Below are positions 1 to 64,000 of a stretch of DNA of 64,000 bases, in pieces. How positions within the stretch are numbered: position 1 is the first letter of the stretch; every line of letters starts with the position of its first letter. Source of the DNA: Mycolicibacterium sp. HK-90 (GTDB lineage Bacteria; Actinomycetota; Actinomycetes; Mycobacteriales; Mycobacteriaceae); the NCBI RefSeq assembly GCF_030486405.1, contig NZ_CP129613.1, positions 2,418,001-2,482,000 of the forward strand. The letters run 5' to 3'. A program made the position numbers and the translations under genes. Under the pieces are notes generated by a model. The model ran no database searches, was not told where the DNA came from, and worked only from the letters and a program-made list of their open reading frames with translations.

Positions 1-118
1 TTTGAGATGCCAGCGACCGCAACCGTTCGGGTTGCAGTCCGACCGCGATGATCAGTGTCACCAGGACAAGTCCGATGAATCCGGCGCGGATGAGGTGTGT
101 GCCACGATATTTCAGCAT
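1..118 (-). CDS. mceC: MCE-family protein, third gene of the mce operon (partial, N-terminus only)
   Basis: The window contains only the first 39 or so residues, starting MLKYRGTHLIRAGFIGLVLV. They form a short basic stretch and one hydrophobic segment, the N-terminal membrane anchor typical of Mce proteins. The ATG (116-118) overlaps the TGA stop of the preceding mce gene in an ATGA, so the two are probably translationally coupled. The third position after MceA and MceB is the reason for the MceC label. The MCE domain itself lies outside the window, so the family call rests on context and the anchor. Confidence 0.75.
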   Translation of the reverse strand, partial: MLKYRGTHLIRAGFIGLVLVTLIIAVGLQPERLRSLASQ

Positions 119-1146
119 CACGGCTCCCCGCATCTTCCGGTTTCTTGTTTGAACCAGGGGAATTCGGCGGTCCGGCCTTGAAGATCGGATACGCGGACCG
201 CGAGGCCGCACAGGTAGTAGTTCACGAAGCTTCCGTAGGCGCCGGTGCGGATGAGCTTGTTGTAATTCTCGGGGGCCATGCGCAGACCGGTTTCCAACCG
301 GTCCTTGTCCTGGTCGAGTAGCGGTGCCAGGCGGTTGAGTTCGTCGACAGTGCCGGATAGGGGCGGCCGCGCCTGGGTCAGAAGCTCGGTCATGGATGCC
401 GTGCCGTTGTTGAGCGACTCGATGGCTGCGCCGATCGGATCGCGGTCTGTCGACAAGCCGTCAGCCAGTCGTTGCAGGCGGTCGATCACTCCGGAGAATT
501 GATCGCTGTCCTTTGACAGCGTTTGCAGGGTGGTTTTCAGGTTGTCGATGACCGACTGCACGGTGGCGCTGTTGTCGGCCAAGGTGTTGGTGAACGACGT
601 GGTCTTGGACATGAGTGAGTCCAAGGTGGAGCCTTGGTCCTGGAAGATCGCGATCAATGACGAGGTGAGCGCATTGATGTCGTCGGGGTTGAGGCCCTGG
701 ATGACGGGCTTCAGACCGCCGAGCAGCAGGTCGAGATCGAGTGCTCCGGCGGTGCGCTCGAGGGGGATCTGCGCCCCAGCGGCGAGCGTGCCGTTGGGCC
801 CGGGACTGTCGATCAGTTCGAGGTACCGGTCGCCGACGAGGTTGAGATAGCGCACCACCGCGCGCGTGCCGGGGGTGAGAACCACGGCGCGATCGGCGTC
901 GAAGTGCACTTCGACGGTGGTGTCCGTGCGGAGCGAGACGTTGTCGACCGTTCCGATCCGGATGCCGGCCATACGCACCGAGTCGCCTTCACGCAGGCTG
1001 GAGACTTCCCTGAAGATCGCCGAATACGCAGTCTTGGAACCGGATTGATACTCGCCGAAAATGACGAAGAGCATGGCGGTCAGCAGTGTCATGACGACGG
1101 CGAAGGTGCCGAATTTGATGACGGTTGTCGTGGTGCGCCGTGTCAT
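118..1146 (-). CDS. mceB: MCE-family protein MceB
   Basis: The 342-residue protein begins MTRRTTTTVIKFGTFAVVMT. A single membrane anchor (about residues 8-28) is followed by an MCE/MlaD domain (about 35-115, with SLREGDSVRMAGIRIGTVDN and RYLNLVGDRYLELID) and a long helical region, the usual build of mycobacterial Mce proteins. Mce proteins form the periplasmic lipid conduit of ABC-type importers for fatty acids or sterols. The ATG start at 1146 overlaps the mceA stop. A longer reading frame runs upstream but only as a shadow inside mceA. The substrate cannot be told from sequence. Confidence 0.88.
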   Translation of the reverse strand: MTRRTTTTVIKFGTFAVVMTLLTAMLFVIFGEYQSGSKTAYSAIFREVSSLREGDSVRMAGIRIGTVDNVSLRTDTTVEVHFDADRAVVLTPGTRAVVRYLNLVGDRYLELIDSPGPNGTLAAGAQIPLERTAGALDLDLLLGGLKPVIQGLNPDDINALTSSLIAIFQDQGSTLDSLMSKTTSFTNTLADNSATVQSVIDNLKTTLQTLSKDSDQFSGVIDRLQRLADGLSTDRDPIGAAIESLNNGTASMTELLTQARPPLSGTVDELNRLAPLLDQDKDRLETGLRMAPENYNKLIRTGAYGSFVNYYLCGLAVRVSDLQGRTAEFPWFKQETGRCGEP

Positions 1147-2360
1147 CCGGGTTGTCCGATCTGGGCGGTGTTGCGCGGTGGACCGTCGATTGGGCCGAAA
1201 AGCCATTGTTTGAGGCCGTCCGTGTTGAGCAGGATGTTTTGGTTTCCGTATTTCCAGGGGTTGGCGCCCGTGTCGGCGACCACCCAGCGGGGCCGGCCGA
1301 GGAACGGCACCGGCAGGTCCTCGCAGTGCGGCCCGCCTTTGGCTGCGACTTTCGGTAGATCGCCGGGATAGCGATAGCGTTCCTGCCCTGCGGTGAGGCC
1401 GGCGATCACCTCGGCAGCGGGGATGCGCAGCGGCTCCCACTTCGAGATGTATGCCATTGCCGTGAGCTGACAGTGCAGCGCGGCGTTGTACTCGTTGGTC
1501 AGATCGGTGGTGGGAGCCAACAGGTGTAGCGCGTCGGCCAACGGCCGGCCGTTCTCGCTCAGCACCGGGGTGCCGCTGTGCGCCAACCCGATGGTGCTGA
1601 GCAGAAATGCGTCGAGGTGGTCCTGTTCATCGATGATGGACTGGGCGATGCGGGTGACATTGTCGACGGTGGTGACCAGGTCTGGTGCCGCGTCGGCGTA
1701 GGCGTTGAAGACGGAGGGCGCAACCGACAACTCGCGGCTCAGGGCCGGAAGAGCCGGTTCGGTGGCGGCCAGGAACGCATCGAAATCGTCGATTGTCTGC
1801 CCGATTTGGTGCCCTCGCCCACCCAGCGCCGATCCCAATGCCGAGAGCGTTTCGTTGAGTTTGTCGGGCGCGACGTGGTCGAGCAATGTGGTGAGTTGCT
1901 CAAAGAGGGTGTTGATCTCCACCATCACATGGCGTGCTTCGATGACTTGTCCGGCTGAGATCCGCTGCGATACAGGGTGTTCGGGATCAATGAGTTCGAC
2001 CGACTTGGCGCCGAACGCGGTGGGTGAGGCAATCTCGACGAGCACGTTGGCCGGTACGAAATGGGTTTGGGATTCGTCGAGGGCAAGTTGAATAGCGGCC
2101 TCACCGTCGGGTCGGGCGGTGATGGCGGTGACCCGGCCGATCTGAACGCCGTGCAGTTTCACCTTGGCATCGGTGTTGAGAACCAGTCCGGCACGCTCGG
2201 AGAGCACTGTCACCGGCAGTCCCTGACTGAAGTCGCCGCGAAACAGGCCGACAGCCAGCACGACGACTCCGGCGAGCCCCGTGATGGTGATCAGACCGGC
2301 AAGGACCCGCGGGTATTGCGGTCGGCGCCGCCGATCGCCGGACGTTTGTGGTTGCCCCAC
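1143..2360 (-). CDS. mceA: MCE-family protein MceA
   Basis: The protein has 405 residues: a basic N-terminus, one membrane helix at about 18-41, an MCE domain (about 45-125, including GLVLNTDAKVKLHGVQIGRV) and a helical C-terminal part. It is the first gene of the visible mce operon. The GTG start has a good ribosome binding site (GGGAGG, 6 nt away). YrbE permease genes normally stand directly before mceA; here the next gene upstream is a divergent GMC oxidoreductase 88 bp away, so the permeases must be elsewhere or absent. The 17-bp palindrome between the two genes is a candidate operator for both. Confidence 0.9.
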   Translation of the reverse strand: MGQPQTSGDRRRRPQYPRVLAGLITITGLAGVVVLAVGLFRGDFSQGLPVTVLSERAGLVLNTDAKVKLHGVQIGRVTAITARPDGEAAIQLALDESQTHFVPANVLVEIASPTAFGAKSVELIDPEHPVSQRISAGQVIEARHVMVEINTLFEQLTTLLDHVAPDKLNETLSALGSALGGRGHQIGQTIDDFDAFLAATEPALPALSRELSVAPSVFNAYADAAPDLVTTVDNVTRIAQSIIDEQDHLDAFLLSTIGLAHSGTPVLSENGRPLADALHLLAPTTDLTNEYNAALHCQLTAMAYISKWEPLRIPAAEVIAGLTAGQERYRYPGDLPKVAAKGGPHCEDLPVPFLGRPRWVVADTGANPWKYGNQNILLNTDGLKQWLFGPIDGPPRNTAQIGQPG

Positions 2361-2405
2361 CCACTACCTCCCTCGCATCGAGCGGGCTACAGTGATGCCG
2401 ATAAT

Positions 2406-2422
2406 ATTTCAGAATCTGAAAT
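2406..2422. promoter_or_regulatory. 17-bp palindrome, likely operator between mceA and the GMC oxidoreductase gene
   Basis: ATTTCAGAATCTGAAAT has perfect 8-bp arms around one central base. It lies in the 88-bp divergent region, 27 bp before the GMC start and 46 bp before the mceA start. Size and symmetry suit a TetR- or MarR-type dimer. The regulator is not identified. The AT-rich stretch just before it (ATAATA) could be part of a promoter. Confidence 0.6.
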
Positions 2423-2448
2423 GAATCTAGTGTCAACGGAGGCCTTGG

Positions 2449-4095
2449 ATGAAGCGAGCACGGGTGGCCGGAGATTCTGCCGGGCAGCAGCCGGCGGACT
2501 ACGTGGTCGTGGGATCGGGTAGCGCAGGGGCGATCGTGGCCCGGCGACTGGCCGACACCGGTGCGACGGTCACCCTGATCGAGTCGGGACGACAGCGACG
2601 TGGCCCGCTGGTCACGGTTCCCGGCATGTGTGGAGCAATCCACGCGGTCACCCCGCTGCAGCGGCTGGTCACCTGGCCCGCGTACAGCGTCCCGCAGCGA
2701 CATATGAACGGCCGCAAGCTTCCCCAGTCGCATGGGCGGGTACTCGGCGGCGGAAGCGTGATCAACGGAATGGCATTCGTGCGCGGACATCGACAGAACT
2801 ACGACGACTGGGCCGCCGATGGAGCCAAGGGCTGGGCGTTCTCCGACGTGCTGCCGTCCTTCCGCCGCTTGGAGAGTTTCGAGGACGGCCCCAGCGAGCT
2901 GCGCGGCGGAGACGGACCCATTGCCGTGGAGCGGGCCACAGGTCTGGCCGGCGTCACCGAAAGCTACATGGCCGCGCTGGCCGCGACCGCCGGGGTAGAG
3001 ATGAATGACGACTACAACGGTGCGCAGCAGGCCGGGGTGGCGCCGATACAGCAGAGTGCCTGTGCCGGCCGCAGAGTGGGGACCGATCGCGGGTATTTGT
3101 GGGATGCGCCAACCAATCTGCGCGTGCTCACCGGCGTGACCGCGACCCGGGTGCTGGTGCACAACGGCCGCGCGACGGGTGTGGAACTGGCTGCCGGACG
3201 CAAGCGGGCACCGATCGGCGTTGCCCGCGCGAATCGCGAGGTGATCGTCAGCGCCGGGTCGCTCGGTTCGCCGCGACTTCTGATGCTCTCCGGCATCGGC
3301 CACGCAGCGCACCTGCGTGAGCATGGGATCACGGTGGTCGCGGACGTGCCGGTGGGTGACAATCTGCACGATCACTTGTTCGTGCCGCTGTCCTACCAGG
3401 CACACGCCGGGCGCAGCGCTTCCCCGCTGAGTTTCGCGGCCGTCGCGGCGCGGGAATACGCGCGTCCGCGCTCGACGTATCTGGCGCACACGCTGTTCGA
3501 GGCGGTGGCGTTCGTCGACAGCGGAGCGCGCCGCGGCAGCGACGTTCCGGACTTGCAGATGTTCATCCTTCCGATGGGCTATCCGGAGAATCAGGATCAG
3601 CCGGGCCTGCACCTGCCGGTGGATTCGGCGCTGTCATTGACGCTGCTGCCGACGATGATCTATCCCGAGAGCCGCGGGACCCTGCGCTTGGCCTCGACTG
3701 ATCCGTTTGCCGCGCCGCTGATCGACCCCAACTATCTGGCCGAACCTCGAGATCTGGCGACCCTGGTGGCCGGCATGGAGTTGGTGCGCGAAACACTGAC
3801 ACATCCGGCGATCTCGCGTGAGGTCGGTCGTGAGGTGTTGCCGGGGTCCGATCTGAAGGCCGCCGGACTGGTGGACTTCGTTCGGCGCAACGCATCTGGC
3901 GTCTATCACCCCGTCGGGACATGCCGCATGGGAACTGATGACCGGGCGGTGGTCGATCCCTCGCTGCGGGTGAGGGGCGTGGAGGGGCTCCGGGTGGCCG
4001 ACGCCTCGGTCATGCCGAGCATCGTTGGGGGCAATACGAATGCCGCGTCGATGATGATCGGCGAGCGTGCCGCCGAACTGATCCTCGCCGGCTGA
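2449..4095 (+). CDS. GMC-family FAD-dependent oxidoreductase (choline dehydrogenase / alcohol oxidase type)
   Basis: The 548-residue flavoprotein has the FAD-binding Rossmann motif GSGSAGA at residues 22-28 followed by the acidic LIESG. It also has the GMC motif GRVLGGGSVINGMAFVRG near residue 100 and a C-terminal catalytic region with HPVGTCRMG and GNTNAASMMIGERAA, giving the His/Asn pair. GMC enzymes oxidise alcohols or sterol-like substrates. The ATG start has GGAGG 8 nt upstream. It is divergent from mceA across a palindrome, so the enzyme may act on the molecule imported by that Mce system; this is inference. It converges on the NorQ-like gene with a 6-bp gap. Confidence 0.9.
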   Translation: MKRARVAGDSAGQQPADYVVVGSGSAGAIVARRLADTGATVTLIESGRQRRGPLVTVPGMCGAIHAVTPLQRLVTWPAYSVPQRHMNGRKLPQSHGRVLGGGSVINGMAFVRGHRQNYDDWAADGAKGWAFSDVLPSFRRLESFEDGPSELRGGDGPIAVERATGLAGVTESYMAALAATAGVEMNDDYNGAQQAGVAPIQQSACAGRRVGTDRGYLWDAPTNLRVLTGVTATRVLVHNGRATGVELAAGRKRAPIGVARANREVIVSAGSLGSPRLLMLSGIGHAAHLREHGITVVADVPVGDNLHDHLFVPLSYQAHAGRSASPLSFAAVAAREYARPRSTYLAHTLFEAVAFVDSGARRGSDVPDLQMFILPMGYPENQDQPGLHLPVDSALSLTLLPTMIYPESRGTLRLASTDPFAAPLIDPNYLAEPRDLATLVAGMELVRETLTHPAISREVGREVLPGSDLKAAGLVDFVRRNASGVYHPVGTCRMGTDDRAVVDPSLRVRGVEGLRVADASVMPSIVGGNTNAASMMIGERAAELILAG

Positions 4096-4101
4096 TACCC
4101 G

Positions 4102-4983
4102 TCAGTTGTGCGGCGGGTCTGCCAGGTAGACGTCGAGCAGCTGCCGAAGGCTCGCGCCGACAGCCTGGTCATCGGTCAGTGGGGCGATGATGGCGGCCTC
4201 GGCGGCCTCGCGCAGCGGCAGACCCACTTCGGCCAGGCGGGCGGCGGCGACCAGTACCCGGGTCGAGGCCACCTCCCGCAGTCCCGCCGTGTCAAGACGC
4301 CGAATGGCCTGCGCAAGGCGGACCAAGTCTTGTGCGGTGTGGGCGTCGGCGCCGCTTTCGCGTTGCACGATGGCGATCTCCACGTCTGGCTCCGGGTAGC
4401 CGAATTCGATCGCGACCATGCGTTGCCGCGTGGAATCCTTCAGGTCTTTGAGAACACTTTGATAGCCAGGGTTGTAGGAGACGACGAGGCAGAATTCCGT
4501 TGCGGCGGTGATGGTTTCACCGAGGCGTTCGATGGGGAGTGTTCGCCGGTGATCGGCGAGGGGATGAAGCACGACAGTGGTGTCCTGGCGAGTCTCGACC
4601 ACCTCGTCGAGGTAGCAGATCGCGCCGGTGCGTACCGCGCGCGTCAGTGGCCCATCGACCCATTCGGTTTGCCCGCCGCGCAGCAGGAATCGTCCGACGA
4701 GGTCGGCGGTGGTCAGGTCGTCGTGACATGAGACGGTGATGAGCGGCCGTCCCATGTCGTGGGCCATCGCCTCGACGAATCGTGTCTTTCCGCATCCTGT
4801 CGGTCCTTTGAGCAACACCGGAAGTTGTTGTTGGAACGCCGCGGTGAATACCCGCTCTTCGTTGCCGACGGCGTGGTAGAAGGGCCGCTGCGTCGGCGGG
4901 GTAGGAGTGGGTATCGCCACGTCGGTGGGTGTGGGCATCAGGATTCTGATCCTCTCGTGGTTAGTGGGGTCTGCGTCGGACAT
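4102..4983 (-). CDS. NorQ/CbbQ-type MoxR AAA ATPase
   Basis: The 293-residue AAA ATPase has Walker A GPTGCGKT (60-67), Walker B ICYLDEV, a sensor region VVSYNPGYQSVLKDLKDSTR and a C-terminal CbbQ/NorQ-like domain. Such ATPases pair with a VWA protein to remodel or activate metalloenzymes such as nitric oxide reductase or Rubisco. The VWA partner is directly upstream and overlaps it by 23 bp. No norBC or Rubisco genes are in the window, so the target is probably something else. A later start at MPTPTDV (residue 16) is possible. Confidence 0.87.
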   Translation of the reverse strand: MSDADPTNHERIRILMPTPTDVAIPTPTPPTQRPFYHAVGNEERVFTAAFQQQLPVLLKGPTGCGKTRFVEAMAHDMGRPLITVSCHDDLTTADLVGRFLLRGGQTEWVDGPLTRAVRTGAICYLDEVVETRQDTTVVLHPLADHRRTLPIERLGETITAATEFCLVVSYNPGYQSVLKDLKDSTRQRMVAIEFGYPEPDVEIAIVQRESGADAHTAQDLVRLAQAIRRLDTAGLREVASTRVLVAAARLAEVGLPLREAAEAAIIAPLTDDQAVGASLRQLLDVYLADPPHN

Positions 4984-6658
4984 CGGCGGTACGCAACGCC
5001 GTTCGAGTCAGGCGGACAATGACCGATGCGAGCTGGTCGGGCAGGGGGACTGCGGCGTGCGCGGCAGTGCCGAAGACATGTCGGAGATCCTCGCCGGAGC
5101 CCGTGGCGCCGACAGTCAGACACAGACATCCGGTACCGCGACCGCGTGCTTCGGCGAGGGCTCGCCGAACGTCTCGGGCACCGTGATCGAGGTCGTATCC
5201 GTGGTCGAACGCAAGCCCATCCGAGACCACCACCAGCAGGCGCCGGGTGGTGTGACCGCCTTGCTCGATGATGGTGGCGCCGTGCCGGATTGCCGCGCCC
5301 AGTCGCGAATATCCCGATGGCTGCACGCGGTCCAGACGGTTGAGCAGGGGCCGCTCGCTGTGTTCGGCAAAGGTCTTCAACGCGGTCAACCGGACGTTGT
5401 GGCGACCGTGCGAGGAGAAGGCATATACCGCGACTCGGTCGCCGAGCCGATGCATGGTCGTGGCCAGCGCGGCCACGGTGGCCCGTTGGTGATCGTGAAC
5501 AGCAACCCGCCCCATGCCGGGCTCGGCGGTGGACCCGGAGACGTCAAGCAGAATCAGCGCCGACAGGTCCCGCCGGTTGCGAGCTGTCGCGAGGTAGAAC
5601 GACTCGTCGGGGTCGCGTGCGGCGAGTACGCCGATCTGATTTTCGATGGCGGCATCGATGTCGATGTCGTCTCCGTAGGGTTGCCGGTGACAGATCTCGG
5701 CTCCAGTTCCCAGGCGAGACAGCGGCCGTCGCAGACCCAGCTCGGCTGCGGTCATCGAACCGCCAGCGTGATTGTCCGGTTCGATGACCCGCACGGTGCA
5801 CCAGTTGGGTCGGTAGCCCGCGATCCTCGAATCCCACTCGGGATATCGAAACGGCTTGTCCGGATGGGCCATAGCTGGTTCGTCCGCGACTGACCCTCCG
5901 ACGGACAGGGTTGAGCCGGTGCGGGACACCGCGCTCGCACTTGGTCTGTGATCACCGCCGATCGGCCCGTCCTCGCCGGTGAGACCTGCGCCGCGCATCA
6001 TTGCCCTCAGGAGACGCCCAATCCATGTGGAGCCGTTCCCGGCCGCGAACAAGGAGGAGTCGTCGGGCATCCGGTTCAGCGGCACAGGCTGTGTCGGTTT
6101 GTCATCGGTCGCAGACCGTTCGACGTCGCTGCCGACGGCGAGCGGCTCGTCGGGCCCCTCCGTGGTCACCGAATCTCTGTGCTGTGCCGACAGGATCTCT
6201 CGTGGCCGCAGTGTCCCCAGATAGAGTCCGAACTCTGGAATGGGCGCATGGGTTCGGGCCAGCGCAAGAGAACTGGCCGGTGAGTCGCTGAGCGCCGCGG
6301 CATCGTCACAGATCATGTAGGTCAGCGACCGCGGTAGTAGACCCCGCAGTCCGGCGACCGCGCGTGGGCCCTCGATGCTCAGGAAGCGACGGCGTAATCG
6401 GCTGCGCCACACCAGCGGCCGCAGGATGTCGCGCGCCAGGCTGCCGGCGCCGATCAGTGCGGCGTGGACCACCACCGCCTCGACGGCGCGTTGCTCGCCT
6501 TGCGTGGGGTCAACGACGATCGTGTGGCCATCGGACCAGGCGGGCTCATCGGGTCTGCCGGCGACCACTTCGATGCGGCGGCCGGCGACGGCAGACGCGA
6601 GCATGCCGTACAGATGAGGTGCGCGGTCGTTCTCTGGCCCGGCCCCAGCCGAGGTCAC
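4961..6658 (-). CDS. NorD/CbbO-type von Willebrand factor A domain protein
   Basis: The 565-residue protein has a poorly conserved N-terminal half and a C-terminal VWA domain. The MIDAS motif is DVSGS (D372, S374, S376), and SDG follows later. This is the architecture of NorD/CbbO, the partner of NorQ/CbbQ ATPases. The GTG start overlaps the stop of the AveC-like gene in a GTGA, and the gene overlaps the ATPase downstream, so the three should be translated together. The target of the ATPase-VWA pair is unknown; the co-encoded membrane protein is a natural candidate. Confidence 0.85.
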   Translation of the reverse strand: MTSAGAGPENDRAPHLYGMLASAVAGRRIEVVAGRPDEPAWSDGHTIVVDPTQGEQRAVEAVVVHAALIGAGSLARDILRPLVWRSRLRRRFLSIEGPRAVAGLRGLLPRSLTYMICDDAAALSDSPASSLALARTHAPIPEFGLYLGTLRPREILSAQHRDSVTTEGPDEPLAVGSDVERSATDDKPTQPVPLNRMPDDSSLFAAGNGSTWIGRLLRAMMRGAGLTGEDGPIGGDHRPSASAVSRTGSTLSVGGSVADEPAMAHPDKPFRYPEWDSRIAGYRPNWCTVRVIEPDNHAGGSMTAAELGLRRPLSRLGTGAEICHRQPYGDDIDIDAAIENQIGVLAARDPDESFYLATARNRRDLSALILLDVSGSTAEPGMGRVAVHDHQRATVAALATTMHRLGDRVAVYAFSSHGRHNVRLTALKTFAEHSERPLLNRLDRVQPSGYSRLGAAIRHGATIIEQGGHTTRRLLVVVSDGLAFDHGYDLDHGARDVRRALAEARGRGTGCLCLTVGATGSGEDLRHVFGTAAHAAVPLPDQLASVIVRLTRTALRTADVRRRPH

Positions 6659-7785
6659 CGGGGAGTGCAGCGGTCGGACTCCACGGTGATGTCGGTCGGC
6701 CTGCCGTCGGGCTGTCCGATCTGCCAGGTGCTGGCCTCACCGGCGGTGAACGGTCCCGGGGCGCCCTGGGTCTCGTAGTAGCCGCGCGGATCCCAGGTCT
6801 TGGCTTGTGGGTATGGCCACGGGCAGGCCACGGTAGACGCGGCGCCGGTCGCACGCACGAGCCAGAAAGTCGAACTGAAACTGATCATCGCGACATTGAG
6901 GACGAGTGTCATCACCAGGAACGTGGCGAGTTTGGGGTGGCGGCGGTGCAGGCGCAGTCGCTGAGCGATCTTGTCCGCCTGGGTTTTTCCGGTGTCGTCG
7001 CGGTAGAGCAGCACCGATGCCGGGATCATGATGATCGTGATGAGCACGCTGGCCATCAACAGCGGAAACTGACTGTATTTGCCCACATCGATCGAGCCGA
7101 ATTCGATGACATGGGTATAGGTCAGGAACTGAGCGCGCGTCAGCAAAATCTCTTGGGCGGCATCCCAGACGACGCCGATGACGAACGTCAGCACGGCGAT
7201 CGACACCAGCGGGTGGCGCCACACGAAGCCCTTCGGGTCGCTGCGGCGCTGAAGGGCGCGCAGGATCGGCATGGCCAGGAAGTAGGGCAGCAGCACGTAG
7301 GGCGAGTAGATGAAGGATGTCAGCGGTTCGATGACCGGAGAGATGTTGAACCACGGCCAATCTCGGGGAAAGTGCCACATCTTCGGGTTGTAGACCAACC
7401 CGATGGCCCAGTTGTTGATCGGGTCCCACCACAACAGGGTGCTGGTGGCGATGACCATGAGTACGACCGGATGACCGGGCTGACGTCGCCAAGCCACAAC
7501 CGACGCGATGAGGATGCCGACGGCGAGAAGCGCGCCCAGCATCTGTCCCCAGAACACCCAATCAAAGGGGTACAACAGCGGTTCCACCGGCGGAGGTTTA
7601 CCTACCCCAGCTGGATTCGCGTTCTCCGGTGATACCGGGCCGTGTTTCTCTGCACTTGCCAGAACGAAGATCGCCAGCGCGACGGCGACCGTCCAGCCGA
7701 TCCAGACCTTCCAACGCGTCTTGACGGACGGGCGCGTGCCGTCGTCGGCGCCCGTGGGTTCATCGACACGAATCGGTGGCTCCAT
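6655..7785 (-). CDS. AveC-like (spirocyclase AveC family) membrane protein
   Basis: The protein has about 376 residues and seven or so hydrophobic segments (for example WIGWTVAVALAIFVLAS, MLGALLAVGILIASVVAW, HPLVSIAVLTFVIGVVW, LLMASVLITIIMIPASVLL). Conserved blocks such as WWDPINNW and PYPQAKTWDPRGYY match my recollection of the AveC-like family, named after the avermectin spiroketal-forming protein. I start it at MEPPIRV (7785, with GGAG nearby). An upstream ATG at 7863 lies inside the inverted repeat and is less likely. It heads an operon with the VWA and AAA proteins. Biochemistry in mycobacteria is unknown to me. Confidence 0.72.
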   Translation of the reverse strand: MEPPIRVDEPTGADDGTRPSVKTRWKVWIGWTVAVALAIFVLASAEKHGPVSPENANPAGVGKPPPVEPLLYPFDWVFWGQMLGALLAVGILIASVVAWRRQPGHPVVLMVIATSTLLWWDPINNWAIGLVYNPKMWHFPRDWPWFNISPVIEPLTSFIYSPYVLLPYFLAMPILRALQRRSDPKGFVWRHPLVSIAVLTFVIGVVWDAAQEILLTRAQFLTYTHVIEFGSIDVGKYSQFPLLMASVLITIIMIPASVLLYRDDTGKTQADKIAQRLRLHRRHPKLATFLVMTLVLNVAMISFSSTFWLVRATGAASTVACPWPYPQAKTWDPRGYYETQGAPGPFTAGEASTWQIGQPDGRPTDITVESDRCTPR

Positions 7786-7859
7786 GACACTCCGTGCTGT
7801 TTCACCGCGACCGTTGGTTGACGCGTGAGCCGAATCTCGCCTCAGTGGAGGACGATAGC

Positions 7860-7881
7860 TCATAATGTTCAGATTATGAAC
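7860..7881. promoter_or_regulatory. Nested inverted repeats, probable MarR operator
   Basis: TCATAAT and ATTATGA are separated by 6 bp (7860-7879), and GTTCA/TGAAC (7867-7881) is nested in the same stretch. The site is between the divergent AveC-like gene and the MarR-family gene, 22 bp before the latter. Autoregulation by this MarR protein is the simplest reading. Confidence 0.55.
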
Positions 7882-7903
7882 TATTTGGCTTGAGGCCCTG
7901 GTA

Positions 7904-8398
7904 GTGGGCGGGCGGGTATCGTATGGCAGCGTGGCCGACACCATTGGCGCTGCTGACGATGCCGACATCGTCGACTTCCTCGGCGCTGTCATGGATGTTC
8001 AACGCATGCTGTCGGCACTCACCATCCCCGTGGCCCACGAGTACGGGATCTCTGAACGTGGCTTGGGCATCGTGTTCCTGGTCCATGCCGGGCTCGACCG
8101 CCCCGGTTTGCTGCACGAATACCTCAATGTTTTGCCCAGCACGATCACCTCAGACATCGACAAGCTCATCGCCGCGGGACTGCTGCGACGGACGCCGTCG
8201 AAAACCGACCGGCGAGTCACCCGAATCGAGGTGACGCCGCGCGGCGCGGACGTGCAGCAGGAGTCGTTGCGCCGCCTGCATGAGTTCTTCCGCGCCAAGG
8301 TCGCCGGCGTCGCCCTCGAAGAACTCCATGACTGCATCGCCACTCTACGCAAGCTCAGTGGCGTGCCTGAGTCTCCAGTTCCCAATCCGCTGCGGTAA
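7904..8398 (+). CDS. MarR-family transcriptional regulator
   Basis: The 164-residue protein has a winged-helix centre (GLLHEYLNVLPSTITSDIDKLIAAGLLRR, then the wing TDRRVTRIEVTPRG) and terminal helices for dimerisation, as in MarR. The GTG at 7904 has GAGG 9 nt upstream; a second in-frame GTG is at 7931. It is divergent from the AveC-like/VWA/AAA operon with an inverted repeat in between, so it probably controls that operon and itself. The ligand is unknown. Confidence 0.8.
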   Translation: MGGRVSYGSVADTIGAADDADIVDFLGAVMDVQRMLSALTIPVAHEYGISERGLGIVFLVHAGLDRPGLLHEYLNVLPSTITSDIDKLIAAGLLRRTPSKTDRRVTRIEVTPRGADVQQESLRRLHEFFRAKVAGVALEELHDCIATLRKLSGVPESPVPNPLR

Positions 8399-8437
8399 CC
8401 CCCGCACCGGCATTGCCGAATGTAGATTCGACGGAAG

Positions 8438-10942
8438 TCATCTGGTTTGGAGCGGGTCGGGTTCGCGGGTCCTGTGCCGGCCGCGCAGCGCCGCGACCTT
8501 CGTGCCCGCCACCCGCTTCGGCGTGACGTTCACGAGGTAGGTGAGCGCCACGCCCGCGATCAATGCGGCCAGCACGCCGATCACCCGGTGGTCACCGAAC
8601 AACGGATAGACCTGGTAGTGCGTCAGGTAGGTGTACAGCGACGCTTCGGCAAGCAGGCCGCACCCGATCGCCACCACCGCCGGACAACGCACGGCAGGCA
8701 GCCAGATCAACAGCGCAAACCCCGCCAGCACCAGGGTTTCCCGGCCGGTGTTGCCGAAGTAGCCGTGCACACCGACCGCCACCACGACGGTGACGAGCAC
8801 GCGCTGCCAGGTGGCGGTGGACTTGGCCGCCACCCACCCGGCGGCGAAGAACCAGAACGCCAGCACCGTGAACCAGGCTTCGCGGCCCAGGCCGAAACCC
8901 GGCAGGTCGTAACGCAATACCAGCCCCACCGCCAGGAATACCGCGGCGAAGGCGAACGGGCAGCGTCGCTCCCACCGGTCGGCGGCGGGCACCGCGCACA
9001 CCACGGCCAGCGCCACCAGGATCCAGACCAGCACTTCGACGAACCACAACCGGCCGGCGGTCATACTGTCGTGCGGTCCGAGGAACTTGTTGGCCAGCAA
9101 CAGGTTCGATGCGTGATAGTCGTCGGTGATGACCAGGGCGACGGCCACCCAGGCGATGGCCGGCAGCGCGACCCAGGCAATCGTGGTGCGCAGGTGGCGC
9201 AAGCGCGCGGGCCGCGGCACCGGTGTCAGGCAGAACCGGCCGAAGTTGTACCCGGCCACCCCGAGCAACACGTGCGCGCCGCCCCACAGGGCGAACAGTT
9301 CGGCGTGGGAGCCGACGATCAGCACGATGGCCGCGGCACGCAACGCCACACTGGTCTCCACTGTCGCCCACCGACGCGGTCGGGATCCGCGGTTGCGCTC
9401 GAGTTCGTGCAACGGCATCCGGTGCCAGTCCTTCGGCAGCCGGCCCAGGGTCCGTTCCAACCGGACCGACATCGAGACGTAGGACAGCGAATTGCCGCCG
9501 AGGTCGACGAAGGTCGCGTCGCCGTCGATGGATTCCACCGGGACGTGCAGAACCTCGGCGAACAGGCTCCGCAGGTCGGTGGCATCCGTTCTCGGCGTGC
9601 CGGCGGCCACCTCGCGGACCGCCGCGTAATCAGGCTTGCCGGAGCTCAGTCGGGGAAGATCGTCGACGATCACGGCGCGCACCGCACTCGCGGGCACACC
9701 CGTCAGGTCAGCGGTCAGCTGCTGCACTCCGCGCGCGGTGGTCCGCGCCGCGCCGACAGCGGCGACGGCGAGTGCGTCGCCGTCGTCGGCGCACAGGGCC
9801 CTGACCCCGTGGTCGGCCAGAGTGGCCTGAAGCCGGTCGAGGTCGATGCGCAGCCCGAAAAGTTTCACGAACCGGCCACTGCGGCCGACGATCTCGTACA
9901 GACCGTCAGGTGTGCGGCGGGCGATGTCGCCGGTGCGCAACTCCTCGACCGTCGCGCCGAGGGCCAGATCCTCGGGCCCGTGTGCGTATCCGAGCATCAC
10001 GTTGGCGCCGCGGTAGATCAGCTCACCCGTGCCGGCGGGCCAGGCGTCGCCAGCCCGGATCGACAGGCTTCCGCCGGGGATCGGACGCCCGATGGCCTCA
10101 GGGCGTGTCTGGGCCAATTCCGGTGGCAGATAGGCCATCCGGGCGGTGGCCTCGGTCGCCCCGTACATCACGAACAACTGCCAGCCCCGGCGTTGTCCGA
10201 GAGCGGCGAAGTGCCGAACCCGCTCCGGTGCCATCCGTCCGCCGGCCTGGGTGACGTACCGAAGGTGAGGTAGCTCCATGGTGTCGAAGCCGATGCGGTC
10301 GAGCAGGTCGAAGGTGTGCGGCACCCCGGCGAAGGTGGTGGCGCGGTGCCGGGTGAACAACGTCCAGAACTCGTCGTCGACCACCGAGCGATCGGTGAGG
10401 ATCAATCCCGCACCGCGAAGCAGATGACTGTTGACCACCGAAAGGCCGTAGCAGTACGACATCGGCAAGGTGGTTGCCGCCCGGTCGGTTTCGGTGATCC
10501 CGAGATACTCGGCGATCGCACAGGCATTGCTGAGCAGGTTGGTGAAGGACAAGCGCACCAACTTGGGCGAACCGGTGCTGCCCGAGGTCGACATCAGCAG
10601 TGCCAGCTCGTCGTGCAGCCGGTGCGCGCTGTGGGTGCGCCGGTGATGGATGCCTGCGGCGTCGACCACGGTGTCGGGGGAGTAGGTCTCGATGATCGCG
10701 CGGTGGTCCCCTTCGACGGGCACCGGCACGGACACGTGCCCGGCGGCCAGTGCGCCCAGATAGTGCACCAGGGTGGGCAGATCGTTGCGCGTCTCGAGTA
10801 GCACCAGGCGGCGTCCCGGGCCCAGCGCCGTGGCGGCCTGTGACACGTGATCGGCCAGGGCGCGGTAGGTGACATGTTGGGTTTCGGTCACCACCGCGAT
10901 CCGGTCGCCGTAGGCCCGCAACCGGTCGATGATGTCGCTCAC
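8438..10942 (-). CDS. Adenylation-carrier protein-membrane acyltransferase fusion (AMP-ligase/ACP/AT3-like)
   Basis: The 834-residue protein has three parts. An acyl/aminoacyl-AMP ligase spans about 1-445: A3 loop STSGSTGSPK (118-127), YGATE (260-264), TGD (337-339), and A10 lysine K436 in SSGKPDY. A carrier domain spans about 450-520, with the phosphopantetheine serine S485 in LGGNSLS. A polytopic C-terminal part of about ten helices starts near 531 and resembles acyltransferase family 3. Such a protein would activate an acid, load it on its own carrier and transfer it at the membrane. The GTG start overlaps the transporter ATPase stop (GTGA), making it the last gene of an iron-transport operon. 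The substrate is unknown. Confidence 0.85.
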   Translation of the reverse strand: MSDIIDRLRAYGDRIAVVTETQHVTYRALADHVSQAATALGPGRRLVLLETRNDLPTLVHYLGALAAGHVSVPVPVEGDHRAIIETYSPDTVVDAAGIHHRRTHSAHRLHDELALLMSTSGSTGSPKLVRLSFTNLLSNACAIAEYLGITETDRAATTLPMSYCYGLSVVNSHLLRGAGLILTDRSVVDDEFWTLFTRHRATTFAGVPHTFDLLDRIGFDTMELPHLRYVTQAGGRMAPERVRHFAALGQRRGWQLFVMYGATEATARMAYLPPELAQTRPEAIGRPIPGGSLSIRAGDAWPAGTGELIYRGANVMLGYAHGPEDLALGATVEELRTGDIARRTPDGLYEIVGRSGRFVKLFGLRIDLDRLQATLADHGVRALCADDGDALAVAAVGAARTTARGVQQLTADLTGVPASAVRAVIVDDLPRLSSGKPDYAAVREVAAGTPRTDATDLRSLFAEVLHVPVESIDGDATFVDLGGNSLSYVSMSVRLERTLGRLPKDWHRMPLHELERNRGSRPRRWATVETSVALRAAAIVLIVGSHAELFALWGGAHVLLGVAGYNFGRFCLTPVPRPARLRHLRTTIAWVALPAIAWVAVALVITDDYHASNLLLANKFLGPHDSMTAGRLWFVEVLVWILVALAVVCAVPAADRWERRCPFAFAAVFLAVGLVLRYDLPGFGLGREAWFTVLAFWFFAAGWVAAKSTATWQRVLVTVVVAVGVHGYFGNTGRETLVLAGFALLIWLPAVRCPAVVAIGCGLLAEASLYTYLTHYQVYPLFGDHRVIGVLAALIAGVALTYLVNVTPKRVAGTKVAALRGRHRTREPDPLQTR

Positions 10943-11997
10943 GGCAACGCCACCCCGCAGCTACGGACGTCGATCCGCACCTTGGTGTCGCGGGCCGGCG
11001 GATCCAGGCTGTGCTGGCGCACCACGATGGGCGTGCCCGGCCCGGCCGGATCGATGGTGAGCAGCACGTCGTGGCCGAGGAACTCGGTGGCCACCACGAT
11101 GCCCGTCGCGGCGGCTGCCTCGGCACTGCCCTCACCGTCGGAAATGACCGTGGCGACAAGCTGTTCGGGCCGCAGGACCACGGTGCACGGACCGTCGGGG
11201 GCGTCGGCCTGTACCGGTATGCGGCCCAGGGCGCAGTCCGCGACGCCGTCGGCGACGGTGCCGGAAACCGTGATGCAGTCCCCGAGGAATTCGGCGGTGA
11301 ACCGGTCGGCGGGTTGGCGGTACACCTGCCGCGGTGTTCCCACCTGGGTGAATCGGCCCGCACGCATGACCGCGACCTGGTCGGAGATCGACAGCGCCTC
11401 CTCCTGGTCGTGGGTCACGATCAGGGTGGTGACGCCGGTATCGGACAGCACCCGGGCCACCGACTTTCGGGTGGCCGCGCGCAGTCCGGTGTCCAGTGCG
11501 CTGAACGGTTCGTCGAGCAGCATGACGACCGGCTTGCGGGCCAGCGCACGAGCCAAGGCGACCCGCTGTTGCTGACCGCCGGAGAGCTGATGCGGCCGGC
11601 GCTGGGCGAAAGCAGGATCCAGGGATACCGTCTCGAGCAACTCGTCGACCCTGGCCCTGGCGGCGGCACCGCGCTCACGCAATCCGTACGCGACGTTCTG
11701 GGCCACTGTCAGGTGGGGGAACAGGGCACCGTCCTGTGCCACGTAACCGATGTCGCGACGGTGCGGAGCCACCGTGCTGGTGGCGCTGGCGATCTGGCGT
11801 CCCCGGATGGTCACGGTGCCGGCGTCGGGGGACTCGAAGCCGGCGATCAACCTCAGCAGCGTGGTCTTCCCACACCCGGAGGACCCGACGACCGCGGTGA
11901 TCGATCCGGCGGGCAGGGTCAGGTCGATGCCGTCCAGCACGGGGGTGCCGTTGAAGGACTTGCGAAGTCCGCGTACCTGCAGGACGTCCTCGGTCAC
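10939..11997 (-). CDS. Ferric-iron type ABC transporter ATP-binding protein
   Basis: The 352-residue ATPase has Walker A GSSGCGKTT (38-46), signature LSGGQQQR, Walker B VVMLLDEPFSALD and the switch histidine in VTHDQEEA. A C-terminal TOBE-like regulatory part follows, typical of the FbpC/PotA group. The GTG start overlaps the permease stop, and the stop overlaps the adenylation gene. The substrate assignment as Fe(III) comes from the binding protein and the upstream iron box. Confidence 0.9.
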   Translation of the reverse strand: MTEDVLQVRGLRKSFNGTPVLDGIDLTLPAGSITAVVGSSGCGKTTLLRLIAGFESPDAGTVTIRGRQIASATSTVAPHRRDIGYVAQDGALFPHLTVAQNVAYGLRERGAAARARVDELLETVSLDPAFAQRRPHQLSGGQQQRVALARALARKPVVMLLDEPFSALDTGLRAATRKSVARVLSDTGVTTLIVTHDQEEALSISDQVAVMRAGRFTQVGTPRQVYRQPADRFTAEFLGDCITVSGTVADGVADCALGRIPVQADAPDGPCTVVLRPEQLVATVISDGEGSAEAAAATGIVVATEFLGHDVLLTIDPAGPGTPIVVRQHSLDPPARDTKVRIDVRSCGVALP

Positions 11998-13568
11998 AGG
12001 GCGGCCACCTTCGTCGACTGGCGCAACAACATGAGCGTCACGGGTACGGACAGCGCGATCAGCATCAGCGCGTACGGAGCGGCGGCGGCGTAGTCCAGCT
12101 CGCTGCTGAGCGACCAGAACCGCATCGCCAGGGTACGGGTGCCGGTGGGGGCGAGCAGCAGTGTCGCGGTCAGTTCGGTTGCCACCGCGACGAATACCAG
12201 CGATGCCCCGGCGGCGGCGGCAGGCGCGGTCAGCCGCAGGGTGATGCGCACAAACGTGCGAGGTGCCGATGCGCCGAGGGCCCGCGAGGCCTCTTCCACC
12301 GACGGCGGGACTTGGGCCAGGCCGGACCGCAAACTCACCAGAGCCCGGGGCAGGAACAGTAGAACGTAGGCGCAGATCACCAGGGCCGCAGTCTGATAGA
12401 GCGGCGGCGCGTATCGGATCGCCACCGTCACCAGGGCCAACGCCGTCACGATTCCGGGCATCGAACTGGTGATGAAGTTGGCGCCCTCGACCGAGCGGGC
12501 CAACAGGCCGCGGTAGCGGACCGCCACCCAGGCGAACGGGAAGGCCAGCACGGTGGTCAGCGCTGCGGCGGCCCCGGCCAGCGCGGCCGTCTGGCCCAGT
12601 GCGGTCCCGATCTGGCCGAACTCCCACACCTGAGCGCCGCCGATCCACAACCACCGGGTCAGCGTCCACAACGGCACGCCCAATGCGAGTGCCGCCAGCA
12701 GCGAGAGCCCGGCGGTGGCGGGTATCGTGGTGCGGCCCAGGCGCATCGGCGCGGCCCCGCGTTGCGCGCCCGATCCGACGCGGGCGAACCGGGCGTTGCC
12801 TCGAGCGCCCGCCTCGGTGATCAACAGCAGCAGGCACAACAACACCAGCAGGCCGGCGAGGGTGGCGCCGGCCGCGCCGTCGAACGTGGCCTGGAACTGT
12901 TCGAAGATCGCGGTGGTGAAGGTGGAGAAGCGGATCATCGCGAACGCGCCGTACTCGGCCAGCAGATGAACACCGATCAGCAGGGCGCCGCCGAGGATCG
13001 CCAGACGCAGCTGCGGCAGCACGACCCGGAAGAACACCCCGGACGACCCGGAACCCAGGGACCGGGCGGATTCCTCCAACGCCGGGTCGATGCGGCGCAG
13101 CGTGGCGGCGGCGGGTACGTAGACGAAGGGGAAGTAGGAGAGCGTCGCGATCAGCACCCCGGCCCACAATCCGTGCAGCCACGGCAGCACGCTGACCCAG
13201 GCGTAGCTGTTGACGAATGCGGGGACCGCCAGCGGCGCCACGAACACCGGCCGCCACCAGGTGCGCCCGGGCAGGTCGGTGCGCTCCACCAGCCATGCCG
13301 CACCGACACCGAGTACCACGCACACCGGCACTGTGATCAACACCAGCCCAACGGTGTTGAGCAGGAGTTCACCGACGCGGGGCCGCACTACCAGTTCGAT
13401 CACCCGGGCCGGCCCGGTCGTGATCACCGACCAGCCGACGTAGGCCAGCGGGATGAAGGTGGCCGCCAGCAACAGACCGACGGCGGTGCTCAGCACCGGG
13501 CCCGGCCGGGTGCCGTCGGCGGGCTGTTGCGCGTCGGGCTGAGACGATGGTGCTTGCGTCGCAACCAA
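11994..13568 (-). CDS. Ferric-iron type ABC transporter permease (two fused modules)
   Basis: The 524-residue permease has two homologous halves with about 12 helices. Each half carries an EAA-type loop for the ATPase (PALEESARSLGSGSSGVFFR and PSVEEASRALGASAPRTFVR). The fused arrangement is standard for FbpB/SfuB iron permeases. The apparent start is TTG, directly after the TAA stop of the binding-protein gene, with no better alternative nearby. It is the second gene of the operon. Confidence 0.9.
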   Translation of the reverse strand: MVATQAPSSQPDAQQPADGTRPGPVLSTAVGLLLAATFIPLAYVGWSVITTGPARVIELVVRPRVGELLLNTVGLVLITVPVCVVLGVGAAWLVERTDLPGRTWWRPVFVAPLAVPAFVNSYAWVSVLPWLHGLWAGVLIATLSYFPFVYVPAAATLRRIDPALEESARSLGSGSSGVFFRVVLPQLRLAILGGALLIGVHLLAEYGAFAMIRFSTFTTAIFEQFQATFDGAAGATLAGLLVLLCLLLLITEAGARGNARFARVGSGAQRGAAPMRLGRTTIPATAGLSLLAALALGVPLWTLTRWLWIGGAQVWEFGQIGTALGQTAALAGAAAALTTVLAFPFAWVAVRYRGLLARSVEGANFITSSMPGIVTALALVTVAIRYAPPLYQTAALVICAYVLLFLPRALVSLRSGLAQVPPSVEEASRALGASAPRTFVRITLRLTAPAAAAGASLVFVAVATELTATLLLAPTGTRTLAMRFWSLSSELDYAAAAPYALMLIALSVPVTLMLLRQSTKVAAL

Positions 13569-14585
13569 TTACAGCAAGCCGGCTTTCGTCATCAGGTCGG
13601 TGACCTTGGCGGCATCGAGGTTGGACGGGTTGACCGCCGGAGCCTGCAACGTGTCCAGCGGCGGCAGGTCGGGGTTCGCCGGCACCCCGCTGGCGACCGG
13701 GTACTCGTATGACGTCCCTTTCTGCAAGACCTCCTGCCCGGTCTTGCCCGTGATGAACCGGAGGAACTGCTGGGCCTGCTCCGGCTTCTTGCTGGAGTTC
13801 AGTACACCGCCGCCGGAGAGGCTGACGAACGCTCCCGGGTCCTCGTTCTTGAAGTAGTGCAGCGCGGTGTTCCCGCTGATCTCCTTGGTCTTGGACTGAT
13901 CGCGGAACCAGTAGTAGTGGTAGATCACCCCACCGTCGACCTGACCGTCGTTGACCGCGCGCAGGGTGGCGATGTTGTCCTGGAGCACAACGGCATTGGT
14001 CTTCATTCCGGCAAGCCATTGTGCGGTGGCCGGTTCGCCGGTCAATTCGAGCATGGCCGCGACGATCGCCTGGAAGTCGGCCTTGGCCGGCGGTGCACCC
14101 CAGCGGCCCTTCCACTGTGGCTGCTGCAGATCCATGATCGAGCGGGGCAGCTGGTCGGCCGGCAGCTTGGCCTTGTTGTAGACGAAGACGGTCGAGCGCG
14201 CCGCCACCCCGGTCCACTTGTTCGACGATGGCCGGAACTGGGCGGGGACCTGATCGAGGGTCTGCTGCTCGACGTCGGCGAACAATCCGGCCCGCTCGAC
14301 GGCGGCCATCGCCGGGGAATTCTCGGTGAGGAACACGTCGGCCGGCGAGGCGTTGCCCTCGGCCACCAGCTGGTTGCCGAGCTCGGTGTCACCGCCCTGC
14401 CGGTAGGTGACCTTGATGCCGGTCTCCTTGGTGAACGCGTCGATCCATTCCTTGGTGAGCGATTCGTGCTGGGCGTTGTAGATCAACAGCTCGTCGGACT
14501 CTGAATCGGTGCACGCGACCATGGCGACCCCGACGGCGACAGCGGACAGGAGAACAGCGACCCGGCGACTCCAACGTGTGCGCAT
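13569..14585 (-). CDS. Ferric-iron ABC transporter substrate-binding lipoprotein
   Basis: The 338-residue binding protein has a signal sequence ending in a plausible lipobox (AMVAC), so it is probably a lipoprotein. It belongs to the FbpA/FutA family: LLIYNAQHE at the mature N-terminus, PADVFLTEN, and the tandem tyrosines in VIYHYYWFRDQ that bind Fe(III) in class III ferric-binding proteins. The ATG at 14585 has AAGGGA upstream. A 19-bp IdeR-like iron box is 17 bp before the start, so transcription is likely repressed when iron is plentiful. It is the first gene of a four-gene operon. Confidence 0.92.
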   Translation of the reverse strand: MRTRWSRRVAVLLSAVAVGVAMVACTDSESDELLIYNAQHESLTKEWIDAFTKETGIKVTYRQGGDTELGNQLVAEGNASPADVFLTENSPAMAAVERAGLFADVEQQTLDQVPAQFRPSSNKWTGVAARSTVFVYNKAKLPADQLPRSIMDLQQPQWKGRWGAPPAKADFQAIVAAMLELTGEPATAQWLAGMKTNAVVLQDNIATLRAVNDGQVDGGVIYHYYWFRDQSKTKEISGNTALHYFKNEDPGAFVSLSGGGVLNSSKKPEQAQQFLRFITGKTGQEVLQKGTSYEYPVASGVPANPDLPPLDTLQAPAVNPSNLDAAKVTDLMTKAGLL

Positions 14586-14602
14586 CGAGCATCCCTTCGG
14601 CG

Positions 14603-14621
14603 TTAGCTGAGCATCACCTAA
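14603..14621 (-). promoter_or_regulatory. IdeR-type iron box
   Basis: Read on the minus strand the site is TTAGGTGATGCTCAGCTAA. It matches the mycobacterial IdeR consensus TTAGGTTAGGCTAACCTAA at 15 of 19 positions and keeps both outer arms. It lies between the divergent binding-protein gene and yraN, 17 bp before the binding-protein ATG. This would give iron-dependent repression of the four-gene operon 8438-14585. yraN starts 140 bp away on the other side and is less likely to be a target. Confidence 0.78.
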
Positions 14622-14760
14622 GAACCTTACCGATCTGAGCGGTGCCGGGAACCGGTCACGGGCAAACTGGCCGGCACCCTGCCTGTGCATGAAATCGACG
14701 CTGGGGATAACTCGGGCTGACCGAGCCTGTTCTGTCGGACCCTGTCCCCACGGTGTGGGC

Positions 14761-15129
14761 ATGAGTTCTCTGACACGGGCCGAGATCGGCGCACTGGGTG
14801 AACAGTTGGCCGTCGAGCATCTGGCGGCGCAGGGCTTGCGCACGTTGACTCGCAACTGGCGCTGTCGCTATGGCGAGCTGGACGTGATCGCCGAAGAGGT
14901 CGCCACCAACACGGTGGTCTTCGTCGAGGTGAAGACCCGCACCGGGGACGGGTTCGGTGGCCTGGCCGAGGCGGTGACGGCGCAGAAGGTGCGCCGCATC
15001 CGGCGGTTGGCCGCCCTGTGGCTGGCCGAGCAGGAGGCCCGGTACGCCGCGCTGCGGATCGATGTGATCGGGGTCCGGATCGGGCGGCGCCGGGAACCGG
15101 AGCTGACGCACCTGGCGGGGGTGGGCTGA
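14761..15129 (+). CDS. YraN/UPF0102 family endonuclease-like protein
   Basis: The 122-residue protein has a restriction-endonuclease-like core: GELDVIAEE followed by FVEVKTRTG, giving the D...ExK site of nuclease folds. It is the homologue of Rv2898c. The order yraN-comM-dprA is conserved in mycobacteria and fits a role in DNA processing, though the function is unproven. The comM gene starts one base after its stop. Confidence 0.88.
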   Translation: MSSLTRAEIGALGEQLAVEHLAAQGLRTLTRNWRCRYGELDVIAEEVATNTVVFVEVKTRTGDGFGGLAEAVTAQKVRRIRRLAALWLAEQEARYAALRIDVIGVRIGRRREPELTHLAGVG

Positions 15130-15130
15130 A

Positions 15131-16642
15131 ATGGGTTTGGGCAGAGCCTATTCGGTGGCGGTGCGCGGCGTGGACGGCGTCATCGTGGAGATCGAGGCCG
15201 ACATCACCTCGGGGCTGCCGGGTGTACACCTGGTCGGGTTGCCCGACACCGCCCTACAGGAATCACGGGATCGGGTGCGGGCGGCGATCACCAACTGTGG
15301 CAACAGCTGGCCGATGTCGCGGCTCACGCTCGCGCTGTCGCCGGCCACATTGCGCAAGGTTGGGTCGGCGTACGACATCGCGTTGGCGGCGGCGGTGCTC
15401 TCGGCGCACACGAAGACCGCCTGGGCGCGGTTGGAGAAGGCGGTGCTGCTCGGCGAGCTCGCGCTCGACGGCCGGGTCCGCCCCATCCACGGCGTCCTGC
15501 CTGCGGTGCTGGCCGCCAAGCAGGAAGGCTGGCCCATGGTCGTCGTGCCCGTCGACAACCTGGCCGAGGCCAGCCTGGTCGACGGGATCGAGGTGTGCGG
15601 GGTGCGCACATTGCGGCAGCTGCAGGCCTGGCTCGACGGCAAGAGCGATCTGCAGGGGCGGGTTTCGGCCCAGGGGTATGTGCCGGAACAGACGGCGGAC
15701 CTTGCCGACGTGGTCGGTCAGGCCAAGGCCCGCTACGCCGTCGAGGTGGCCGCCGCCGGTGCCCACCACCTGATGCTGACCGGGCCACCCGGCATCGGGA
15801 AAACGATGTTGGCCCAGCGTCTTCCGGGATTGCTGCCACCGCTGTCGCATGGCGAGTCGCTGGAGGTGACGACGATCCATTCGGTGGCCGGGCTCTTGGC
15901 CGGGGACACCCCGTTGATCACCCGGCCGCCGTTCGTGGCTCCGCACCACACCTCGAGCGTGGCGGCACTGGTGGGTGGTGGAAGTGGGTTCGCGCGGCCC
16001 GGCGCGGTCAGCCGGGCACACCGGGGCGTGCTGTTCCTCGACGAATTCGCCGAGATGGGCTCCAGTGCACTGGAAGCATTGCGAACTCCGTTGGAGGACG
16101 GCGAGATCCGGCTGGCCCGCCGGGACGGGGTGGCGCGTTATCCGGCCCGGTTCCAATTGGTGCTGGCAGCCAACCCGTGTCCGTGCGCGCCACCCAATTC
16201 GGCCGACTGCATCTGTTCGGCCCAAGCCAAGCTGCGGTATCGAGGCAAGCTGTCGGGGCCGCTGGTGGACCGCGTCGACCTGCGGGTGGAGCTGTACCCG
16301 GTCAATGCGGGGGCGTTCACACCGCAGGCCGGGGAGTCCAGCGCTGTGGTGCGGGAACGCGTCGGCGCGGCGCGGCTCGCCGCCCAAGAGCGGTGGAAAC
16401 CGTATGGGATCGGCACCAATGCGGAGGTCAGCGGTTCGCTGCTGCGGCGCGAATTCCGATTGCCGAAAGGTGTGATGGAGCCGTTGCGGTCCGTGCTCGA
16501 CCGCGGGGTGATCAGCATGCGGGGAGCCGACCGCTGTATGAGGGTGGCCTGGACGCTGGCCGATCTGGCCGGCCGGACCATGCCCGCCCACGAAGACGTC
16601 GCCGCTGCGCTGAGCTTCCGACAGGCCGGGATCGTGCCATGA
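15131..16642 (+). CDS. YifB/ComM family Mg-chelatase-like AAA ATPase
   Basis: The 503-residue protein has an N-terminal Lon-like domain (LVGLPDTALQESRDRVRAAI), a Mg-chelatase AAA core with Walker A GPPGIGKT and Walker B GVLFLDEF, and a C-terminal Mg_chelatase_C part (FRLPKGVMEPLRS...RGADRCMRVAWTLADL). ComM/YifB is a hexameric helicase that promotes branch migration of incoming DNA during recombination. It overlaps dprA by four bases (ATGA), as expected for functional partners. Confidence 0.93.
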   Translation: MGLGRAYSVAVRGVDGVIVEIEADITSGLPGVHLVGLPDTALQESRDRVRAAITNCGNSWPMSRLTLALSPATLRKVGSAYDIALAAAVLSAHTKTAWARLEKAVLLGELALDGRVRPIHGVLPAVLAAKQEGWPMVVVPVDNLAEASLVDGIEVCGVRTLRQLQAWLDGKSDLQGRVSAQGYVPEQTADLADVVGQAKARYAVEVAAAGAHHLMLTGPPGIGKTMLAQRLPGLLPPLSHGESLEVTTIHSVAGLLAGDTPLITRPPFVAPHHTSSVAALVGGGSGFARPGAVSRAHRGVLFLDEFAEMGSSALEALRTPLEDGEIRLARRDGVARYPARFQLVLAANPCPCAPPNSADCICSAQAKLRYRGKLSGPLVDRVDLRVELYPVNAGAFTPQAGESSAVVRERVGAARLAAQERWKPYGIGTNAEVSGSLLRREFRLPKGVMEPLRSVLDRGVISMRGADRCMRVAWTLADLAGRTMPAHEDVAAALSFRQAGIVP

Positions 16643-17802
16643 CCGATGAGGTGCGGCGCGCATGGGCGTATCTGTCGCGAGTGGCCGAGCCGCCGTGCCC
16701 GGAACTGACCGCTCTCGTGGCGCAGCTCGGCCCGGTCGAGGCTGCGGGTCGGGTGAAAGCCGGGCGGGTCGAGCCGGAGGTGTTGTCCAAGGTAGAAGCT
16801 CGCCAAGAATTAGATTGTGCGGCAAACGATCTGGACATCCTGGATCGAATGGGCGGGCGGTTGATCACCCCGGACGACGACGAGTGGCCGCTGCTGCGAT
16901 TCCGGGCTTTTCGTGGGGGTGACGTGCTCAAGCGCCCGAACGGTCATCCGCCGCTCGTGTTGTGGGCCAGCGGGCCAACCCGCCTTGATGAGGCGACCGA
17001 GCGGGCCGCCGCGATCGTCGGTACCCGGGCGGCGACGGCGTACGGCGAGCACGTCGCCGCGGACCTGGCGGCAGGTCTCGTCGAACGGGAGGTCACCGTG
17101 GTGTCCGGCGGTGCCTATGGCATCGACGGGGCAGCGCATCGCGCGGCGCTGGCCTGTGAGGGCGAGACTGTGGCGATCGTGGCAGGCGGCATCGACAATC
17201 CGTACCCGGCCGGTCACAGTGCCCTGTTCCACCGGATCCGCCGGGAATGCCTGTTGGTCAGCGAGTACCCGCCGGGCACGGCACCGGGGCGGTTGCGCTT
17301 TCTCACCCGCAACCGGCTGGTGGCCGCCCTCACCGGCGCGACCGTGGTGGTGGAAGCCGGCCTGCGCAGCGGAGCGGCCAACACCGCGGGGTGGGCCAAG
17401 GTCTTGGGCCGGTCGGTGTGCGCGGTGCCGGGCCCGGTGACCTCGGCCGCATCGGCGGGGTGCCACGCACTCCTGCGCGACGGCGCCATGCTGATCGGCC
17501 GGGCCGAACAGGTGGTCGAACTCGTCGGGCGCGTGGGCGAATTGGCACGGGAAGAACGCCATCCGGAAACCCCGCTCGACGGGCTCGCGCCGGCGGAGAA
17601 ACGGGTCCACGACGCGCTACCCGCGCGTGGCGCCCACACCGTGGACGAGATCGCGGCGCTCGCCGGTCTTCCGCCGCATCAGGTGCTGGGCCCGTTGACC
17701 ATGCTGGAACTCGCCGGGTTGGTCGAGAGCGTGGACGGATGCTGGCGGATCGTCCGTCGACGACGTGCCCGGCTGTCCCGATCCGACGGCGGGCCGCGCT
17801 AA
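16639..17802 (+). CDS. dprA: DNA-processing protein DprA
   Basis: The 387-residue protein has the DprA Rossmann-like core: AAIVGTRAATAYGEHVAADLA, SGGAYGIDGAAHRAAL, GGIDNPYPAGH, SEYPPGTAPGRLRFLTRNR and GLRSGAANTAGWA. A C-terminal winged-helix domain (about 315-370) follows. DprA loads RecA on incoming single-stranded DNA. The start overlaps the comM stop. A much longer open frame upstream is only a shadow of comM. Confidence 0.94.
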   Translation: MTDEVRRAWAYLSRVAEPPCPELTALVAQLGPVEAAGRVKAGRVEPEVLSKVEARQELDCAANDLDILDRMGGRLITPDDDEWPLLRFRAFRGGDVLKRPNGHPPLVLWASGPTRLDEATERAAAIVGTRAATAYGEHVAADLAAGLVEREVTVVSGGAYGIDGAAHRAALACEGETVAIVAGGIDNPYPAGHSALFHRIRRECLLVSEYPPGTAPGRLRFLTRNRLVAALTGATVVVEAGLRSGAANTAGWAKVLGRSVCAVPGPVTSAASAGCHALLRDGAMLIGRAEQVVELVGRVGELAREERHPETPLDGLAPAEKRVHDALPARGAHTVDEIAALAGLPPHQVLGPLTMLELAGLVESVDGCWRIVRRRRARLSRSDGGPR

Positions 17803-17942
17803 CTGACGCAGGCGTCGGGATGGTGCCGATTCACCGTCGGGCCTGCTCCTCCGGTGTTAATTTGCCTTCATCGAGTGAGCTCGCAACCCTGACGTGCGCC
17901 CGCGTCTGACCGGCCGTTCGTCGGGTCTGGGGAGGGTTCGAC

Positions 17943-18782
17943 ATGAGCACAGCCGCTGACCGCGCCGCCCAGCTGACTCTGGTCGCGCGCCTGAAATCGG
18001 CCTATCCAGAATTGCCCGACGCCCCGACACCGGACCTGCTCGACCACGACCGCCTCACCGCGTATCTGAAACCGGTCCACGATGTCGGGGGCGAGCCGGA
18101 CGCTCCGATCAAGTACGAGAACAAGGACTACGAGTACTGGGAGCACATGACCTATGTCCTGTGCGAGGTGCTCGGCTGGCGCGGCATCTGGTTGTCCGAG
18201 GAGCGACGCCGGATGTGCAACGTGGATGTCGGGCGAGCGGTGTACCTGGGCTTTCCCTATTACGGCCGGTGGCTGCTGTCGGTCGCCCGGGTCCTCGTCG
18301 AGAAACACCACATCGGCTTGACCGAACTGTCCGAGCGGATGGCCGAGGTCCAGGAACGCTACGCCGGTGGGCTGGTCGGCAAGCACCTGGAGGCCCGGCC
18401 CAAGGGCGAAGGGGACGGGTCGAACGTCAAACGCAACAGTCACGTCGTGCACGCCAAGGGCAAAGGCGATCCGCAGGTCTACGCCGGGCGGGCGGGGGAG
18501 CCGCGGTTCTCGGTCGGCGACCCGGTGGTGGTGCGCGAACTGCCCGTGATCTTCTACACGCGCACCCCCGAGTACGTGCGCGGCGCCCGCGGCGAGATCG
18601 CGGCGGTGGCATACGAAAGCCCGGCGGCCGAGGACGAAACCTGGGACCGCACCGACGCCGCACCGGAATGGTTCTACGTCGTGAGCTTCACCATGGCCGA
18701 GCTGTGGGACGACTACACGGGCACGGCCACCGACACGTTGAGAACCGAGATCCCCGAGCACTGGTTACAGGCAGCCGACTGA
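17943..18782 (+). CDS. Thiocyanate hydrolase ScnB-ScnA fusion (nitrile hydratase beta-like)
   Basis: The 279-residue protein matches two separate Thiobacillus thiocyanate hydrolase subunits in one chain. Residues about 40-140 (VHDVGGEPDAPIKYENKDYE, GWRGIWLSEERRRMCNVDVG, YYGRWLLSVARVLVEK) resemble ScnB. Residues about 170-279 (FSVGDPVVVRELPVIFYTRT, VAYESPAAEDE, LRTEIPEHWL) resemble the SH3-like ScnA. A charged linker (KGEGDGSNVKRNSH) joins them. In Thiobacillus these are two genes; in nitrile hydratase the parts form one beta subunit. The start has GGGGAGGG upstream. Expected role: beta-type scaffold that holds the ScnC metal subunit. Confidence 0.85.
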   Translation: MSTAADRAAQLTLVARLKSAYPELPDAPTPDLLDHDRLTAYLKPVHDVGGEPDAPIKYENKDYEYWEHMTYVLCEVLGWRGIWLSEERRRMCNVDVGRAVYLGFPYYGRWLLSVARVLVEKHHIGLTELSERMAEVQERYAGGLVGKHLEARPKGEGDGSNVKRNSHVVHAKGKGDPQVYAGRAGEPRFSVGDPVVVRELPVIFYTRTPEYVRGARGEIAAVAYESPAAEDETWDRTDAAPEWFYVVSFTMAELWDDYTGTATDTLRTEIPEHWLQAAD

Positions 18783-18803
18783 ACTCAGCACGAAGGGCGC
18801 ACC

Positions 18804-19514
18804 ATGGCAGAGCACGATCACGACCACGACCACGAGCGCACCGTCAAGCCGATGGTCGACGAGATCACCGACTTCGAGGTCCTTGAGATCGCGCTGCGCG
18901 AATTATGTATCGAGAAAGGGATTTTCACGGCTGAGGAGCACCGCCTGTTCACCGAGTTCGCCGAACAGATCGGCCCCACACCGGCCGCCCGGCTGGTCGC
19001 CCGGGCCTGGCTGGATCCCGACTTCAAACAGCTCGCTGCCGACGAGCCGATGGCCGCCAGCAAGGCGGTCGGCGTCGATTGGCTGGAACCCACCGGATTC
19101 GGTACACCCAGCGACTTCACCGCATTCCAGATCCTCGAGGACACCCCGACGGTGCACCATGTGATCGTCTGCGCACTGTGCTCGTGCTATCCGCGCCCGA
19201 TCCTCGGCAATTCGCCGGAGTGGTACCGCACGCCCAACTATCGCCGCCGGATGGTGCGCTGGCCGCGGCAGGTGCTCGCCGAGTTCGGGCTGTACCTGCC
19301 CGGCACCGTCGAAGTGCGCGTGCAGGATTCGAATCAGAAACACCGCTTCATGGTGATGCCGATGCGTCCGGAAGGTACCGACGGCTGGAGCGAGGATCAG
19401 CTCACCGAGATCATCACCCGCGACTGCCTGATCGGGGTCGCACTGCCCAAGCCCGGTGTGACCACCAACGTCATCACCGAGACCAGGCCCGCGATGCACC
19501 CTGCCGGCGAATGA
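18804..19514 (+). CDS. scnC: Thiocyanate hydrolase gamma subunit (cobalt nitrile-hydratase alpha type)
   Basis: The 236-residue catalytic subunit has a His-rich N-terminus (HDHDHDHE) and the metal-binding claw VCALCSCYPRPILGNSPEWY. The three cysteines of CxxCSC bind low-spin Co(III) or Fe(III), with two oxidised to sulfinic and sulfenic acid in known enzymes. Blocks such as YRRRMVRWPRQVLAEFGL and NQKHRFMVMPMRPEGTDGW closely follow remembered Thiobacillus ScnC rather than ordinary nitrile hydratase. The second claw position is Ala where ScnC and Co-type enzymes usually have Thr. Expected reaction: thiocyanate to carbonyl sulfide and ammonia. It sits 21 bp after the fused subunit. Confidence 0.87.
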   Translation: MAEHDHDHDHERTVKPMVDEITDFEVLEIALRELCIEKGIFTAEEHRLFTEFAEQIGPTPAARLVARAWLDPDFKQLAADEPMAASKAVGVDWLEPTGFGTPSDFTAFQILEDTPTVHHVIVCALCSCYPRPILGNSPEWYRTPNYRRRMVRWPRQVLAEFGLYLPGTVEVRVQDSNQKHRFMVMPMRPEGTDGWSEDQLTEIITRDCLIGVALPKPGVTTNVITETRPAMHPAGE

Positions 19515-19525
19515 CGGAGTCACCG

Positions 19526-19894
19526 ATGAACGCCGCGAACGACCCGACCGCGGTTGAGAACGCCATCCCGACGCTGGAGCAGATTGTGGAGCGCAATCAG
19601 GTCTGGCCGCTGATGGCCGCCAAATACGGCGTCGAAAACCTTGTTCCACCGTGGAAGACCAGCCTCGACGGGCTGTGCGATGCCCTCGACCACTCCGCCG
19701 GTGACGCCGGGGTCCCCGATTTCAAGCAGCGCCGTGACGAGGAAGACCTGTTGTCGTCGACCGTCTACGCCGAACTGCCATACCCAGAGAACCGACTCGT
19801 GTCCCTCGCGCACTCGCTGCTGGCGCGCGGGGTGATCTCCGAATCCGAGTTGCGGGCGCGGCTGGACGTGGTTCGGCGGCGACTCGAGGCCTGA
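19526..19894 (+). CDS. Thiocyanate hydrolase activator-like protein (nitrile hydratase beta N-terminal/P15K type)
   Basis: The protein has about 122 residues and resembles the N-terminal helical domain of nitrile hydratase beta subunits (PTLEQIVERNQVWPLMAAKY, YPENRLVSLAHSLLARGVIS). Proteins of this kind act as metallochaperones that load cobalt into thiocyanate hydrolase or nitrile hydratase. The ATG at 19526 has GGAG 6 nt upstream; an earlier ATG at 19511 overlaps the scnC stop. It closes the three-gene operon. The activator role is inferred from family and position. Confidence 0.75.
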   Translation: MNAANDPTAVENAIPTLEQIVERNQVWPLMAAKYGVENLVPPWKTSLDGLCDALDHSAGDAGVPDFKQRRDEEDLLSSTVYAELPYPENRLVSLAHSLLARGVISESELRARLDVVRRRLEA

Positions 19895-19981
19895 CGAGGT
19901 AGCCCCCGGGCCCGCCGATCATCTCCGTATAGTCGATGAGGTCGGCTAATAAACGAGCGGCAGCGGATCTTTGGAGGCGCC

Positions 19982-20848
19982 ATGGCAGCACGGCCCGTGC
20001 ACACGTTTCAGGTAGTACGTCGCGAGCAATTGACCGACCACATGGTCAGGGTGGTGCTCGGGCAGGCGGGCGGTGGCGCCGGTTTCGACACGTTCTCGCC
20101 CAGCGACTTCAGCGATGCCTACGTCAAACTCGTCATCGTTCCCGAGGGCGTCGACGTGTCGGCGCTGCCACAGCCCTTGACGCTGGACAGCTTTCAGGAC
20201 CTGCCCGCCGAGCAGCGACCGACCGTGCGCACCTACACCGTGCGCAAAGTCGACACGGAGCTCGGCGAGATCAGCATCGACTTCGTTGTCCACGGTGACC
20301 ACGGCGTGGCCGCGCCATGGGCCGCGACGGCCGAACCGGGCCAGCCGGCCTACCTGATGGGTCCGAGTGGCGCCTATTCCCCCGACCCGGCCGCCGACTG
20401 GCATCTGCTGGCCGGCGACGAAGCCGCGCTCCCGGCGATCGGTGCAGCGCTGGAAGTGTTGCCCGCCAATGCGATCGGCAAGGTCTTCATCGAGGTGGCC
20501 GGCCCCGAGGACGAGGTCGAGCTCACCGCACCCGACGGCGTTCAGGTGAACTGGATCTACCGCGGCGGGCGCGCCGACCTGATCGGCGACGAGCGGGCCG
20601 GGGACAACGCGCCACTGGTCGCCGCGGTCAAGGAGGCGGCCTGGCTGCCGGGGCAGGTTCAGGTGTTCATCCACGGCGAGGCGCAGGCCGTGATGCACAA
20701 CCTGCGCCCATACATCCGCAAGGAGCGCGGCGTCGAGGCCAAGTGGGCGTCGTCGATCTCGGGTTACTGGCGCCGCGGGCGCACCGAGGAGACCTTCCGG
20801 CAGTGGAAGGCCGAGCTGGCGAAAGCCGAGGCCGACACCGCCGGCTGA
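19982..20848 (+). CDS. Siderophore-interacting protein (SIP, FAD/NAD(P)H ferric reductase)
   Basis: The 288-residue protein starts [20 protein letters not shown]. It has the FAD-binding block RTYTVRKV and the SIP C-terminal region ([41 protein letters not shown]). It is the homologue of Rv2895c, the ViuB-like protein between dprA and xerC in M. tuberculosis. Expected role: cytoplasmic reduction of ferric siderophore to release iron. No IdeR box was found in its upstream region. Confidence 0.9.
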
Positions 20849-20871
20849 CGCCGGATGGCAAGGTAGCCGTC

Positions 20872-22032
20872 ATGGCGTATGGCGACTACCAACTCGAGAT
20901 CTACCTGCAAGGCCTGTCCGGCGTGCTGCCGACCATGCCGATGGACTATGCGGGCCTGGAGGCCAAGGCCCAGGCGGCGATGCCCGCGTCGATCTGGTCG
21001 TACGTGGCCGGCGGGGCCGGAGACGAGCGCACGCAGCAGGTCAACCGCACCGCGTTCGACCGGTGGGGGCTGATGCCGCGGATGTTCAACGCCCACCGCG
21101 AGCGCGATCTGTCCGTCGATCTGTTCGGCCTCACCCTGCCCTCACCGCTGTTCATGGCGCCGATCGGGGTGCTGGGCATCTGTGGGCAGGACGGTCACGG
21201 CGACCTGGCCGGCGCCCGGGCGGCCGCACGCACCGGGGTCCCGATGGTGTTGTCCACCCTGACCGAGGATCCGCTGGAGGATGTCGCCGCCGAATTCGGT
21301 GACACCCCGGGCTTTTTCCAGCTGTACACGCCGACCGACAAGGAGCTGGCGGCCAGCCTGGTGCAGCGCGCCGAGAAGGCCGGTTTCAAAGGCATCGTGG
21401 TCACGCTGGACACCTGGGTTCCGGGTTGGCGGCCGCGGGACCTGGCCACCTCGAACTTCCCGCAGTTGCGCGGCAAGTGCCTGGCCAACTACACCAGCGA
21501 CCCGGTGTTCCGGGCCGGGCTACAGCAGCCACCGGAGGAGAACCCGCAGGCGACCGTGCTGCGGTGGGTCAGCCTGTTCGGCAATCCGCTGACCTGGGAC
21601 GATCTGCCGTGGCTGCGGTCGCTGACCACACTGCCGCTGATCCTCAAGGGCATCTGTCACCCCGATGACGTGCGGCGCGCCAAGGACGGTGGCGTCGACG
21701 GCATCTACTGCTCCAATCATGGTGGGCGCCAAGCGAACGGAGGGCTGCCGGCGATCGACTGCCTGCCCGGTGTGGTTGAGGCCGCCGACGGTCTGCCGGT
21801 GCTGTTCGATTCCGGAATCCGCAACGGAGCCGACATCGTCAAGGCCCTGGCGCTCGGCGCCACCGCCGTAGGTGTCGGCCGCCCGTATGCCTACGGTCTG
21901 GCATTGGGTGGGGTCGACGGCATCGTGCACGTGCTCCGGTCCCTGCTCGCCGAGGCCGACCTGATCATGGGCGTCGACGGGTATCCGACGCTGGCCGACC
22001 TCACGCCCGACACGCTGCGCCGCGTCGAGTAG
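20872..22032 (+). CDS. FMN-dependent alpha-hydroxy-acid oxidase, lactate 2-monooxygenase-like
   Basis: The 386-residue enzyme resembles M. smegmatis lactate 2-monooxygenase along its length: [20 protein letters not shown] at the N-terminus, [32 protein letters not shown], the catalytic His/Arg motif [11 protein letters not shown], and FMN phosphate-binding [18 protein letters not shown]. The family oxidises L-lactate or related 2-hydroxy acids. It follows the SIP gene by 23 bp and may be co-transcribed. Hairpins directly after the stop probably end the transcript. Confidence 0.88.
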
Positions 22033-22081
22033 CGCGGCCGCCTTCGGGCCGCGCCGCGAAGCCGGATTGACCGATCCGGCT
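22032..22081 (+). terminator. Two tandem GC hairpins after the lactate-monooxygenase-like gene
   Basis: The first hairpin has 8-bp arms (22032-22039 and 22047-22054) with a 7-base loop and begins at the last base of the stop codon. The second has perfect arms AGCCGGAT/ATCCGGCT (22060-22067, 22074-22081) with a 6-base loop. There is no clear U-run, which is common for mycobacterial terminators. Confidence 0.55.
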
Positions 22082-22208
22082 GCGCCGGCCTTCTTGTCAC
22101 GCTGGAGTGGCCCTCGTGCTCGATAGCCACTCCAGCGGACGAATGATCGCAAAATCCCGGGTGGACGCGTCTGGTCATTGATTATTCATCGGTGTAGCAT
22201 TTTCCTTC

Positions 22209-22832
22209 ATGAGTGTAGAAACCGTTCGCGGACGGGCCGCCCATCTGGGCCCCGAGCGGCGGCGCCCGCAGGTGCTGGATGCGGCACTGGCAATCGCGGT
22301 CAGTGACGGCGTTGCTGCCGTCACGATCGGCGCGGTCGCGCAGCGACTCAAGGTCACCCGACCGGTGGTGTACTCGTGCTTCTCCGATCGGGTTGAACTG
22401 CTCAGAGCGCTGTTGGAGCGCGAGCTGGGTCTGCTGATCCAAGGGGCGATCGACGCGCTGCCCTACAACCGCGCCGATGCCGACGAAACCGTGTTCGTCG
22501 AAGGTTTCCAGGCGCTACTCGAGACCGTTGCCGGCCGGCCCGATTCCTGGCGGCTCGTGATGAGCGCCGATCCGGACCCGGCCGTGGCGAAGCACTTCCG
22601 TAACGGCCGTGCGGTGATGGTCGACAAGGTCTCGAGGCGGCTGGCGCCCACGCTGAACCGCTGGGGCACCGTCGATGCCGACAAGAAGCTGCCGGTGTTG
22701 GTGGAGCAGTTCGTCTCCACATGTGAAGGCGCGGTGCGGACCTTGTTGCACGACGACGGAAAAGACTGGACCCCAATAACTTTGGGTGAGTTCATCGGAT
22801 CGGCCACCTACCGGGCGTTTCGCACCGCCTGA
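22209..22832 (+). CDS. TetR-family transcriptional regulator
   Basis: The 207-residue protein has an N-terminal helix-turn-helix (AVTIGAVAQRLKVTRPVVYSCFSDRVELLRALL, about 35-70) and a helical ligand-binding part. It lies 23 bp before the MpaB-family gene on the same strand, so it probably regulates that operon and itself. The ligand is unknown. Confidence 0.85.
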   Translation: MSVETVRGRAAHLGPERRRPQVLDAALAIAVSDGVAAVTIGAVAQRLKVTRPVVYSCFSDRVELLRALLERELGLLIQGAIDALPYNRADADETVFVEGFQALLETVAGRPDSWRLVMSADPDPAVAKHFRNGRAVMVDKVSRRLAPTLNRWGTVDADKKLPVLVEQFVSTCEGAVRTLLHDDGKDWTPITLGEFIGSATYRAFRTA

Positions 22833-22855
22833 TCGCAGCGCAGAGGAGATGTCAC

Positions 22856-23902
22856 ATGTCTGATCTTCAGCCGATGGCTGACTACGGGTTCTTCGGGCCG
22901 GATTCGGTGACCTGGAAGGTGTGGGGTCATGCGACCACGCCGATCATCGGATTGCAACGCGCCGTGGTGGTCGAGGAACTCGACCCCGCCCTGATCGCAG
23001 CGGTGGACACCACCGGGGCCAATTACGACAGGCCGCGTACCCGCTACGACCGGACTGTGCGCTATTTCGCGATGGTTGCCTTCGCCGACACCGAGTCGGT
23101 GCTCAAGGCCGCCGACGTTCTGGTCAAAGTCCACTCGAAAGCCATCGGCACCGAACCGCTCAGCGGAAACAAGTACGACGCCAACGATCCTCACTCGCAG
23201 CTGTGGATCCTGCTCACGGGCTGGCACTCGGTGCTCAAGGCCTACGAGCTCTACGGTGGCGGAAAGCTGACCGCCGACGAAGAGGCTCGCTACTGGCAGG
23301 ACTGTGCGAAGGCCGCGGAGTTCCAGACGTGCGATCCGGCCGACGTACCGCGCACGCGTGAGGGGATCAACGAGTACTTCGAGCAGATGCGCCCGCACCT
23401 GGCCGTCAGCGAGGCTGCCCGCGCCATGATGGACCACCTGCTCAACGCCAAGGTGGTGCTGCCGCCGGCACCGCGGGTCGCGAAGCCGGCCGTCGGGATC
23501 CTCAACTGGTTCCTGCGCGCGGGGACCATCGCCACCATGCCGCGCTGGATGCGGCGGCTCAGCGGATTCGACCAGCCCCGCCTGGTCGACCATGCCGTAC
23601 GGCCGGTGCTCAAGCTCGGGTTCGGTGTCGTCGATCGGGTACCCAGGCTGAAACTGTTGGTGGCCAGGGTCATTGCACCGTCGGTCGTGCCGATCGCCGG
23701 ACCGTACATCATGGGTGTGCCGCCGCGGTCCGCCGAGGTCTTGAGTCCGGAAGAAGGACGCAGGCGGTACGGCTACGTCAAACCCGCCGACGCTCACAAA
23801 GAGCTGCGGGCCCGCCAGCACGAGCGCGTGTTCGGGGAGGGACAGCCGCCCAGCGATGAAGGCCTCATCGAATCTCAGCCCTATCTCGGGAGTTTGGCAT
23901 GA
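22856..23902 (+). CDS. MpaB-family oxygenase (DUF2236)
   Basis: The 348-residue protein has the DUF2236/MpaB features: the N-terminal GFFGPDSVTWKVWGH, the histidine-containing VKVHSKAIG, and LWILLTGWHSVLKAYE. This family includes rubber oxygenase/latex clearing protein relatives and bacterial and fungal MpaB haem-type oxygenases. AGAGGAG precedes the ATG. The stop overlaps the acyl-CoA dehydrogenase start (ATGA), so a shared substrate pathway is likely. The substrate is unknown. Confidence 0.82.
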   Translation: MSDLQPMADYGFFGPDSVTWKVWGHATTPIIGLQRAVVVEELDPALIAAVDTTGANYDRPRTRYDRTVRYFAMVAFADTESVLKAADVLVKVHSKAIGTEPLSGNKYDANDPHSQLWILLTGWHSVLKAYELYGGGKLTADEEARYWQDCAKAAEFQTCDPADVPRTREGINEYFEQMRPHLAVSEAARAMMDHLLNAKVVLPPAPRVAKPAVGILNWFLRAGTIATMPRWMRRLSGFDQPRLVDHAVRPVLKLGFGVVDRVPRLKLLVARVIAPSVVPIAGPYIMGVPPRSAEVLSPEEGRRRYGYVKPADAHKELRARQHERVFGEGQPPSDEGLIESQPYLGSLA

Positions 23903-25821
23903 CCACGCGATCTGACATCCTGTTCGACCCCAACCGGACCGACTTCGCCCAGTTCGACACCCGAACCAGGAAGATTTTCCGGTCCACCATCGACTTCTTC
24001 GAGTCGCACGGCAAGCGGTGGCTCAAGCAGCAGGACCGGGACCGGGTCTGGTACAGCGACTTTCTCGACCTGGTCAAGCGGGAGGGTATCTTCGCGACGT
24101 TCCTGACGCCGGCGTCGGAGGCCGACGGTGATCCCGACAAACGTTGGGACACCGCGCGTAATGCCATGTACAGCCAGATTCTCGGCTTCTACGGTATGCA
24201 GTACTGGTACGTCTGGCAGGTCACGATCCTCGGACTCGGGCCGATCTGGCAATCGGAGAACCAGACAGCCCGCAAAAAGGCTGCCGCCCTGTTGGATTCG
24301 GGGGAGATCTTCGCTTTCGGGCTGTCCGAGCAGACTCACGGCGCCGACGTCTACTCGACCGACATGGTGCTGGAACCCGGCCCTGATGGCTCGTACACCG
24401 CGACCGGGGGCAAGTACTACATCGGCAACGGCAACCTGGCCGGCATGGTCTCGGTGTTCGGCCGTCGCTCCGACAAGCCGATCATCGACAGCTCCGATCT
24501 CGACCGGCGCCGCCCAGAGCGCGATTTCGACGGCTATCTGTTCTTCGCGGCCGACAGCCAACATCCGAACTACCACCTGCGCAAGAACGTCGTGGACGGC
24601 CAGATGTATGTCGCGGCCTTCGATCTGGAGGACTATCCGGTCGCCGCGGACGACATCCTGCATGAGGGCAAGGCGGCCTTCAACGCCGCCATCAACACCG
24701 TGAACATCGGCAAGTTCAACCTCGGCTTCGGTGCCGTCGGTGCCTGCGAGCACGCCATGTACGAGTCGGTCACCCACGCCGAGAACCGGATCCTGTTCGG
24801 CCGGCGCGTCACCGAGTTCCCGCAGATCCGACGGATGCTCGCGGATGGTTACGCGCGGTTGGTCGGCATGAAGCTCTACAGCGAGCGGGCCATCGACTAC
24901 ATGCGCAGCGCCGGGCCGAACGACCGCCGGTACCTGCTTTTCAACGCCATCGAGAAGATGAATGTCACCCGCGAGGGGGAGAAGGTCATCACGCTGCTGG
25001 CCGACACGATCGCGGCCCGCGCTTTCGAATCCGACATGTACTTCACGATGGCACTACTGGGCGTGACCGGTCTGCCTCGTCTCGAAGGCACGGTGCACGT
25101 CAACATGGCGCTGTCGCTGAAATTCATGCAGAACTACATGTTCGGTGCATCCGATGCCGCTTTGGCGGCCCTGAATATTCTGCCTGTCGGGCGAGCACCG
25201 GCCCCGGTGGTGAACGCACTCGCCGGTGGCCTGCGCGCCGCCGGTGGAGTCCTTGCGGATTCGTTCGTGGCGCAACGCATTCCACAACTGCGGCCGTTGC
25301 TGTCGGATGTGCCCGAGGTGTCGACCCGCCGAGACAGCGTCGATGACGACTTCCTGTTCCGGCAGGGGCCCAGCAGTGGTTTGGCGAAGATCAGGTTCGG
25401 AGACTGGCAGACGGTGCTGCGTCGGTTCGCCGGAACACCGAATGTCGCGGTGTTCCTGGCCCAGGCGCAGGCGCTGCAGACGCTGCTGGCGGTGGCGACA
25501 CCCAGCGCTGAGCAACAGCGCAACGTCGACTTCCTGTTCGCCGTCGGGGAGATGTTCACCCTCATCCCGTATGCCCAGCTGATTCTGGAGCAGGCCGAGA
25601 TCGAGGAGATCGCGACAGATCTGGTCGACCAGCTTTTCGAAGTCCTGGTTGCCGAGATGTCCACAAATGCGACCAAGCTGCATTGCCATCCCGATGCCAA
25701 TGCCGTGCAGCGGCAGCGAGCACTCGACATCGTCCGACAACCCGTCGCCGACGCCGCCCGGCACGACCGCATGGTGTCCCGCGTGCGGGCGTTGGCCGGC
25801 TGCTACGAGATGAACCCGTGA
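23899..25821 (+). CDS. Acyl-CoA dehydrogenase (acyl-CoA oxidase-like, long form)
   Basis: The 640-residue flavoprotein has the acyl-CoA dehydrogenase middle-domain pattern (FAFGLSEQTHGADVYSTDMVL, TGGKYYIGNGNLAGMVSVFG) and the helical C-terminal domain (NRILFGRRVTEFPQIRRMLAD), with a long extension as in acyl-CoA oxidases. It is translationally coupled to the MpaB gene and forms a unit with the TetR regulator before it. The role is probably oxidation of an acyl-CoA made after MpaB-type cleavage; that link is inference. Confidence 0.87.
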   Translation: MTTRSDILFDPNRTDFAQFDTRTRKIFRSTIDFFESHGKRWLKQQDRDRVWYSDFLDLVKREGIFATFLTPASEADGDPDKRWDTARNAMYSQILGFYGMQYWYVWQVTILGLGPIWQSENQTARKKAAALLDSGEIFAFGLSEQTHGADVYSTDMVLEPGPDGSYTATGGKYYIGNGNLAGMVSVFGRRSDKPIIDSSDLDRRRPERDFDGYLFFAADSQHPNYHLRKNVVDGQMYVAAFDLEDYPVAADDILHEGKAAFNAAINTVNIGKFNLGFGAVGACEHAMYESVTHAENRILFGRRVTEFPQIRRMLADGYARLVGMKLYSERAIDYMRSAGPNDRRYLLFNAIEKMNVTREGEKVITLLADTIAARAFESDMYFTMALLGVTGLPRLEGTVHVNMALSLKFMQNYMFGASDAALAALNILPVGRAPAPVVNALAGGLRAAGGVLADSFVAQRIPQLRPLLSDVPEVSTRRDSVDDDFLFRQGPSSGLAKIRFGDWQTVLRRFAGTPNVAVFLAQAQALQTLLAVATPSAEQQRNVDFLFAVGEMFTLIPYAQLILEQAEIEEIATDLVDQLFEVLVAEMSTNATKLHCHPDANAVQRQRALDIVRQPVADAARHDRMVSRVRALAGCYEMNP

Positions 25822-25925
25822 TGGTCACACGGCGATAGCGGCCCGGCGCGTCGGCTGCAGGCGGAGGCATGATCTGTCACGGTAAGGGCATGGAGTCCGG
25901 CGACCAGGAGCGCAGCGACCGGGGG

Positions 25926-26813
25926 ATGGGCCCCGTCATCGCCGAGTTCGACGAGTACCTGGCGCTGCAGTGCGGCAGATCTGAGCACACCCGCCGGGCG
26001 TACCGGGGGGACCTGAGGGCGTTGTTCGAGTTCACCGGCGGTGGCCTGGAGACGCTGACCCTGCCGACGTTGCGGTCGTGGCTGGCCGCACAGGCCGCGG
26101 CGGGAACGGCGCGGACCACCCTGGCGCGGCGGACCTCGTCGGTCAAGACGTTCAGTACGTGGGCGGCGCGGCGCGGCCTGCTGTCCGATGACCACGCGGC
26201 CCGGTTGCAGGTGCCCAAGGCCCGACGCACCCTGCCCGCCGTGCTTCGTCGGGACCAGGCGGTCGACGCCATGGAGGCGATGAATTCCGCGGCAGCAGAA
26301 GGCGATCCGCTGGCGCTGCGGGACCGGCTGGTCGTCGAGATGCTGTACGCGACCGGGATCAGGGTCAGCGAACTGTGCGGGCTGGACATCGACGACGTCG
26401 ACACGCCGCGCCGGGTGCTGCAGGTGCTGGGTAAGGGCAACAAACAGCGCACGGTCCCGTTCGGGGAACCGGCGCACGTGGCATTGACGGCGTGGCTCAC
26501 GGATGGCCGGCCGGCGCTGGCCACCGCCGATTCCGGCCCGGCGCTGTTGCTCGGCGCGCGCGGCAAGAGGCTGGACCCCCGCCAGGCGCGCACCGTGGTG
26601 CACCAGACCGTCTCCGCCGTCGACGGTGCACCCGACATTGGTCCGCACGGTCTGCGGCACAGCGCCGCCACGCATCTGCTCGAGGGTGGTGCCGATCTTC
26701 GCATCGTGCAGGAGCTGCTGGGCCACACGTCGCTGGCCACCACGCAGCTCTACACCCACGTGACCGTGGAACGGTTGCGTGCGGTGCACGATCAGGCCCA
26801 CCCGCGGGCCTGA
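25926..26813 (+). CDS. xerC: Tyrosine recombinase XerC
   Basis: The 295-residue recombinase has an N-terminal SAM-like core-binding domain ([22 protein letters not shown]) and the catalytic residues of tyrosine recombinases: Arg in ATGIRVSEL, Lys in [13 protein letters not shown], the His of [11 protein letters not shown] and the nucleophile in LYTHV. With XerD it resolves chromosome dimers at dif. The start MGPVIAEF matches the family length; in-frame ATGs at 25869 and 25890 would add an unusual N-terminus. It is the homologue of Rv2894c by position. Confidence 0.9.
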
Positions 26814-26895
26814 GTCGGCGAGTGTCGGCTCGCGTGCGGGTCTGCGTGGAAAATGCGCACACAAGCCAACTTTCGGCGCGAAGAGAGGTGAGCAG

Positions 26896-27774
26896 ATGAC
26901 CCGGGCGGTCATAGACCTGCCGTCAGGCCCGGTTTCCTACCTGAGCTGGGTTCCCGACCAACCGGCCGCCACCGTCGTGTTGCTGCACGGCGGGGGAGTG
27001 GACAACGCATCGTTGTCGTGGGGCGGCATCGGCCCGCGGCTCGCCCAGGCGGGCTATCGCGTCGTCGCGCCGGATCATCCCGGCTACGGCCACAGCGCCC
27101 CGGCGCGATTGCCGGTGACGCAGGAGCGCCTGGTCGCCTACGTGGGGGAGTTGGTCGACGCACTCGGCTTGGAGCGCTACGCGATCGGCGGTCTGTCGCT
27201 CGGCGGGGGCATGACCATCGGCCATGTGCTGGACCGGCCGGAGCGGGTCACGGGCGCGATGCTGCTGGGCAGCTACGGCATCATGCCGCGGCTGTCGGAC
27301 GGACCGCTGTCCGGCGTGCGGCAACTCCTCACCTGGGCCACGGTGCGCACCGGCCTGCTGGGGGCGGCCACCCGGTGGGTGGGCACCAATCGCCGGGCGA
27401 TGGTGCGCAGCATGCAGGCCCTGATCACCGACCCCACTGCGCTGACCGACGCGTTGATCGACGAGATCATGGCGGCGGCAGGCCAAAAGGACGGGTTCGT
27501 CGCGTTCGAACAATGGCAACGCGACCAGGTCGGGTGGAACCGGCAGCGTACGGACTACACCGGACGGCTGGCCTCGTTTCCCCGACCGGCGCTCGTCGTA
27601 CACGGTGAATGCGACCCGGGCGTGCCGGTGGCCCGTGCCCGTGCGGCTGCTGCCCTGATTCCCGACTCGAAACTGAAAATCGTTGCGGGGGCCGGTCATT
27701 GGGTGCAGCGTGACCGGCCCGACATCGTGCTCGACGCGATGACCGAGTTCCTGAGCGGCCTCGCGGAGAGTTAA
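26896..27774 (+). CDS. Alpha/beta hydrolase
   Basis: The 292-residue protein has the alpha/beta hydrolase features: oxyanion-hole motif LLHGGGVDN, VAPDHPGYGHS, nucleophile elbow GLSLGGG (Ser), the acid in VHGECDPGVPV and the final His in AGAGHWVQRD. GAGAGG precedes the start. Its TAA overlaps the TAA of the convergent LLM gene in TTAA. The substrate is unknown. Confidence 0.87.
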   Translation: MTRAVIDLPSGPVSYLSWVPDQPAATVVLLHGGGVDNASLSWGGIGPRLAQAGYRVVAPDHPGYGHSAPARLPVTQERLVAYVGELVDALGLERYAIGGLSLGGGMTIGHVLDRPERVTGAMLLGSYGIMPRLSDGPLSGVRQLLTWATVRTGLLGAATRWVGTNRRAMVRSMQALITDPTALTDALIDEIMAAAGQKDGFVAFEQWQRDQVGWNRQRTDYTGRLASFPRPALVVHGECDPGVPVARARAAAALIPDSKLKIVAGAGHWVQRDRPDIVLDAMTEFLSGLAES

Positions 27775-28736
27775 CGCACCAGCTTGATCACCTCGGCCAG
27801 GTGCGGCAGTGCCGATTCGCGGCCCGGCCAGGCGTCGAACGCCGTCCAGTAGCTGATCCCGAACCGGCGCTGCCGGTCCACCAGCGCCTCGGCCATCTGC
27901 TCGTAGCTGCCGAACAGTGCGAACGGGGATCGCAGCAGCAGGTCAGCCGATGCGCCCAACGGTTCGGCCAGCTCGGCGGCCGCGGCCGCGGGATCGTCGG
28001 TGTGGACCACGAATTGCAGTAACGCGTTCAGTTCGATGCCGTCGAACCGGTCATCGGCGGCCGCGCGGACGACGGCGATCCGGTCGAGCAGGCCGCTGGC
28101 ATCGAAGTGGGTGAGCCGTACTTCGGTGGCGTCGTGGTTGTGGCTGAAACCCGCCAGTCCGGCGATGTCGGCGGCCCGGCCGGCCAGTTGCAGAACCCGC
28201 GTGCCGTTGCCGCCGATGAGCAGCGGCACCTTCACTCCCGGCGGTGCGACGAGAGCCCCGGCCTCCGCGCGCACACAGAAGTGCGCGCCGTCGACATCCA
28301 CCGGCTCACCGGCCAGCAGCGGGCGGATCACGTCCACCGACTCGACCAGCCGGTCCACCCGGGTGCCACCCGGATCGAATTTCAGTCCGGCGGCGTCGTA
28401 TTCGGACTTCATGTGGCCCGCACCCAGGCCCAACTCGAACCGGCCACCCGACAACGACGCCACGGTCACGGTCTCGCGGGCGGTCTCGACGGGGTGGCGC
28501 AGATCGTTGTTGAGCACCAGCGTCCCGGTACGCAGGCGCGACGTGACGGCACAGGCGGTGGCCGCGCCGCTGAACGGCGCGACGGTGGGCGCCAGATGGT
28601 CGGGAATGGTCAGCACATCGAACCCGGATGCTTCGACGGTGACCGCGAAATCGGCGAATTCCGCACCGCGCGGCAACGCGGTGTGCAGGCCGAATCGCAT
28701 GGGCCGGTTGCGGTGGGATTGCGACGCGACGGTCAT
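27771..28736 (-). CDS. LLM-class F420-dependent oxidoreductase
   Basis: The protein has about 321 residues of luciferase-like monooxygenase fold: MRFGLHTALP near the start, TIPDHLAPTVAP, GTLVLNNDLRHPVETARE, SGGRFELGLGAG and a late VPLLIGGNG. It is most like the mycobacterial subfamily annotated as TIGR03621, which uses coenzyme F420. The start could be 28736 or the later ATG at 28700. The gene lies after a small membrane protein on the same strand. Confidence 0.85.
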   Translation of the reverse strand: MTVASQSHRNRPMRFGLHTALPRGAEFADFAVTVEASGFDVLTIPDHLAPTVAPFSGAATACAVTSRLRTGTLVLNNDLRHPVETARETVTVASLSGGRFELGLGAGHMKSEYDAAGLKFDPGGTRVDRLVESVDVIRPLLAGEPVDVDGAHFCVRAEAGALVAPPGVKVPLLIGGNGTRVLQLAGRAADIAGLAGFSHNHDATEVRLTHFDASGLLDRIAVVRAAADDRFDGIELNALLQFVVHTDDPAAAAAELAEPLGASADLLLRSPFALFGSYEQMAEALVDRQRRFGISYWTAFDAWPGRESALPHLAEVIKLVR

Positions 28737-28785
28737 GGTTCCGACAGTAGGGCGCTCGCCGCGCAGTGAGTATGCGCGAACCTGT

Positions 28786-29127
28786 TTAGCCGGTACTCGT
28801 CGTGCCGATTCTGGCTCGGCGCTTGTCGTCCAGGTACGCGACCGCCCCCCCGAACACGAACAGCACGCCGGCGAACAACAGGATTCCGCCGAAGCTGGCC
28901 AGATGGAAGCCTTCCTCGCGGTTTCGTGACCGCTGCTCGTCGTAGTCATACAGATATGCCGAGCTTCGAACGACGTTGCGGCACTGATCTCCCCGGTTCA
29001 TCACCCAGTCGCCGCAGGTCACATCGGTGCCGAAGGCCAGCTCCAACCCGGGAATGGCCAGTGCCAGGCCGACACCGAAACACACCACGGTGCAGATCGA
29101 CCCAAAGATCCATCGCGCCTTGCTCAC
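28786..29127 (-). CDS. Small membrane protein of unknown function
   Basis: The protein has about 113 residues and two hydrophobic segments, WIFGSICTVVCFGVGLALAI at the N-terminus and FGGILLFAGVLFVFGGAVAY near the C-terminus. The loop between holds two cysteines (TCGDWVMNRGDQC) that could form an extracytoplasmic disulfide. The GTG start at 29127 has GGGGGAAGG upstream; a longer frame reaches 29178. I do not recognise a family. Confidence 0.65.
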   Translation of the reverse strand: MSKARWIFGSICTVVCFGVGLALAIPGLELAFGTDVTCGDWVMNRGDQCRNVVRSSAYLYDYDEQRSRNREEGFHLASFGGILLFAGVLFVFGGAVAYLDDKRRARIGTTSTG

Positions 29128-29227
29128 CTGTTCGCCTTCCCCCGAGACCAGGGATGAGGCTAACGGCAACCTCGACACGGCATCAGCACCAAATTCCAGA
29201 CAGCGGCGCAGTCAGAATGTGTGTCGG

Positions 29228-29725
29228 TCAACCACCCAGCGGCTTGAGCCGGATCGGTGTCTCGGCCAGCAGACCGAGCGGGTCCACATAGTCGGCCCGT
29301 GCCGCCGCACCCCACATCGCACCCCAGTGCAGGCAGGCGGCCGCCGGGCAGCCGGGATGGCCGGCCAGCAGGGTGCCGATCACCTGCCCGGCCGTGACGG
29401 TCTGTCCGGGCCGGACCGCGGCCTGCACCGGTTCGTAGCTGGTGCGCAATCCACCCGGGTGGGCGACGGAGACCACCGGACGGCCCGCCAGCATGCCGGC
29501 GAACACCACGGTGCCCGGACCCGCGGCATAGATGGATTCTTGAGGCGCCGCCGCCAGGTCGACACCACGATGACCGCGGTTCCAGTTGGGGGAGGGTGCA
29601 TCGAATTGCCTGGTCACCGCCGGTCGCGGAGACACCGGCCACTGCATCCGGGAGCTCTCGGCGTGGGCGGGCAGCGGCCACAGCCCCATGACACTCAGCA
29701 GCAGCGCCGCCGCGGCACACCTCAT
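29228..29725 (-). CDS. Secreted M23-family peptidase (Rv2891-like)
   Basis: The protein has about 165 residues with a signal peptide ending PLPAHA. A lysostaphin-like M23 domain follows: GHRGVDLAA (first zinc ligands), GTVVFAGMLAGRPVVSVAHP, and ACLHWGAMW with the LHW variant of the usual HxH. M23 enzymes cut peptidoglycan cross-bridges or act as LytM-type regulators. Its place directly before rpsB, divergently, matches Rv2891 in M. tuberculosis. Confidence 0.85.
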   Translation of the reverse strand: MRCAAAALLLSVMGLWPLPAHAESSRMQWPVSPRPAVTRQFDAPSPNWNRGHRGVDLAAAPQESIYAAGPGTVVFAGMLAGRPVVSVAHPGGLRTSYEPVQAAVRPGQTVTAGQVIGTLLAGHPGCPAAACLHWGAMWGAAARADYVDPLGLLAETPIRLKPLGG

Positions 29726-30023
29726 CACTTGAGTCCAGCGTCAATCCGGGCCGGCCGAAAGCCCCGAAACCCGCATCTGTGGATGAATGGGCCGGTTTGC
29801 CGCGTGGTAAGAGCACGCCTGCGCAGCGTGTAAACTTCTACCCGCAGCTCGCTGAGCGGGCTGACTTCGCGTGTCTGCGCATCGACCGCCTCACTGGGGT
29901 CGTATCCGGATGCCGGCGGTCCTGAACTGGGGTTTCTCAGAGCAGGTCCGGCAACCGGCAGGCACCAGGGCCCGGCATCACCTGACGCTGGGCGACAACC
30001 GACAACTAAAGGACATGGCCAAC
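29726..30023 (+). promoter_or_regulatory. Long upstream region of rpsB-tsf
   Basis: About 300 bp separate the divergent peptidase gene from rpsB. A candidate -10 TAAACT is at 29831-29836, with no convincing -35. If used it gives a leader of about 180 nt. The leader would hold a hairpin CCCGC/GCGGG at 29841-29860. S2 leaders in several bacteria are autoregulatory, but no known S2-binding fold could be recognised here. The ribosome binding site AAAGGA is at 30008-30013. Confidence 0.35.
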
Positions 30024-30854
30024 ATGGCTGTTGTAACAATGAAGCAGCTGCTGGACAGCGGCGCCCACTTCGGGCATCAGACCCGTCGTTGGAACCCCAA
30101 GATGAAGCGGTTCATCTTCACCGACCGCAACGGCATCTACATCATCGACCTGCAGCAGACGCTGACCTACATCGACAAGGCGTACGAGTTCGTCAAGGAA
30201 ACCGTCGCCCACGGTGGCAGCGTTCTGTTCGTCGGCACCAAGAAGCAGGCGCAGGAATCGATCGCCGAAGAGGCGACCCGCGTCGGCATGCCCTACGTGA
30301 ACCAGCGCTGGCTGGGCGGCATGCTCACCAACTTCTCCACCGTGCACAAGCGCCTGCAGCGCCTCAAGGAGCTCGAGGCCATGGAGCAGACCGGTGGCTT
30401 CGAGGGCCGCACCAAGAAGGAAATCCTCATGCTCACGCGTGAGAAGAACAAGCTTGAGCGCAGCCTCGGCGGTATCAGGGACATGCAGAAGGTGCCCTCG
30501 GCCATCTGGGTCGTCGACACCAACAAGGAGCACATCGCCGTCGGCGAGGCCCGCAAGCTGAATATCCCCGTCATCGCGATCCTCGACACCAACTGCGATC
30601 CCGACGTCGTGGATTACCCGATCCCGGGCAACGACGACGCGATCCGTTCGGCTGCCCTGCTGACCAAGGTCGTCGCCTCCGCGGTGGCCGAGGGCCTGCA
30701 GGCCCGCGCCGGCCAGGGTGCCGGTGAGAAGCAGGACGCCGAGGGTGCAGAGCCGCTCGCCGAGTGGGAGCAGGAGCTGCTTGCCGGTGCGACCGCTGGA
30801 ACCGCCGAGGGCGATGCCGGCGCCGCACCCGAAACATCCACTGACGCTTCTTGA
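30024..30854 (+). CDS. rpsB: 30S ribosomal protein S2
   Basis: The 276-residue protein begins [20 protein letters not shown] and carries the S2 signatures ([51 protein letters not shown]) with an acidic Ala-rich C-terminus. The start at 30024 matches mycobacterial S2; the ATG at 30015 would lie too close to AAAGGA. It is followed by tsf after 28 bp. Confidence 0.98.
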
Positions 30855-30882
30855 TTTCTTCAGTCCAAGGAGGGCTGCTTAC

Positions 30883-31710
30883 ATGGCTAACTACACCGCT
30901 GCCGACGTCAAGCGACTGCGGGAGCTGACCGGTGCCGGCATGCTCGACTCGAAGAACGCTCTGGTCGAGGCCGGCGGCGACTTCGACAAGGCTGTTGAGC
31001 TGCTCCGTATCAAGGGCGCCAAGGACGTCGGCAAGCGCGCTGAGCGGGCTACCGCCGAGGGTCTGGTCGCGGCCAAGGACGGCGCGCTGATCGAGCTGAA
31101 CTCCGAGACCGACTTCGTCGCGAAGAACGCCGAGTTCCAGGAGCTCGCCGACCAGGTCGTCGCGGCGGCTGCCGCGGCGAACGCCGGCGACGTGGATGCG
31201 CTCAAGGGCGCCACGATCGGCGACACCACGGTCGAGCAGGCCATCGCCGACCTCTCGGCCAAGATCGGCGAGAAGCTGGAGCTGCGTCGGGCCGCCTACT
31301 TCGACGGCACGGTCGAGACCTACCTGCACAAGCGTGCCGCGGACCTGCCGCCGGCCGTGGGTGTGCTGGTCGAGTACCAGGCCGGCGACGCGGCGAAGGG
31401 CAAGGAGGCCGCTCACGCGGTCGCCCTGCAGATCGCCGCGCTCAAGGCCCGCTACCTCACCCGTGAGGACGTGCCCGAGGACATCGTCGCCAACGAGCGG
31501 CGCATCGCCGAGGAGACCGCGAAGGAAGAGGGCAAGCCCGAGCAGGCGCTGCCCAAGATCGTCGAGGGTCGCGTCACCGGTTACTACAAGGACGTCGTCC
31601 TGTTGGATCAGCCGTCGGTGTCCGACAACAAGAAGACCGTCAAGGCGCTGCTGGACGAGGCCGGCGTCACCGTGACCCGCTTCGTGCGGTTCGAGGTCGG
31701 CCAGGCCTAG
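30883..31710 (+). CDS. tsf: Elongation factor Ts
   Basis: The 275-residue protein begins with the UBA-like domain ([27 protein letters not shown]). It has the EF-Ts signature with TDFVAKN ([19 protein letters not shown]) and dimerisation repeats after it. It exchanges GDP on EF-Tu. AAGGAGGG precedes the ATG. A strong terminator follows. Confidence 0.98.
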
Positions 31711-31752
31711 CCACAGCAGAAGACTCGAGCGGTGTAACCCACCGCTCGCCGC

Positions 31753-31793
31753 AAAACCCCGCGCATCCGGCGATCCCGGAAGCGCGGGGTTTT
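31753..31793. terminator. Strong bidirectional terminator after tsf
   Basis: A perfect 12-bp inverted repeat AAAACCCCGCGC/GCGCGGGGTTTT encloses a 17-base loop. The T-run downstream and the A-run upstream make it an intrinsic terminator in both directions. Confidence 0.9.
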
Positions 31794-31886
31794 GTTCATT
31801 CCCGCACCGACCGCGTGTCGTCCGTCGACCCGAGGTTTTTGCCGACGCAGGGGTTTGACGGGTACGAATAGGTGTTGGAGGTCAAC

Positions 31887-32741
31887 ATGCGCGTAGGTGT
31901 GGTGTTTCCACAGACGGAGCTCGGCGGAGATGCCGGAGCCGTGCGTGCCTATGGCCAGCGCGTCGAAGAACTGGGCTTCACCCACATCCTGGCCTATGAC
32001 CACGTCGTCGGGGCCGATCCCGCCGTGCACCGGGACTGGTCGGGGCCCTATGACCTGTACACCACGTTTCACGAGCCGATGGTGATGTTCGGCTACTTGG
32101 CCGCGGTCACCTCGCTGGAACTGGTGACCGGTGTGCTGATCCTGCCGCAGCGCCAGGCGGTGCTCGTGGCCAAACAGGCCGCCGAGGTCGACCTGCTCAG
32201 CGGCGGACGACTGCGCCTGGGCGTCGGCCTGGGCTGGAACGCGGTCGAGTACGAGGCGCTCGGCGAGGAATTCGGCAATCGCGGGAAGCGGTCCGAGGAG
32301 CAGGTCGAACTGATGCGACGGCTGTGGACCGAATCGTCGGTCACTTTCGAGGGCCGCCACCATCAGGTGACCGGAGCCGGCTTGGCGCCGTTGCCGGTTC
32401 AGCGGCCGATCCCGGTGTGGTTCGGCGGCGCCTCGGCGCGCGCCCTCGAGCGGGCCGGGCGGCTCGGTGACGGGTGGTTCCCGATGGTCGGGCCGGGGGC
32501 CGAACTCGACGACGCGCGGGCGCGGGTCGAGCGGGCGGCCGTCGCCGCCGAGCGCGATCCGGCCGGCCTCGGGATGGAGGGTCGGGTGACCTGGGCCGGG
32601 GATCCGGACAAGGCCGCAGCCGATATCACCGCGTGGGCCGAAGCGGGCGCCACGCATGTCACGGTGAACACCATGGGGGCCGGTCTGCGGACGGTCGACG
32701 AGCACCTGGCCGCACTGCAGAGTGTGGCTCGTACCCTGTGA
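31887..32741 (+). CDS. LLM-class F420-dependent oxidoreductase
   Basis: The 284-residue luciferase-like protein begins MRVGVVFPQTELGGDAGAVR. It has HILAYDHVVGAD, GVLILPQRQAVLVAKQAAEV, SGGRLRLGVGLGWNAVEYEA and IPVWFGGAS, as in the F420-dependent mycobacterial group. The ATG at 31887 has TTGGAGG at ideal spacing. It lies alone between the tsf terminator and the amidase gene. Confidence 0.88.
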   Translation: MRVGVVFPQTELGGDAGAVRAYGQRVEELGFTHILAYDHVVGADPAVHRDWSGPYDLYTTFHEPMVMFGYLAAVTSLELVTGVLILPQRQAVLVAKQAAEVDLLSGGRLRLGVGLGWNAVEYEALGEEFGNRGKRSEEQVELMRRLWTESSVTFEGRHHQVTGAGLAPLPVQRPIPVWFGGASARALERAGRLGDGWFPMVGPGAELDDARARVERAAVAAERDPAGLGMEGRVTWAGDPDKAAADITAWAEAGATHVTVNTMGAGLRTVDEHLAALQSVARTL

Positions 32742-32764
32742 GGGCCGCTTGCTAGCGTCGCAGC

Positions 32765-34249
32765 ATGAGTAGCGGTCCGCGCTCGGCGCGCAAGTCCCCG
32801 GCCCGGTGTAACGCGTTCGCCGACGACGCCCTCGGCGAGCACGATGCCGTCGGCCTGGTGGAGGAATTGCGGGCGGGCCGGGTATCGGCCGCCGACCTGA
32901 TCGAGGCCGCCGTGGCGCGGCTCGAGGCGGTGAATCCCACGCTCAACGGGCTGGCGTTCGAGGCCTTCGACCGGGCCCACGCCCGCGGTGCCGCCCCGAG
33001 TCCGTACGGCGGGTTCTTCGATGGCGTACCTACGTTCGTCAAGGACAACGTCGCCGTCGCGGGCATGCCGACCATGCGCGGCACCGATGCGTGGGAATCG
33101 AAGGCGGAGGCGTCCAACGGTGACTTCGCCCGCGCCTACCTGGCCACCGGGCTGGTGCCGCTTGGCAAGACCCGGCTCTCGGAGTTCGGCTTCAGCGCTT
33201 CGTGCGAGCACCCGCGGCTCGGCCCGGTGCGCAATCCGTGGAATCCGGCCTACACCGCGGGTGCCTCGTCATCGGGTTCGGGGGCATTCGTCGCATCCGG
33301 CGTGGTGCCCATCGCACATGCCAACGACGGGGGCGGATCGATCCGGATCCCCGCGGCCTGCAACGGGCTGGTCGGACTCAAACCGACTCGCGGCCGGCTG
33401 CCGCAGGACAAGGATCTGCGGGTGATGCCGCTGCGGATCGTCTCCGACGGGGTGCTCACCCGATCGGTGCGGGACACCGCAGCGCTCTACCGTGAGATGG
33501 AGCGGGTGTACCGCAACCCCAAGTTGCCGCCGATCGGTGATGTCAGCCGGCCCGGCAAGCAGCGTCTGCGCATCGCGGTGTGCACCCAGTCCGTCGTGCA
33601 CGATGCCGGCCCGGAGATGACCGAGCTGACCCACAAGACCGCGGCGCTGCTCGAGGAACTCGGTCACCAGATCACCGTGATCGGCAACCCGGTCCCGGCC
33701 CGGTTCAAGGACGACTTCCTGCTGTACTGGTCGTTTCTGGCATATGCGACGGTGCGTGGTGGCAAGCGCTCGTTCGGGCCGACTTTCGACCGGGACAAGC
33801 TCGACAACCTCACGCTCGGACTGGAGCGGCTGGCCTCGCGCAACCTGCACCGGGTGCCGTCGGCGATCGCCCGGCTGGCCCGGTCGCGGCGCATCACCGA
33901 GCGGCTCTCCAGCAGCTATGACGCCGTGCTCATGCCCACCCTGGCCGAGCCCACCCTGGAGGTCGGCCGGCTGGACCCGACCGCCGATTACGAGCAGATC
34001 ATCGACCGCCTGCTCGGCTGGGTGGCGTTCACACCCCTGCAGAACGCGACCGGAGATCCGGCGATCTCGCTGCCGCTGGCCCAGACGGCGTCCGGGCTCC
34101 CGGCGGGCATGATGCTCTCGGCGACCCGTGGCCGCGAAGCGCTGCTGCTGGAACTGGCCTACGAGCTCGAGGCGGCCAGGCCCTGGCCGCGCATTCAGGA
34201 CCCCGCTCCGGCCGCCCCACGCAAACGGGCGCGAAAGGTCGTGAACTGA
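32765..34249 (+). CDS. Amidase-signature family protein
   Basis: The 494-residue amidase has the Ser-cisSer-Lys triad: Lys in VPTFVKDNVAVAGMP, and the two serines in AGASSSGSGAFVASGVVPIA followed by GGSIRIPAACNGLVGLKPTR. It is the positional homologue of the M. tuberculosis amidase Rv2888c next to rpsB-tsf. The substrate is unknown. The C-terminus is basic and proline-rich. Confidence 0.92.
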   Translation: MSSGPRSARKSPARCNAFADDALGEHDAVGLVEELRAGRVSAADLIEAAVARLEAVNPTLNGLAFEAFDRAHARGAAPSPYGGFFDGVPTFVKDNVAVAGMPTMRGTDAWESKAEASNGDFARAYLATGLVPLGKTRLSEFGFSASCEHPRLGPVRNPWNPAYTAGASSSGSGAFVASGVVPIAHANDGGGSIRIPAACNGLVGLKPTRGRLPQDKDLRVMPLRIVSDGVLTRSVRDTAALYREMERVYRNPKLPPIGDVSRPGKQRLRIAVCTQSVVHDAGPEMTELTHKTAALLEELGHQITVIGNPVPARFKDDFLLYWSFLAYATVRGGKRSFGPTFDRDKLDNLTLGLERLASRNLHRVPSAIARLARSRRITERLSSSYDAVLMPTLAEPTLEVGRLDPTADYEQIIDRLLGWVAFTPLQNATGDPAISLPLAQTASGLPAGMMLSATRGREALLLELAYELEAARPWPRIQDPAPAAPRKRARKVVN

Positions 34250-34350
34250 ACCGGGGTTGGGGCGGGCGGACGGTTTTGCTCAAGTGTTGCGCTCGGGGAC
34301 GTCCGCGGGATCTTATGATTGCCGGCAGTGTCACTGTTGCGGGGGTGTGA

Positions 34351-34926
34351 ATGACGTCTGGGCCGAACGACCCGAACTACTCGATGAGTTACGACCCGCT
34401 GGGTCAAGAACGAGGGTCGATACGTTGGCAGGACCCGAACACCGCCACGCCTCGGCCTCCGACCGTGGCCGAGGCGCGCCAGCGGGACAAGGCCCAGAAG
34501 GCACGTGAGGCAGCCGCGCAGTTCGCCGCGCTGCAGGAACAGAAGGCCCGTGAGCGGTCCGCCAGGAACGGCAAGATCCTGATGGGCTCGGTGGCCGTGG
34601 TCGGTGTCGTCGGGGTGGTCGCACTGGGCTACCACCTGCTGCACAAGGAGGAGATCGCGGCGAGCTGCGTCAAGGACGGCACCAACGAGGTCGTCCCCGA
34701 CTCGTACTGCTCCAGCGGTCACAGCAGCTCGGGCGGCACCTTCATCTACCTCGGTTCGCCGTACCGGTACTACTACGGCGGAAACAACGGCGGAGTGGGC
34801 ACCATTGCCCGGGGCGGGACCATCGAACAACCCAAGGGCACCACGGCCAAGACCAAGTCGGGGACATCGATCTCCCGGGGCGGATTCGGCTCGTCGTCGA
34901 GCTACGGCGGAAGCTCGGGCAGCTGA
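34351..34926 (+). CDS. YgiB/DUF1190-like single-pass membrane protein
   Basis: The 191-residue protein has a charged cytoplasmic N-terminus, one membrane helix (ILMGSVAVVGVVGVVALGYH, about 72-92), two close cysteines (SCVKDGTNEVVPDSYC) and a Gly/Ser-rich tail with RGGFG. E. coli YgiB/YjfM (DUF1190) proteins have the same layout and a conserved RGGFG-type end, and are likewise encoded beside a glutathionylspermidine-synthase-like ATP-grasp gene. That gene follows here without a gap. The match is by memory and weak outside the tail, so the family call is tentative. Confidence 0.6.
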   Translation: MTSGPNDPNYSMSYDPLGQERGSIRWQDPNTATPRPPTVAEARQRDKAQKAREAAAQFAALQEQKARERSARNGKILMGSVAVVGVVGVVALGYHLLHKEEIAASCVKDGTNEVVPDSYCSSGHSSSGGTFIYLGSPYRYYYGGNNGGVGTIARGGTIEQPKGTTAKTKSGTSISRGGFGSSSSYGGSSGS

Positions 34927-36090
34927 ATGCGCCGTCAACGCAGTTCCCCGCGAGCCGGCTGGGAACAGATCGTCGCCGACCAGGGGATGTGCTTCGGGAC
35001 TCCGGCACGGGACGCGACCGGCGCCGACCGCCCGTACTGGGACGAATCGGTGCACTACGTCTTCGACATGGACGAGGTGCTGTCGATCGAGGCCTCCGTC
35101 GAGGTACTGCACTCGATGTGCCTGGAGGCCGTCGAGCACGTCGTGCTGACCGGGCGCTACCGCGACTTCGGGCTTCCCGAATGGAGCTGGGAACACATCG
35201 AGAAGTCTTGGCGGCGCAGCGATCCGCACCTGTACGGCCGCTTCGATCTGCGCTACGACGGCAGCAGGCCACCGGTGCTGCTGGAGTACAACGCGGACAC
35301 CCCGACCACCCTGCTGGAGGCGGCGATCCTGCAGTGGCACTGGAAGACCGACGTCTTCCCGGCCGACGATCAATGGAACTCGTTGCACGAGAAGCTGGTT
35401 GCCCGCTGGGTTGAGATCAGGGACCGCCTTCCGGGGGCAGAGACCTACTTCACCTGGTCGGGGGCCGAGCTCAGTGGTGAGGATCACGTGACCGTGGCCT
35501 ATCTGCAGGAGTGCGCGGCCGAGGCCGGCCTGCGGACGGTGGGCCTGGCTATCGAGGACATCGGGTTCGACCACGACCTCGATCGGTTCGTCGACCTCGA
35601 GGAAGCCCCGATGTCGTCGATCTTCAAGCTCTACCCGTGGGAGTGGATGCTCGACGACGATTTCGGTCGCCGAGCTGTCGAGCAGATGCCGGCCACCATG
35701 TGGGTCGAGCCGCTGTGGAAGACGCTGCTGAGCAACAAGGCAATACTGGCGGTGCTGTGGGAGATGTATCCCGGGCATCCGAACCTGTTGCCCGCCTACG
35801 TCGACGACCCGCACGAGCTGACCGACTACGTGCGTAAACCCAAACTGGGGCGTGAGGGCGCCAATATCACGATCGTGGGCGCGGGGTTCGAGACCGAGAC
35901 CGGCGGCGTATACGGCGAAGAGGGCTACGTGTACCAGTTGCTCGATCCGCTACCGCAATTCGACGATATGCGTCCCGCGCTGGGTGCCTGGATCGTCGGC
36001 GACGAGTCCGCCGGGCTCGGGATCCGCGAGACCTCCGGTCTCGTCACCGACAACGGCGCTGCCTTTGTGCCACACCGCATCCCGCTGTGA
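34927..36090 (+). CDS. Glutathionylspermidine synthase-like ATP-grasp protein (YgiC/YjfC family)
   Basis: The 387-residue protein has the conserved GSP-synthase blocks: PYWDESVHYVF near the N-terminus, RFDLRYDG, LLEYNADTPTTLLEAA, SSIFKLYPWEWM, EPLWKTLLSNKAILAVLWEM, HPNLLPAY and KPKLGREGANI. There is no N-terminal amidase domain, as in YgiC/YjfC. These enzymes are thought to ligate an amine to a peptide carboxylate; mycobacteria do not make glutathione, so the true substrate is open. The ATG follows the TGA of the YgiB-like gene directly. Confidence 0.88.
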   Translation: MRRQRSSPRAGWEQIVADQGMCFGTPARDATGADRPYWDESVHYVFDMDEVLSIEASVEVLHSMCLEAVEHVVLTGRYRDFGLPEWSWEHIEKSWRRSDPHLYGRFDLRYDGSRPPVLLEYNADTPTTLLEAAILQWHWKTDVFPADDQWNSLHEKLVARWVEIRDRLPGAETYFTWSGAELSGEDHVTVAYLQECAAEAGLRTVGLAIEDIGFDHDLDRFVDLEEAPMSSIFKLYPWEWMLDDDFGRRAVEQMPATMWVEPLWKTLLSNKAILAVLWEMYPGHPNLLPAYVDDPHELTDYVRKPKLGREGANITIVGAGFETETGGVYGEEGYVYQLLDPLPQFDDMRPALGAWIVGDESAGLGIRETSGLVTDNGAAFVPHRIPL

Positions 36091-36107
36091 CCGGAAGGAA
36101 TAACCCT

Positions 36108-36563
36108 ATGACAACCACACTGGTTGCGCTCGACTCCGATTACTGGTCGGTTCTCGGCCACGGGGTCTCGGCGATCGTGCTGTACACGATTGTCGGTGTG
36201 GCGCTGATGGTCCTGGGATTTTACGTGATCGACTGGACGACGCCCGGGCCGTTGCGGACCTTGGTGCGGGCCGGCCGACCCAATGCTGCCGCGGTGACGG
36301 CCTCCGGCGTGCTGTCGATGGCATTCATCATCGTGCTCGCCATCTACGCCTCGTCGGGAGACCTCATCCAGGGTCTCATCATGACGCTGGTGTTCGGACT
36401 CTTGGGCATTGCGGCCCAGGCGTTCTCGGTACGGCTGATCGGCGCGATCAAGGGTATCGACATCGGCATGGTGCTGGCCTCCGAGCGGTTCACGCCCCAG
36501 GTCCTGGTCGTGACGGCCTCTTACCTGGCGTTCGGGCTGATCGTCGCCGCGGCAATCCTCTAG
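36108..36563 (+). CDS. DUF350 membrane protein (YjfL-like)
   Basis: The protein has about 151 residues and four membrane segments (GVSAIVLYTIVGVALMVLGF, ASGVLSMAFIIVLAIYAS, GLIMTLVFGLLGIAAQAF, VVTASYLAFGLIVAAAIL), the DUF350 pattern. ATG at 36108 has GGAAGGAA upstream. DUF350 genes commonly accompany the GSP-like ATP-grasp gene, as in the E. coli yjf cluster. With the two preceding genes it forms an envelope-associated trio of unknown role. Confidence 0.8.
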   Translation: MTTTLVALDSDYWSVLGHGVSAIVLYTIVGVALMVLGFYVIDWTTPGPLRTLVRAGRPNAAAVTASGVLSMAFIIVLAIYASSGDLIQGLIMTLVFGLLGIAAQAFSVRLIGAIKGIDIGMVLASERFTPQVLVVTASYLAFGLIVAAAIL

Positions 36564-36585
36564 TTTCCGCTCGCGCCAGGGGGCG

Positions 36586-37707
36586 CTAGAGGGTGCGGCA
36601 CACCTCGGCGGTCGCCCGGGTCAATGCCGCTGGGCCGTCGCGCAATGCCTGCTCCAGTGGCGTGCCCGGGGCAGTTATCGCCACCAATTTCTCGACGCCG
36701 TGCTCCAGGAGCACGTCCGCGTCGGGGGCCACCCGGCCGGCGAAGATCGCCACCCGGGCGCCGGTGCGTGCGGCCACCTGAGCCACGCCGAACGGCGTCT
36801 TGCCCAACAGAGTCTGGGCATCGACACTGCCCTCGCCGGTGAACACCCAGTCCGCCCCGGTCAGTGCCCGCTCCAGTCCCACCGTGTGGGCAATGACCTC
36901 GACACCGGGATCGCAGTCGGCGGCAAGGAATTCCATCAGGCCGAAGCCCAGCCCACCGGCCGCCCCGGCGCCCGGCCGGTCGGGTCGGGCGTGCCCGAGC
37001 GCGGTTCGAGTCACCTCGACGAGCCGCGTCAGCGCGGTCTCGAGGACGTCGACATCGTTGGGTGTGGCCCCCTTCTGCGGGCCGAAAACGGCGCTCGCGC
37101 CGCCGATTCCGAGCAGCGGCGCGGTGACGTCCGAGGCGATCTGGACATGGACGCCCGCCAGCCGTCGGTCCAGACCGGAGACATCGATCCGGTGCAGATG
37201 TGCCAGGGCGGCGCCACCGGGCGGCAGCGGGGCGCCGTCGGCGTCGGTGAAGACCGCGCCAAGAGCGGTGAGCATGCCCACGCCGGCGTCGTTGGTGGCC
37301 GAACCACCCAGCCCGATCAGCAACTCGGCCGCCCCGTGGTCCAGTGCCGAGACGATGAGTTGTCCGACGCCGAAAGTGCTGGCGCGCAGAATATCCCGGT
37401 CTTCTGGTGCCACGAGCTCCAGGCCTGAGGCGCCGGCCATCTCGATCACCGCCAGCCGGCGTCCGGCAACGTAGCCGTAGCGGGCACGTATCGGCCTGCC
37501 GAGTGGATCCTCGACGTCCACCGTGACGGGTTCGCCGCCGAGCGCGTCGACGACCGCGTCGACCGTTCCTTCGCCGCCGTCGGCCATCGGCACCCCGACG
37601 CAATCGGCATGGGGGAGCGCCAACCCGATGCCCTCGCGCATCGCCGCCACCGCTTGCGACGCGGTCATCGACTCCTTGAAGGAGTCCGGGGCCAGAACGA
37701 TCTTCAT
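36586..37707 (-). CDS. Glycerate kinase (GlxK/GarK family)
   Basis: The 373-residue kinase has the family's N-terminal APDSFKESMTASQAV and the motifs MADGGEGTVDA, GLGGSATNDAGVGM, GAAGGLGFGLMEFL and DWVFTGEGSVDAQTL. It phosphorylates glycerate with ATP (2-phosphoglycerate in characterised class II members). It is convergent with the DUF350 gene and appears monocistronic. Confidence 0.92.
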   Translation of the reverse strand: MKIVLAPDSFKESMTASQAVAAMREGIGLALPHADCVGVPMADGGEGTVDAVVDALGGEPVTVDVEDPLGRPIRARYGYVAGRRLAVIEMAGASGLELVAPEDRDILRASTFGVGQLIVSALDHGAAELLIGLGGSATNDAGVGMLTALGAVFTDADGAPLPPGGAALAHLHRIDVSGLDRRLAGVHVQIASDVTAPLLGIGGASAVFGPQKGATPNDVDVLETALTRLVEVTRTALGHARPDRPGAGAAGGLGFGLMEFLAADCDPGVEVIAHTVGLERALTGADWVFTGEGSVDAQTLLGKTPFGVAQVAARTGARVAIFAGRVAPDADVLLEHGVEKLVAITAPGTPLEQALRDGPAALTRATAEVCRTL

Positions 37708-37757
37708 CCCGACGGGACATTACCGACTGCGGGGCCGGTCGGCGCGCCGGAGCGGGC

Positions 37758-38188
37758 TCACGTCACGGCATGGGCCAGGAGTCGCTTGAGCTCGCGTCGC
37801 TGGTCGGCATCGAGCCCTTCGAGCACTTCGTCCTCGGCCGCCAGCACGGCGGCTTCGGCGCGCGTGAGCAACTCGGCTCCGTCGGCGGTCAGTTCGGCGG
37901 GCAGTGCCCGCCCGGAGTCGACGGTGGCGGGCCGGCGCACCGCGCCGCGGTCCTGCAGTCCGCGCAGGACATTGTTCATCGCCTGCGGCGAGACGTTGGT
38001 GTGGCGCGCGAGCTCGGCGTTGGACTGACCGGGGGCCATCGACAGCACGCGCAGGCAGACGAACTCGGGGAGCGTGAGCCCGAGTGGCTGTAGTTGCGCG
38101 GCGACGCGTGGTTGCAGGACCGCGACCACGCGATACATCAGGTAACCGAGTGGCTGCTCCTCCAGGACGCCCCCAGTATCGGAGTTCA

Positions 38189-38189
<1 letters not shown>
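37758..38189 (-). CDS. MarR-family transcriptional regulator
   Basis: The protein has about 143 residues and a winged helix (LTLPEFVCLRVLSMAPGQSNAELARHTNVSPQAMNNVLRGLQDRGAV). Starts at 38189 or 38198 are both possible; the upstream one at 38213 would run into the operator. The divergent methyltransferase gene shares the intergenic palindromes, so this regulator probably controls both genes. Confidence 0.83.
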
Positions 38190-38927
<738 letters not shown>

Positions 38928-39074
38928 CCGCGGCCTGAGCGCGCACCGCCGGCGACACTCGGTCCGCCAGGGCTCCCCCCGACTACGTGTCCGGCCCGGG
39001 ATAGGGCAGGATAGAGAGGCCGTCCAGGGGTAACCCGGGTGGCTCTCTACATGCGAGGAGTGCCGAGGAGACCG

Positions 39075-39824
39075 ATGGCGGATCCGAATGTCGCCGGCGA
39101 GGGCGCAGCACCCATTCGTCCCTTCTACACAAGGGTTCTGCTGAAGCTCGGCGGAGAGATGTTCGGCGGTGGCGAGGTCGGGCTCGACCCGGACGTGGTG
39201 CATCAGGTCGCCCGCCAGATCGCTGCCGTGGTGCGCAGCGGGGTCCAGGTCGCGGTCGTGATCGGCGGCGGCAACTTCTTCCGTGGCGCCCAACTGCAAC
39301 AGCGCGGCATGGAACGCACCCGCAGCGACTACATGGGCATGCTCGGCACCGTGATGAACAGCCTTGCGCTGCAGGACTTTCTGCAGAAGGAAGGCATCGA
39401 CACCCGCGTGCAGACCGCCATCACCATGGGGCAGGTCGCCGAACCGTACATTCCGCTGCGCGCCGTGCGGCATCTGGAAAAGGGTCGCGTCGTCATCTTC
39501 GGCGCCGGCATGGGCCTTCCGTACTTCTCCACCGACACCACCGCCGCGCAGCGTGCCCTGGAAATCGGGGCCGACGTGGTGTTGATGGCCAAGGCCGTCG
39601 ACGGCGTCTACACCGCCGATCCGCGTGAGGATCCGAACGCCGAGCTGCTCACCGAGGTCAGCCATCGCGAGGTGATCGATCGCGGCCTGCGGGTCGCCGA
39701 TGCCACCGCCTTCAGTTTGTGTATGGACAACCGGATGCCGATGCTGGTGTTCAACCTGCTGACCGAAGGCAATATCGCCCGCGCGGTGGCGGGTGAGAAG
39801 ATCGGAACACTGGTCACCACCTGA
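39075..39824 (+). CDS. pyrH: Uridylate kinase
   Basis: The 249-residue UMP kinase has [58 protein letters not shown] and [13 protein letters not shown]. The start at 39075 has GAGGAG close by and gives the mycobacterial N-terminus; the ATG at 39039 is less likely. It makes UDP from UMP. It leads the pyrH-frr-cdsA unit. Confidence 0.96.
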
Positions 39825-39846
39825 ACGGGAAACGGGAGAAGCCGAC

Positions 39847-40404
39847 GTGATCGACGAAACTCTCTTCGACGCTGAAGAGAAGATGGAAAAGGCCGTAAGT
39901 GTGGCCCGTGACGACCTGGCCACCATTCGGACCGGCCGGGCAAATCCGGGCATGTTCTCCCGTATCAACATCGACTACTACGGGGCGATGACGCCGATCA
40001 CGCAGATGGCGAGCATCAACGTTCCCGAGGCGCGCCTCGTCGTGATCAAGCCCTATGAGGCGTCGCAGCTGCGGCCCATCGAGGACGCGATCCGCAACTC
40101 CGACCTCGGCGTGAACCCCACGAACGACGGCAGCATCATCCGCATCTCCATCCCGCAGCTGACCGAGGAGCGCCGCCGCGACCTGGTCAAGCAGGCAAAA
40201 TCCAAGGGCGAGGACGCCAAGGTCTCGATCCGGAACATCCGTCGCAAGGCGATGGAAGAGCTCAGCCGGATCAAGAAGGACGGCGAGGCCGGCGAGGACG
40301 AGGTCGGGCGCGCCGAGAAGGACCTCGACAAGTCCACCCACACCTACACCAGTCAGATCGACGAATTGGTCAAGCACAAGGAAGGCGAGTTGCTGGAGGT
40401 CTAG
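39847..40404 (+). CDS. frr: Ribosome recycling factor
   Basis: The 185-residue protein is full length for RRF, with [20 protein letters not shown], the RRF core and [20 protein letters not shown]. The start is GTG. It splits post-termination ribosomes with EF-G. The next gene starts on the last base of its TAG stop. Confidence 0.97.
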
Positions 40405-41282
40405 TGGCCGATCAGCAAGTACCTTTCGTGGCAAACACACCGGTCGGAGAACCGCAGAAGAAGCAGTCCCGGGCCGGCCGCAACCTTCCGGCCGCCATCG
40501 CCGTCGGCGTCGTCCTCGGCGCCATGGCGATCGGAACCCTCCTGTTCGCGCCCATTTGGTGGCTGCCGTTGCTCGCGGTGGCCATCGCCATCGCCACTCA
40601 TGAGGTGATCCGGCGGCTGCGCGAACACGGATACGCCCTGCCCACCGTCCCACTGCTCCTCGGTGGCCAGGCAATGATCTGGCTGACCTGGCCGTACGGA
40701 ACCGCCGGTCTACTGGGTGCCTACGGCGGGACGATCGTCGTCTGCATGGTGTGGCGTCTGGTCGGGCAGGGCCTGGACCAGCAACCGGTCAACTACCTGC
40801 GCGATATCGCCGCGACGATCCTGCTCGCGACGTGGGTGCCGCTGTTCGCGGCCTTCACCGCGCTACTGATTTTCGCCGACCACGGCGGAGCCCGGGTTTT
40901 CACCATCATCGTGACGGTCGTCTTCGCCGACATCGGCGGCTATGTCGCGGGCGTCACGTTCGGCAAGCACCTGCTGGCGCCGGCGATCAGCCCCAAGAAA
41001 TCCTGGGAGGGTCTCGGCGGTTCGCTGGTGTTCGGCATCGCCGCCGCCGTTCTCTCGGTGGCCTTCCTGCTGGACAAGCCCGCGTGGGTCGGGGTGCCGC
41101 TGGGCTTGCTGCTGGTCATCACCGGCGTGCTCGGCGACCTGGTCGAATCGCAGATCAAGCGTGACCTCGGGATCAAGGACATGGGCACGCTACTGCCCGG
41201 CCACGGCGGCATCATGGACCGGATCGACGCGATGCTTCCGTCCGCCGTCGTCGGCTGGATCGTGCTGACGCTCCTCGCGTAG
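40404..41282 (+). CDS. cdsA: Phosphatidate cytidylyltransferase
   Basis: The 292-residue membrane protein has about eight helices and the C-terminal CDP-diglyceride synthetase signature (SQIKRDLGIKDMGTLLPGHG, then GIMDRIDAML). It makes CDP-diacylglycerol for phosphatidylinositol and cardiolipin. The GTG start overlaps the frr stop by one base. Its last 93 bp are overlapped antisense by the 3' end of the EamA gene. Confidence 0.96.
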   Translation: MADQQVPFVANTPVGEPQKKQSRAGRNLPAAIAVGVVLGAMAIGTLLFAPIWWLPLLAVAIAIATHEVIRRLREHGYALPTVPLLLGGQAMIWLTWPYGTAGLLGAYGGTIVVCMVWRLVGQGLDQQPVNYLRDIAATILLATWVPLFAAFTALLIFADHGGARVFTIIVTVVFADIGGYVAGVTFGKHLLAPAISPKKSWEGLGGSLVFGIAAAVLSVAFLLDKPAWVGVPLGLLLVITGVLGDLVESQIKRDLGIKDMGTLLPGHGGIMDRIDAMLPSAVVGWIVLTLLA

Positions 41283-42167
41283 GCCGCGCTCGCTGCGCGT
41301 GCCTGATGCGTTCAGCCAGCACGCGATCGCACCGAGAACCAGTCCGGCGGTGATACCGATGTCCACCCGCTCGCCGAGCATCAGCCAGGACAGGACGCCC
41401 GCGACGGCCGGGATCACGCAGAACAGCATCGCCACCGCGGATGCGCCATGCAGATTGATGGCCCGCACGTAGAGCGACACCCCGAGGATGGCGTTGAGCA
41501 GCACCACGCCCGCCACCGCCAGCACCGCCTTCGTCGCGTCATGCACCTCGAGCGGTGTGCTCAGCGCAAGTGCCAACGCGGGTATGAACGCGACGGCGTT
41601 CTGCACCGACGTCGAAGCCCGGAAATCGACATCAGAGCAGAACCGCTGCTGATAAACCCCGCCGGCCGCCAGGCCGAGCAACGCGACCAACAGGAGCCCG
41701 ACCACAGGGTCGATCCCACCCGAGGCGACCAGGCGCGTTGCGCATGCCGTCAGCACGGCGGCGACGCCGAGCACCAGGGCGACCACGCGGCGCGGCGTCA
41801 ACCGGTCACGCAAGAACATCGCTGCCAGCAATGCAGTCGCAACCGGATTCATCGCGATGACAACCGCGCACAGCACTGCCGGAGCTCCATGCTGAATCGC
41901 GATGTAGAGCGCACAGAACTGCACCGCCTGCATGAGCAGGCCCGCCACCGCGACGTGAAACAGCTTGCGGCCCGTGGGAAAGCCGACCCGGGCCACCCCG
42001 GCCCAGGTGCCGAGGACCAGGCCCGCCAGCCCGAAACGAACCACCAACACCGCCATCGGCGACAAGGCGTGGACAGCCAGGTTCCCGATCGGATAACCCA
42101 GGGCGTAGAAGAACGTCACGGTCGTCGCCGTGCGCATCGGCATCGGATTGGGCGGCATGAACCCCAT
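41190..42167 (-). CDS. EamA-family (DMT) transporter
   Basis: The protein has about 325 residues and ten membrane helices in two EamA repeats (for example LHALSPMAVLVVRFGLAGLV-type helix 2 and VAMLFCVIPAVAGVLSWLML near the end of repeat 2). The last 30 or so residues (REERQHDPADDGGRKHRVDP) are hydrophilic and are read from the antisense of cdsA. The start at 42167 or 42158 is uncertain. It is divergent from a LysR regulator, the usual arrangement for an exporter and its activator. Confidence 0.85.
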   Translation of the reverse strand: MGFMPPNPMPMRTATTVTFFYALGYPIGNLAVHALSPMAVLVVRFGLAGLVLGTWAGVARVGFPTGRKLFHVAVAGLLMQAVQFCALYIAIQHGAPAVLCAVVIAMNPVATALLAAMFLRDRLTPRRVVALVLGVAAVLTACATRLVASGGIDPVVGLLLVALLGLAAGGVYQQRFCSDVDFRASTSVQNAVAFIPALALALSTPLEVHDATKAVLAVAGVVLLNAILGVSLYVRAINLHGASAVAMLFCVIPAVAGVLSWLMLGERVDIGITAGLVLGAIACWLNASGTRSERGLREERQHDPADDGGRKHRVDPVHDAAVAGQ

Positions 42168-42313
42168 CGTGAGCGAGCCTCGTGCGCGCGGTCCAACGAT
42201 TATCGGCAATCACGATCGATCGCTGATGCTAATCAATCATGCGGAATAACTCGGTGAATGGGAGGAATTACCTGGTTTTTGATCGTAAGCACTGATCGGA
42301 GTACGTTGAGCGC

Positions 42314-43165
42314 ATGGGGCAGGTGCTGGACATCGCACCGCTGCGCAGCCTGGTTGCGGTGGCGGACTGTGGCGGGTTTCACCGCGCCGCCGCCGTGTTG
42401 CACATGACTCAGTCCGCCGTCAGTCAGCACATGCGGCGCATCGAAGCGGTCGTCGGCGGTCCCGTCGTCGAACGCTCCGGTCGCGGTGTCGCCTTCACCG
42501 AGCTGGGACATCGCGTCCTCGGTCACGCGCGGGGCATCCTCGCCGCGCACGACGCGGCGTTGATCGATCTCGGTGCGGCCGAGGAACAAGTGCTGTTGAT
42601 CGGCGCCACCGAACACGGCGCCGACGTCATGCTGCCCGCACTCACAGCGGCGCTGGGTGAGCGGTTGCCCAACTGGCGGCTGCGGTTTCGCCTCGACCGC
42701 AACGTGACCCTCGCCGATGCCATCGAACACGGTCTTGTCGACCTTGCCGTGATGCTCGACGGCTCCGGGATGGATCCCGCTCACGCCTCCGGAACGCTTG
42801 CGCTGAAGTGGGTTTCGGGCCGCAGCTTCACCACTCCGCCGAATCAGCCGTTGCCGGTGGTGATGTTCTCCGAACCCTGCACGTTGCGCGAACCCACGTT
42901 CGCCACGCTCGACCGGTGCGGGACCGACTACCGCATCGCCGCCGAATCCGCGAACCTGTCCGGCCTGTTCGCGGCGGTGCGTTCCGGCTTGGGCGTGGCA
43001 CTGCTGCCGATGATCGGCCGCCTGCCCGACGGGCTGTGTCTGGCCGAGGGGCTGCCCCCGGCCAGCCGCGCCTCGGTGTTCGTCCGCGGCCGGGCCGGGG
43101 TGGACACCGACGTCCTGGACACCGTCGAGCGCACCGTTCACGACGTTCTCGCCGAACAAGCCTGA
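42314..43165 (+). CDS. LysR-family transcriptional regulator
   Basis: The 283-residue protein has a LysR helix-turn-helix ([35 protein letters not shown]) and a periplasmic-binding-like effector domain. It is divergent from the EamA transporter across about 147 bp, so it probably activates that gene in response to an export substrate. A LysR T-N11-A box was not clearly placed. Confidence 0.87.
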
Positions 43166-43178
43166 TACTGGAAAAGAC

Positions 43179-44270
43179 ATGAAGCAGGAACTGGTCTTCG
43201 AAGCCCCACGTCGCGGTATGCCGCCGCGGCACCTTGCCGACCTCGACGAGGACGGCCGTTCCGCTGCCGTCGCCGAACTGGGTCTGCCGAAATTTCGCGC
43301 CAAACAGCTGGCCAACCAGTACTACGGCAGGCTGATCGCCGATCCCAAGCAGATGACCGATCTGCCCGCGGCCGTGCGCGACCAGGTGGCCGAGGCGCTA
43401 TTCCCGACGCTGATCGATCCGGTGAAGCAAATCCAGTGCGATGCGGGGGAGACCCGCAAGACACTCTGGCGTGCCGGTGACGGCACGACGTTCGAGTCCG
43501 TCTTGATGCGTTACCCGCAGCGCAACACGGTGTGCATCTCCTCGCAGGCCGGCTGCGGCATGGCCTGCCCGTTCTGCGCGACCGGCCAGGGCGGCCTGAT
43601 GCGCAACCTGTCCACGGCCGAGATCCTCGAACAGGTCCGGGCGGCGTCGTCGGCCATGCGTTCCGAGCATGACGGCAGGCTGTCCAACATCGTCTTCATG
43701 GGCATGGGTGAGCCGCTGGCCAACTACAACCGGGTGCTGGCGGCCGTCAAGCGCATCATCGCGCCGCCGCCGAACGGTTTCGGGATCAGTGCGCGGTCGG
43801 TGACGGTGTCGACGGTCGGTCTGGCCCCCGCCATCCGGAAACTCGCCGACGAACGCCTCGGTGTCACCCTGGCGGTGTCCCTGCACACCCCCGACGACGA
43901 ACTGCGCGACACCCTGGTGCCGGTGAACAACCGGTGGAGGGTCGACGAGGTGCTCGATGCCGCGCGGTACTACGCCGATGTCACCGGCCGGCGGGTGTCC
44001 ATCGAGTACGCGCTGATCCGCGACATCAACGATCAGCCTTGGCGCGCAGACCTTCTCGGTAAGAAGCTGCACGCCAAACTGGGACAGTTGGTGCACGTCA
44101 ATCTCATTCCACTCAACCCGACTCCGGGCAGCAAATGGGACGCCAGTCCCAAACCGGTCGAGCGGGAGTTCGTCAAACGCGTTCAGGCCAAAGGTGTCTC
44201 GTGCACCGTGCGCGATACCCGAGGGCGGGAAATCGCCGCGGCCTGTGGCCAATTGGCCGCCGAGGGCTAG
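43179..44270 (+). CDS. rlmN: 23S rRNA (adenine-2503-C2)-methyltransferase, radical SAM
   Basis: The 363-residue radical SAM enzyme has the 4Fe-4S motif [31 protein letters not shown] and the C-terminal catalytic cysteine in [10 protein letters not shown]. It methylates A2503 of 23S rRNA and A37 of some tRNAs. It follows the LysR gene by 13 bp; in M. tuberculosis the homologue directly follows cdsA, so the EamA/LysR pair is inserted here. Confidence 0.95.
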
Positions 44271-44280
44271 GACTTCTACC

Positions 44281-44343
44281 CGCCGAGACTACGGTTTGTG
44301 ACGGATTTTCGGCGTTTTCTCGTCACAAACCGTAGTGTCGGCG
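44281..44343. repeat. Large palindromic repeat between convergent rlmN and SnoaL-like genes
   Basis: 23-bp arms (44281-44303 and 44321-44343) match at 22 of 23 positions around a 17-base loop. The inner 16 bp are perfect; the core is ACTACGGTTTGTGACG. It fills the whole gap between two convergent genes and ends one base before the SnoaL stop codon. It can act as a bidirectional terminator, and it looks like a dispersed palindromic element. Confidence 0.8.
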
Positions 44344-44344
44344 C

Positions 44345-44749
44345 TTAGGGCTTGTTGGTGAACCAGAGGTTTTCCTCGCGCAGGCTGCGGCTGCGCCAGC
44401 CGTCGGGTGTGCGCACCAGTTCGTGGTGGTAGTACCCGCCGCAGGCGCTCATCTCGGCCATTCCGGGTAGCTGCATGGGGTTGTAGAACATCGCCCGCAC
44501 CGTCGCGGTGTCACCGTCGCTGTCGAGGATCTCGATGTTGGTGATGTAGTGCATGCTCCACGGAATCACCCCGAAGTTGGCGGCGAACCAGCCGACCACG
44601 TCATCGCGGGTGCCCACCACGGCGCCCGCCGACGAATAGTCGATGTGGGCATCCTCGGTGAACACCGACCGGTACAGCTCCCAGTCCTTGGAGTCGACCG
44701 CCCGCGCGTAGCGGTACAGCAGGGCCGAGATGTCGGAATACTCGCTCAC
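44345..44749 (-). CDS. SnoaL-like/NTF2-fold protein
   Basis: The 134-residue protein has a SnoaL_4-type fold: SALLYRYARAVDSKDWELYRSVFTEDAHIDYS, MHYITNIEILDSDGDTATVRAMFYNP and WRSRSLREENLWF. Members are small hydrolases, isomerases or dehydratases, such as limonene epoxide hydrolase and ring hydroxylase partners. The GTG start overlaps the aldehyde dehydrogenase stop (GTGA), so the two act together. The reaction is not predictable. Confidence 0.83.
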   Translation of the reverse strand: MSEYSDISALLYRYARAVDSKDWELYRSVFTEDAHIDYSSAGAVVGTRDDVVGWFAANFGVIPWSMHYITNIEILDSDGDTATVRAMFYNPMQLPGMAEMSACGGYYHHELVRTPDGWRSRSLREENLWFTNKP

Positions 44750-46230
44750 TCGGGCATGCCGATGGTCTTGGACTCGAAGTACTCCTTGAAGCCTTCCTCG
44801 CCGTTGCGCCGGCCCAGGCCGCTCTGCTTGGAGCCGCCGAACGGGCTGTTGATGCCGAAATGGCTGCGGCTGTTGATGGTGACGTTGCCGGTCCGGATGC
44901 GACGCGCGATGGCGAAGGCTCGGTCCACGTCGCCGGACGAAACCTCGCCGGACAGGCCGTAGATGGAGTTGTTGGCGATGGCGACCGCCTCGTCGTCGGA
45001 ATCGTAGGGCGTCACCGTCAAGACCGGGCCGAAGATCTCCTCCTGGGCCACCTGCGAATCGGGGTCGACATCGGCGAGCAGGGTGGGCTGGGTGTAGTAC
45101 CCCGTCGGCAGGTTCTCCGGAACACCGCCGCCGGTGACCAGCCGGGCGCCGGAATCGATGCCGGATTTGATGAGCCCGAGCACCTTCTCGCGCTGAGTGG
45201 CGCTGATCTGCGGGCCCTGCATGATGCCCGGCGTCCACGGGTCGCCGACCGGGAAGTTCTCCATCGCGCCCTTGAGCAGCTCGACGCCCTCGTCGTAGCG
45301 GCTGCGGGGGAGCAGGATCCGGCTGGGCAGGATGCAGGACTGCCCGCTCATGACGCAGGCCATCATCGCCGCGATCGGCAGCGCAGAGTTGAAGTCCGCG
45401 TCGTCGAGCACGATGTGGGCGGATTTGCCGCCCAGCTCGAGCATGGTCTTCTTGACCGTGGAGGCACCGGCGGCCAGGATGGCGCGTCCGGTCGCGGTCG
45501 ACCCGGTGAAGGTGATCATGTCGACCCGCGGGTCCGCCGACAGGGCGGCACCGACCTCGTTGGCATTGGACACCACGACGTTGAACACGCCGGCCGGGAT
45601 GTCGGTGTGCTCGGCGACGATGCGGCCCAGCTCGGTACCCGACCACGGGGTGAGCTGCGCCGGCTTGAGCACCACGGTGTTGCCGGCCATCAGCGCCGGG
45701 ACCGTCTCGGCGACGTTGAGATAGAACGGGACGTTCCACGGAGTGATCGCGCCGACCACGCCGACCGGCTCGTAGGCGATCTTGCGCCGGGCTGGCCCCA
45801 GTTGGGTCTGGTGCACGCCGTTGTCGACGACATAGTCGAAGTTCTTGCCGTGCTCGGCCCAGTGCTTGACCTCGCCGATCGGGTCTTCGATCTGTGAGCC
45901 CGTCACGGTCACCGGACAACCGACCTCGGTGACCAGGATCCGGCGCAGCCGCTCCTTTTCGGCCTCCAGCGCGTCGTGCAGCTGCATCAGGCAGTGGTAG
46001 CGGAACTCGACGTCGCGACTCCAGTCGGTTTCGTCGAACGCGCGCCGCGCGGCGCCCACGGCGCGCTCGACGTCGGCCACGGTGCCGTCGGTCGCCTGGC
46101 CGGCCACCTGCTCGCTGGCGGGATGGATGACGTCGAATTTCGCACCGCTGCCGGTGTATTGGAGTTCACCATCGATGAGCATCCGCTCGTCACCGGCGAG
46201 CACGCCGGTGTCGCTCTGCACCTGAGTCAT
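44746..46230 (-). CDS. Aldehyde dehydrogenase
   Basis: The enzyme has about 494 residues with the ALDH features: GAITPWNVPFYLNVAETVPA, VLKPAQLTPWSG, TFTGSTATGRAI, the general base in LELGGKSAHIV, the catalytic Cys in SGQSCILPSR and the C-terminal FGGSKQSGLGRRNGEEGF. It oxidises an aldehyde to an acid with NAD(P). I start it at MTQVQSD (46230). The island operator is 11 bp upstream, between this gene and the TetR gene before it. Confidence 0.92.
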   Translation of the reverse strand: MTQVQSDTGVLAGDERMLIDGELQYTGSGAKFDVIHPASEQVAGQATDGTVADVERAVGAARRAFDETDWSRDVEFRYHCLMQLHDALEAEKERLRRILVTEVGCPVTVTGSQIEDPIGEVKHWAEHGKNFDYVVDNGVHQTQLGPARRKIAYEPVGVVGAITPWNVPFYLNVAETVPALMAGNTVVLKPAQLTPWSGTELGRIVAEHTDIPAGVFNVVVSNANEVGAALSADPRVDMITFTGSTATGRAILAAGASTVKKTMLELGGKSAHIVLDDADFNSALPIAAMMACVMSGQSCILPSRILLPRSRYDEGVELLKGAMENFPVGDPWTPGIMQGPQISATQREKVLGLIKSGIDSGARLVTGGGVPENLPTGYYTQPTLLADVDPDSQVAQEEIFGPVLTVTPYDSDDEAVAIANNSIYGLSGEVSSGDVDRAFAIARRIRTGNVTINSRSHFGINSPFGGSKQSGLGRRNGEEGFKEYFESKTIGMPE

Positions 46231-46241
46231 GTCGAACAGCT

Positions 46242-46265
46242 TTACAAAAATTGCGGAGCGTGTCA
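46242..46265. promoter_or_regulatory. Island operator A (TTACA-N14-TGTCA) before the aldehyde dehydrogenase
   Basis: TTACA at 46242-46246 and TGTCA at 46261-46265 are separated by exactly 14 bp. The TTACA side is 11 bp from the ALDH ATG. It has the same spacing and orientation as the sites at 48116, 52129 and 55530. It gives ALDH-SnoaL a promoter region of its own inside the minus-strand unit. Confidence 0.65.
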
Positions 46266-46368
46266 CCCCTTTGAAAGAACCATTGACCGATCGGTAAGTC
46301 TCTGCGATCGTAGAGTTTCGTAGTCGCGGATCGGGAATGTCGAAGGGAAACGGCGAGGTGGAGGCTGG

Positions 46369-46932
46369 TCAGTCCGGATCGGACTGCTTGATGCCGACGG
46401 CGTGGCGTAGTTGGGCCAGGAACTGGTCGTCGTCGTCGCTGCGGACGATGTAGTGCGAAACCGCGACCCGGATCGCGGTGGCCGCCTTCACGGGGGCGTT
46501 GGCGCCCGACAGCAGTTTGAGCAGCCGCGCCCGCATGATGGGAATGACGTTGGCCAGCTGGGCGATCACCACTTCGGGTTCGATGTCGACCAGCCGGACG
46601 CCGGAATACGACTGCTGATACTGCACGATGAATCGCAGTGCCGCGTCGAGTTTCTCGTTGCCCCGCAGGCCCACGGTGGCGCGGCTGATGCCATGGTCGA
46701 ACATTTCGCGTTCGTGGGTACCGAACGCGTCGAGCAGCTCCTGCTTGTCGGCGAACCATCGATACAGCGTGGGCCGGGAGACCCCGGCCTGCAGCGCCAC
46801 CTCGGAGAGGCTCAGTTTCGTCTGCCCGCTGCGGGCCAGCACCTCGGCGGTTGCCACCAGGATCCGGTGGCGCGTCGAGGTGTCTTCTACTGATACGTCC
46901 CGCTGCGCGGGTACAGGTTCATTCACGTCCAA
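46369..46932 (-). CDS. TetR-family regulator 1 of the catabolic island
   Basis: The 187-residue protein has the helix-turn-helix KLSLSEVALQAGVSRPTLYRWFADKQELLDAF. A C-terminal domain with VQYQQSYSGVRLVDIEPE is shared almost word for word with the TetR protein at 51582-52118. The near-identical DNA-recognition helix in the two implies the same operator. It lies between the APH-like and ALDH genes, 37 bp after the former. Confidence 0.9.
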   Translation of the reverse strand: MDVNEPVPAQRDVSVEDTSTRHRILVATAEVLARSGQTKLSLSEVALQAGVSRPTLYRWFADKQELLDAFGTHEREMFDHGISRATVGLRGNEKLDAALRFIVQYQQSYSGVRLVDIEPEVVIAQLANVIPIMRARLLKLLSGANAPVKAATAIRVAVSHYIVRSDDDDQFLAQLRHAVGIKQSDPD

Positions 46933-46969
46933 GCCTTGGTTGATCGAGGTTCACCAAATGGTAGGACCA

Positions 46970-48106
46970 TCACAGCAACTTCTTGAGTATTGCCACAGTC
47001 TCGAGGTCGGCCAAGGCTGCCACGCCCCGTCTGGCGCCTTCCAAGGCGATGCCTTCGTCCTGCATGCCGCCGAGGCCGGCGGTGATCACCGGTGCGGCGT
47101 AGGCGTAGATCGCGCCCAGGCGGTAGCGCTCCCACAGCTCGTCGTGATCCAGCTCGGGGCCACCGGCGGCGGCCAGCGCGCGCCGGTATTCGTCGAGTAG
47201 ATCGCGCTCGGCTGCTTGTCGATCGTGAGTGGTCATGCAGGTGACCAGGGTATATGCCAGTTCACGGCCCGGGTGGCCCCGGCGCACGGCCTGCCAGTCG
47301 AGCAGCCCGGCCGCACCGTCGCGGAAGAACAGATTGCCCGGGTGTGCGTCACCGTGCATCACGGTGTGCGGAGGCCGGTCGAGTAGCTGTGCCGCCGCGC
47401 GATAGTTCTCGTCGATGAACCGGCCGTCGGCCACCGGGATGTCGGTGCTCTCGGCGAGTCGTCTGGTCGACAGCTTGAGCAGCGAGCCGGTCATCAGTGA
47501 GGTGTGGTCACCCGATGCCGAATACAGCCAGCCCAGTGGTCCACTGCCGCTGCGTGCCGGCAGCCGATCCCAGAACGCCGCGTGCAGCCGGGCCAGCAGC
47601 TCCACGGTCAGCGCCGCACGGTCCTTGTCGAGCGGGTGCAGGGTGTCGGTGAACTCGCAGGGGCCGCGCGACAGGTCCTCCAGCACCAGGACGAAGCGAC
47701 CGGTCAGCGCATCGAAGGCGGCTCCGTGGCAGCGCGGTACGCCCGTCAGGCCGGCGGCCAGCTGTTGGTAGAAGCGAACCTCGGTGTGTCCCAGCCGGCC
47801 GAGCTCACCCATCATCCGGGTGGCAGCGGTCGCGGCAGGCATCTTGACGAACACCGATTCGGGTGCCTCGCCCGTCAGTTCCAGTCGCGCGCGAGAGGAC
47901 GTGCCCGCGTCGCCGCCGACGACGGATACCGATTCGATCCGGCAGCCGGTGAGCTCGGTCAGGTAGGCCGCGTCGAGGTCGGCGATGTGCCGGGGCATCA
48001 AGCGCAGGCGTCCGACGACGGCATCGGTTGCGATACGTTGCACCCCATGGCCGATGTGTGTGGCCAGGCCGGCGACTGGGACGAGGCGTCGGGCCGGTGT
48101 CAGCAT
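46970..48106 (-). CDS. APH-family phosphotransferase (aminoglycoside-phosphotransferase fold)
   Basis: The 378-residue kinase-fold protein has the catalytic HGDAHPGNLFF and the metal-binding LLDWQAVRRGHPGRELAY, with an N-terminal lobe lysine in VFVKMPA. In a catabolic setting such proteins are thought to phosphorylate hydroxyacyl-CoA or an alcohol, not an antibiotic. It is divergent from the CoA-transferase gene across island operator D and heads a minus-strand unit with TetR1. Confidence 0.85.
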   Translation of the reverse strand: MLTPARRLVPVAGLATHIGHGVQRIATDAVVGRLRLMPRHIADLDAAYLTELTGCRIESVSVVGGDAGTSSRARLELTGEAPESVFVKMPAATAATRMMGELGRLGHTEVRFYQQLAAGLTGVPRCHGAAFDALTGRFVLVLEDLSRGPCEFTDTLHPLDKDRAALTVELLARLHAAFWDRLPARSGSGPLGWLYSASGDHTSLMTGSLLKLSTRRLAESTDIPVADGRFIDENYRAAAQLLDRPPHTVMHGDAHPGNLFFRDGAAGLLDWQAVRRGHPGRELAYTLVTCMTTHDRQAAERDLLDEYRRALAAAGGPELDHDELWERYRLGAIYAYAAPVITAGLGGMQDEGIALEGARRGVAALADLETVAILKKLL

Positions 48107-48115
48107 TCGGCAAGT

Positions 48116-48139
48116 TTACAAATTTGCGACAGGTTGTAA
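48116..48139. promoter_or_regulatory. Island operator D (TTACA-N14-TGTAA), fully symmetric
   Basis: TTACA (48116-48120) and TGTAA (48135-48139) are 14 bp apart, and the symmetry extends to TTTACAA-N12-TTGTAAA-type arms (7-bp arms, the best palindrome of the four sites). It lies between the divergent APH-like and CoA-transferase genes, 9 bp before the APH ATG and 23 bp before the CoA-transferase ATG. Confidence 0.68.
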
Positions 48140-48162
48140 AGCGGTTTCGGGAAGGAGCGGCG

Positions 48163-49344
48163 ATGGCGGGTCCGATGGAGGGGTTTCGGGTCGTCGAGTT
48201 GGGCGTCTGGGTTGCGGCGCCGGCCGCCGGGGCGATACTCGCCGACTGGGGTGCTGACGTCATCAAGATCGAACCGCCGTCTGGCGACCCCGCGAGGACC
48301 TTCGGCCGGATGCTCGGCATCGACCCGGAGCTCGGTGTGGCCGCCAATCCGCCCTTCGAGATGGACAACCGCTCCAAACGCAGCATCGTGCTCGACCTCG
48401 GCACTGCCGAGGGCCGGCACACGGCGCTGGAATTGCTCTCCAACGCAGACGTTTTCCTGACCAATGTGCGGCCGGCCGCGCTGCGGCGGCTACAGCTCGA
48501 CTTCGAGACGGTGGCGGAACGCAATCCGCGCCTGGTGTACGGCCTGGTCACCGGGTACGGCCTGGCCGGGCCGGAGGCGGACCGGGCGGCCTACGACGTC
48601 GCCGCGTTCTGGGCCCGCGCCGGGCTGGCCAACCTGCTCACCCGCCCGGGCGACACTCCGCCTTTCCAGCGCGGCGGAATGGGGGACCACTCCGCCGGGA
48701 TGACGTTGGCTGCCGCGGTGTGCGCCGCCCTACTGGCCCGAAACCGCACGGGCACCGGCCAATTGGTCACCACATCGCTGTACCGCCAAGGGGCCTACAC
48801 CGTCAGCTTCGATCTCAACACCCTGCTGATGAGCGGGGAGCAGATCGCGATCGGGCAGCGGGAGGCGATGGCCAACCCGTGCATGAACAACTACACCGCG
48901 GGTGATGGGCAACGCTTCTGGGTCGTCGGCCTCCAAGGGGACCGGCACTGGCCTGCCTTGTGCCGGGTGGTGTCCCGGGAAGAATGGCTCACCGACGCGC
49001 GTTTCGCCACGGCGCGGGACCGATACGTCAACGCCCGCGAACTGATCGCCGAACTGGACGGTATCTTCGCCGGCCATCCGATGGACTACTGGGCCGCGCT
49101 GTTCGACGGCGAGCCGGACTTCTTCTGGTCGCCGATCAACAGCCTCGATGACGTCATCGCCGATGAGCAGTTTCACGCGGCCGGCGGCATTGTCGAAGTC
49201 CCCGACGGTGTTTCGACGGTTCCGATGGTGGCCAGCCCGGCCGACTTCTCGGCCACGCCGTGGCAGCCACGTATGGTGGCGCCGGCCCTCGGTGAGCACA
49301 CCGACGAGATCCTGGCCGAGCTGCGCGGCAGTCAGGATCGTTGA
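48163..49344 (+). CDS. CaiB/BaiF-type family III CoA transferase
   Basis: The 393-residue protein has the family N-terminus (FRVVELGVWVAAPAAGAILADWGADVIKIE), FEMDNRSKRSIVLDL and the catalytic-Asp region near AGLANLL. It transfers CoA between acids. GGGAAGGAG precedes the ATG. It would activate an acid product of the island. Its 3' end overlaps the convergent GH3 gene by 13 bp. Confidence 0.9.
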   Translation: MAGPMEGFRVVELGVWVAAPAAGAILADWGADVIKIEPPSGDPARTFGRMLGIDPELGVAANPPFEMDNRSKRSIVLDLGTAEGRHTALELLSNADVFLTNVRPAALRRLQLDFETVAERNPRLVYGLVTGYGLAGPEADRAAYDVAAFWARAGLANLLTRPGDTPPFQRGGMGDHSAGMTLAAAVCAALLARNRTGTGQLVTTSLYRQGAYTVSFDLNTLLMSGEQIAIGQREAMANPCMNNYTAGDGQRFWVVGLQGDRHWPALCRVVSREEWLTDARFATARDRYVNARELIAELDGIFAGHPMDYWAALFDGEPDFFWSPINSLDDVIADEQFHAAGGIVEVPDGVSTVPMVASPADFSATPWQPRMVAPALGEHTDEILAELRGSQDR

Positions 49345-51545
49345 GCGTTGATGCCCGCGAGCAGTTCGTCCAGCTGCTGACGGGTGACCTTGCCACCCGA
49401 GAATCCGGCCATCCGCCCGATCGGTACGGATTCCAGCATCCGCATCAGGTTGGCGCCGAGCGCGGAATCGACTGAACCGAACGGGGACGCGCTGCCCAGC
49501 ACCGACAGGATCGTCTGCGCCGCCACGGGATCGGCGAGCAGCTCACCCAGTGTCGATTCTCGGGTGAAGGGCCGGGTCGGCTCGTCACCGTCCAGCGTCA
49601 CCGACGCGCTCAGCCGAAGGTCGCGGCTCGACGCGCCGACCGACATCAGGTACTCGCCGGCCTCGACCACCCAGCGTCCCGCATCCGGACTCCAATAGGC
49701 GAGATCGGCTCGCCTGACGGTGATGTCGATCGTGCGGCGCTCATCCGGTTCGAGGGTGACGCCGCCGAACCCGGTCAGCCACCGCGTCGGCCGGCCGACG
49801 GCGGATCCGGGGAGTCCGGCATAGACCTGGACCACCTCTCGACCCGCCCGGGAACCGGTGTTGGTCACGGTCAACCGCACGGAAACCCCGTCGGCGGTGG
49901 CGGTGACCTCGAGGTCGGTGTAGCCGAAAGTCGTGTAGGACAGGCCGTGCCCGAACGGGAAGGCCACCGGCATGTCCCGGGCGTCATACCAGCGGTACCC
50001 GACGAACATCCGCTCGCCGTAGACGGTATGACCGACCTCGGGCGGGAAATTCAGGTAGGCCGGAGAATCCTGCAGCCGCAGCGGCACGGTCTCGGCCAGC
50101 CGGCCCGAGGGATTGACGATGCCGAACAGCACGTCGGCCAGCGCGCCGCCCCCGGCCTGTCCGAGCAGGGCCCCGTCGACGATGGCCGGGGCCAGGCCGG
50201 CGACGGCGTCGAGCCGCACCACACCGCCGTGCGACAACACCACCACGGTGCGGGGCTGTACCTCGACCACCGCGCGCAACAGGTCGATCTGTGCGGCGGG
50301 CAGGTCGATGTGCGTGCGGTCGTAGCCCTCGGACTCCTCCTCGGCAGTGAGGCCCAGGAACACGATGGCCGCCTCGGCCGCCTTCGCCGACGTCACCGCA
50401 GCGGTGATGTCGGTGCCGGGGCAGTGGCTGACCGGGTGATCGCCTGCGAGCCTGCGGATCTCGTCCAGTGGAACATCGAGCCGGGTCGGGTTCACGTGGG
50501 AGCTGCCGCCGCCCTGATATCTCGGCTCCTGCGCGAACCCGCCGATGACCGCCAGCGGCGCAGGAGCCAGCGGCAACAGCTCGTCATCGTTCTTCAGCAG
50601 GACGATGGACTGCCGGGCGGCCTGACGCGCCAGCGCATGATGATCATCGATGTCGAATGATGTTGGAGTGTCGTGACTTTGGGTGACCTTACCGGTCAAT
50701 CCGGCCACCCGGCCGGCGGCGCGGGCGACAGCGTCGGCCGCCAGTGCTCCGTTCTGGACCGCAGCCACCACCTCGCAGTCGGAGACACCACCGGTCGAGG
50801 GCATCTCCAGATCCAGGCCCGCGGTCACCGCGGCGACCCGGTCGGCCACCGCACCCCAGTCGCTGACCACGACTCCGTCGAAACCCCATTCGTCGCGCAA
50901 CACCGTCGTCAACAGCCAGGTGTTCTCGGCGGAGAAGACCCCGTTGATCCGGTTGTAGGAACACATCACCGTCCACGGCGCCGCCTCGCGGATCACGCGC
51001 TCGAACGCCCGCAGATAGATCTCCCGCAATGTCCGCTCGTCGACATCGGAGCTCGCGCGCATCCGGTCGTGCTCGGCGTTGTTGACGGCGAAATGCTTCA
51101 CCGACGCGCCGACACCCCGGCTCTGCACACCGCGCACCCATGCGGCACCGAGCACGCCGGACAGCAGCGGATCCTCCGAGTAGTACTCGAAGTTGCGTCC
51201 GCAGCGCGGATCGCGCTTGATGTTGACACCCGGACCGAGCAGCACGTGCACGCCCAACGCCCGGGATTCGTCGCCGAGAGCTCGGCCGATTCGTTCCACC
51301 AGCTCGGCGTCCCAGGACTGGCTGAGTCCGACTGCAGGCGGAAAACAGGTCGCCGGCTCACTGCCGGAGATGCCGAGATGGTCTGTCGCGCTGCCGGATT
51401 GGCGACGCACGCCATGCGGGCCGTCGGTCAGCACGATCGAGGGCACCGGACCGATCGCCTTCGTGGTCCAGAAACTCGCACCGCTGCCGAGCGCGGCCTG
51501 TTCGGTCAGGTCAAGCCCGACGATGAGATCAGCTGAGTCGGTCAC
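49332..51545 (-). CDS. Glycoside hydrolase family 3 beta-glucosidase-like protein
   Basis: The 737-residue GH3 enzyme has the (beta/alpha)8 domain with TDGPHGVR, LLGPGVNIKRDPRCGRNFEY, KHFAVNNAEHDR and the nucleophile Asp in GVVVSDWGA. A second domain (SIVLLKNDDELLPLAP) and a fibronectin-III-like domain (PFGHGLSYTTFGYTDLEV) follow. A C-terminal extension of about 85 residues follows the usual GH3 end. No signal peptide is seen, so it acts in the cytoplasm on an imported glycoside. It is downstream of TetR2 in one unit. The GTG start is at 51545. Confidence 0.92.
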   Translation of the reverse strand: MTDSADLIVGLDLTEQAALGSGASFWTTKAIGPVPSIVLTDGPHGVRRQSGSATDHLGISGSEPATCFPPAVGLSQSWDAELVERIGRALGDESRALGVHVLLGPGVNIKRDPRCGRNFEYYSEDPLLSGVLGAAWVRGVQSRGVGASVKHFAVNNAEHDRMRASSDVDERTLREIYLRAFERVIREAAPWTVMCSYNRINGVFSAENTWLLTTVLRDEWGFDGVVVSDWGAVADRVAAVTAGLDLEMPSTGGVSDCEVVAAVQNGALAADAVARAAGRVAGLTGKVTQSHDTPTSFDIDDHHALARQAARQSIVLLKNDDELLPLAPAPLAVIGGFAQEPRYQGGGSSHVNPTRLDVPLDEIRRLAGDHPVSHCPGTDITAAVTSAKAAEAAIVFLGLTAEEESEGYDRTHIDLPAAQIDLLRAVVEVQPRTVVVLSHGGVVRLDAVAGLAPAIVDGALLGQAGGGALADVLFGIVNPSGRLAETVPLRLQDSPAYLNFPPEVGHTVYGERMFVGYRWYDARDMPVAFPFGHGLSYTTFGYTDLEVTATADGVSVRLTVTNTGSRAGREVVQVYAGLPGSAVGRPTRWLTGFGGVTLEPDERRTIDITVRRADLAYWSPDAGRWVVEAGEYLMSVGASSRDLRLSASVTLDGDEPTRPFTRESTLGELLADPVAAQTILSVLGSASPFGSVDSALGANLMRMLESVPIGRMAGFSGGKVTRQQLDELLAGINAQRS

Positions 51546-51581
51546 CGAGCCCAGGGTAGCGACGGATGTGAAACGCCCTGG

Positions 51582-52118
51582 TCAGTGTTGATGCTTCACC
51601 CTTGCTGCGTGGCGCAGCTGCGCCAGGAAATCATCGGCGTCATCGCTGCGCACCAGGTAGTGGCAGACCGCGACCCGCACCGCGGTGGCCGCGGCGATAT
51701 CGGCATCCGACCCGGTTGTCAGCCGTTGCAGGCGTTCCCGCATCAGCGGGATGACCTGGGCGAGCCGTCGGATGACGTGTTCGGGTTCGATGTCGATCAT
51801 CCGGAGCCCCGGGTACGACTGTTGGTATTCGACGACCGTACGCAGCGCCGCGTCCAGATGTTCGTCTTCGGGCAGACCGGCGGCGGCCTGCGCGACGGCC
51901 CGTTCGTAGAACTTGCGCTCCCACACCACGAACGCGTCGAGCAATTCCTGTTTGGAGGCAAACCAGCGGTAGAGCGTGGGCCTGGACACCCCGGCCTGCG
52001 AGGCGACCTCGGACAGGCTGAGCTTGGTCATCCCGTTCGCTCCGAGCACCTCGGCGGTGGCGGCCAGGATCCGTCCGCGGGTGCTGCTCTCGTCATCCAG
52101 GGCCGGTGATTCCGCCAT
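51582..52118 (-). CDS. TetR-family regulator 2 of the catabolic island
   Basis: The protein has about 178 residues and the helix-turn-helix KLSLSEVASQAGVSRPTLYRWFASKQELLDAF, nearly identical to regulator 1 at 46369-46932. The C-terminal domains also align (VEYQQSYPGLRMIDIEPE; LAQLRHA at the end). The ATG at 52118 is 10 bp from island operator B, which fits autoregulation. It leads the unit with GH3 and is divergent from the P450/ferredoxin unit. Confidence 0.9.
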   Translation of the reverse strand: MAESPALDDESSTRGRILAATAEVLGANGMTKLSLSEVASQAGVSRPTLYRWFASKQELLDAFVVWERKFYERAVAQAAAGLPEDEHLDAALRTVVEYQQSYPGLRMIDIEPEHVIRRLAQVIPLMRERLQRLTTGSDADIAAATAVRVAVCHYLVRSDDADDFLAQLRHAARVKHQH

Positions 52119-52128
52119 ACCCACAGCT

Positions 52129-52152
52129 TTACAAACTATCGCTGAACTGTCA
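52129..52152. promoter_or_regulatory. Island operator B (TTACA-N14-TGTCA) between TetR2 and P450 1
   Basis: TTACA (52129-52133) and TGTCA (52148-52152) are 14 bp apart. The site is 10 bp before the TetR2 ATG and 53 bp before the P450 start, so both could be repressed from it. Confidence 0.66.
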
Positions 52153-52205
52153 CGCTAATTCGTGGCGCGACACAGTCGTCGGACGCCCGTGCAGGAGGGA
52201 ACACC

Positions 52206-53462
52206 GTGACAGTTGCCAGCTCACCGCAGGCACGCGAATACAGCCCATTCGACATCACGTCGCACGATTTCTGGAGCCGCCCGTTCGCCGAGCGTGACAA
52301 GACGTTCGCTCAGTTGCGGGCCGGGGACGGCCTGAGCTGGCACCAGCCGCTGTCCACGCTGTTCGACGTCGAAGAGCCCGGCTTCTGGGCCATCACCCGC
52401 CGCGCCGACATCCAGTTCGTCAGCCAGCACCCCGAGTTGTTCACCTCGACGCAGGGTGTGGCGCTCGACCCGATGCCTGCCGACGTACAGAAATTCGCCA
52501 CGTTCTTCCTGATGATGGATCCGCCGGAGCACACCACATACCGTCGCCTGATCAGCTCGGCGTTCACCCCGCGCAATGTCCGCAAGATCGAAGAGCAGAT
52601 CCACGCCAACGCGGTCGCCGTCGTCGACGATCTGATCGGTGCCGGGGACGTCGACTTCGTCGAGGCATGCTCGGCGCAGCTGCCGATGCGGACGATCTCC
52701 GACATGCTCGGTGTGCCCACTGCCGACCAGCCGGCGTTGGCCAAAGCGGCCGAGAAGTTGTTCAGCATGAGCGATGACGAGTACTCCTCACTCGAGGAAC
52801 GCGCCATGGCCACCATCAACGAGATCATGCTGATCTCGAACACCGGGGTAGAGCTGGCCAAGTTCCGGCGGGCCAATCCCGGTGATGATCTGATGACCAG
52901 CATCGTCAACGCCGAGGTCGACGGGCACCGGCTCACCGACGAAGAGATCGGGGCGTTCCTGATCCTGCTTGCCTCGGCGGGCAACGACACCACCAAGCAG
53001 ACCACCACGCACGCCATGATGGCCCTGGCCGCAAACCCGGACCAAAAAGATTGGCTCCTGGAGGATTTCGACAACCGGATCGGTCTGGCCACCGAAGAAT
53101 TCGTGCGCTGGGCCACCCCCGTGATCCAATTCGCCCGCCACGCCACCGAAGACGTCGAACTGGCCGGACAGCAGATCCGGGCCGGTGACAAGGTTGGCCT
53201 GTTCTACTGCTCGGGCAACCGCGACGAATCGGTGTTCACCGACCCGCAGCGGTTCGATCTGAGCCGTTCGCCCAACCCGCAGGTCGGTTTCGGCGGCGGT
53301 GGCCCGCACTTCTGTCTCGGCAATCAGCTGGCCAAGACCGAGTTGCGACATCTGTTCCGCGAGCTGCTGACCCGGCTCAAGACGATCGAGTTCGGCGAGC
53401 CCGAGTTGCTGTACAGCAGCTTCGTGCACGGCATCAAGCGCGTGCCCGCGCACATCGCCTAG
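52206..53462 (+). CDS. Cytochrome P450 (1)
   Basis: The 418-residue P450 has the I-helix oxygen-activation motif ASAGNDTTKQ, the K-helix ExxR in EEFVRW and the haem-binding loop FGGGGPHFCLGNQLAK with the ligand Cys. The general look resembles mycobacterial sterol/terpene P450s (CYP125/142-like group), but the subfamily cannot be settled. GTG start with GGAGG 7 nt upstream. The next gene is a ferredoxin, its likely electron donor. Confidence 0.94.
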   Translation: MTVASSPQAREYSPFDITSHDFWSRPFAERDKTFAQLRAGDGLSWHQPLSTLFDVEEPGFWAITRRADIQFVSQHPELFTSTQGVALDPMPADVQKFATFFLMMDPPEHTTYRRLISSAFTPRNVRKIEEQIHANAVAVVDDLIGAGDVDFVEACSAQLPMRTISDMLGVPTADQPALAKAAEKLFSMSDDEYSSLEERAMATINEIMLISNTGVELAKFRRANPGDDLMTSIVNAEVDGHRLTDEEIGAFLILLASAGNDTTKQTTTHAMMALAANPDQKDWLLEDFDNRIGLATEEFVRWATPVIQFARHATEDVELAGQQIRAGDKVGLFYCSGNRDESVFTDPQRFDLSRSPNPQVGFGGGGPHFCLGNQLAKTELRHLFRELLTRLKTIEFGEPELLYSSFVHGIKRVPAHIA

Positions 53463-53473
53463 GTTGCGGCGAG

Positions 53474-53665
53474 ATGCGCGTCGAGGTCGATCTGGGCAAG
53501 TGCACCGGGCACGGTATCTGCGAATCGATCGCCGAGGACGTGTTCGAGGTGGCCGACGAGGGCATGGTGCACATCCACGGCGACGATCACCTGGAAAGCG
53601 ATCGGGAACGGTTGCAGCAGGCCGTGACTCAATGCCCGGCAGGAGCTTTGCGTCTGGAGGGCTAG
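53474..53665 (+). CDS. Small ferredoxin, 3Fe-4S type
   Basis: The 63-residue protein has CTGHGIC and a later QCPAGAL, giving the CxxxxxC...CP pattern of actinobacterial 3Fe-4S ferredoxins that serve P450s. It starts 11 bp after the P450 stop, so the pair is a unit. A ferredoxin reductase was not found in the island. Confidence 0.92.
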   Translation: MRVEVDLGKCTGHGICESIAEDVFEVADEGMVHIHGDDHLESDRERLQQAVTQCPAGALRLEG

Positions 53666-53673
53666 GTGCCGAG

Positions 53674-53722
53674 TGGCCAGTTGTGTCACACGATTTCCCA
53701 GAATTCGTGTCGTAACTGGCCG
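53674..53722. repeat. Imperfect inverted repeat after the ferredoxin gene
   Basis: The arms GGCCAGTT...ACACGA and TCGTGT...AACTGGCC (about 20 bp each, with a 2-base length difference) surround an 11-base loop. It starts 8 bp after the ferredoxin stop and is a candidate terminator or mobile palindrome. Confidence 0.5.
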
Positions 53723-53755
53723 TTGGGCGACTGAACCGTCAGCCCCCCGTCCCCG

Positions 53756-53815
53756 GCGAGCAGACGCGAAATCGCATGAAAACCCTTGAAAAAGTGCGAT
53801 TCTGTGTCTGCTCGC
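53756..53815. repeat. Second palindromic repeat between convergent ferredoxin and thioesterase genes
   Basis: 21-bp arms (53756-53776 and 53795-53815), whose outer ten bases GCGAGCAGAC are perfect, match at 18 of 21 positions around an 18-base loop. It ends one base before the thioesterase stop codon. Position and layout are like the element at 44281-44343, but the sequence differs. Confidence 0.7.
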
Positions 53816-53816
53816 G

Positions 53817-54638
53817 CTAGGAACGCTTGGGTGGCCGGGGACGCACCAGCACCGACTGCTGAATGGCGCCGACGGCACCGGACTGGTCGAACAAGGTTCC
53901 CACCGTTGCGCCGATGCCGTCGGGACCGTAATGGGTGTCGGCGCGGATGCCGATCCACTCACCGTCGGGCACCCGGTGGATGTGCACCACCAGATCGGTG
54001 TTCAGGAACGTCCACTTGCGGATGTCGATCTTCGAGCCGATGCCGTTGGCGTCGTCGGCGACCGCGAACAGCCGCTGCAGCGGTGTCATCGACTCGCCCT
54101 TGACCACGTCGACCGTCGGCCTCAACCAGGATTCGCCCGCGCCGGGTGCCTGCGGGACGGTCAGCCAGCGCCAATCCACACTGTGCACGTAGTTGGGTTC
54201 CCAGTTCTTGGCCATGTCGCGGCTGCGTGCCCGCTCCAGCGGTGGCAGGGGTTCGGCGCCGGAGTGCGCCACGGCGGTGGTGTCCAACTGCAACATCCGC
54301 CAGCCGCTCGCCCGCGCCACCACGCGTGGAGCACCGTCCGGCCCGGGCGCCAGCATTTCGGCGCTGACCAGTTCGATCTGTTTGCCCGGTCGTTCCAGCT
54401 GCGCGCGCACCCACAGATTGCCCTCGGATGGCACGCCACCCATCAGATCGATGGCCACCCGGCTCAACCGGGTGTCAGAACGATGCTCGCAGCGTTCGAG
54501 GGCACGCACCAACAGCGCCGACACCGGCGCCCCGTGCTGGATCGCAGCCGACCAGGTGCCGCGCGCCATGTCGGTGGCGCGAAACTTTTCGCCGATCGCG
54601 TCGGTCTCGTCGATCAGCTCGTAGTAAGAGTCAGACAT
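53817..54638 (-). CDS. TesB-like acyl-CoA thioesterase family protein
   Basis: The 273-residue protein has a double-hotdog-like layout: N-terminal ATDMARGTWSAAIQHGAPVSALLVRALER, middle RLSRVAIDLMGGVPSEGNLW and C-terminal TFLNTDLVVHIHRVPDGEWIGIRADT. Mycobacterial relatives are annotated as thioesterase family proteins. It is the second gene after the SMP-30 gene, 9 bp away, and would release acids from CoA. Catalysis is not proven. Confidence 0.8.
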   Translation of the reverse strand: MSDSYYELIDETDAIGEKFRATDMARGTWSAAIQHGAPVSALLVRALERCEHRSDTRLSRVAIDLMGGVPSEGNLWVRAQLERPGKQIELVSAEMLAPGPDGAPRVVARASGWRMLQLDTTAVAHSGAEPLPPLERARSRDMAKNWEPNYVHSVDWRWLTVPQAPGAGESWLRPTVDVVKGESMTPLQRLFAVADDANGIGSKIDIRKWTFLNTDLVVHIHRVPDGEWIGIRADTHYGPDGIGATVGTLFDQSGAVGAIQQSVLVRPRPPKRS

Positions 54639-54647
54639 GTCTACCGT

Positions 54648-55517
54648 TCAGTGGTGGTGATGCGTGTCGTGGTCGCCCGGTGCGGGAGTTTCGACCATCA
54701 GGGCGTCGACGCGCGACAGTTTGGTGCCGACCAGGCGCTCCGGATAGGCATCCGTGGTGGTGACCAGGAACAGGGTCCGTCCTTCGATACCGCCGAGCGC
54801 ACACGCGATCGCGGTGCGCCCACCGGTGTCGACGCGGTCGGTCACCGCAGAACCGTCGGGCGCGAGGCGCTGGAACTCGTGCGCCAGGGTCAGCGCCACC
54901 CACACCCCGCCTTCCGCGTCGATCGCAATGCCGTCCGGTGGACCGTCGAGGCCCTCGGCGAACACTCGCCGGTCGGTCAAACCGCCGTCGGGGGAGATCG
55001 TGAACGCACTCAGCCGGCGCGCGGTGGACTCCGCGACGATCAGCGTGGTGCCGTCCGGGGTGATGGCCATCCCATTGGGAAAGTCGAGGTGCTCGGCCAC
55101 CACTCGAACGGGGTCGGCCGCCGCATCCGTGTCGATGCACACGATGACCCCGTCGGTACGGGCCTGCGATCCGACATAGGCCCTGCCGCTCTCGTCGACC
55201 ACCATGTCACCGAGCGCTGCGGGAACCAGATCGCCGAGATCGGCCAGCAACTCGATGCTGTCGCCGTCATAGCGCAGTATCTGACGACGCTGGGTGGATA
55301 CGATCAGCAGCGTGCCGTCGGGCCGAAATCCCAGTCCGGACGGGGAATGTCCGGGCACAGGCAGGGTCGTCATGGAACCGGACAGGTTGACCGTGTGCAC
55401 GGCCTCGCCCAGCATGTCGGAGAACCAGAGCAGACCTTCGAACCACCGTGGGCCTTCACCGAAACAGAAGCCGTGCGCCAGTTCGGTTGTGCCGGCCTGT
55501 TCGGTTCCCGCCGTCAT
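54648..55517 (-). CDS. SMP-30/gluconolactonase-like protein
   Basis: The 289-residue beta-propeller protein has the SMP-30 features (GFCFGEGPRWFEGLLWFSDM, FPNGMAITPDGTTLIVAEST, GPPDGIAIDAEGGVWVAL with metal-binding Glu, Asn and Asp). It would hydrolyse a lactone, such as one formed by the Baeyer-Villiger-like enzyme of the same island. The C-terminus ends in a natural His-rich tail (HDTHHHH). Island operator C lies 12 bp before its ATG. Confidence 0.87.
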   Translation of the reverse strand: MTAGTEQAGTTELAHGFCFGEGPRWFEGLLWFSDMLGEAVHTVNLSGSMTTLPVPGHSPSGLGFRPDGTLLIVSTQRRQILRYDGDSIELLADLGDLVPAALGDMVVDESGRAYVGSQARTDGVIVCIDTDAAADPVRVVAEHLDFPNGMAITPDGTTLIVAESTARRLSAFTISPDGGLTDRRVFAEGLDGPPDGIAIDAEGGVWVALTLAHEFQRLAPDGSAVTDRVDTGGRTAIACALGGIEGRTLFLVTTTDAYPERLVGTKLSRVDALMVETPAPGDHDTHHHH

Positions 55518-55529
55518 ACTCGCGCGCCT

Positions 55530-55553
55530 TTACAAAACACGCCATAAGTGTCA
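55530..55553. promoter_or_regulatory. Island operator C (TTACA-N14-TGTCA) between SMP-30 and NIPSNAP-like genes
   Basis: TTACA (55530-55534) and TGTCA (55549-55553) are 14 bp apart. Two further TGTCA copies follow at 55565 and 55571 toward the plus-strand gene. The site serves the divergent SMP-30 unit and the seven-gene plus-strand unit. Confidence 0.66.
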
Positions 55554-55593
55554 CGCTCACCGGGTGTCACTGTCAACCACCGGAGCGCGGTAG

Positions 55594-56298
55594 ATGAAGA
55601 AGTTCTACGGCCACACGCTGCTGTATCTGCACGAGACCATCGATCTGGGTTCGGGTCGGACCGATCAGTTCAGCGCCCCGTTCGGTGAGCTGTACCAGCC
55701 GATGATGGAAGACCTGGGTGCGCGGCTGTTCGCGATCTGGGAGACCACGCCCTACAACGGGCACTGGCCCAAGGTGACGATCATCTGGGAGATCGACGCA
55801 TTCGCCGACTATGCCCGGATCGGCAAGGCGCAGGCGGTCGGCGGCAGCCACGAGAAGCAGGCTCTGCAGTGGGCCGCCTACCTGTCCGAGATCGGCGCCC
55901 GCGGCGAGGGGCGAATCATGTACGCCGGCAAGTACAACCGGACACTCGCTCAGCTCCAGGAAGCAAACTTCGGTGCCGGCCTGGTGATCCAGGAGATCAT
56001 GCAAACCAAGCCCGGGCGCCAGGACGACTACATCCGCGAGCTCGAGCGGCTGTATGTGCCCTGGTCGGAGAGCACCGGCAAGCGGTGGCTGGGCTCGTTC
56101 ATCACCACCTTCCGGTTCAACGAGGTGATCCACTACTGGGCACTCGATGACGACTGGGATTGCTTCGAAAATCATTACCCCTCCTGGAAGGGCAACCCAC
56201 CCGCCGAGATCGTCACCTGGATGAGCGTGGCGCCCGCGCTGCGTGACGGCTGGGAGGATTCGATCCTCTCGGCCCTGCCGCCGTCACCGCTGAAGTAG
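55594..56298 (+). CDS. NIPSNAP-like dimeric alpha/beta-barrel protein
   Basis: The 234-residue protein is not confidently recognised. It has aromatic-rich repeats that look like two ferredoxin-like (ABM/NIPSNAP) modules: LFAIWETTPYNGHWPKVTIIWEIDAFADYARI and VIQEIMQTKPGRQDDYIRELERLY...FRFNEVIHYWALDDDWD. Small proteins of this kind are common companions of P450 or monooxygenase catabolic clusters. It is the first gene of the seven-gene unit. Confidence 0.65.
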   Translation: MKKFYGHTLLYLHETIDLGSGRTDQFSAPFGELYQPMMEDLGARLFAIWETTPYNGHWPKVTIIWEIDAFADYARIGKAQAVGGSHEKQALQWAAYLSEIGARGEGRIMYAGKYNRTLAQLQEANFGAGLVIQEIMQTKPGRQDDYIRELERLYVPWSESTGKRWLGSFITTFRFNEVIHYWALDDDWDCFENHYPSWKGNPPAEIVTWMSVAPALRDGWEDSILSALPPSPLK

Positions 56299-56305
56299 GC
56301 ATGAG

Positions 56306-57535
56306 ATGAATCAACCTGTGCTGCAGGACTTCACCTACGATCCGTTCGATCCGGACGTGATGGCCGATCCGCTGCCGTACTACCGGATCCTGCGCGACGA
56401 GTACCCGGTGTACTACATCGACAAGTGGGACACCTACGCGCTGTCCCGGTTCGACGACATCTGGGAGGTGCTCGGGGTCAACGACGGAACGTTCGTCGCC
56501 TCCGAGGGCACGCTGCCCGCCGCCAATGTCCTGGCCCACCGCAACAACGGCCCGGTGCCCGATCCGCCGTTGCACCCCATGCCTTTCCATGCCACTTTCG
56601 ACTCGCCGATCTACGAGGACGTACGGCGGTGCACCTCGGCCCAGTTCCGGCCGCGATCGGCGGCCAAGCTGGCCGACCGGATCCGGACGCTGGCCAACCA
56701 GCGTCTCGACGAGCTGCTGCCGCGCGGAAGTTTTGACCTGACCCAGGATTACGGCGGCATCGTCGCGGCCGCGATGGTGTGCGAATTCGTCGGACTACCG
56801 GTCGATCTCGCCCCGGAGGTGCTGGCAACGGTCAACGCCGGCAGCCTCGCGCAGCCGGGCGAAGGGGTGGAGGTCGGCAACGCCAGGCCCGGTTATCTGT
56901 CGTATCTGACCCCGATCATCGAGCGCCGGCGCGCCGAGGGGCACGACGGCAGCGTGCCGATCGCCGACAGCCTGATCGGGCACCGGCTACCCGACGGATC
57001 GGCCCTGGACGACATGGAAGCGGCGGTGCAGATGCTCGGCGTGTTCATCGGCGGCACCGAAACGGTCCCGAAGATCACCGCGACCGGGCTGTGGCAATTG
57101 CTGCGGCATCCGGAGCAATTGGCCGCGGTGCGTTCCGATCTCGGTGCCAACGTGCCCGTCGCCCGGGAAGAGATCATCCGCCACAGCGCACCCGCGCAGT
57201 GGTTCGCCCGCACGGTGCGGCGGCCCTACACCATCCACGGCACCACCATGAATCCCGGCCAACGCGTCATCACCTTGCTGGCCTCGGCCGCCCGCGACGA
57301 ACGTGAGTACGACAATCCGGACGACTTCGTGTGGAACCGGCCGATCGAACGGCTGCTGTCGTTCGGCCATGGTCAGCACTTCTGCCTCGGAGTGCACGTG
57401 GCCCGGCTGGAGATCACCATCATGATCCAGGAGTGGCTCAAACGTGTGCCGGAGTACCGCATCGACGAGGCCGCGGCCTCCCGGCCTCCGTCCAGTTTCC
57501 AGTGGGGCTGGAACAACATCCCCGTGGAGGTGTGA
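56306..57535 (+). CDS. Cytochrome P450 (2)
   Basis: The 409-residue P450 has the I-helix motif GVFIGGTETVPKI, K-helix EEIIRH and the haem loop SFGHGQHFCLGVHVARLE. The threonine of GGTET is the proton-relay residue. It is distinct from P450 1, so the pathway has two hydroxylations, or each enzyme has its own substrate. The gene starts 7 bp after the NIPSNAP-like gene. Confidence 0.93.
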   Translation: MNQPVLQDFTYDPFDPDVMADPLPYYRILRDEYPVYYIDKWDTYALSRFDDIWEVLGVNDGTFVASEGTLPAANVLAHRNNGPVPDPPLHPMPFHATFDSPIYEDVRRCTSAQFRPRSAAKLADRIRTLANQRLDELLPRGSFDLTQDYGGIVAAAMVCEFVGLPVDLAPEVLATVNAGSLAQPGEGVEVGNARPGYLSYLTPIIERRRAEGHDGSVPIADSLIGHRLPDGSALDDMEAAVQMLGVFIGGTETVPKITATGLWQLLRHPEQLAAVRSDLGANVPVAREEIIRHSAPAQWFARTVRRPYTIHGTTMNPGQRVITLLASAARDEREYDNPDDFVWNRPIERLLSFGHGQHFCLGVHVARLEITIMIQEWLKRVPEYRIDEAAASRPPSSFQWGWNNIPVEV

Positions 57536-57536
57536 C

Positions 57537-58505
57537 ATGTGGTGCTACCGCCTCGTGGCACCGTTCACGTTCGAGCGAACCGACATCGCCGCGCCCTCAC
57601 CGGAATCTCTGGGCGAGGGCCAGGTCCTGCTGGACTTCCTCGCCGCCGGGATCTGCGGCAGTGATCTCCCCGGATTCCGCGGCACCCAGGGCAAACTGCC
57701 CGGGGACACCGGCCCCCGCGCCGCCGAGATGGACGGCTTCCCGATCCACGAGATCGTCGGAGAGGTGCTGGCCAGCCGGCATCCCGACCATCGGCCGGGG
57801 GAGCGCGTGGTCGGTTGGGCATCCGGGTTCGACGGTCTGATGGGCCGCGTGGTCTCCGACGGGGCGGGGTTGGTGTCCTACGACCCCGCGCTGGCCCCCG
57901 AACTGGCCGTCGGGCTGCAACCATTGGCATGCGTCCTGTACGCCGTCGAGCAGCTGCCGGATCTGTCGGGCCGCCACGTCGCGATCATCGGACAGGGCTC
58001 CATCGGTCTGCTGTTCTCCTACGTCGCAAAGGCTTTGGGGGCAACGCGGGTGACCGGGGTAGACCCGGTGGACCGCACCGCGATCGCCTCTCGGTTCGGG
58101 GTCGACGACGCGGTCCGGGCCACCAGCGATCGCTGGGTCCGCCACCTGGGGGTCACCGGCAAGCCCGACGTCGTCATCGAGGCGGTCGGACATCAGGTCG
58201 CCACCCTCAACCACGCGTTGGAGGCCGCTGCCTTCGGCGGCACGGTGTTCTACTTCGGCGTGCCCGACGACGACAGCTATCCGATCAGCATGCGCACCAT
58301 GTTGCGCAACAATCTCACGCTGAAATCCGGTGTCACACTGGATCGTCAACGCGTTCTACGCCGGGCCGACGAGTTCGCCCGGGACCACCCCGACCTGTTG
58401 CCCGGCTACGTGACCCACACTTTCGGCTCGGACGATGTGCCGGCAGCGTTCGAATTCGCCTGCCGTCCATTGCCTGAGCGGGTCAAGATCGCGATCACCC
58501 GATGA
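57537..58505 (+). CDS. Zinc-type medium-chain alcohol dehydrogenase
   Basis: The 322-residue MDR protein has the catalytic zinc Cys in GICGSD, His/Glu in GFPIHEIVGEV, the third ligand region in PLACVLYAVEQL and the NAD-binding GQGSIGLLFSYVAKALGA. The four-Cys structural zinc site is missing. It starts one base after the P450 stop. It would oxidise an alcohol made by the P450s to a ketone. Confidence 0.87.
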   Translation: MWCYRLVAPFTFERTDIAAPSPESLGEGQVLLDFLAAGICGSDLPGFRGTQGKLPGDTGPRAAEMDGFPIHEIVGEVLASRHPDHRPGERVVGWASGFDGLMGRVVSDGAGLVSYDPALAPELAVGLQPLACVLYAVEQLPDLSGRHVAIIGQGSIGLLFSYVAKALGATRVTGVDPVDRTAIASRFGVDDAVRATSDRWVRHLGVTGKPDVVIEAVGHQVATLNHALEAAAFGGTVFYFGVPDDDSYPISMRTMLRNNLTLKSGVTLDRQRVLRRADEFARDHPDLLPGYVTHTFGSDDVPAAFEFACRPLPERVKIAITR

Positions 58506-59287
58506 ACCGCAGCAGATTGCAGGACGCGTTGGCATCCAACGCCCACGTCTGGGGTGGTTGGGTGGTCGCGCCGACGATGATCGGTCCCGAGGAGTTCGCG
58601 GCCGCCGGATATCACTACGTCGGATTCGACCTGCAGCACGGGTATCTCGACGATGCCGACGTGGCCGTGCTGCTACGCCGGCTCGAGCACGTGCCGATCG
58701 CCACCGCGGTGCGATTGCCGTCGGCCGATCCCGCGCCGATCGGCCGGGTGCTCGACGCCGGGGCCGATGCGGTGATCATCGCGATGGTGGAATCCGCCGA
58801 GCAGGCCGCCGCGGCGGTCGCGGCCACCCGATATGCCCCCGGCGGGGTCCGCAGCTTCGGGCCGCTGCGGGCCGGCCTGGGCCAGGACACCGCCGAGTTG
58901 GAAGCCCGGGTGAGTGTGTTCGCGATGATCGAGACGGCGCCGGGCCTGGACGCCGCCGAGCAGATCTGTGCGGTGCCCGGGCTCACCGGGATCTACGTCG
59001 GTCCCGCGGATCTGGCGATCTCGATGGGGTATCAGCCCGTGGACGCCTGGACCCACCCCGAGGTGCGGGCGGCGATGGTCAAGATCCACGCCGCTGCCCA
59101 CGCGGCCGGCCTGGTCGCCGGAATCCATGCCGGGGCAGGGAAACTCGGAAAAGCCATGGCCGAACTGGGGTTCCAGATGATCACCCTGGCCTCGGAATCG
59201 CAGGCGTTGCGCCGCGGCGCCGCCGAGCATCTCGACGAAGCCGCAGGGCAGGCCGTGCCGGCCACCGAACGAGGAGGCTACAACTGA
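58502..59287 (+). CDS. HpcH/HpaI-family aldolase
   Basis: The 261-residue protein has the family pattern: WGGWVVAPTMIGPEEFAAAG, YHYVGFDLQHGYLDD, ADAVIIAMVESAEQA, FAMIETAPGLDAAEQIC (metal-binding Glu) and GIYVGPADLAISMG. It would cleave a 2-oxo-hydroxy acid to pyruvate and an aldehyde. The start overlaps the ADH stop and its stop overlaps the SDR start, so it is coupled in both directions. Confidence 0.9.
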   Translation: MNRSRLQDALASNAHVWGGWVVAPTMIGPEEFAAAGYHYVGFDLQHGYLDDADVAVLLRRLEHVPIATAVRLPSADPAPIGRVLDAGADAVIIAMVESAEQAAAAVAATRYAPGGVRSFGPLRAGLGQDTAELEARVSVFAMIETAPGLDAAEQICAVPGLTGIYVGPADLAISMGYQPVDAWTHPEVRAAMVKIHAAAHAAGLVAGIHAGAGKLGKAMAELGFQMITLASESQALRRGAAEHLDEAAGQAVPATERGGYN

Positions 59288-60030
59288 ACGCAGCACCAGA
59301 GCCCGGCAACTCGCGGGTGGCCTTGGTTACCGGGGCCGCCCGCGGACAAGGTGCCGCGATCGTGCGCCGGCTGGTGGCCGACGGGTACCGGGTCACCGCC
59401 GGGGACCACCTGATCGACGAACTCACCCCCACCACAACCGAGTTCGGCGACCACGTGTTGGCGGTCGAACTGGACGTGACATCGCCAGAGCACTGGCAGG
59501 CCGCAGTGGCAGCCACCGTGGCCCGATTCGGCGGGCTCAACGCGCTGGTGAACAACGCCGGTGTGCTGCACAGTGCCTCGATCGCCGAGGAAACCCCGAG
59601 CGGTTTCGAGGGCTTGTGGCGGGTGAACTGCCTGGGGCCCTTCCTAGGACTGCAGGCAGCGCTCGAGCCGCTGCGGCGGGCGGACAACGCCGCGGTGGTG
59701 AACACCTGCAGCACCGGCGCGCTCCGCCCGTTTCCGCACCACGCGGCCTACGGTTCGTCGAAGTGGGCACTGCGCGGTCTCACTCAGCTGGCAGCTGCCG
59801 AACTCGGCCGCGACGGGATCCGGGTCAACGCCATCTTTCCCGGACCCGTCGAGACGCCGATGCTCGACGACGCCACCCAGGCCCGGCTGGCGGAGCGGGC
59901 GACGTTGGGACGGCTGGGCAAACCGAGCGAGATGGCCGACGCCGTCGCGTTCCTGTTGTCGGACCAGGCGGCGTTCATCACCGGCTCCGAACTCGTCATC
60001 GACGGCGGCCAATGTCTGCAGATCGGATAG
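59284..60030 (+). CDS. Short-chain dehydrogenase/reductase with an apparent CTG start
   Basis: The protein has about 248 residues and the classical SDR motifs: VTGAARGQGA, NNAGVL, catalytic Ser in NTCSTGALRPF, YGSSK (YxxxK) and the C-terminal DGGQ. No ATG, GTG or TTG lies at a suitable place. A CTG at 59284 has a perfect GGAGG 6 nt upstream and overlaps the aldolase stop (CTGA). A GTG at 59317 would begin at the first beta strand and lacks a binding site. Either way the enzyme is a NAD(P)-dependent oxidoreductase of the island. Confidence 0.87.
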   Translation: MNAAPEPGNSRVALVTGAARGQGAAIVRRLVADGYRVTAGDHLIDELTPTTTEFGDHVLAVELDVTSPEHWQAAVAATVARFGGLNALVNNAGVLHSASIAEETPSGFEGLWRVNCLGPFLGLQAALEPLRRADNAAVVNTCSTGALRPFPHHAAYGSSKWALRGLTQLAAAELGRDGIRVNAIFPGPVETPMLDDATQARLAERATLGRLGKPSEMADAVAFLLSDQAAFITGSELVIDGGQCLQIG

Positions 60031-60035
60031 CGCGG

Positions 60036-61544
60036 ATGACCACGTCACCGACCGTCGGGATCATCGGAGCCGGCCCGGGTGGGCTGGCGCTCGGAATCTT
60101 CCTGAAAAAGGCGGGTTTCGCGGATTTCACGATCTTCGACCGCGAGGACGGGGTCGGCGGAACGTGGCGGATCAACACGTACCCGGGCCTGGCCTGCGAC
60201 GTGAAGTCACACCTGTACTCGTACTCATTCGATCTCAACGCCAATTGGAGCCGGCTCTGGGCCGGCCAACCCGAGATCCTGGAATATTTCGAACGGTGCG
60301 CCGAACGCTACCGCCTGGGCCCGCACCTGATGCTCGACACCGAGATCACCGCGGCGCGTTGGGACCCGGCCACCAGCAGCTGGACCCTGACCACAGCTTC
60401 CGGTGACCAGCACCGGTTCGACATCGTGGTCTCTGCGATCGGACTGTTCACCCAGCCGTTGCAACCGGACCTGGTGGCCGAGGAACCGTTCACCGGCACC
60501 CTCATGCACACCGCCGACTGGGATCACGAGGTGAAGCTCGACGGGGCGAAGGTGGCCGTGCTCGGAACCGGATCGACTGCTTCCCAAGTGGTTCCAGAGA
60601 TCGCCAAGGTGGCCGAGAAGGTGTACTCGGTGCAGCGCTCGCCGACCTGGGTCCTACCGAAGCCCGACCGGCCGTATACCGAGCGGGAACGCTGGCTGTT
60701 CGCCCATGTGCCGCTGGCGAAGAAGATCTACCGGACCCGGTTGTGGCTGCGCAGCGAGTCGAACATCGCCGTCATCGAGAACGGCAGCGACAAGACACAG
60801 GAATTCAAGGCGATCGCGCTCAATCTCCTCGAATCAACAGTGGCCGACGAGGAATTGCGGGCCCGGCTGACCCCCGACCACCCGCTGGGCTGCAAGCGGC
60901 TGGTGTTCTCACCCGACTTCATCGCGACCCTGACCCGGCCCAACGTCGAGGTGGTGTCCAGCCCGGCCCGGGCGCTGCGGTCCGTGGGACTGGTCACCGA
61001 GGACGGCCGCGAACTCGACGTCGATGTGGTGGTGTGCGCCACCGGGTACGCGGCCGCCGACTACCTGGGGCAGATCGAGGTCACCGGCGAGGGTGGGGTG
61101 TCGCTGCGGGACACCTGGAGTGAGGGCGCGTTCGCCTACCTGGGGATGACGGTGCCGGGCTTCCCGAACTTCTTCATGCTCTACGGCCCGAACACCAACG
61201 TCGGCTCCAACAGTGTCATCTTCATCCTGGAGGCGCAGGCTCGCTACGTGGTGCGGGCACTCAAACACCTTCGGCGCAAACGCAAGTCATATGTGGCGGT
61301 ACGCCCTGAAGCCATGGCCGCATTCCTTGCCGACATCGACCGGTGGATGCAGGGCACGGTCTGGCTGACCCGGTGCAGCAGCTACTTTCGGGCGCCGAGC
61401 GGCCGGGTGGTCACCCAATGGCCGCGCAGCGCCCGCGCGTTCTGGTCGATGACGCGGCGGTTCCGGGCCGCCGAGTACACGTTCGACCCGCCCGCCACCC
61501 GGCCGGCCCCGGTGCCCGCCGCCGCCGATCGAACAGATGGCTGA
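60036..61544 (+). CDS. Flavin-dependent monooxygenase, type I Baeyer-Villiger-like
   Basis: The 502-residue protein has two Rossmann motifs (IIGAGPGGLALG and VLGTGSTASQ) and, between them, FTGTLMHTADWD, which fits the BVMO fingerprint FxGxxxHxxxW(P/D). GVGGTWRINTYPGLACDV and the late CATGY are also typical. It would insert oxygen into a ketone to give an ester or lactone. It follows the dehydrogenases that would supply the ketone and precedes a hydrolase that could open the ester. Confidence 0.92.
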   Translation: MTTSPTVGIIGAGPGGLALGIFLKKAGFADFTIFDREDGVGGTWRINTYPGLACDVKSHLYSYSFDLNANWSRLWAGQPEILEYFERCAERYRLGPHLMLDTEITAARWDPATSSWTLTTASGDQHRFDIVVSAIGLFTQPLQPDLVAEEPFTGTLMHTADWDHEVKLDGAKVAVLGTGSTASQVVPEIAKVAEKVYSVQRSPTWVLPKPDRPYTERERWLFAHVPLAKKIYRTRLWLRSESNIAVIENGSDKTQEFKAIALNLLESTVADEELRARLTPDHPLGCKRLVFSPDFIATLTRPNVEVVSSPARALRSVGLVTEDGRELDVDVVVCATGYAAADYLGQIEVTGEGGVSLRDTWSEGAFAYLGMTVPGFPNFFMLYGPNTNVGSNSVIFILEAQARYVVRALKHLRRKRKSYVAVRPEAMAAFLADIDRWMQGTVWLTRCSSYFRAPSGRVVTQWPRSARAFWSMTRRFRAAEYTFDPPATRPAPVPAAADRTDG

Positions 61545-61547
61545 GCC

Positions 61548-62468
61548 GTGTCCTGGCTCGAACGCCTCGATCCGGCGTTGCGCGGGTTCGCCGACGCGCG
61601 CACCGACCTGAGCACCGATCAGCTGGGGGCGGTGCGCGCATCGTTGGATCAGCGTCGTCGTGACGCCGCACAGGCCCTGGACACGCCCGGCGTGGAGATC
61701 ATCGGGGGCCGCGTGGCACTCGGCCGGCGCAGCATCCCGGTGCGCATCTACCGCGGCGGGCCCACGCCGTCGCCCGCGGTGATCTACTGCCATTCGGGAG
61801 CCTTCGTACTGGGCAACCTCGATACCGATCAGATCCAATGTGTGGAGCTGGCCCGGCGGGCCCGCTGCACGGTGATCGCGATGGAATACCGGTTGGCTCC
61901 CGAGTATCCGTATCCGGCCGCGTTCGACGATGCGATGGTGGTTCTCAATTGGGCGGCCACCCTGGCCGCCGACCTCGACATCGACGCGGGACGCATCGCG
62001 GTGGCGGGAAGCAGTGCCGGCGGTGCGCTGGCGGCCCTGCTGGCGCAGCACTCCGCCGCGGGCTCCGCTCCACCCATCGTGTTCCAGGCGCTACACCAGC
62101 CGGTACTCGACGACCGGCCCACCGGTTCGAAAGGCGAGTTTGCCGACACCCCGGGCTTCGACGGCCCGGCGACCATGGCGATGTGGCGGCACTACCTCGG
62201 CCGCGACCTGCCGGAGGCAGCCGTCCCGGCACGTGCCGGCGGCTTGGCGGGCGTGGCTCCGGCCCTGATCACCTGCTCGGAACTCGATCCGCTGCGCGAC
62301 GAGGCGCTCGACTATGCCCGTCGCCTGCTGGCAGACGGAGTTGCCACCGAACTGCATTTGTTCCCGGGCACCTGTCACGGGTTCGATTCGCTGCTACCTG
62401 AGTGGGAGGTCAGCCAACAGCTCTTCGCCCTCCAAGGTGCGGCGATGCGGCGCGCACTGCATGGATGA
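61548..62468 (+). CDS. Alpha/beta hydrolase of the hormone-sensitive lipase type
   Basis: The 306-residue protein has GSSAGG around the nucleophile Ser, DPLRDEALDYA with the acid and TCHGFD with the His. The oxyanion motif is CHSGAF instead of the usual HGGG. It would hydrolyse the ester or lactone made by the preceding monooxygenase. The GTG start is 4 bp after its stop. It is the last gene of the island. Confidence 0.88.
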   Translation: MSWLERLDPALRGFADARTDLSTDQLGAVRASLDQRRRDAAQALDTPGVEIIGGRVALGRRSIPVRIYRGGPTPSPAVIYCHSGAFVLGNLDTDQIQCVELARRARCTVIAMEYRLAPEYPYPAAFDDAMVVLNWAATLAADLDIDAGRIAVAGSSAGGALAALLAQHSAAGSAPPIVFQALHQPVLDDRPTGSKGEFADTPGFDGPATMAMWRHYLGRDLPEAAVPARAGGLAGVAPALITCSELDPLRDEALDYARRLLADGVATELHLFPGTCHGFDSLLPEWEVSQQLFALQGAAMRRALHG

Positions 62469-62654
62469 CGTGGTAGCTGGTCGGCTCGGCGGTGGTTGTG
62501 ATCGACGTTGTGGGCAATAATGCAGGTCTATTGCAAGTGAAACTCGCGCGGACAGTGGGTGCGGCCGGTGCGACGATGCTGCGGCGGTGTTGGGGGCACA
62601 CCCGAGGATCCAACCCGGATGCATCGGGAGCGAGTGAGCGATTGAGAGGTATTT

Positions 62655-63905
62655 ATGTCGGCCGACGACGACCGGCTTACGTACTCCAGAGATCCCAAAC
62701 ACGCCAGGGACCCTCTGGCCTACGGCGGGCTTGACGCCCTGCTCGGCGGCCCGGTGGCGGCCCTGCCGAACGGGCGGTCGCGGCACGGCGACGCCAGGGT
62801 GTCGGCTCCACCGGTCGTCCTGACCTCGAATTTCGCCGTTCCCGGCGAGGCCGAGATCACCACCAAGCTGCCGGTGGTGCCGGGCCGCTCGGATCCTCCG
62901 CCGATCAACGGGTCGTCCTCGGCGGGCAGCTGGATCCTCGAGCAGCCGCTTCCGGCGACGGTGGCCGACGAGCCGCGCGCGATCGACAATCTCGCCCGTG
63001 TGGGCGTGCGTTCCGCGGTCAAGATGCAGCCGCGGCGCGGGTGGCGCCGCGCGGTATACGCCACCACGCGCGTCAACCTCGGGTTGTCGCCCGATGAACT
63101 GTATGAGCTGGATCTGTATGCCAGGGTCCGCCGCACGGCCCGCGAGTCCTACCAGATCGGAGTCTTCGGCCTGAAGGGCGGCGTCGGCAAGACCGCCGTC
63201 ACCGTGGCGCTCGGATCGGTCCTGAGTGCGGTGCGCGGCGATCGCATCCTGGCCATCGACGCCGATCCGGCCAGTGGTAACCTGGCCGACCGGGCGGGAC
63301 GGCAGTCCGCGGCGACCGTGGGAGATCTGCTGGCCGCCAAGGATCTGTCGCGCTACAACGATGTGCGGGCGTACACCAGCATGAACGAGTCCAAGCTCGA
63401 AGTGCTGTCCAGCGACGAGTACAGCCGCGCCGGCCGCGCGTTCAACGAGGCGGACTGGAACGCCGCCACCGGCGCCGTCTCCAAGCACTACAACCTGGTC
63501 CTCGCCGACTGTGCGGCCGACATGTTCGCCCCGGCGGCACGCGGGGTGCTGGCGACGGTGTCCGGTGCCGTCATCGTGGCCAGCGCCTCCATCGACGGTG
63601 CTCGCCAGGCTGCGGTGACCATGGACTGGCTGCGGCACAACGGCTATCAGGAGCTGTTGAGCCGCTCCTGCGTCGTGGTCAACCACGTCGGCCCGCGCAA
63701 GCCCAATGTGGACACCGGTGATCTGGTACACCAGTTCCAGAAGCACGTGGCCCCGGGGCGGGTGTTCGTGCTGCCTTGGGACAAGCACATCGCCGCCGGC
63801 ACCGAGATCCATTTCGATCTGCTGCGCCCGGGGTACCGGCGGCGGGCCCTTGAGCTCGCGGCCGCGCTGTCGGACGACTTCGAGGGCGGCGCCGCGCTGG
63901 TCTGA
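62655..63905 (+). CDS. EspI/MinD-like ATPase (ParA/Mrp fold with long N-terminal extension)
   Basis: The 416-residue protein has a disordered Pro-rich N-terminal region (about 1-150) and a C-terminal MinD/ParA domain: deviant Walker A GLKGGVGKTAVTVALG, DADPASGNLADR and LADCAADMFAP. The layout is like ESX-1 EspI (Rv3876) and its mycobacterial relatives. No ESX core genes (ecc, PE/PPE, esx) are in the window, so it is an orphan copy here. It is preceded by a 186-bp gap with no other gene. Confidence 0.82.
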   Translation: MSADDDRLTYSRDPKHARDPLAYGGLDALLGGPVAALPNGRSRHGDARVSAPPVVLTSNFAVPGEAEITTKLPVVPGRSDPPPINGSSSAGSWILEQPLPATVADEPRAIDNLARVGVRSAVKMQPRRGWRRAVYATTRVNLGLSPDELYELDLYARVRRTARESYQIGVFGLKGGVGKTAVTVALGSVLSAVRGDRILAIDADPASGNLADRAGRQSAATVGDLLAAKDLSRYNDVRAYTSMNESKLEVLSSDEYSRAGRAFNEADWNAATGAVSKHYNLVLADCAADMFAPAARGVLATVSGAVIVASASIDGARQAAVTMDWLRHNGYQELLSRSCVVVNHVGPRKPNVDTGDLVHQFQKHVAPGRVFVLPWDKHIAAGTEIHFDLLRPGYRRRALELAAALSDDFEGGAALV

Positions 63906-63929
63906 TTCGTGGCTCAGGCGCGGCTGAGC

Positions 63930-64000
63930 TCAGCTCAGCGCCAGTTCCCGGGCCACCGCGGCGTGATACTTGTCGATGTTCGCGGGATTGACCACCCGGA
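63930..64000 (-). CDS. Partial CDS, C-terminus only
   Basis: A minus-strand frame ends RVVNPANIDKYHAAVARELA then LS and a TGA stop (63930-63932) and continues out of the window. About 23 residues are visible, which is too little to assign a family. It converges on the EspI-like gene with a 24-bp gap holding a palindrome GCTGAGCTCAGC (63924-63935). Confidence 0.45.
   Translation of the reverse strand, partial: RVVNPANIDKYHAAVARELALS

Follow-up and report, generated by a model that had tools for sequence, protein, structure and literature searches.

A putative TetR-controlled catabolic regulon with two cytochromes P450 and a Baeyer-Villiger monooxygenase in Mycolicibacterium sp. HK-90

The window analysed here is a 64,000-nucleotide stretch of the genome of Mycolicibacterium sp. 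HK-90 (NZ_CP129613.1, positions 2,418,001 to 2,482,000, forward strand). Positions 44345-62468 of the window hold an island of 18 genes in seven transcription units, and the island extends past the end of the window as far as about 66841 in window numbering. The genes, and the two that follow them, are listed below.

44345-44749, minus strand: SnoaL_4-like protein (PF13577, 104 bits)
44746-46230, minus strand: aldehyde dehydrogenase, ALDH (PF00171, 481.7 bits)
46369-46932, minus strand: TetR1 regulator (PF00440)
46970-48106, minus strand: APH/EcKL-like kinase (PF01636, 55.5 bits; PF02958, 54 bits)
48163-49344, plus strand: family III CoA-transferase (PF02515, 368.7 bits)
49332-51545, minus strand: GH3 glycosidase, not closely assignable to a function (PF00933/PF01915)
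51582-52124, minus strand: TetR2 regulator (PF00440, 53.5 bits)
52206-53462, plus strand: CypA, CYP268-family cytochrome P450 (best PDB match CYP268A2, 6bld, 451 bits)
53474-53665, plus strand: ferredoxin (PF13370, 41.1 bits; CxxHxxC...CP motif)
53817-54638, minus strand: 4HBT_3 acyl-CoA thioesterase-like protein (PF20789, PF13622)
54648-55517, minus strand: SMP-30/gluconolactonase-like lactonase (PF08450, 163 bits)
55594-56298, plus strand: NIPSNAP-like protein (nips), the marker gene (PF07978, 20.3 bits, below the cut-off of 22.3)
56306-57535, plus strand: CypB, second P450 (PF00067, 64.1 bits; best PDB match CYP130, 138.6 bits)
57537-58505, plus strand: zinc-type alcohol dehydrogenase, ADH (PF00107, PF08240)
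58502-59287, plus strand: HpcH/HpaI class II aldolase (PF03328, 100.6 bits)
59290-60030, plus strand: short-chain dehydrogenase, SDR, start approximate (PF13561, 195.3 bits)
60036-61544 (scanned from 60057), plus strand: type I Baeyer-Villiger monooxygenase, BVMO (PF00743, 52.1 bits)
61548-62468, plus strand: LipW-like esterase (PF07859, 192.5 bits; LipW 3qh4, 376.7 bits)
62655-63905, plus strand: EspI-like MinD/ParA ATPase (PF01656)
63930-64000, minus strand: 3' end of an SRPBCC-like gene that runs past the window (L120:1930-2466)

The original prediction had the gene families at about the right places but counted 17 genes in six units. The P450s, ferredoxin, BVMO, dehydrogenases, hydrolase, SMP-30 protein, aldolase, ALDH, CoA-transferase, kinase and thioesterase that it named are all present by Pfam matches and signatures, the latter including the CypB heme motif, the ferredoxin CxxHxxC...CP, SDR YxxxK, esterase GSSAG, GH3 VSDW and ALDH GQSC. 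Its text did not name the SnoaL-like (44345-44749) and NIPSNAP-like (55594-56298) genes. The nearest model for the ALDH, aldehy_Rv0768 (TIGR04284), scores 607.8 against a cut-off of 775 and thus stays below it.

Each of the seven units starts next to a copy of TTTACA-N14-TGT(A/C)A(A/C), of which the island has four; this conserved, imperfect 26-bp palindrome moves with the genes.

Operator 1, 46241-46266, unstranded: TTTACA-N14-TGTCAC, upstream of the ALDH-SnoaL unit
Operator 2, 48115-48140, unstranded: TTTACA-N14-TGTAAA, between the APH-TetR1 unit and the CoA-transferase gene
Operator 3, 52128-52153, unstranded: TTTACA-N14-TGTCAC, between the TetR2-GH3 and CypA-ferredoxin units
Operator 4, 55529-55554, unstranded: TTTACA-N14-TGTCAC, between the SMP30-thioesterase and NIPSNAP-...-LipW units

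The arms of operator 2 are perfect inverted repeats. Across the 6.49-Mb genome the loose pattern occurs at 8 places, 4 of them in the island, compared with 2 for the reversed control. Because the control also yields 2, the two sites with weaker arms (GTTACA, GTGACA), at 5040164 and 5736659, are probably chance matches.

We followed the palindrome through the best 80 of 208 relatives found, the loci being chosen by the marker protein nips, so that, with the species also related, the locus counts are not independent. Among these best 80 of 208, three junction types carry the exact operator throughout (smp30/nips, 61/61; tetR2/cypA, 36/36; a third type, 27/27), and a site is also present at every tetR1/cypA junction (10/10). 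The aph/coat3 junctions have it exactly in 30 of 38 cases and with at most one arm mismatch in 36 of 38, the operator 1 junction in 15 and 23, respectively, of 29 relatives; the exact form is missing from all duf427/coat3 (0/4) and most tetR1/coat3 (1/3) junctions. Arms spaced by 14 nucleotides were found at 253 sites covering 80/80 of the same best 80 of 208 loci, whereas spacers of 8-13 and 15-20 gave 1 altogether, and none of the 253 (0/253) falls within a detected regulon gene.

TetR1 and TetR2 are 64% identical over 168 residues, and sequence comparison finds their DNA-reading helices near-identical. As every unit starts at a shared palindrome that is also near the tetR genes, the 26-bp motif is probably the operator of both regulators. 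Could it instead be the promoter of an alternative sigma factor, or the site of some other regulator? TTTACA is similar to a -35 element, many sites have a conserved GCT on their right flank, so that a rightward promoter may overlap, and some sites are at a distance from the island's genes (in 7 of 30 loci of one set, and also in L197, L209, L212 and L214). We nevertheless hold this reading to be improbable, given that the sites are shared by units transcribed divergently to either side, that one copy has perfect inverted arms, that the spacer is exactly 14 and that the tetR1-cypA junctions are so uniform. Sites far from island genes or near other P450 clusters suggest that the motif may also serve a related regulator, and the edge of the regulon drawn here is provisional.

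The units found beside an operator are the seven of the island, a DUF427/SRPBCC-like unit and a unit encoding an uncharacterised 205-aa protein and a thioesterase, both just beyond the window end, and a distant operon with an acyl-CoA dehydrogenase (ACAD). The SRPBCC-like gene, whose product matches PF10604 weakly (14.5 against 27.4 bits), occurs in 51/80 of the named loci (best 80 of 208) and belongs with the regulon. The EspI-like ATPase, which lies between regulon parts in some species and in 16/80 loci (best 80 of 208), is probably outside the pathway.

An ACAD had been thought absent. There is none among the Pfam matches in 44345-62468; an ACAD gene is, however, found near 662 kb on the same chromosome behind the same operator. 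It is apart from the island in this genome and in two relatives, and inside it in others; the ACAD is a predicted regulon member. In 5 of 6 genomes examined the gene set is split and each part has an operator. Together with the site at the moved ACAD, this indicates that the operator follows the genes.

Failure to co-occur in related genomes had been named beforehand as a refutation of the idea; this half of the test did not refute it, since the gene set recurs in many relatives with one common operator, among them the environmental species M. vanbaalenii and M. austroafricanum (loci L031 and L048). Among 148 genomes of the genus, at least two operator sites were present in 100 of the 102 with nips and in 13 of the 46 without it; the sites numbered 497 against 21 for the control in the former group and 54 against 9 in the latter. 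Nine genomes without nips that keep the acyl half were examined, and 8 have neither a CypB match (E<=1e-60) nor a BVMO match above 46% identity. In these 8/9, the oxygenase half is apparently lost as a block, nips, CypB and BVMO being jointly absent, and the acyl half stays; the exception, G109, retains CypB and BVMO. The idea that these genes are mere neighbours is opposed by both the common operator and the co-movement of the genes. We conclude that the island would represent a substrate-inducible catabolic regulon under two paralogous TetR-type repressors, a reading to which we assign a probability of roughly 0.7 from sequence evidence. The logical oxidative chain envisaged in the original prediction, as one functional unit, is supported by the enzyme families and the common operator.

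The chain had been proposed to start with deglycosylation by GH3, on a glycosylated terpenoid or steroid. The GH3 gene follows TetR2 at 36 bp in the same orientation and is for that reason probably under operator 3, and its best NCBIfam match is an exo-alpha-(1->6)-L-arabinopyranosidase model (NF041610), although the score of 803.5 is about 500 bits under the cut-off of 1300. However, it is present in just 13/80 named loci (best 80 of 208), and in 7 of the 51 informative loci of the 80, those in which the CoA-transferase is accompanied by CypA, TetR2 or the thioesterase. GH3 is apparently an accessory, species-level add-on, and neither a glycoside as core substrate nor GH3 as the core first step is supported. 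The 18 genes also include neither a KstR-type regulator nor a family for steroid ring cleavage; the Pfam matches of their proteins include no KstD, KshA or HsaC. That the pathway degrades a glycosylated terpenoid or steroid with GH3 acting first is thus very unlikely. Of the suggested substrate classes, the steroid is without specific support and a terpenoid-like compound is hinted at solely by the CYP268 family.

CypA and CYP268A2 of M. marinum (PDB 6bld) share 209 of 412 residues (50.7%). P450s above 40% identity are usually placed in one family and those above 55% in one subfamily; CypA accordingly falls in the CYP268 family and outside the CYP268A subfamily. The M. marinum enzyme was reportedly described by Child et al. 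2018. The standard heme pattern has no match in CypA, which reads GFGGGGPHFCLG where CYP268A2, the closest solved relative, has GFGGGGVHFCLG. The motif of the ferredoxin encoded next to CypA is presumably of the 3Fe-4S type. In a PDB search CypB was without a close solved relative; the genome as a whole has roughly 50 P450s (60 match pieces). The BVMO has an intact FxGxxxHxxxW(P/D) fingerprint (FTGTLMHTADWD) and two Rossmann motifs, and its best PDB match is the steroid monooxygenase 4ap3 (215.8 bits).

The nips protein is among the best conserved of the set (mean column identity 89%, 28 sequences). Its model (pLDDT 68.7) has two alpha/beta-barrel (ABM) domains and, despite a pLDDT of only 68.7, matches 5kak and 1vqy with TMt 0.64-0.73 over 112-118 columns, indicating the ABM fold. 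NIPSNAP proteins have ABM domains in common with it, but nips scores under the Pfam NIPSNAP cut-off. With its two fused alpha/beta-barrel domains, the predicted nips model also resembles the chlorite dismutase/coproheme decarboxylase superfamily, but identity to these structures is 6-13% and the rmsd 6-9 A. Among the best 80 of 208 loci, cypB starts at most 60 bp past nips in 76/80; of the remaining four, three have cypB overlapping nips or 74 bp off. Where the regulon splits, nips travels with cypA-fdx, and a genome of another family has a 49%-identical copy between BVMO-like (35%) and LipW-like (33%) genes. In a tentative reading that we consider unlikely, nips would be an oxygenase of a new type, or would assist the P450/BVMO step by handling heme or substrate; against it, G109 has CypB and BVMO without a nips match. 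Of the distant nips relatives (22-26% identity, n=8), four loci were examined; none has a CypA or CypB match nearby, and three carry a CoA-transferase instead.

In the pathway that we propose, TetR1 and TetR2 would bind the operator and block both divergent promoters until released by a pathway compound. The best-fitting substrate would be hydrophobic and either alicyclic or branched (terpenoid-like); CypB, CypA or both would hydroxylate it with the help of the ferredoxin, and the alcohol would be oxidised to a ketone by the ADH or SDR. The BVMO would insert oxygen, and the resulting ester or lactone may be opened by the LipW-like esterase or the SMP-30 protein. ALDH would form an acid, to be activated by the CoA-transferase; the ACAD and thioesterases would handle the CoA ester, and HpcH might split off a pyruvate-type unit. 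The order of the steps is guesswork, the P450, BVMO and SDR families being broad and P450s numerous in this genome. The APH-like kinase and the SnoaL, DUF427 and 205-aa proteins are outside this scheme.

The same enzymes might modify an endogenous lipid or secondary metabolite rather than consume a nutrient. Biosynthetic clusters include SnoaL-like, SRPBCC-like, ABM-type and thioesterase proteins, P450s and a BVMO; several P450/BVMO profile matches here are to biosynthesis families, all far below cut-off, and in two relatives the acyl half adjoins MlaE/Mce-type genes. We find such a role rather unlikely, as the Pfam matches of the 18 genes include no scaffold-forming PKS, NRPS or terpene synthase, as CoA-transferase, ACAD, aldolase and ALDH typically belong to catabolic pathways, and as the acyl half is kept without the oxygenase half in 8/9 genomes examined. 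Clearance of a toxic environmental compound, be it a xenobiotic or a plant or fungal antimicrobial, would agree with TetR-type regulators, patchy presence and an APH-like kinase. Yet CoA transfer, ACAD, aldolase and ALDH make many downstream steps for simple detoxification, and no transporter is among the 18 genes, although in one relative, L175, an MFS gene lies within the set; we regard detoxification as highly doubtful. Catabolism of a growth substrate remains our preferred reading.

KstR has palindromic operators at divergent promoters, from which the island operator presumably differs in sequence. Pathways for cyclic monoterpenoid ketones (camphor, limonene/menthol) use a P450 or other oxygenase, ADH, a type I BVMO, a lactone hydrolase and CoA activation. 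By analogy, these steps may correspond to the island families, beyond which the island has the NIPSNAP-like protein, HpcH, SMP-30, a second P450, a family III CoA-transferase and a dedicated ACAD. The mycobacterial KstR and KstR2 regulons (PMC4482099) place catabolic genes under TetR-type control, as proposed for the island. TetR1 and TetR2 score 24.3 and 26.5 bits with the KstR model NF033703, below its cut-off of 280, and the steroid ring genes of the KstR/KstR2 regulon have no counterpart among the Pfam matches of the 18 proteins. A search of CC-licensed PMC papers at the level of abstracts found no description of a counterpart of the gene set or regulon, in agreement with the original prediction.

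The regulon would unite in one testable unit, with a sharply defined site, what have so far been orphan enzymes of mycobacteria: two P450s, a BVMO, an ACAD, a NIPSNAP-like protein and several uncharacterised proteins. The operator would assign distant genes to the pathway and offers an assay by which the inducer, and through it the substrate, could be found. In environmental and opportunistic mycobacteria, CYP268-type and LipW-type enzymes would thereby gain a pathway.

The window occupies positions 2418001-2482000 of a single-contig genome of 6.49 Mb. The nearest named relatives at the NIPSNAP-like protein are M. septicum, M. senegalense and a Mycobacterium sp. (identity up to 96%), from which we take the organism to belong to the M. 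fortuitum group. Between rlmN and the EspI-like gene we counted 18 genes, which strand and spacing arrange into seven units (nips, the NIPSNAP-like gene, is at 55594..56298, plus strand):

Genes 1-9: SnoaL-like, ALDH, TetR1, APH/EcKL-like kinase, family III CoA-transferase, GH3, TetR2, CypA (a CYP268-family P450), ferredoxin
Genes 10-18: 4HBT_3 thioesterase, SMP-30, nips, CypB (the second P450), zinc ADH, HpcH/HpaI aldolase, SDR, BVMO, LipW-like esterase
Units 1-4: ALDH-SnoaL; APH-TetR1; CoA-transferase; TetR2-GH3
Units 5-7: CypA-ferredoxin; SMP30-thioesterase; nips-CypB-ADH-HpcH-SDR-BVMO-LipW

All enzyme signatures tested were matched except the standard heme pattern in CypA, whose heme loop, GFGGGGPHFCLG, is one residue apart from that of CYP268A2. 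The whole genome holds roughly 50 P450 genes (60 match pieces). Two inverted repeats were spotted by eye: a long one directly behind rlmN (window 44270-44345; CTACGGTTTGTGACG...CGTCACAAACCGTAG), possibly a terminator, and another (GGCCAGTT...AACTGGCC) in the 151-bp gap (window 53665-53817) where the ferredoxin and thioesterase genes converge.

A repeated sequence, a 26-bp imperfect palindrome, was noticed on reading the intergenic stretches of the island, and all seven units begin next to one of its four copies. For the leftward genes the coordinates place this putative operator just 3 to 11 bases from the start, so that a repressor bound there would cover it. A looser pattern, KTKACA-N14-TGTMAM, was found at 8 places in the whole genome, each counted on both strands, compared with 2 for the reversed control:

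Window 46241, 48115, 52128 and 55529: the island copies, fitting TTTACA-N14-TGT(A/C)A(A/C)
Genome 2483254 (window coordinate 65254): DUF427 gene on one side, an unknown 205-aa protein and then a thioesterase-like gene on the other
Genome 661946: nine bases ahead of an acyl-CoA dehydrogenase (ACAD) gene, with a second thioesterase-like gene behind it
Genome 5040164: weaker arms, no island gene adjoining
Genome 5736659: weaker arms, adjoined only by distant P450, ferredoxin and SDR relatives (26-35%)

The 205-aa protein (L120:3358-3975, on the stretch running past the window end; window-equivalent 65358-65975) has no Pfam family, and its diverged relatives (33-63% identity) also come after an operator in other species.

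The two TetR proteins are 64% identical over 168 residues and share the DNA-reading part SLSEVA(L/S)QAGVSRPTLYRWFA(D/S)KQELL, so that, judged by sequence, they probably bind one common site; we infer that this site is the operator. Each tetR gene belongs to a unit with a site at its start, and autoregulation is therefore implied.

To follow the conservation of the set we used the NIPSNAP-like protein as marker. It was matched in 102 of 148 genomes of the genus (partial or in pieces in G071, G076 and G089). In an order-level set of 397 genomes, 43 had a match: 34 from the same genus, and nine from outside it, comprising one at 50% and eight at 22-26%. The marker is also present in two genomes labelled Aldersonia (79-80%) and one MAG labelled Acidobacteria (87%). 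In the named loci, the best 80 of 208 marker relatives, a gene was counted as present at an identity of at least 45% over at least 45% of its length. The counts out of 80, which are lower bounds because contig ends or the 10-kb flank cut many loci, were cypB 79, SMP-30 69, thioesterase 68, ADH 67, HpcH 66, SDR 66, LipW 65, BVMO 61, TetR1 59, CoA-transferase 52, ferredoxin 51, SRPBCC-like 51, CypA 50, TetR2 46, ACAD 40, APH 38, luciferase-like 34, ALDH 29, DUF427 27, SnoaL 25, EspI 16 and GH3 13. The last figure gives no support to the glycoside idea of the original prediction as the core of the pathway. In seven close relatives (L001, L002, L004, L005, L007, L011, L012) the gap between ferredoxin/CypA and the thioesterase, which in the window measures just 151 bp, contains one more exact operator and, on the minus strand, a further P450-like match with 25-26% identity to CypB, a candidate for a third P450 in the regulon.

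The operator is conserved along with the genes. In the same 80 loci (1,539,106 bases) we counted 253 pairs of arms with a spacer of 14, spread over every locus, and a single pair in total with spacers of 8 to 13 and 15 to 20; with 30 bp taken off the gene ends, all 253 sites fall outside the regulon genes detected. The exact site was present at the junctions smp30/nips (61/61), tetR2/cypA (36/36), srpbcc/acad (27/27), tetR1/cypA (10/10), tetR2/fdx (7/7) and aph/coat3 (30/38), and less often at aldh (15/29), tetR1/coat3 (1/3) and duf427/coat3 (0/4); the loci being marker-picked related species, site and junction counts are not independent events. The arms are conserved amid sequence that, both between and around them, varies at most positions.

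Across the 148 genomes we compared TTTACA-N14-TGTMAC with a control pattern. The 102 genomes with the marker gave 497 sites against 21 for the control, with at least two sites in 100; the 46 without it gave 54 against 9, with at least two sites in 13. Of 30 sites inspected in those 13 genomes, 7 have no homologue of an island gene beside them and 23 do; at least one of these 23 was found in 12 of the 13 genomes, the exception being G008 (two of four sites examined). Some sites have no neighbouring regulon gene or lie next to other P450 clusters, and related regulators may therefore share the motif. Similar sites, TTTACAAAT...TGTAAC, with no island gene near (L123, L126, L128 and L131, in G057, G029, G074 and G023), may be those of another, related regulator, and exact operators close to AMP-ligase, ACAD-like (65%) or other P450 genes (L184, L186 and L187, in G020 and G049) suggest sister regulons with the same motif.

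Nine of the 13 marker-negative genomes with at least two sites were searched whole for the oxygenase half of the set. In eight, CypB was not matched at E≤1e-60, and no BVMO match at E≤1e-100 exceeded 46% identity; G109, the ninth, has kept CypB (88%) and BVMO (80%) and lacks nips. Loss of the NIPSNAP-like protein thus tends to go with that of CypB and BVMO. Parts of the acyl half are retained: TetR, thioesterases, SMP-30, the luciferase-like protein, ACAD, DUF427 and CoA-transferase.

Relocated genes carry the operator along. At the 27 srpbcc/acad junctions, ACAD lies within the island and has a site to itself; in the genome of the window it sits 1.8 Mb from the island and the site is still present, as it is beside a separate ACAD (92% and 88% identical) in G020 and G049, both relatives checked. 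Of six further genomes inspected, G103 has a different arrangement and five (G018, G024, G043, G053, G093) have the set split. The first place holds TetR, site and CypA-ferredoxin, and the coordinates put nips some 1.5 to 2.2 kb away from that site (cypB is behind nips in named loci of this type, e.g. L046 and L051); the second, SMP30-thioesterase, site, ADH-HpcH-SDR-BVMO-LipW, site and an unknown protein; the third, in four of the five, SRPBCC-like, site and APH. G024 additionally has CoA-transferase, site and ACAD. In some relatives (e.g. M. paraense, L067) the set adjoins an FAD-oxidase and a GntR-type gene, a flank that in L175 and L176 runs on into AMP-ligase, MlaE and Mce genes, presumably the mce1 neighbourhood.

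The NIPSNAP-like protein itself is below the Pfam cut-off. Its structure model (28 close sequences; pTM 0.70) has a mean pLDDT of 68.7 and a poor C-terminus, so that the fold matches are tentative. Foldseek matched it to coproheme decarboxylases, chlorite dismutases, a marine protein lacking annotation and a putative monooxygenase at rmsd 6-9 A (TM 0.4-0.6, E 4e-6 to 1e-3), and to NIPSNAP proteins of a single domain at rmsd 2.6-3.6 A. Elsewhere in the order, in another family, a copy with 49% identity is flanked by BVMO-like and LipW-like genes, so that the protein is as likely to act in the pathway's BVMO section as to partner a P450.

The island is real, and its genes, co-occurring in relatives and sharing a putative operator, probably form one functional unit; it is conserved, marked by its sites and larger than the 17 genes originally proposed, extending to the distant ACAD and to genes past the window. 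In the likeliest order of steps, set by family knowledge, CypB and/or CypA would hydroxylate the substrate, ADH or SDR would oxidise the product to a ketone, and BVMO would carry out a Baeyer-Villiger insertion, whose product the LipW-like esterase or SMP-30 would hydrolyse; ALDH oxidation and CoA transfer would follow, then dehydrogenation by ACAD and the aldolase step. CypA shares 50.7% identity with CYP268A2, which reportedly hydroxylates branched and isoprenoid-like compounds, and for this reason we lean slightly towards a terpenoid-like or branched alicyclic substrate over a steroid.
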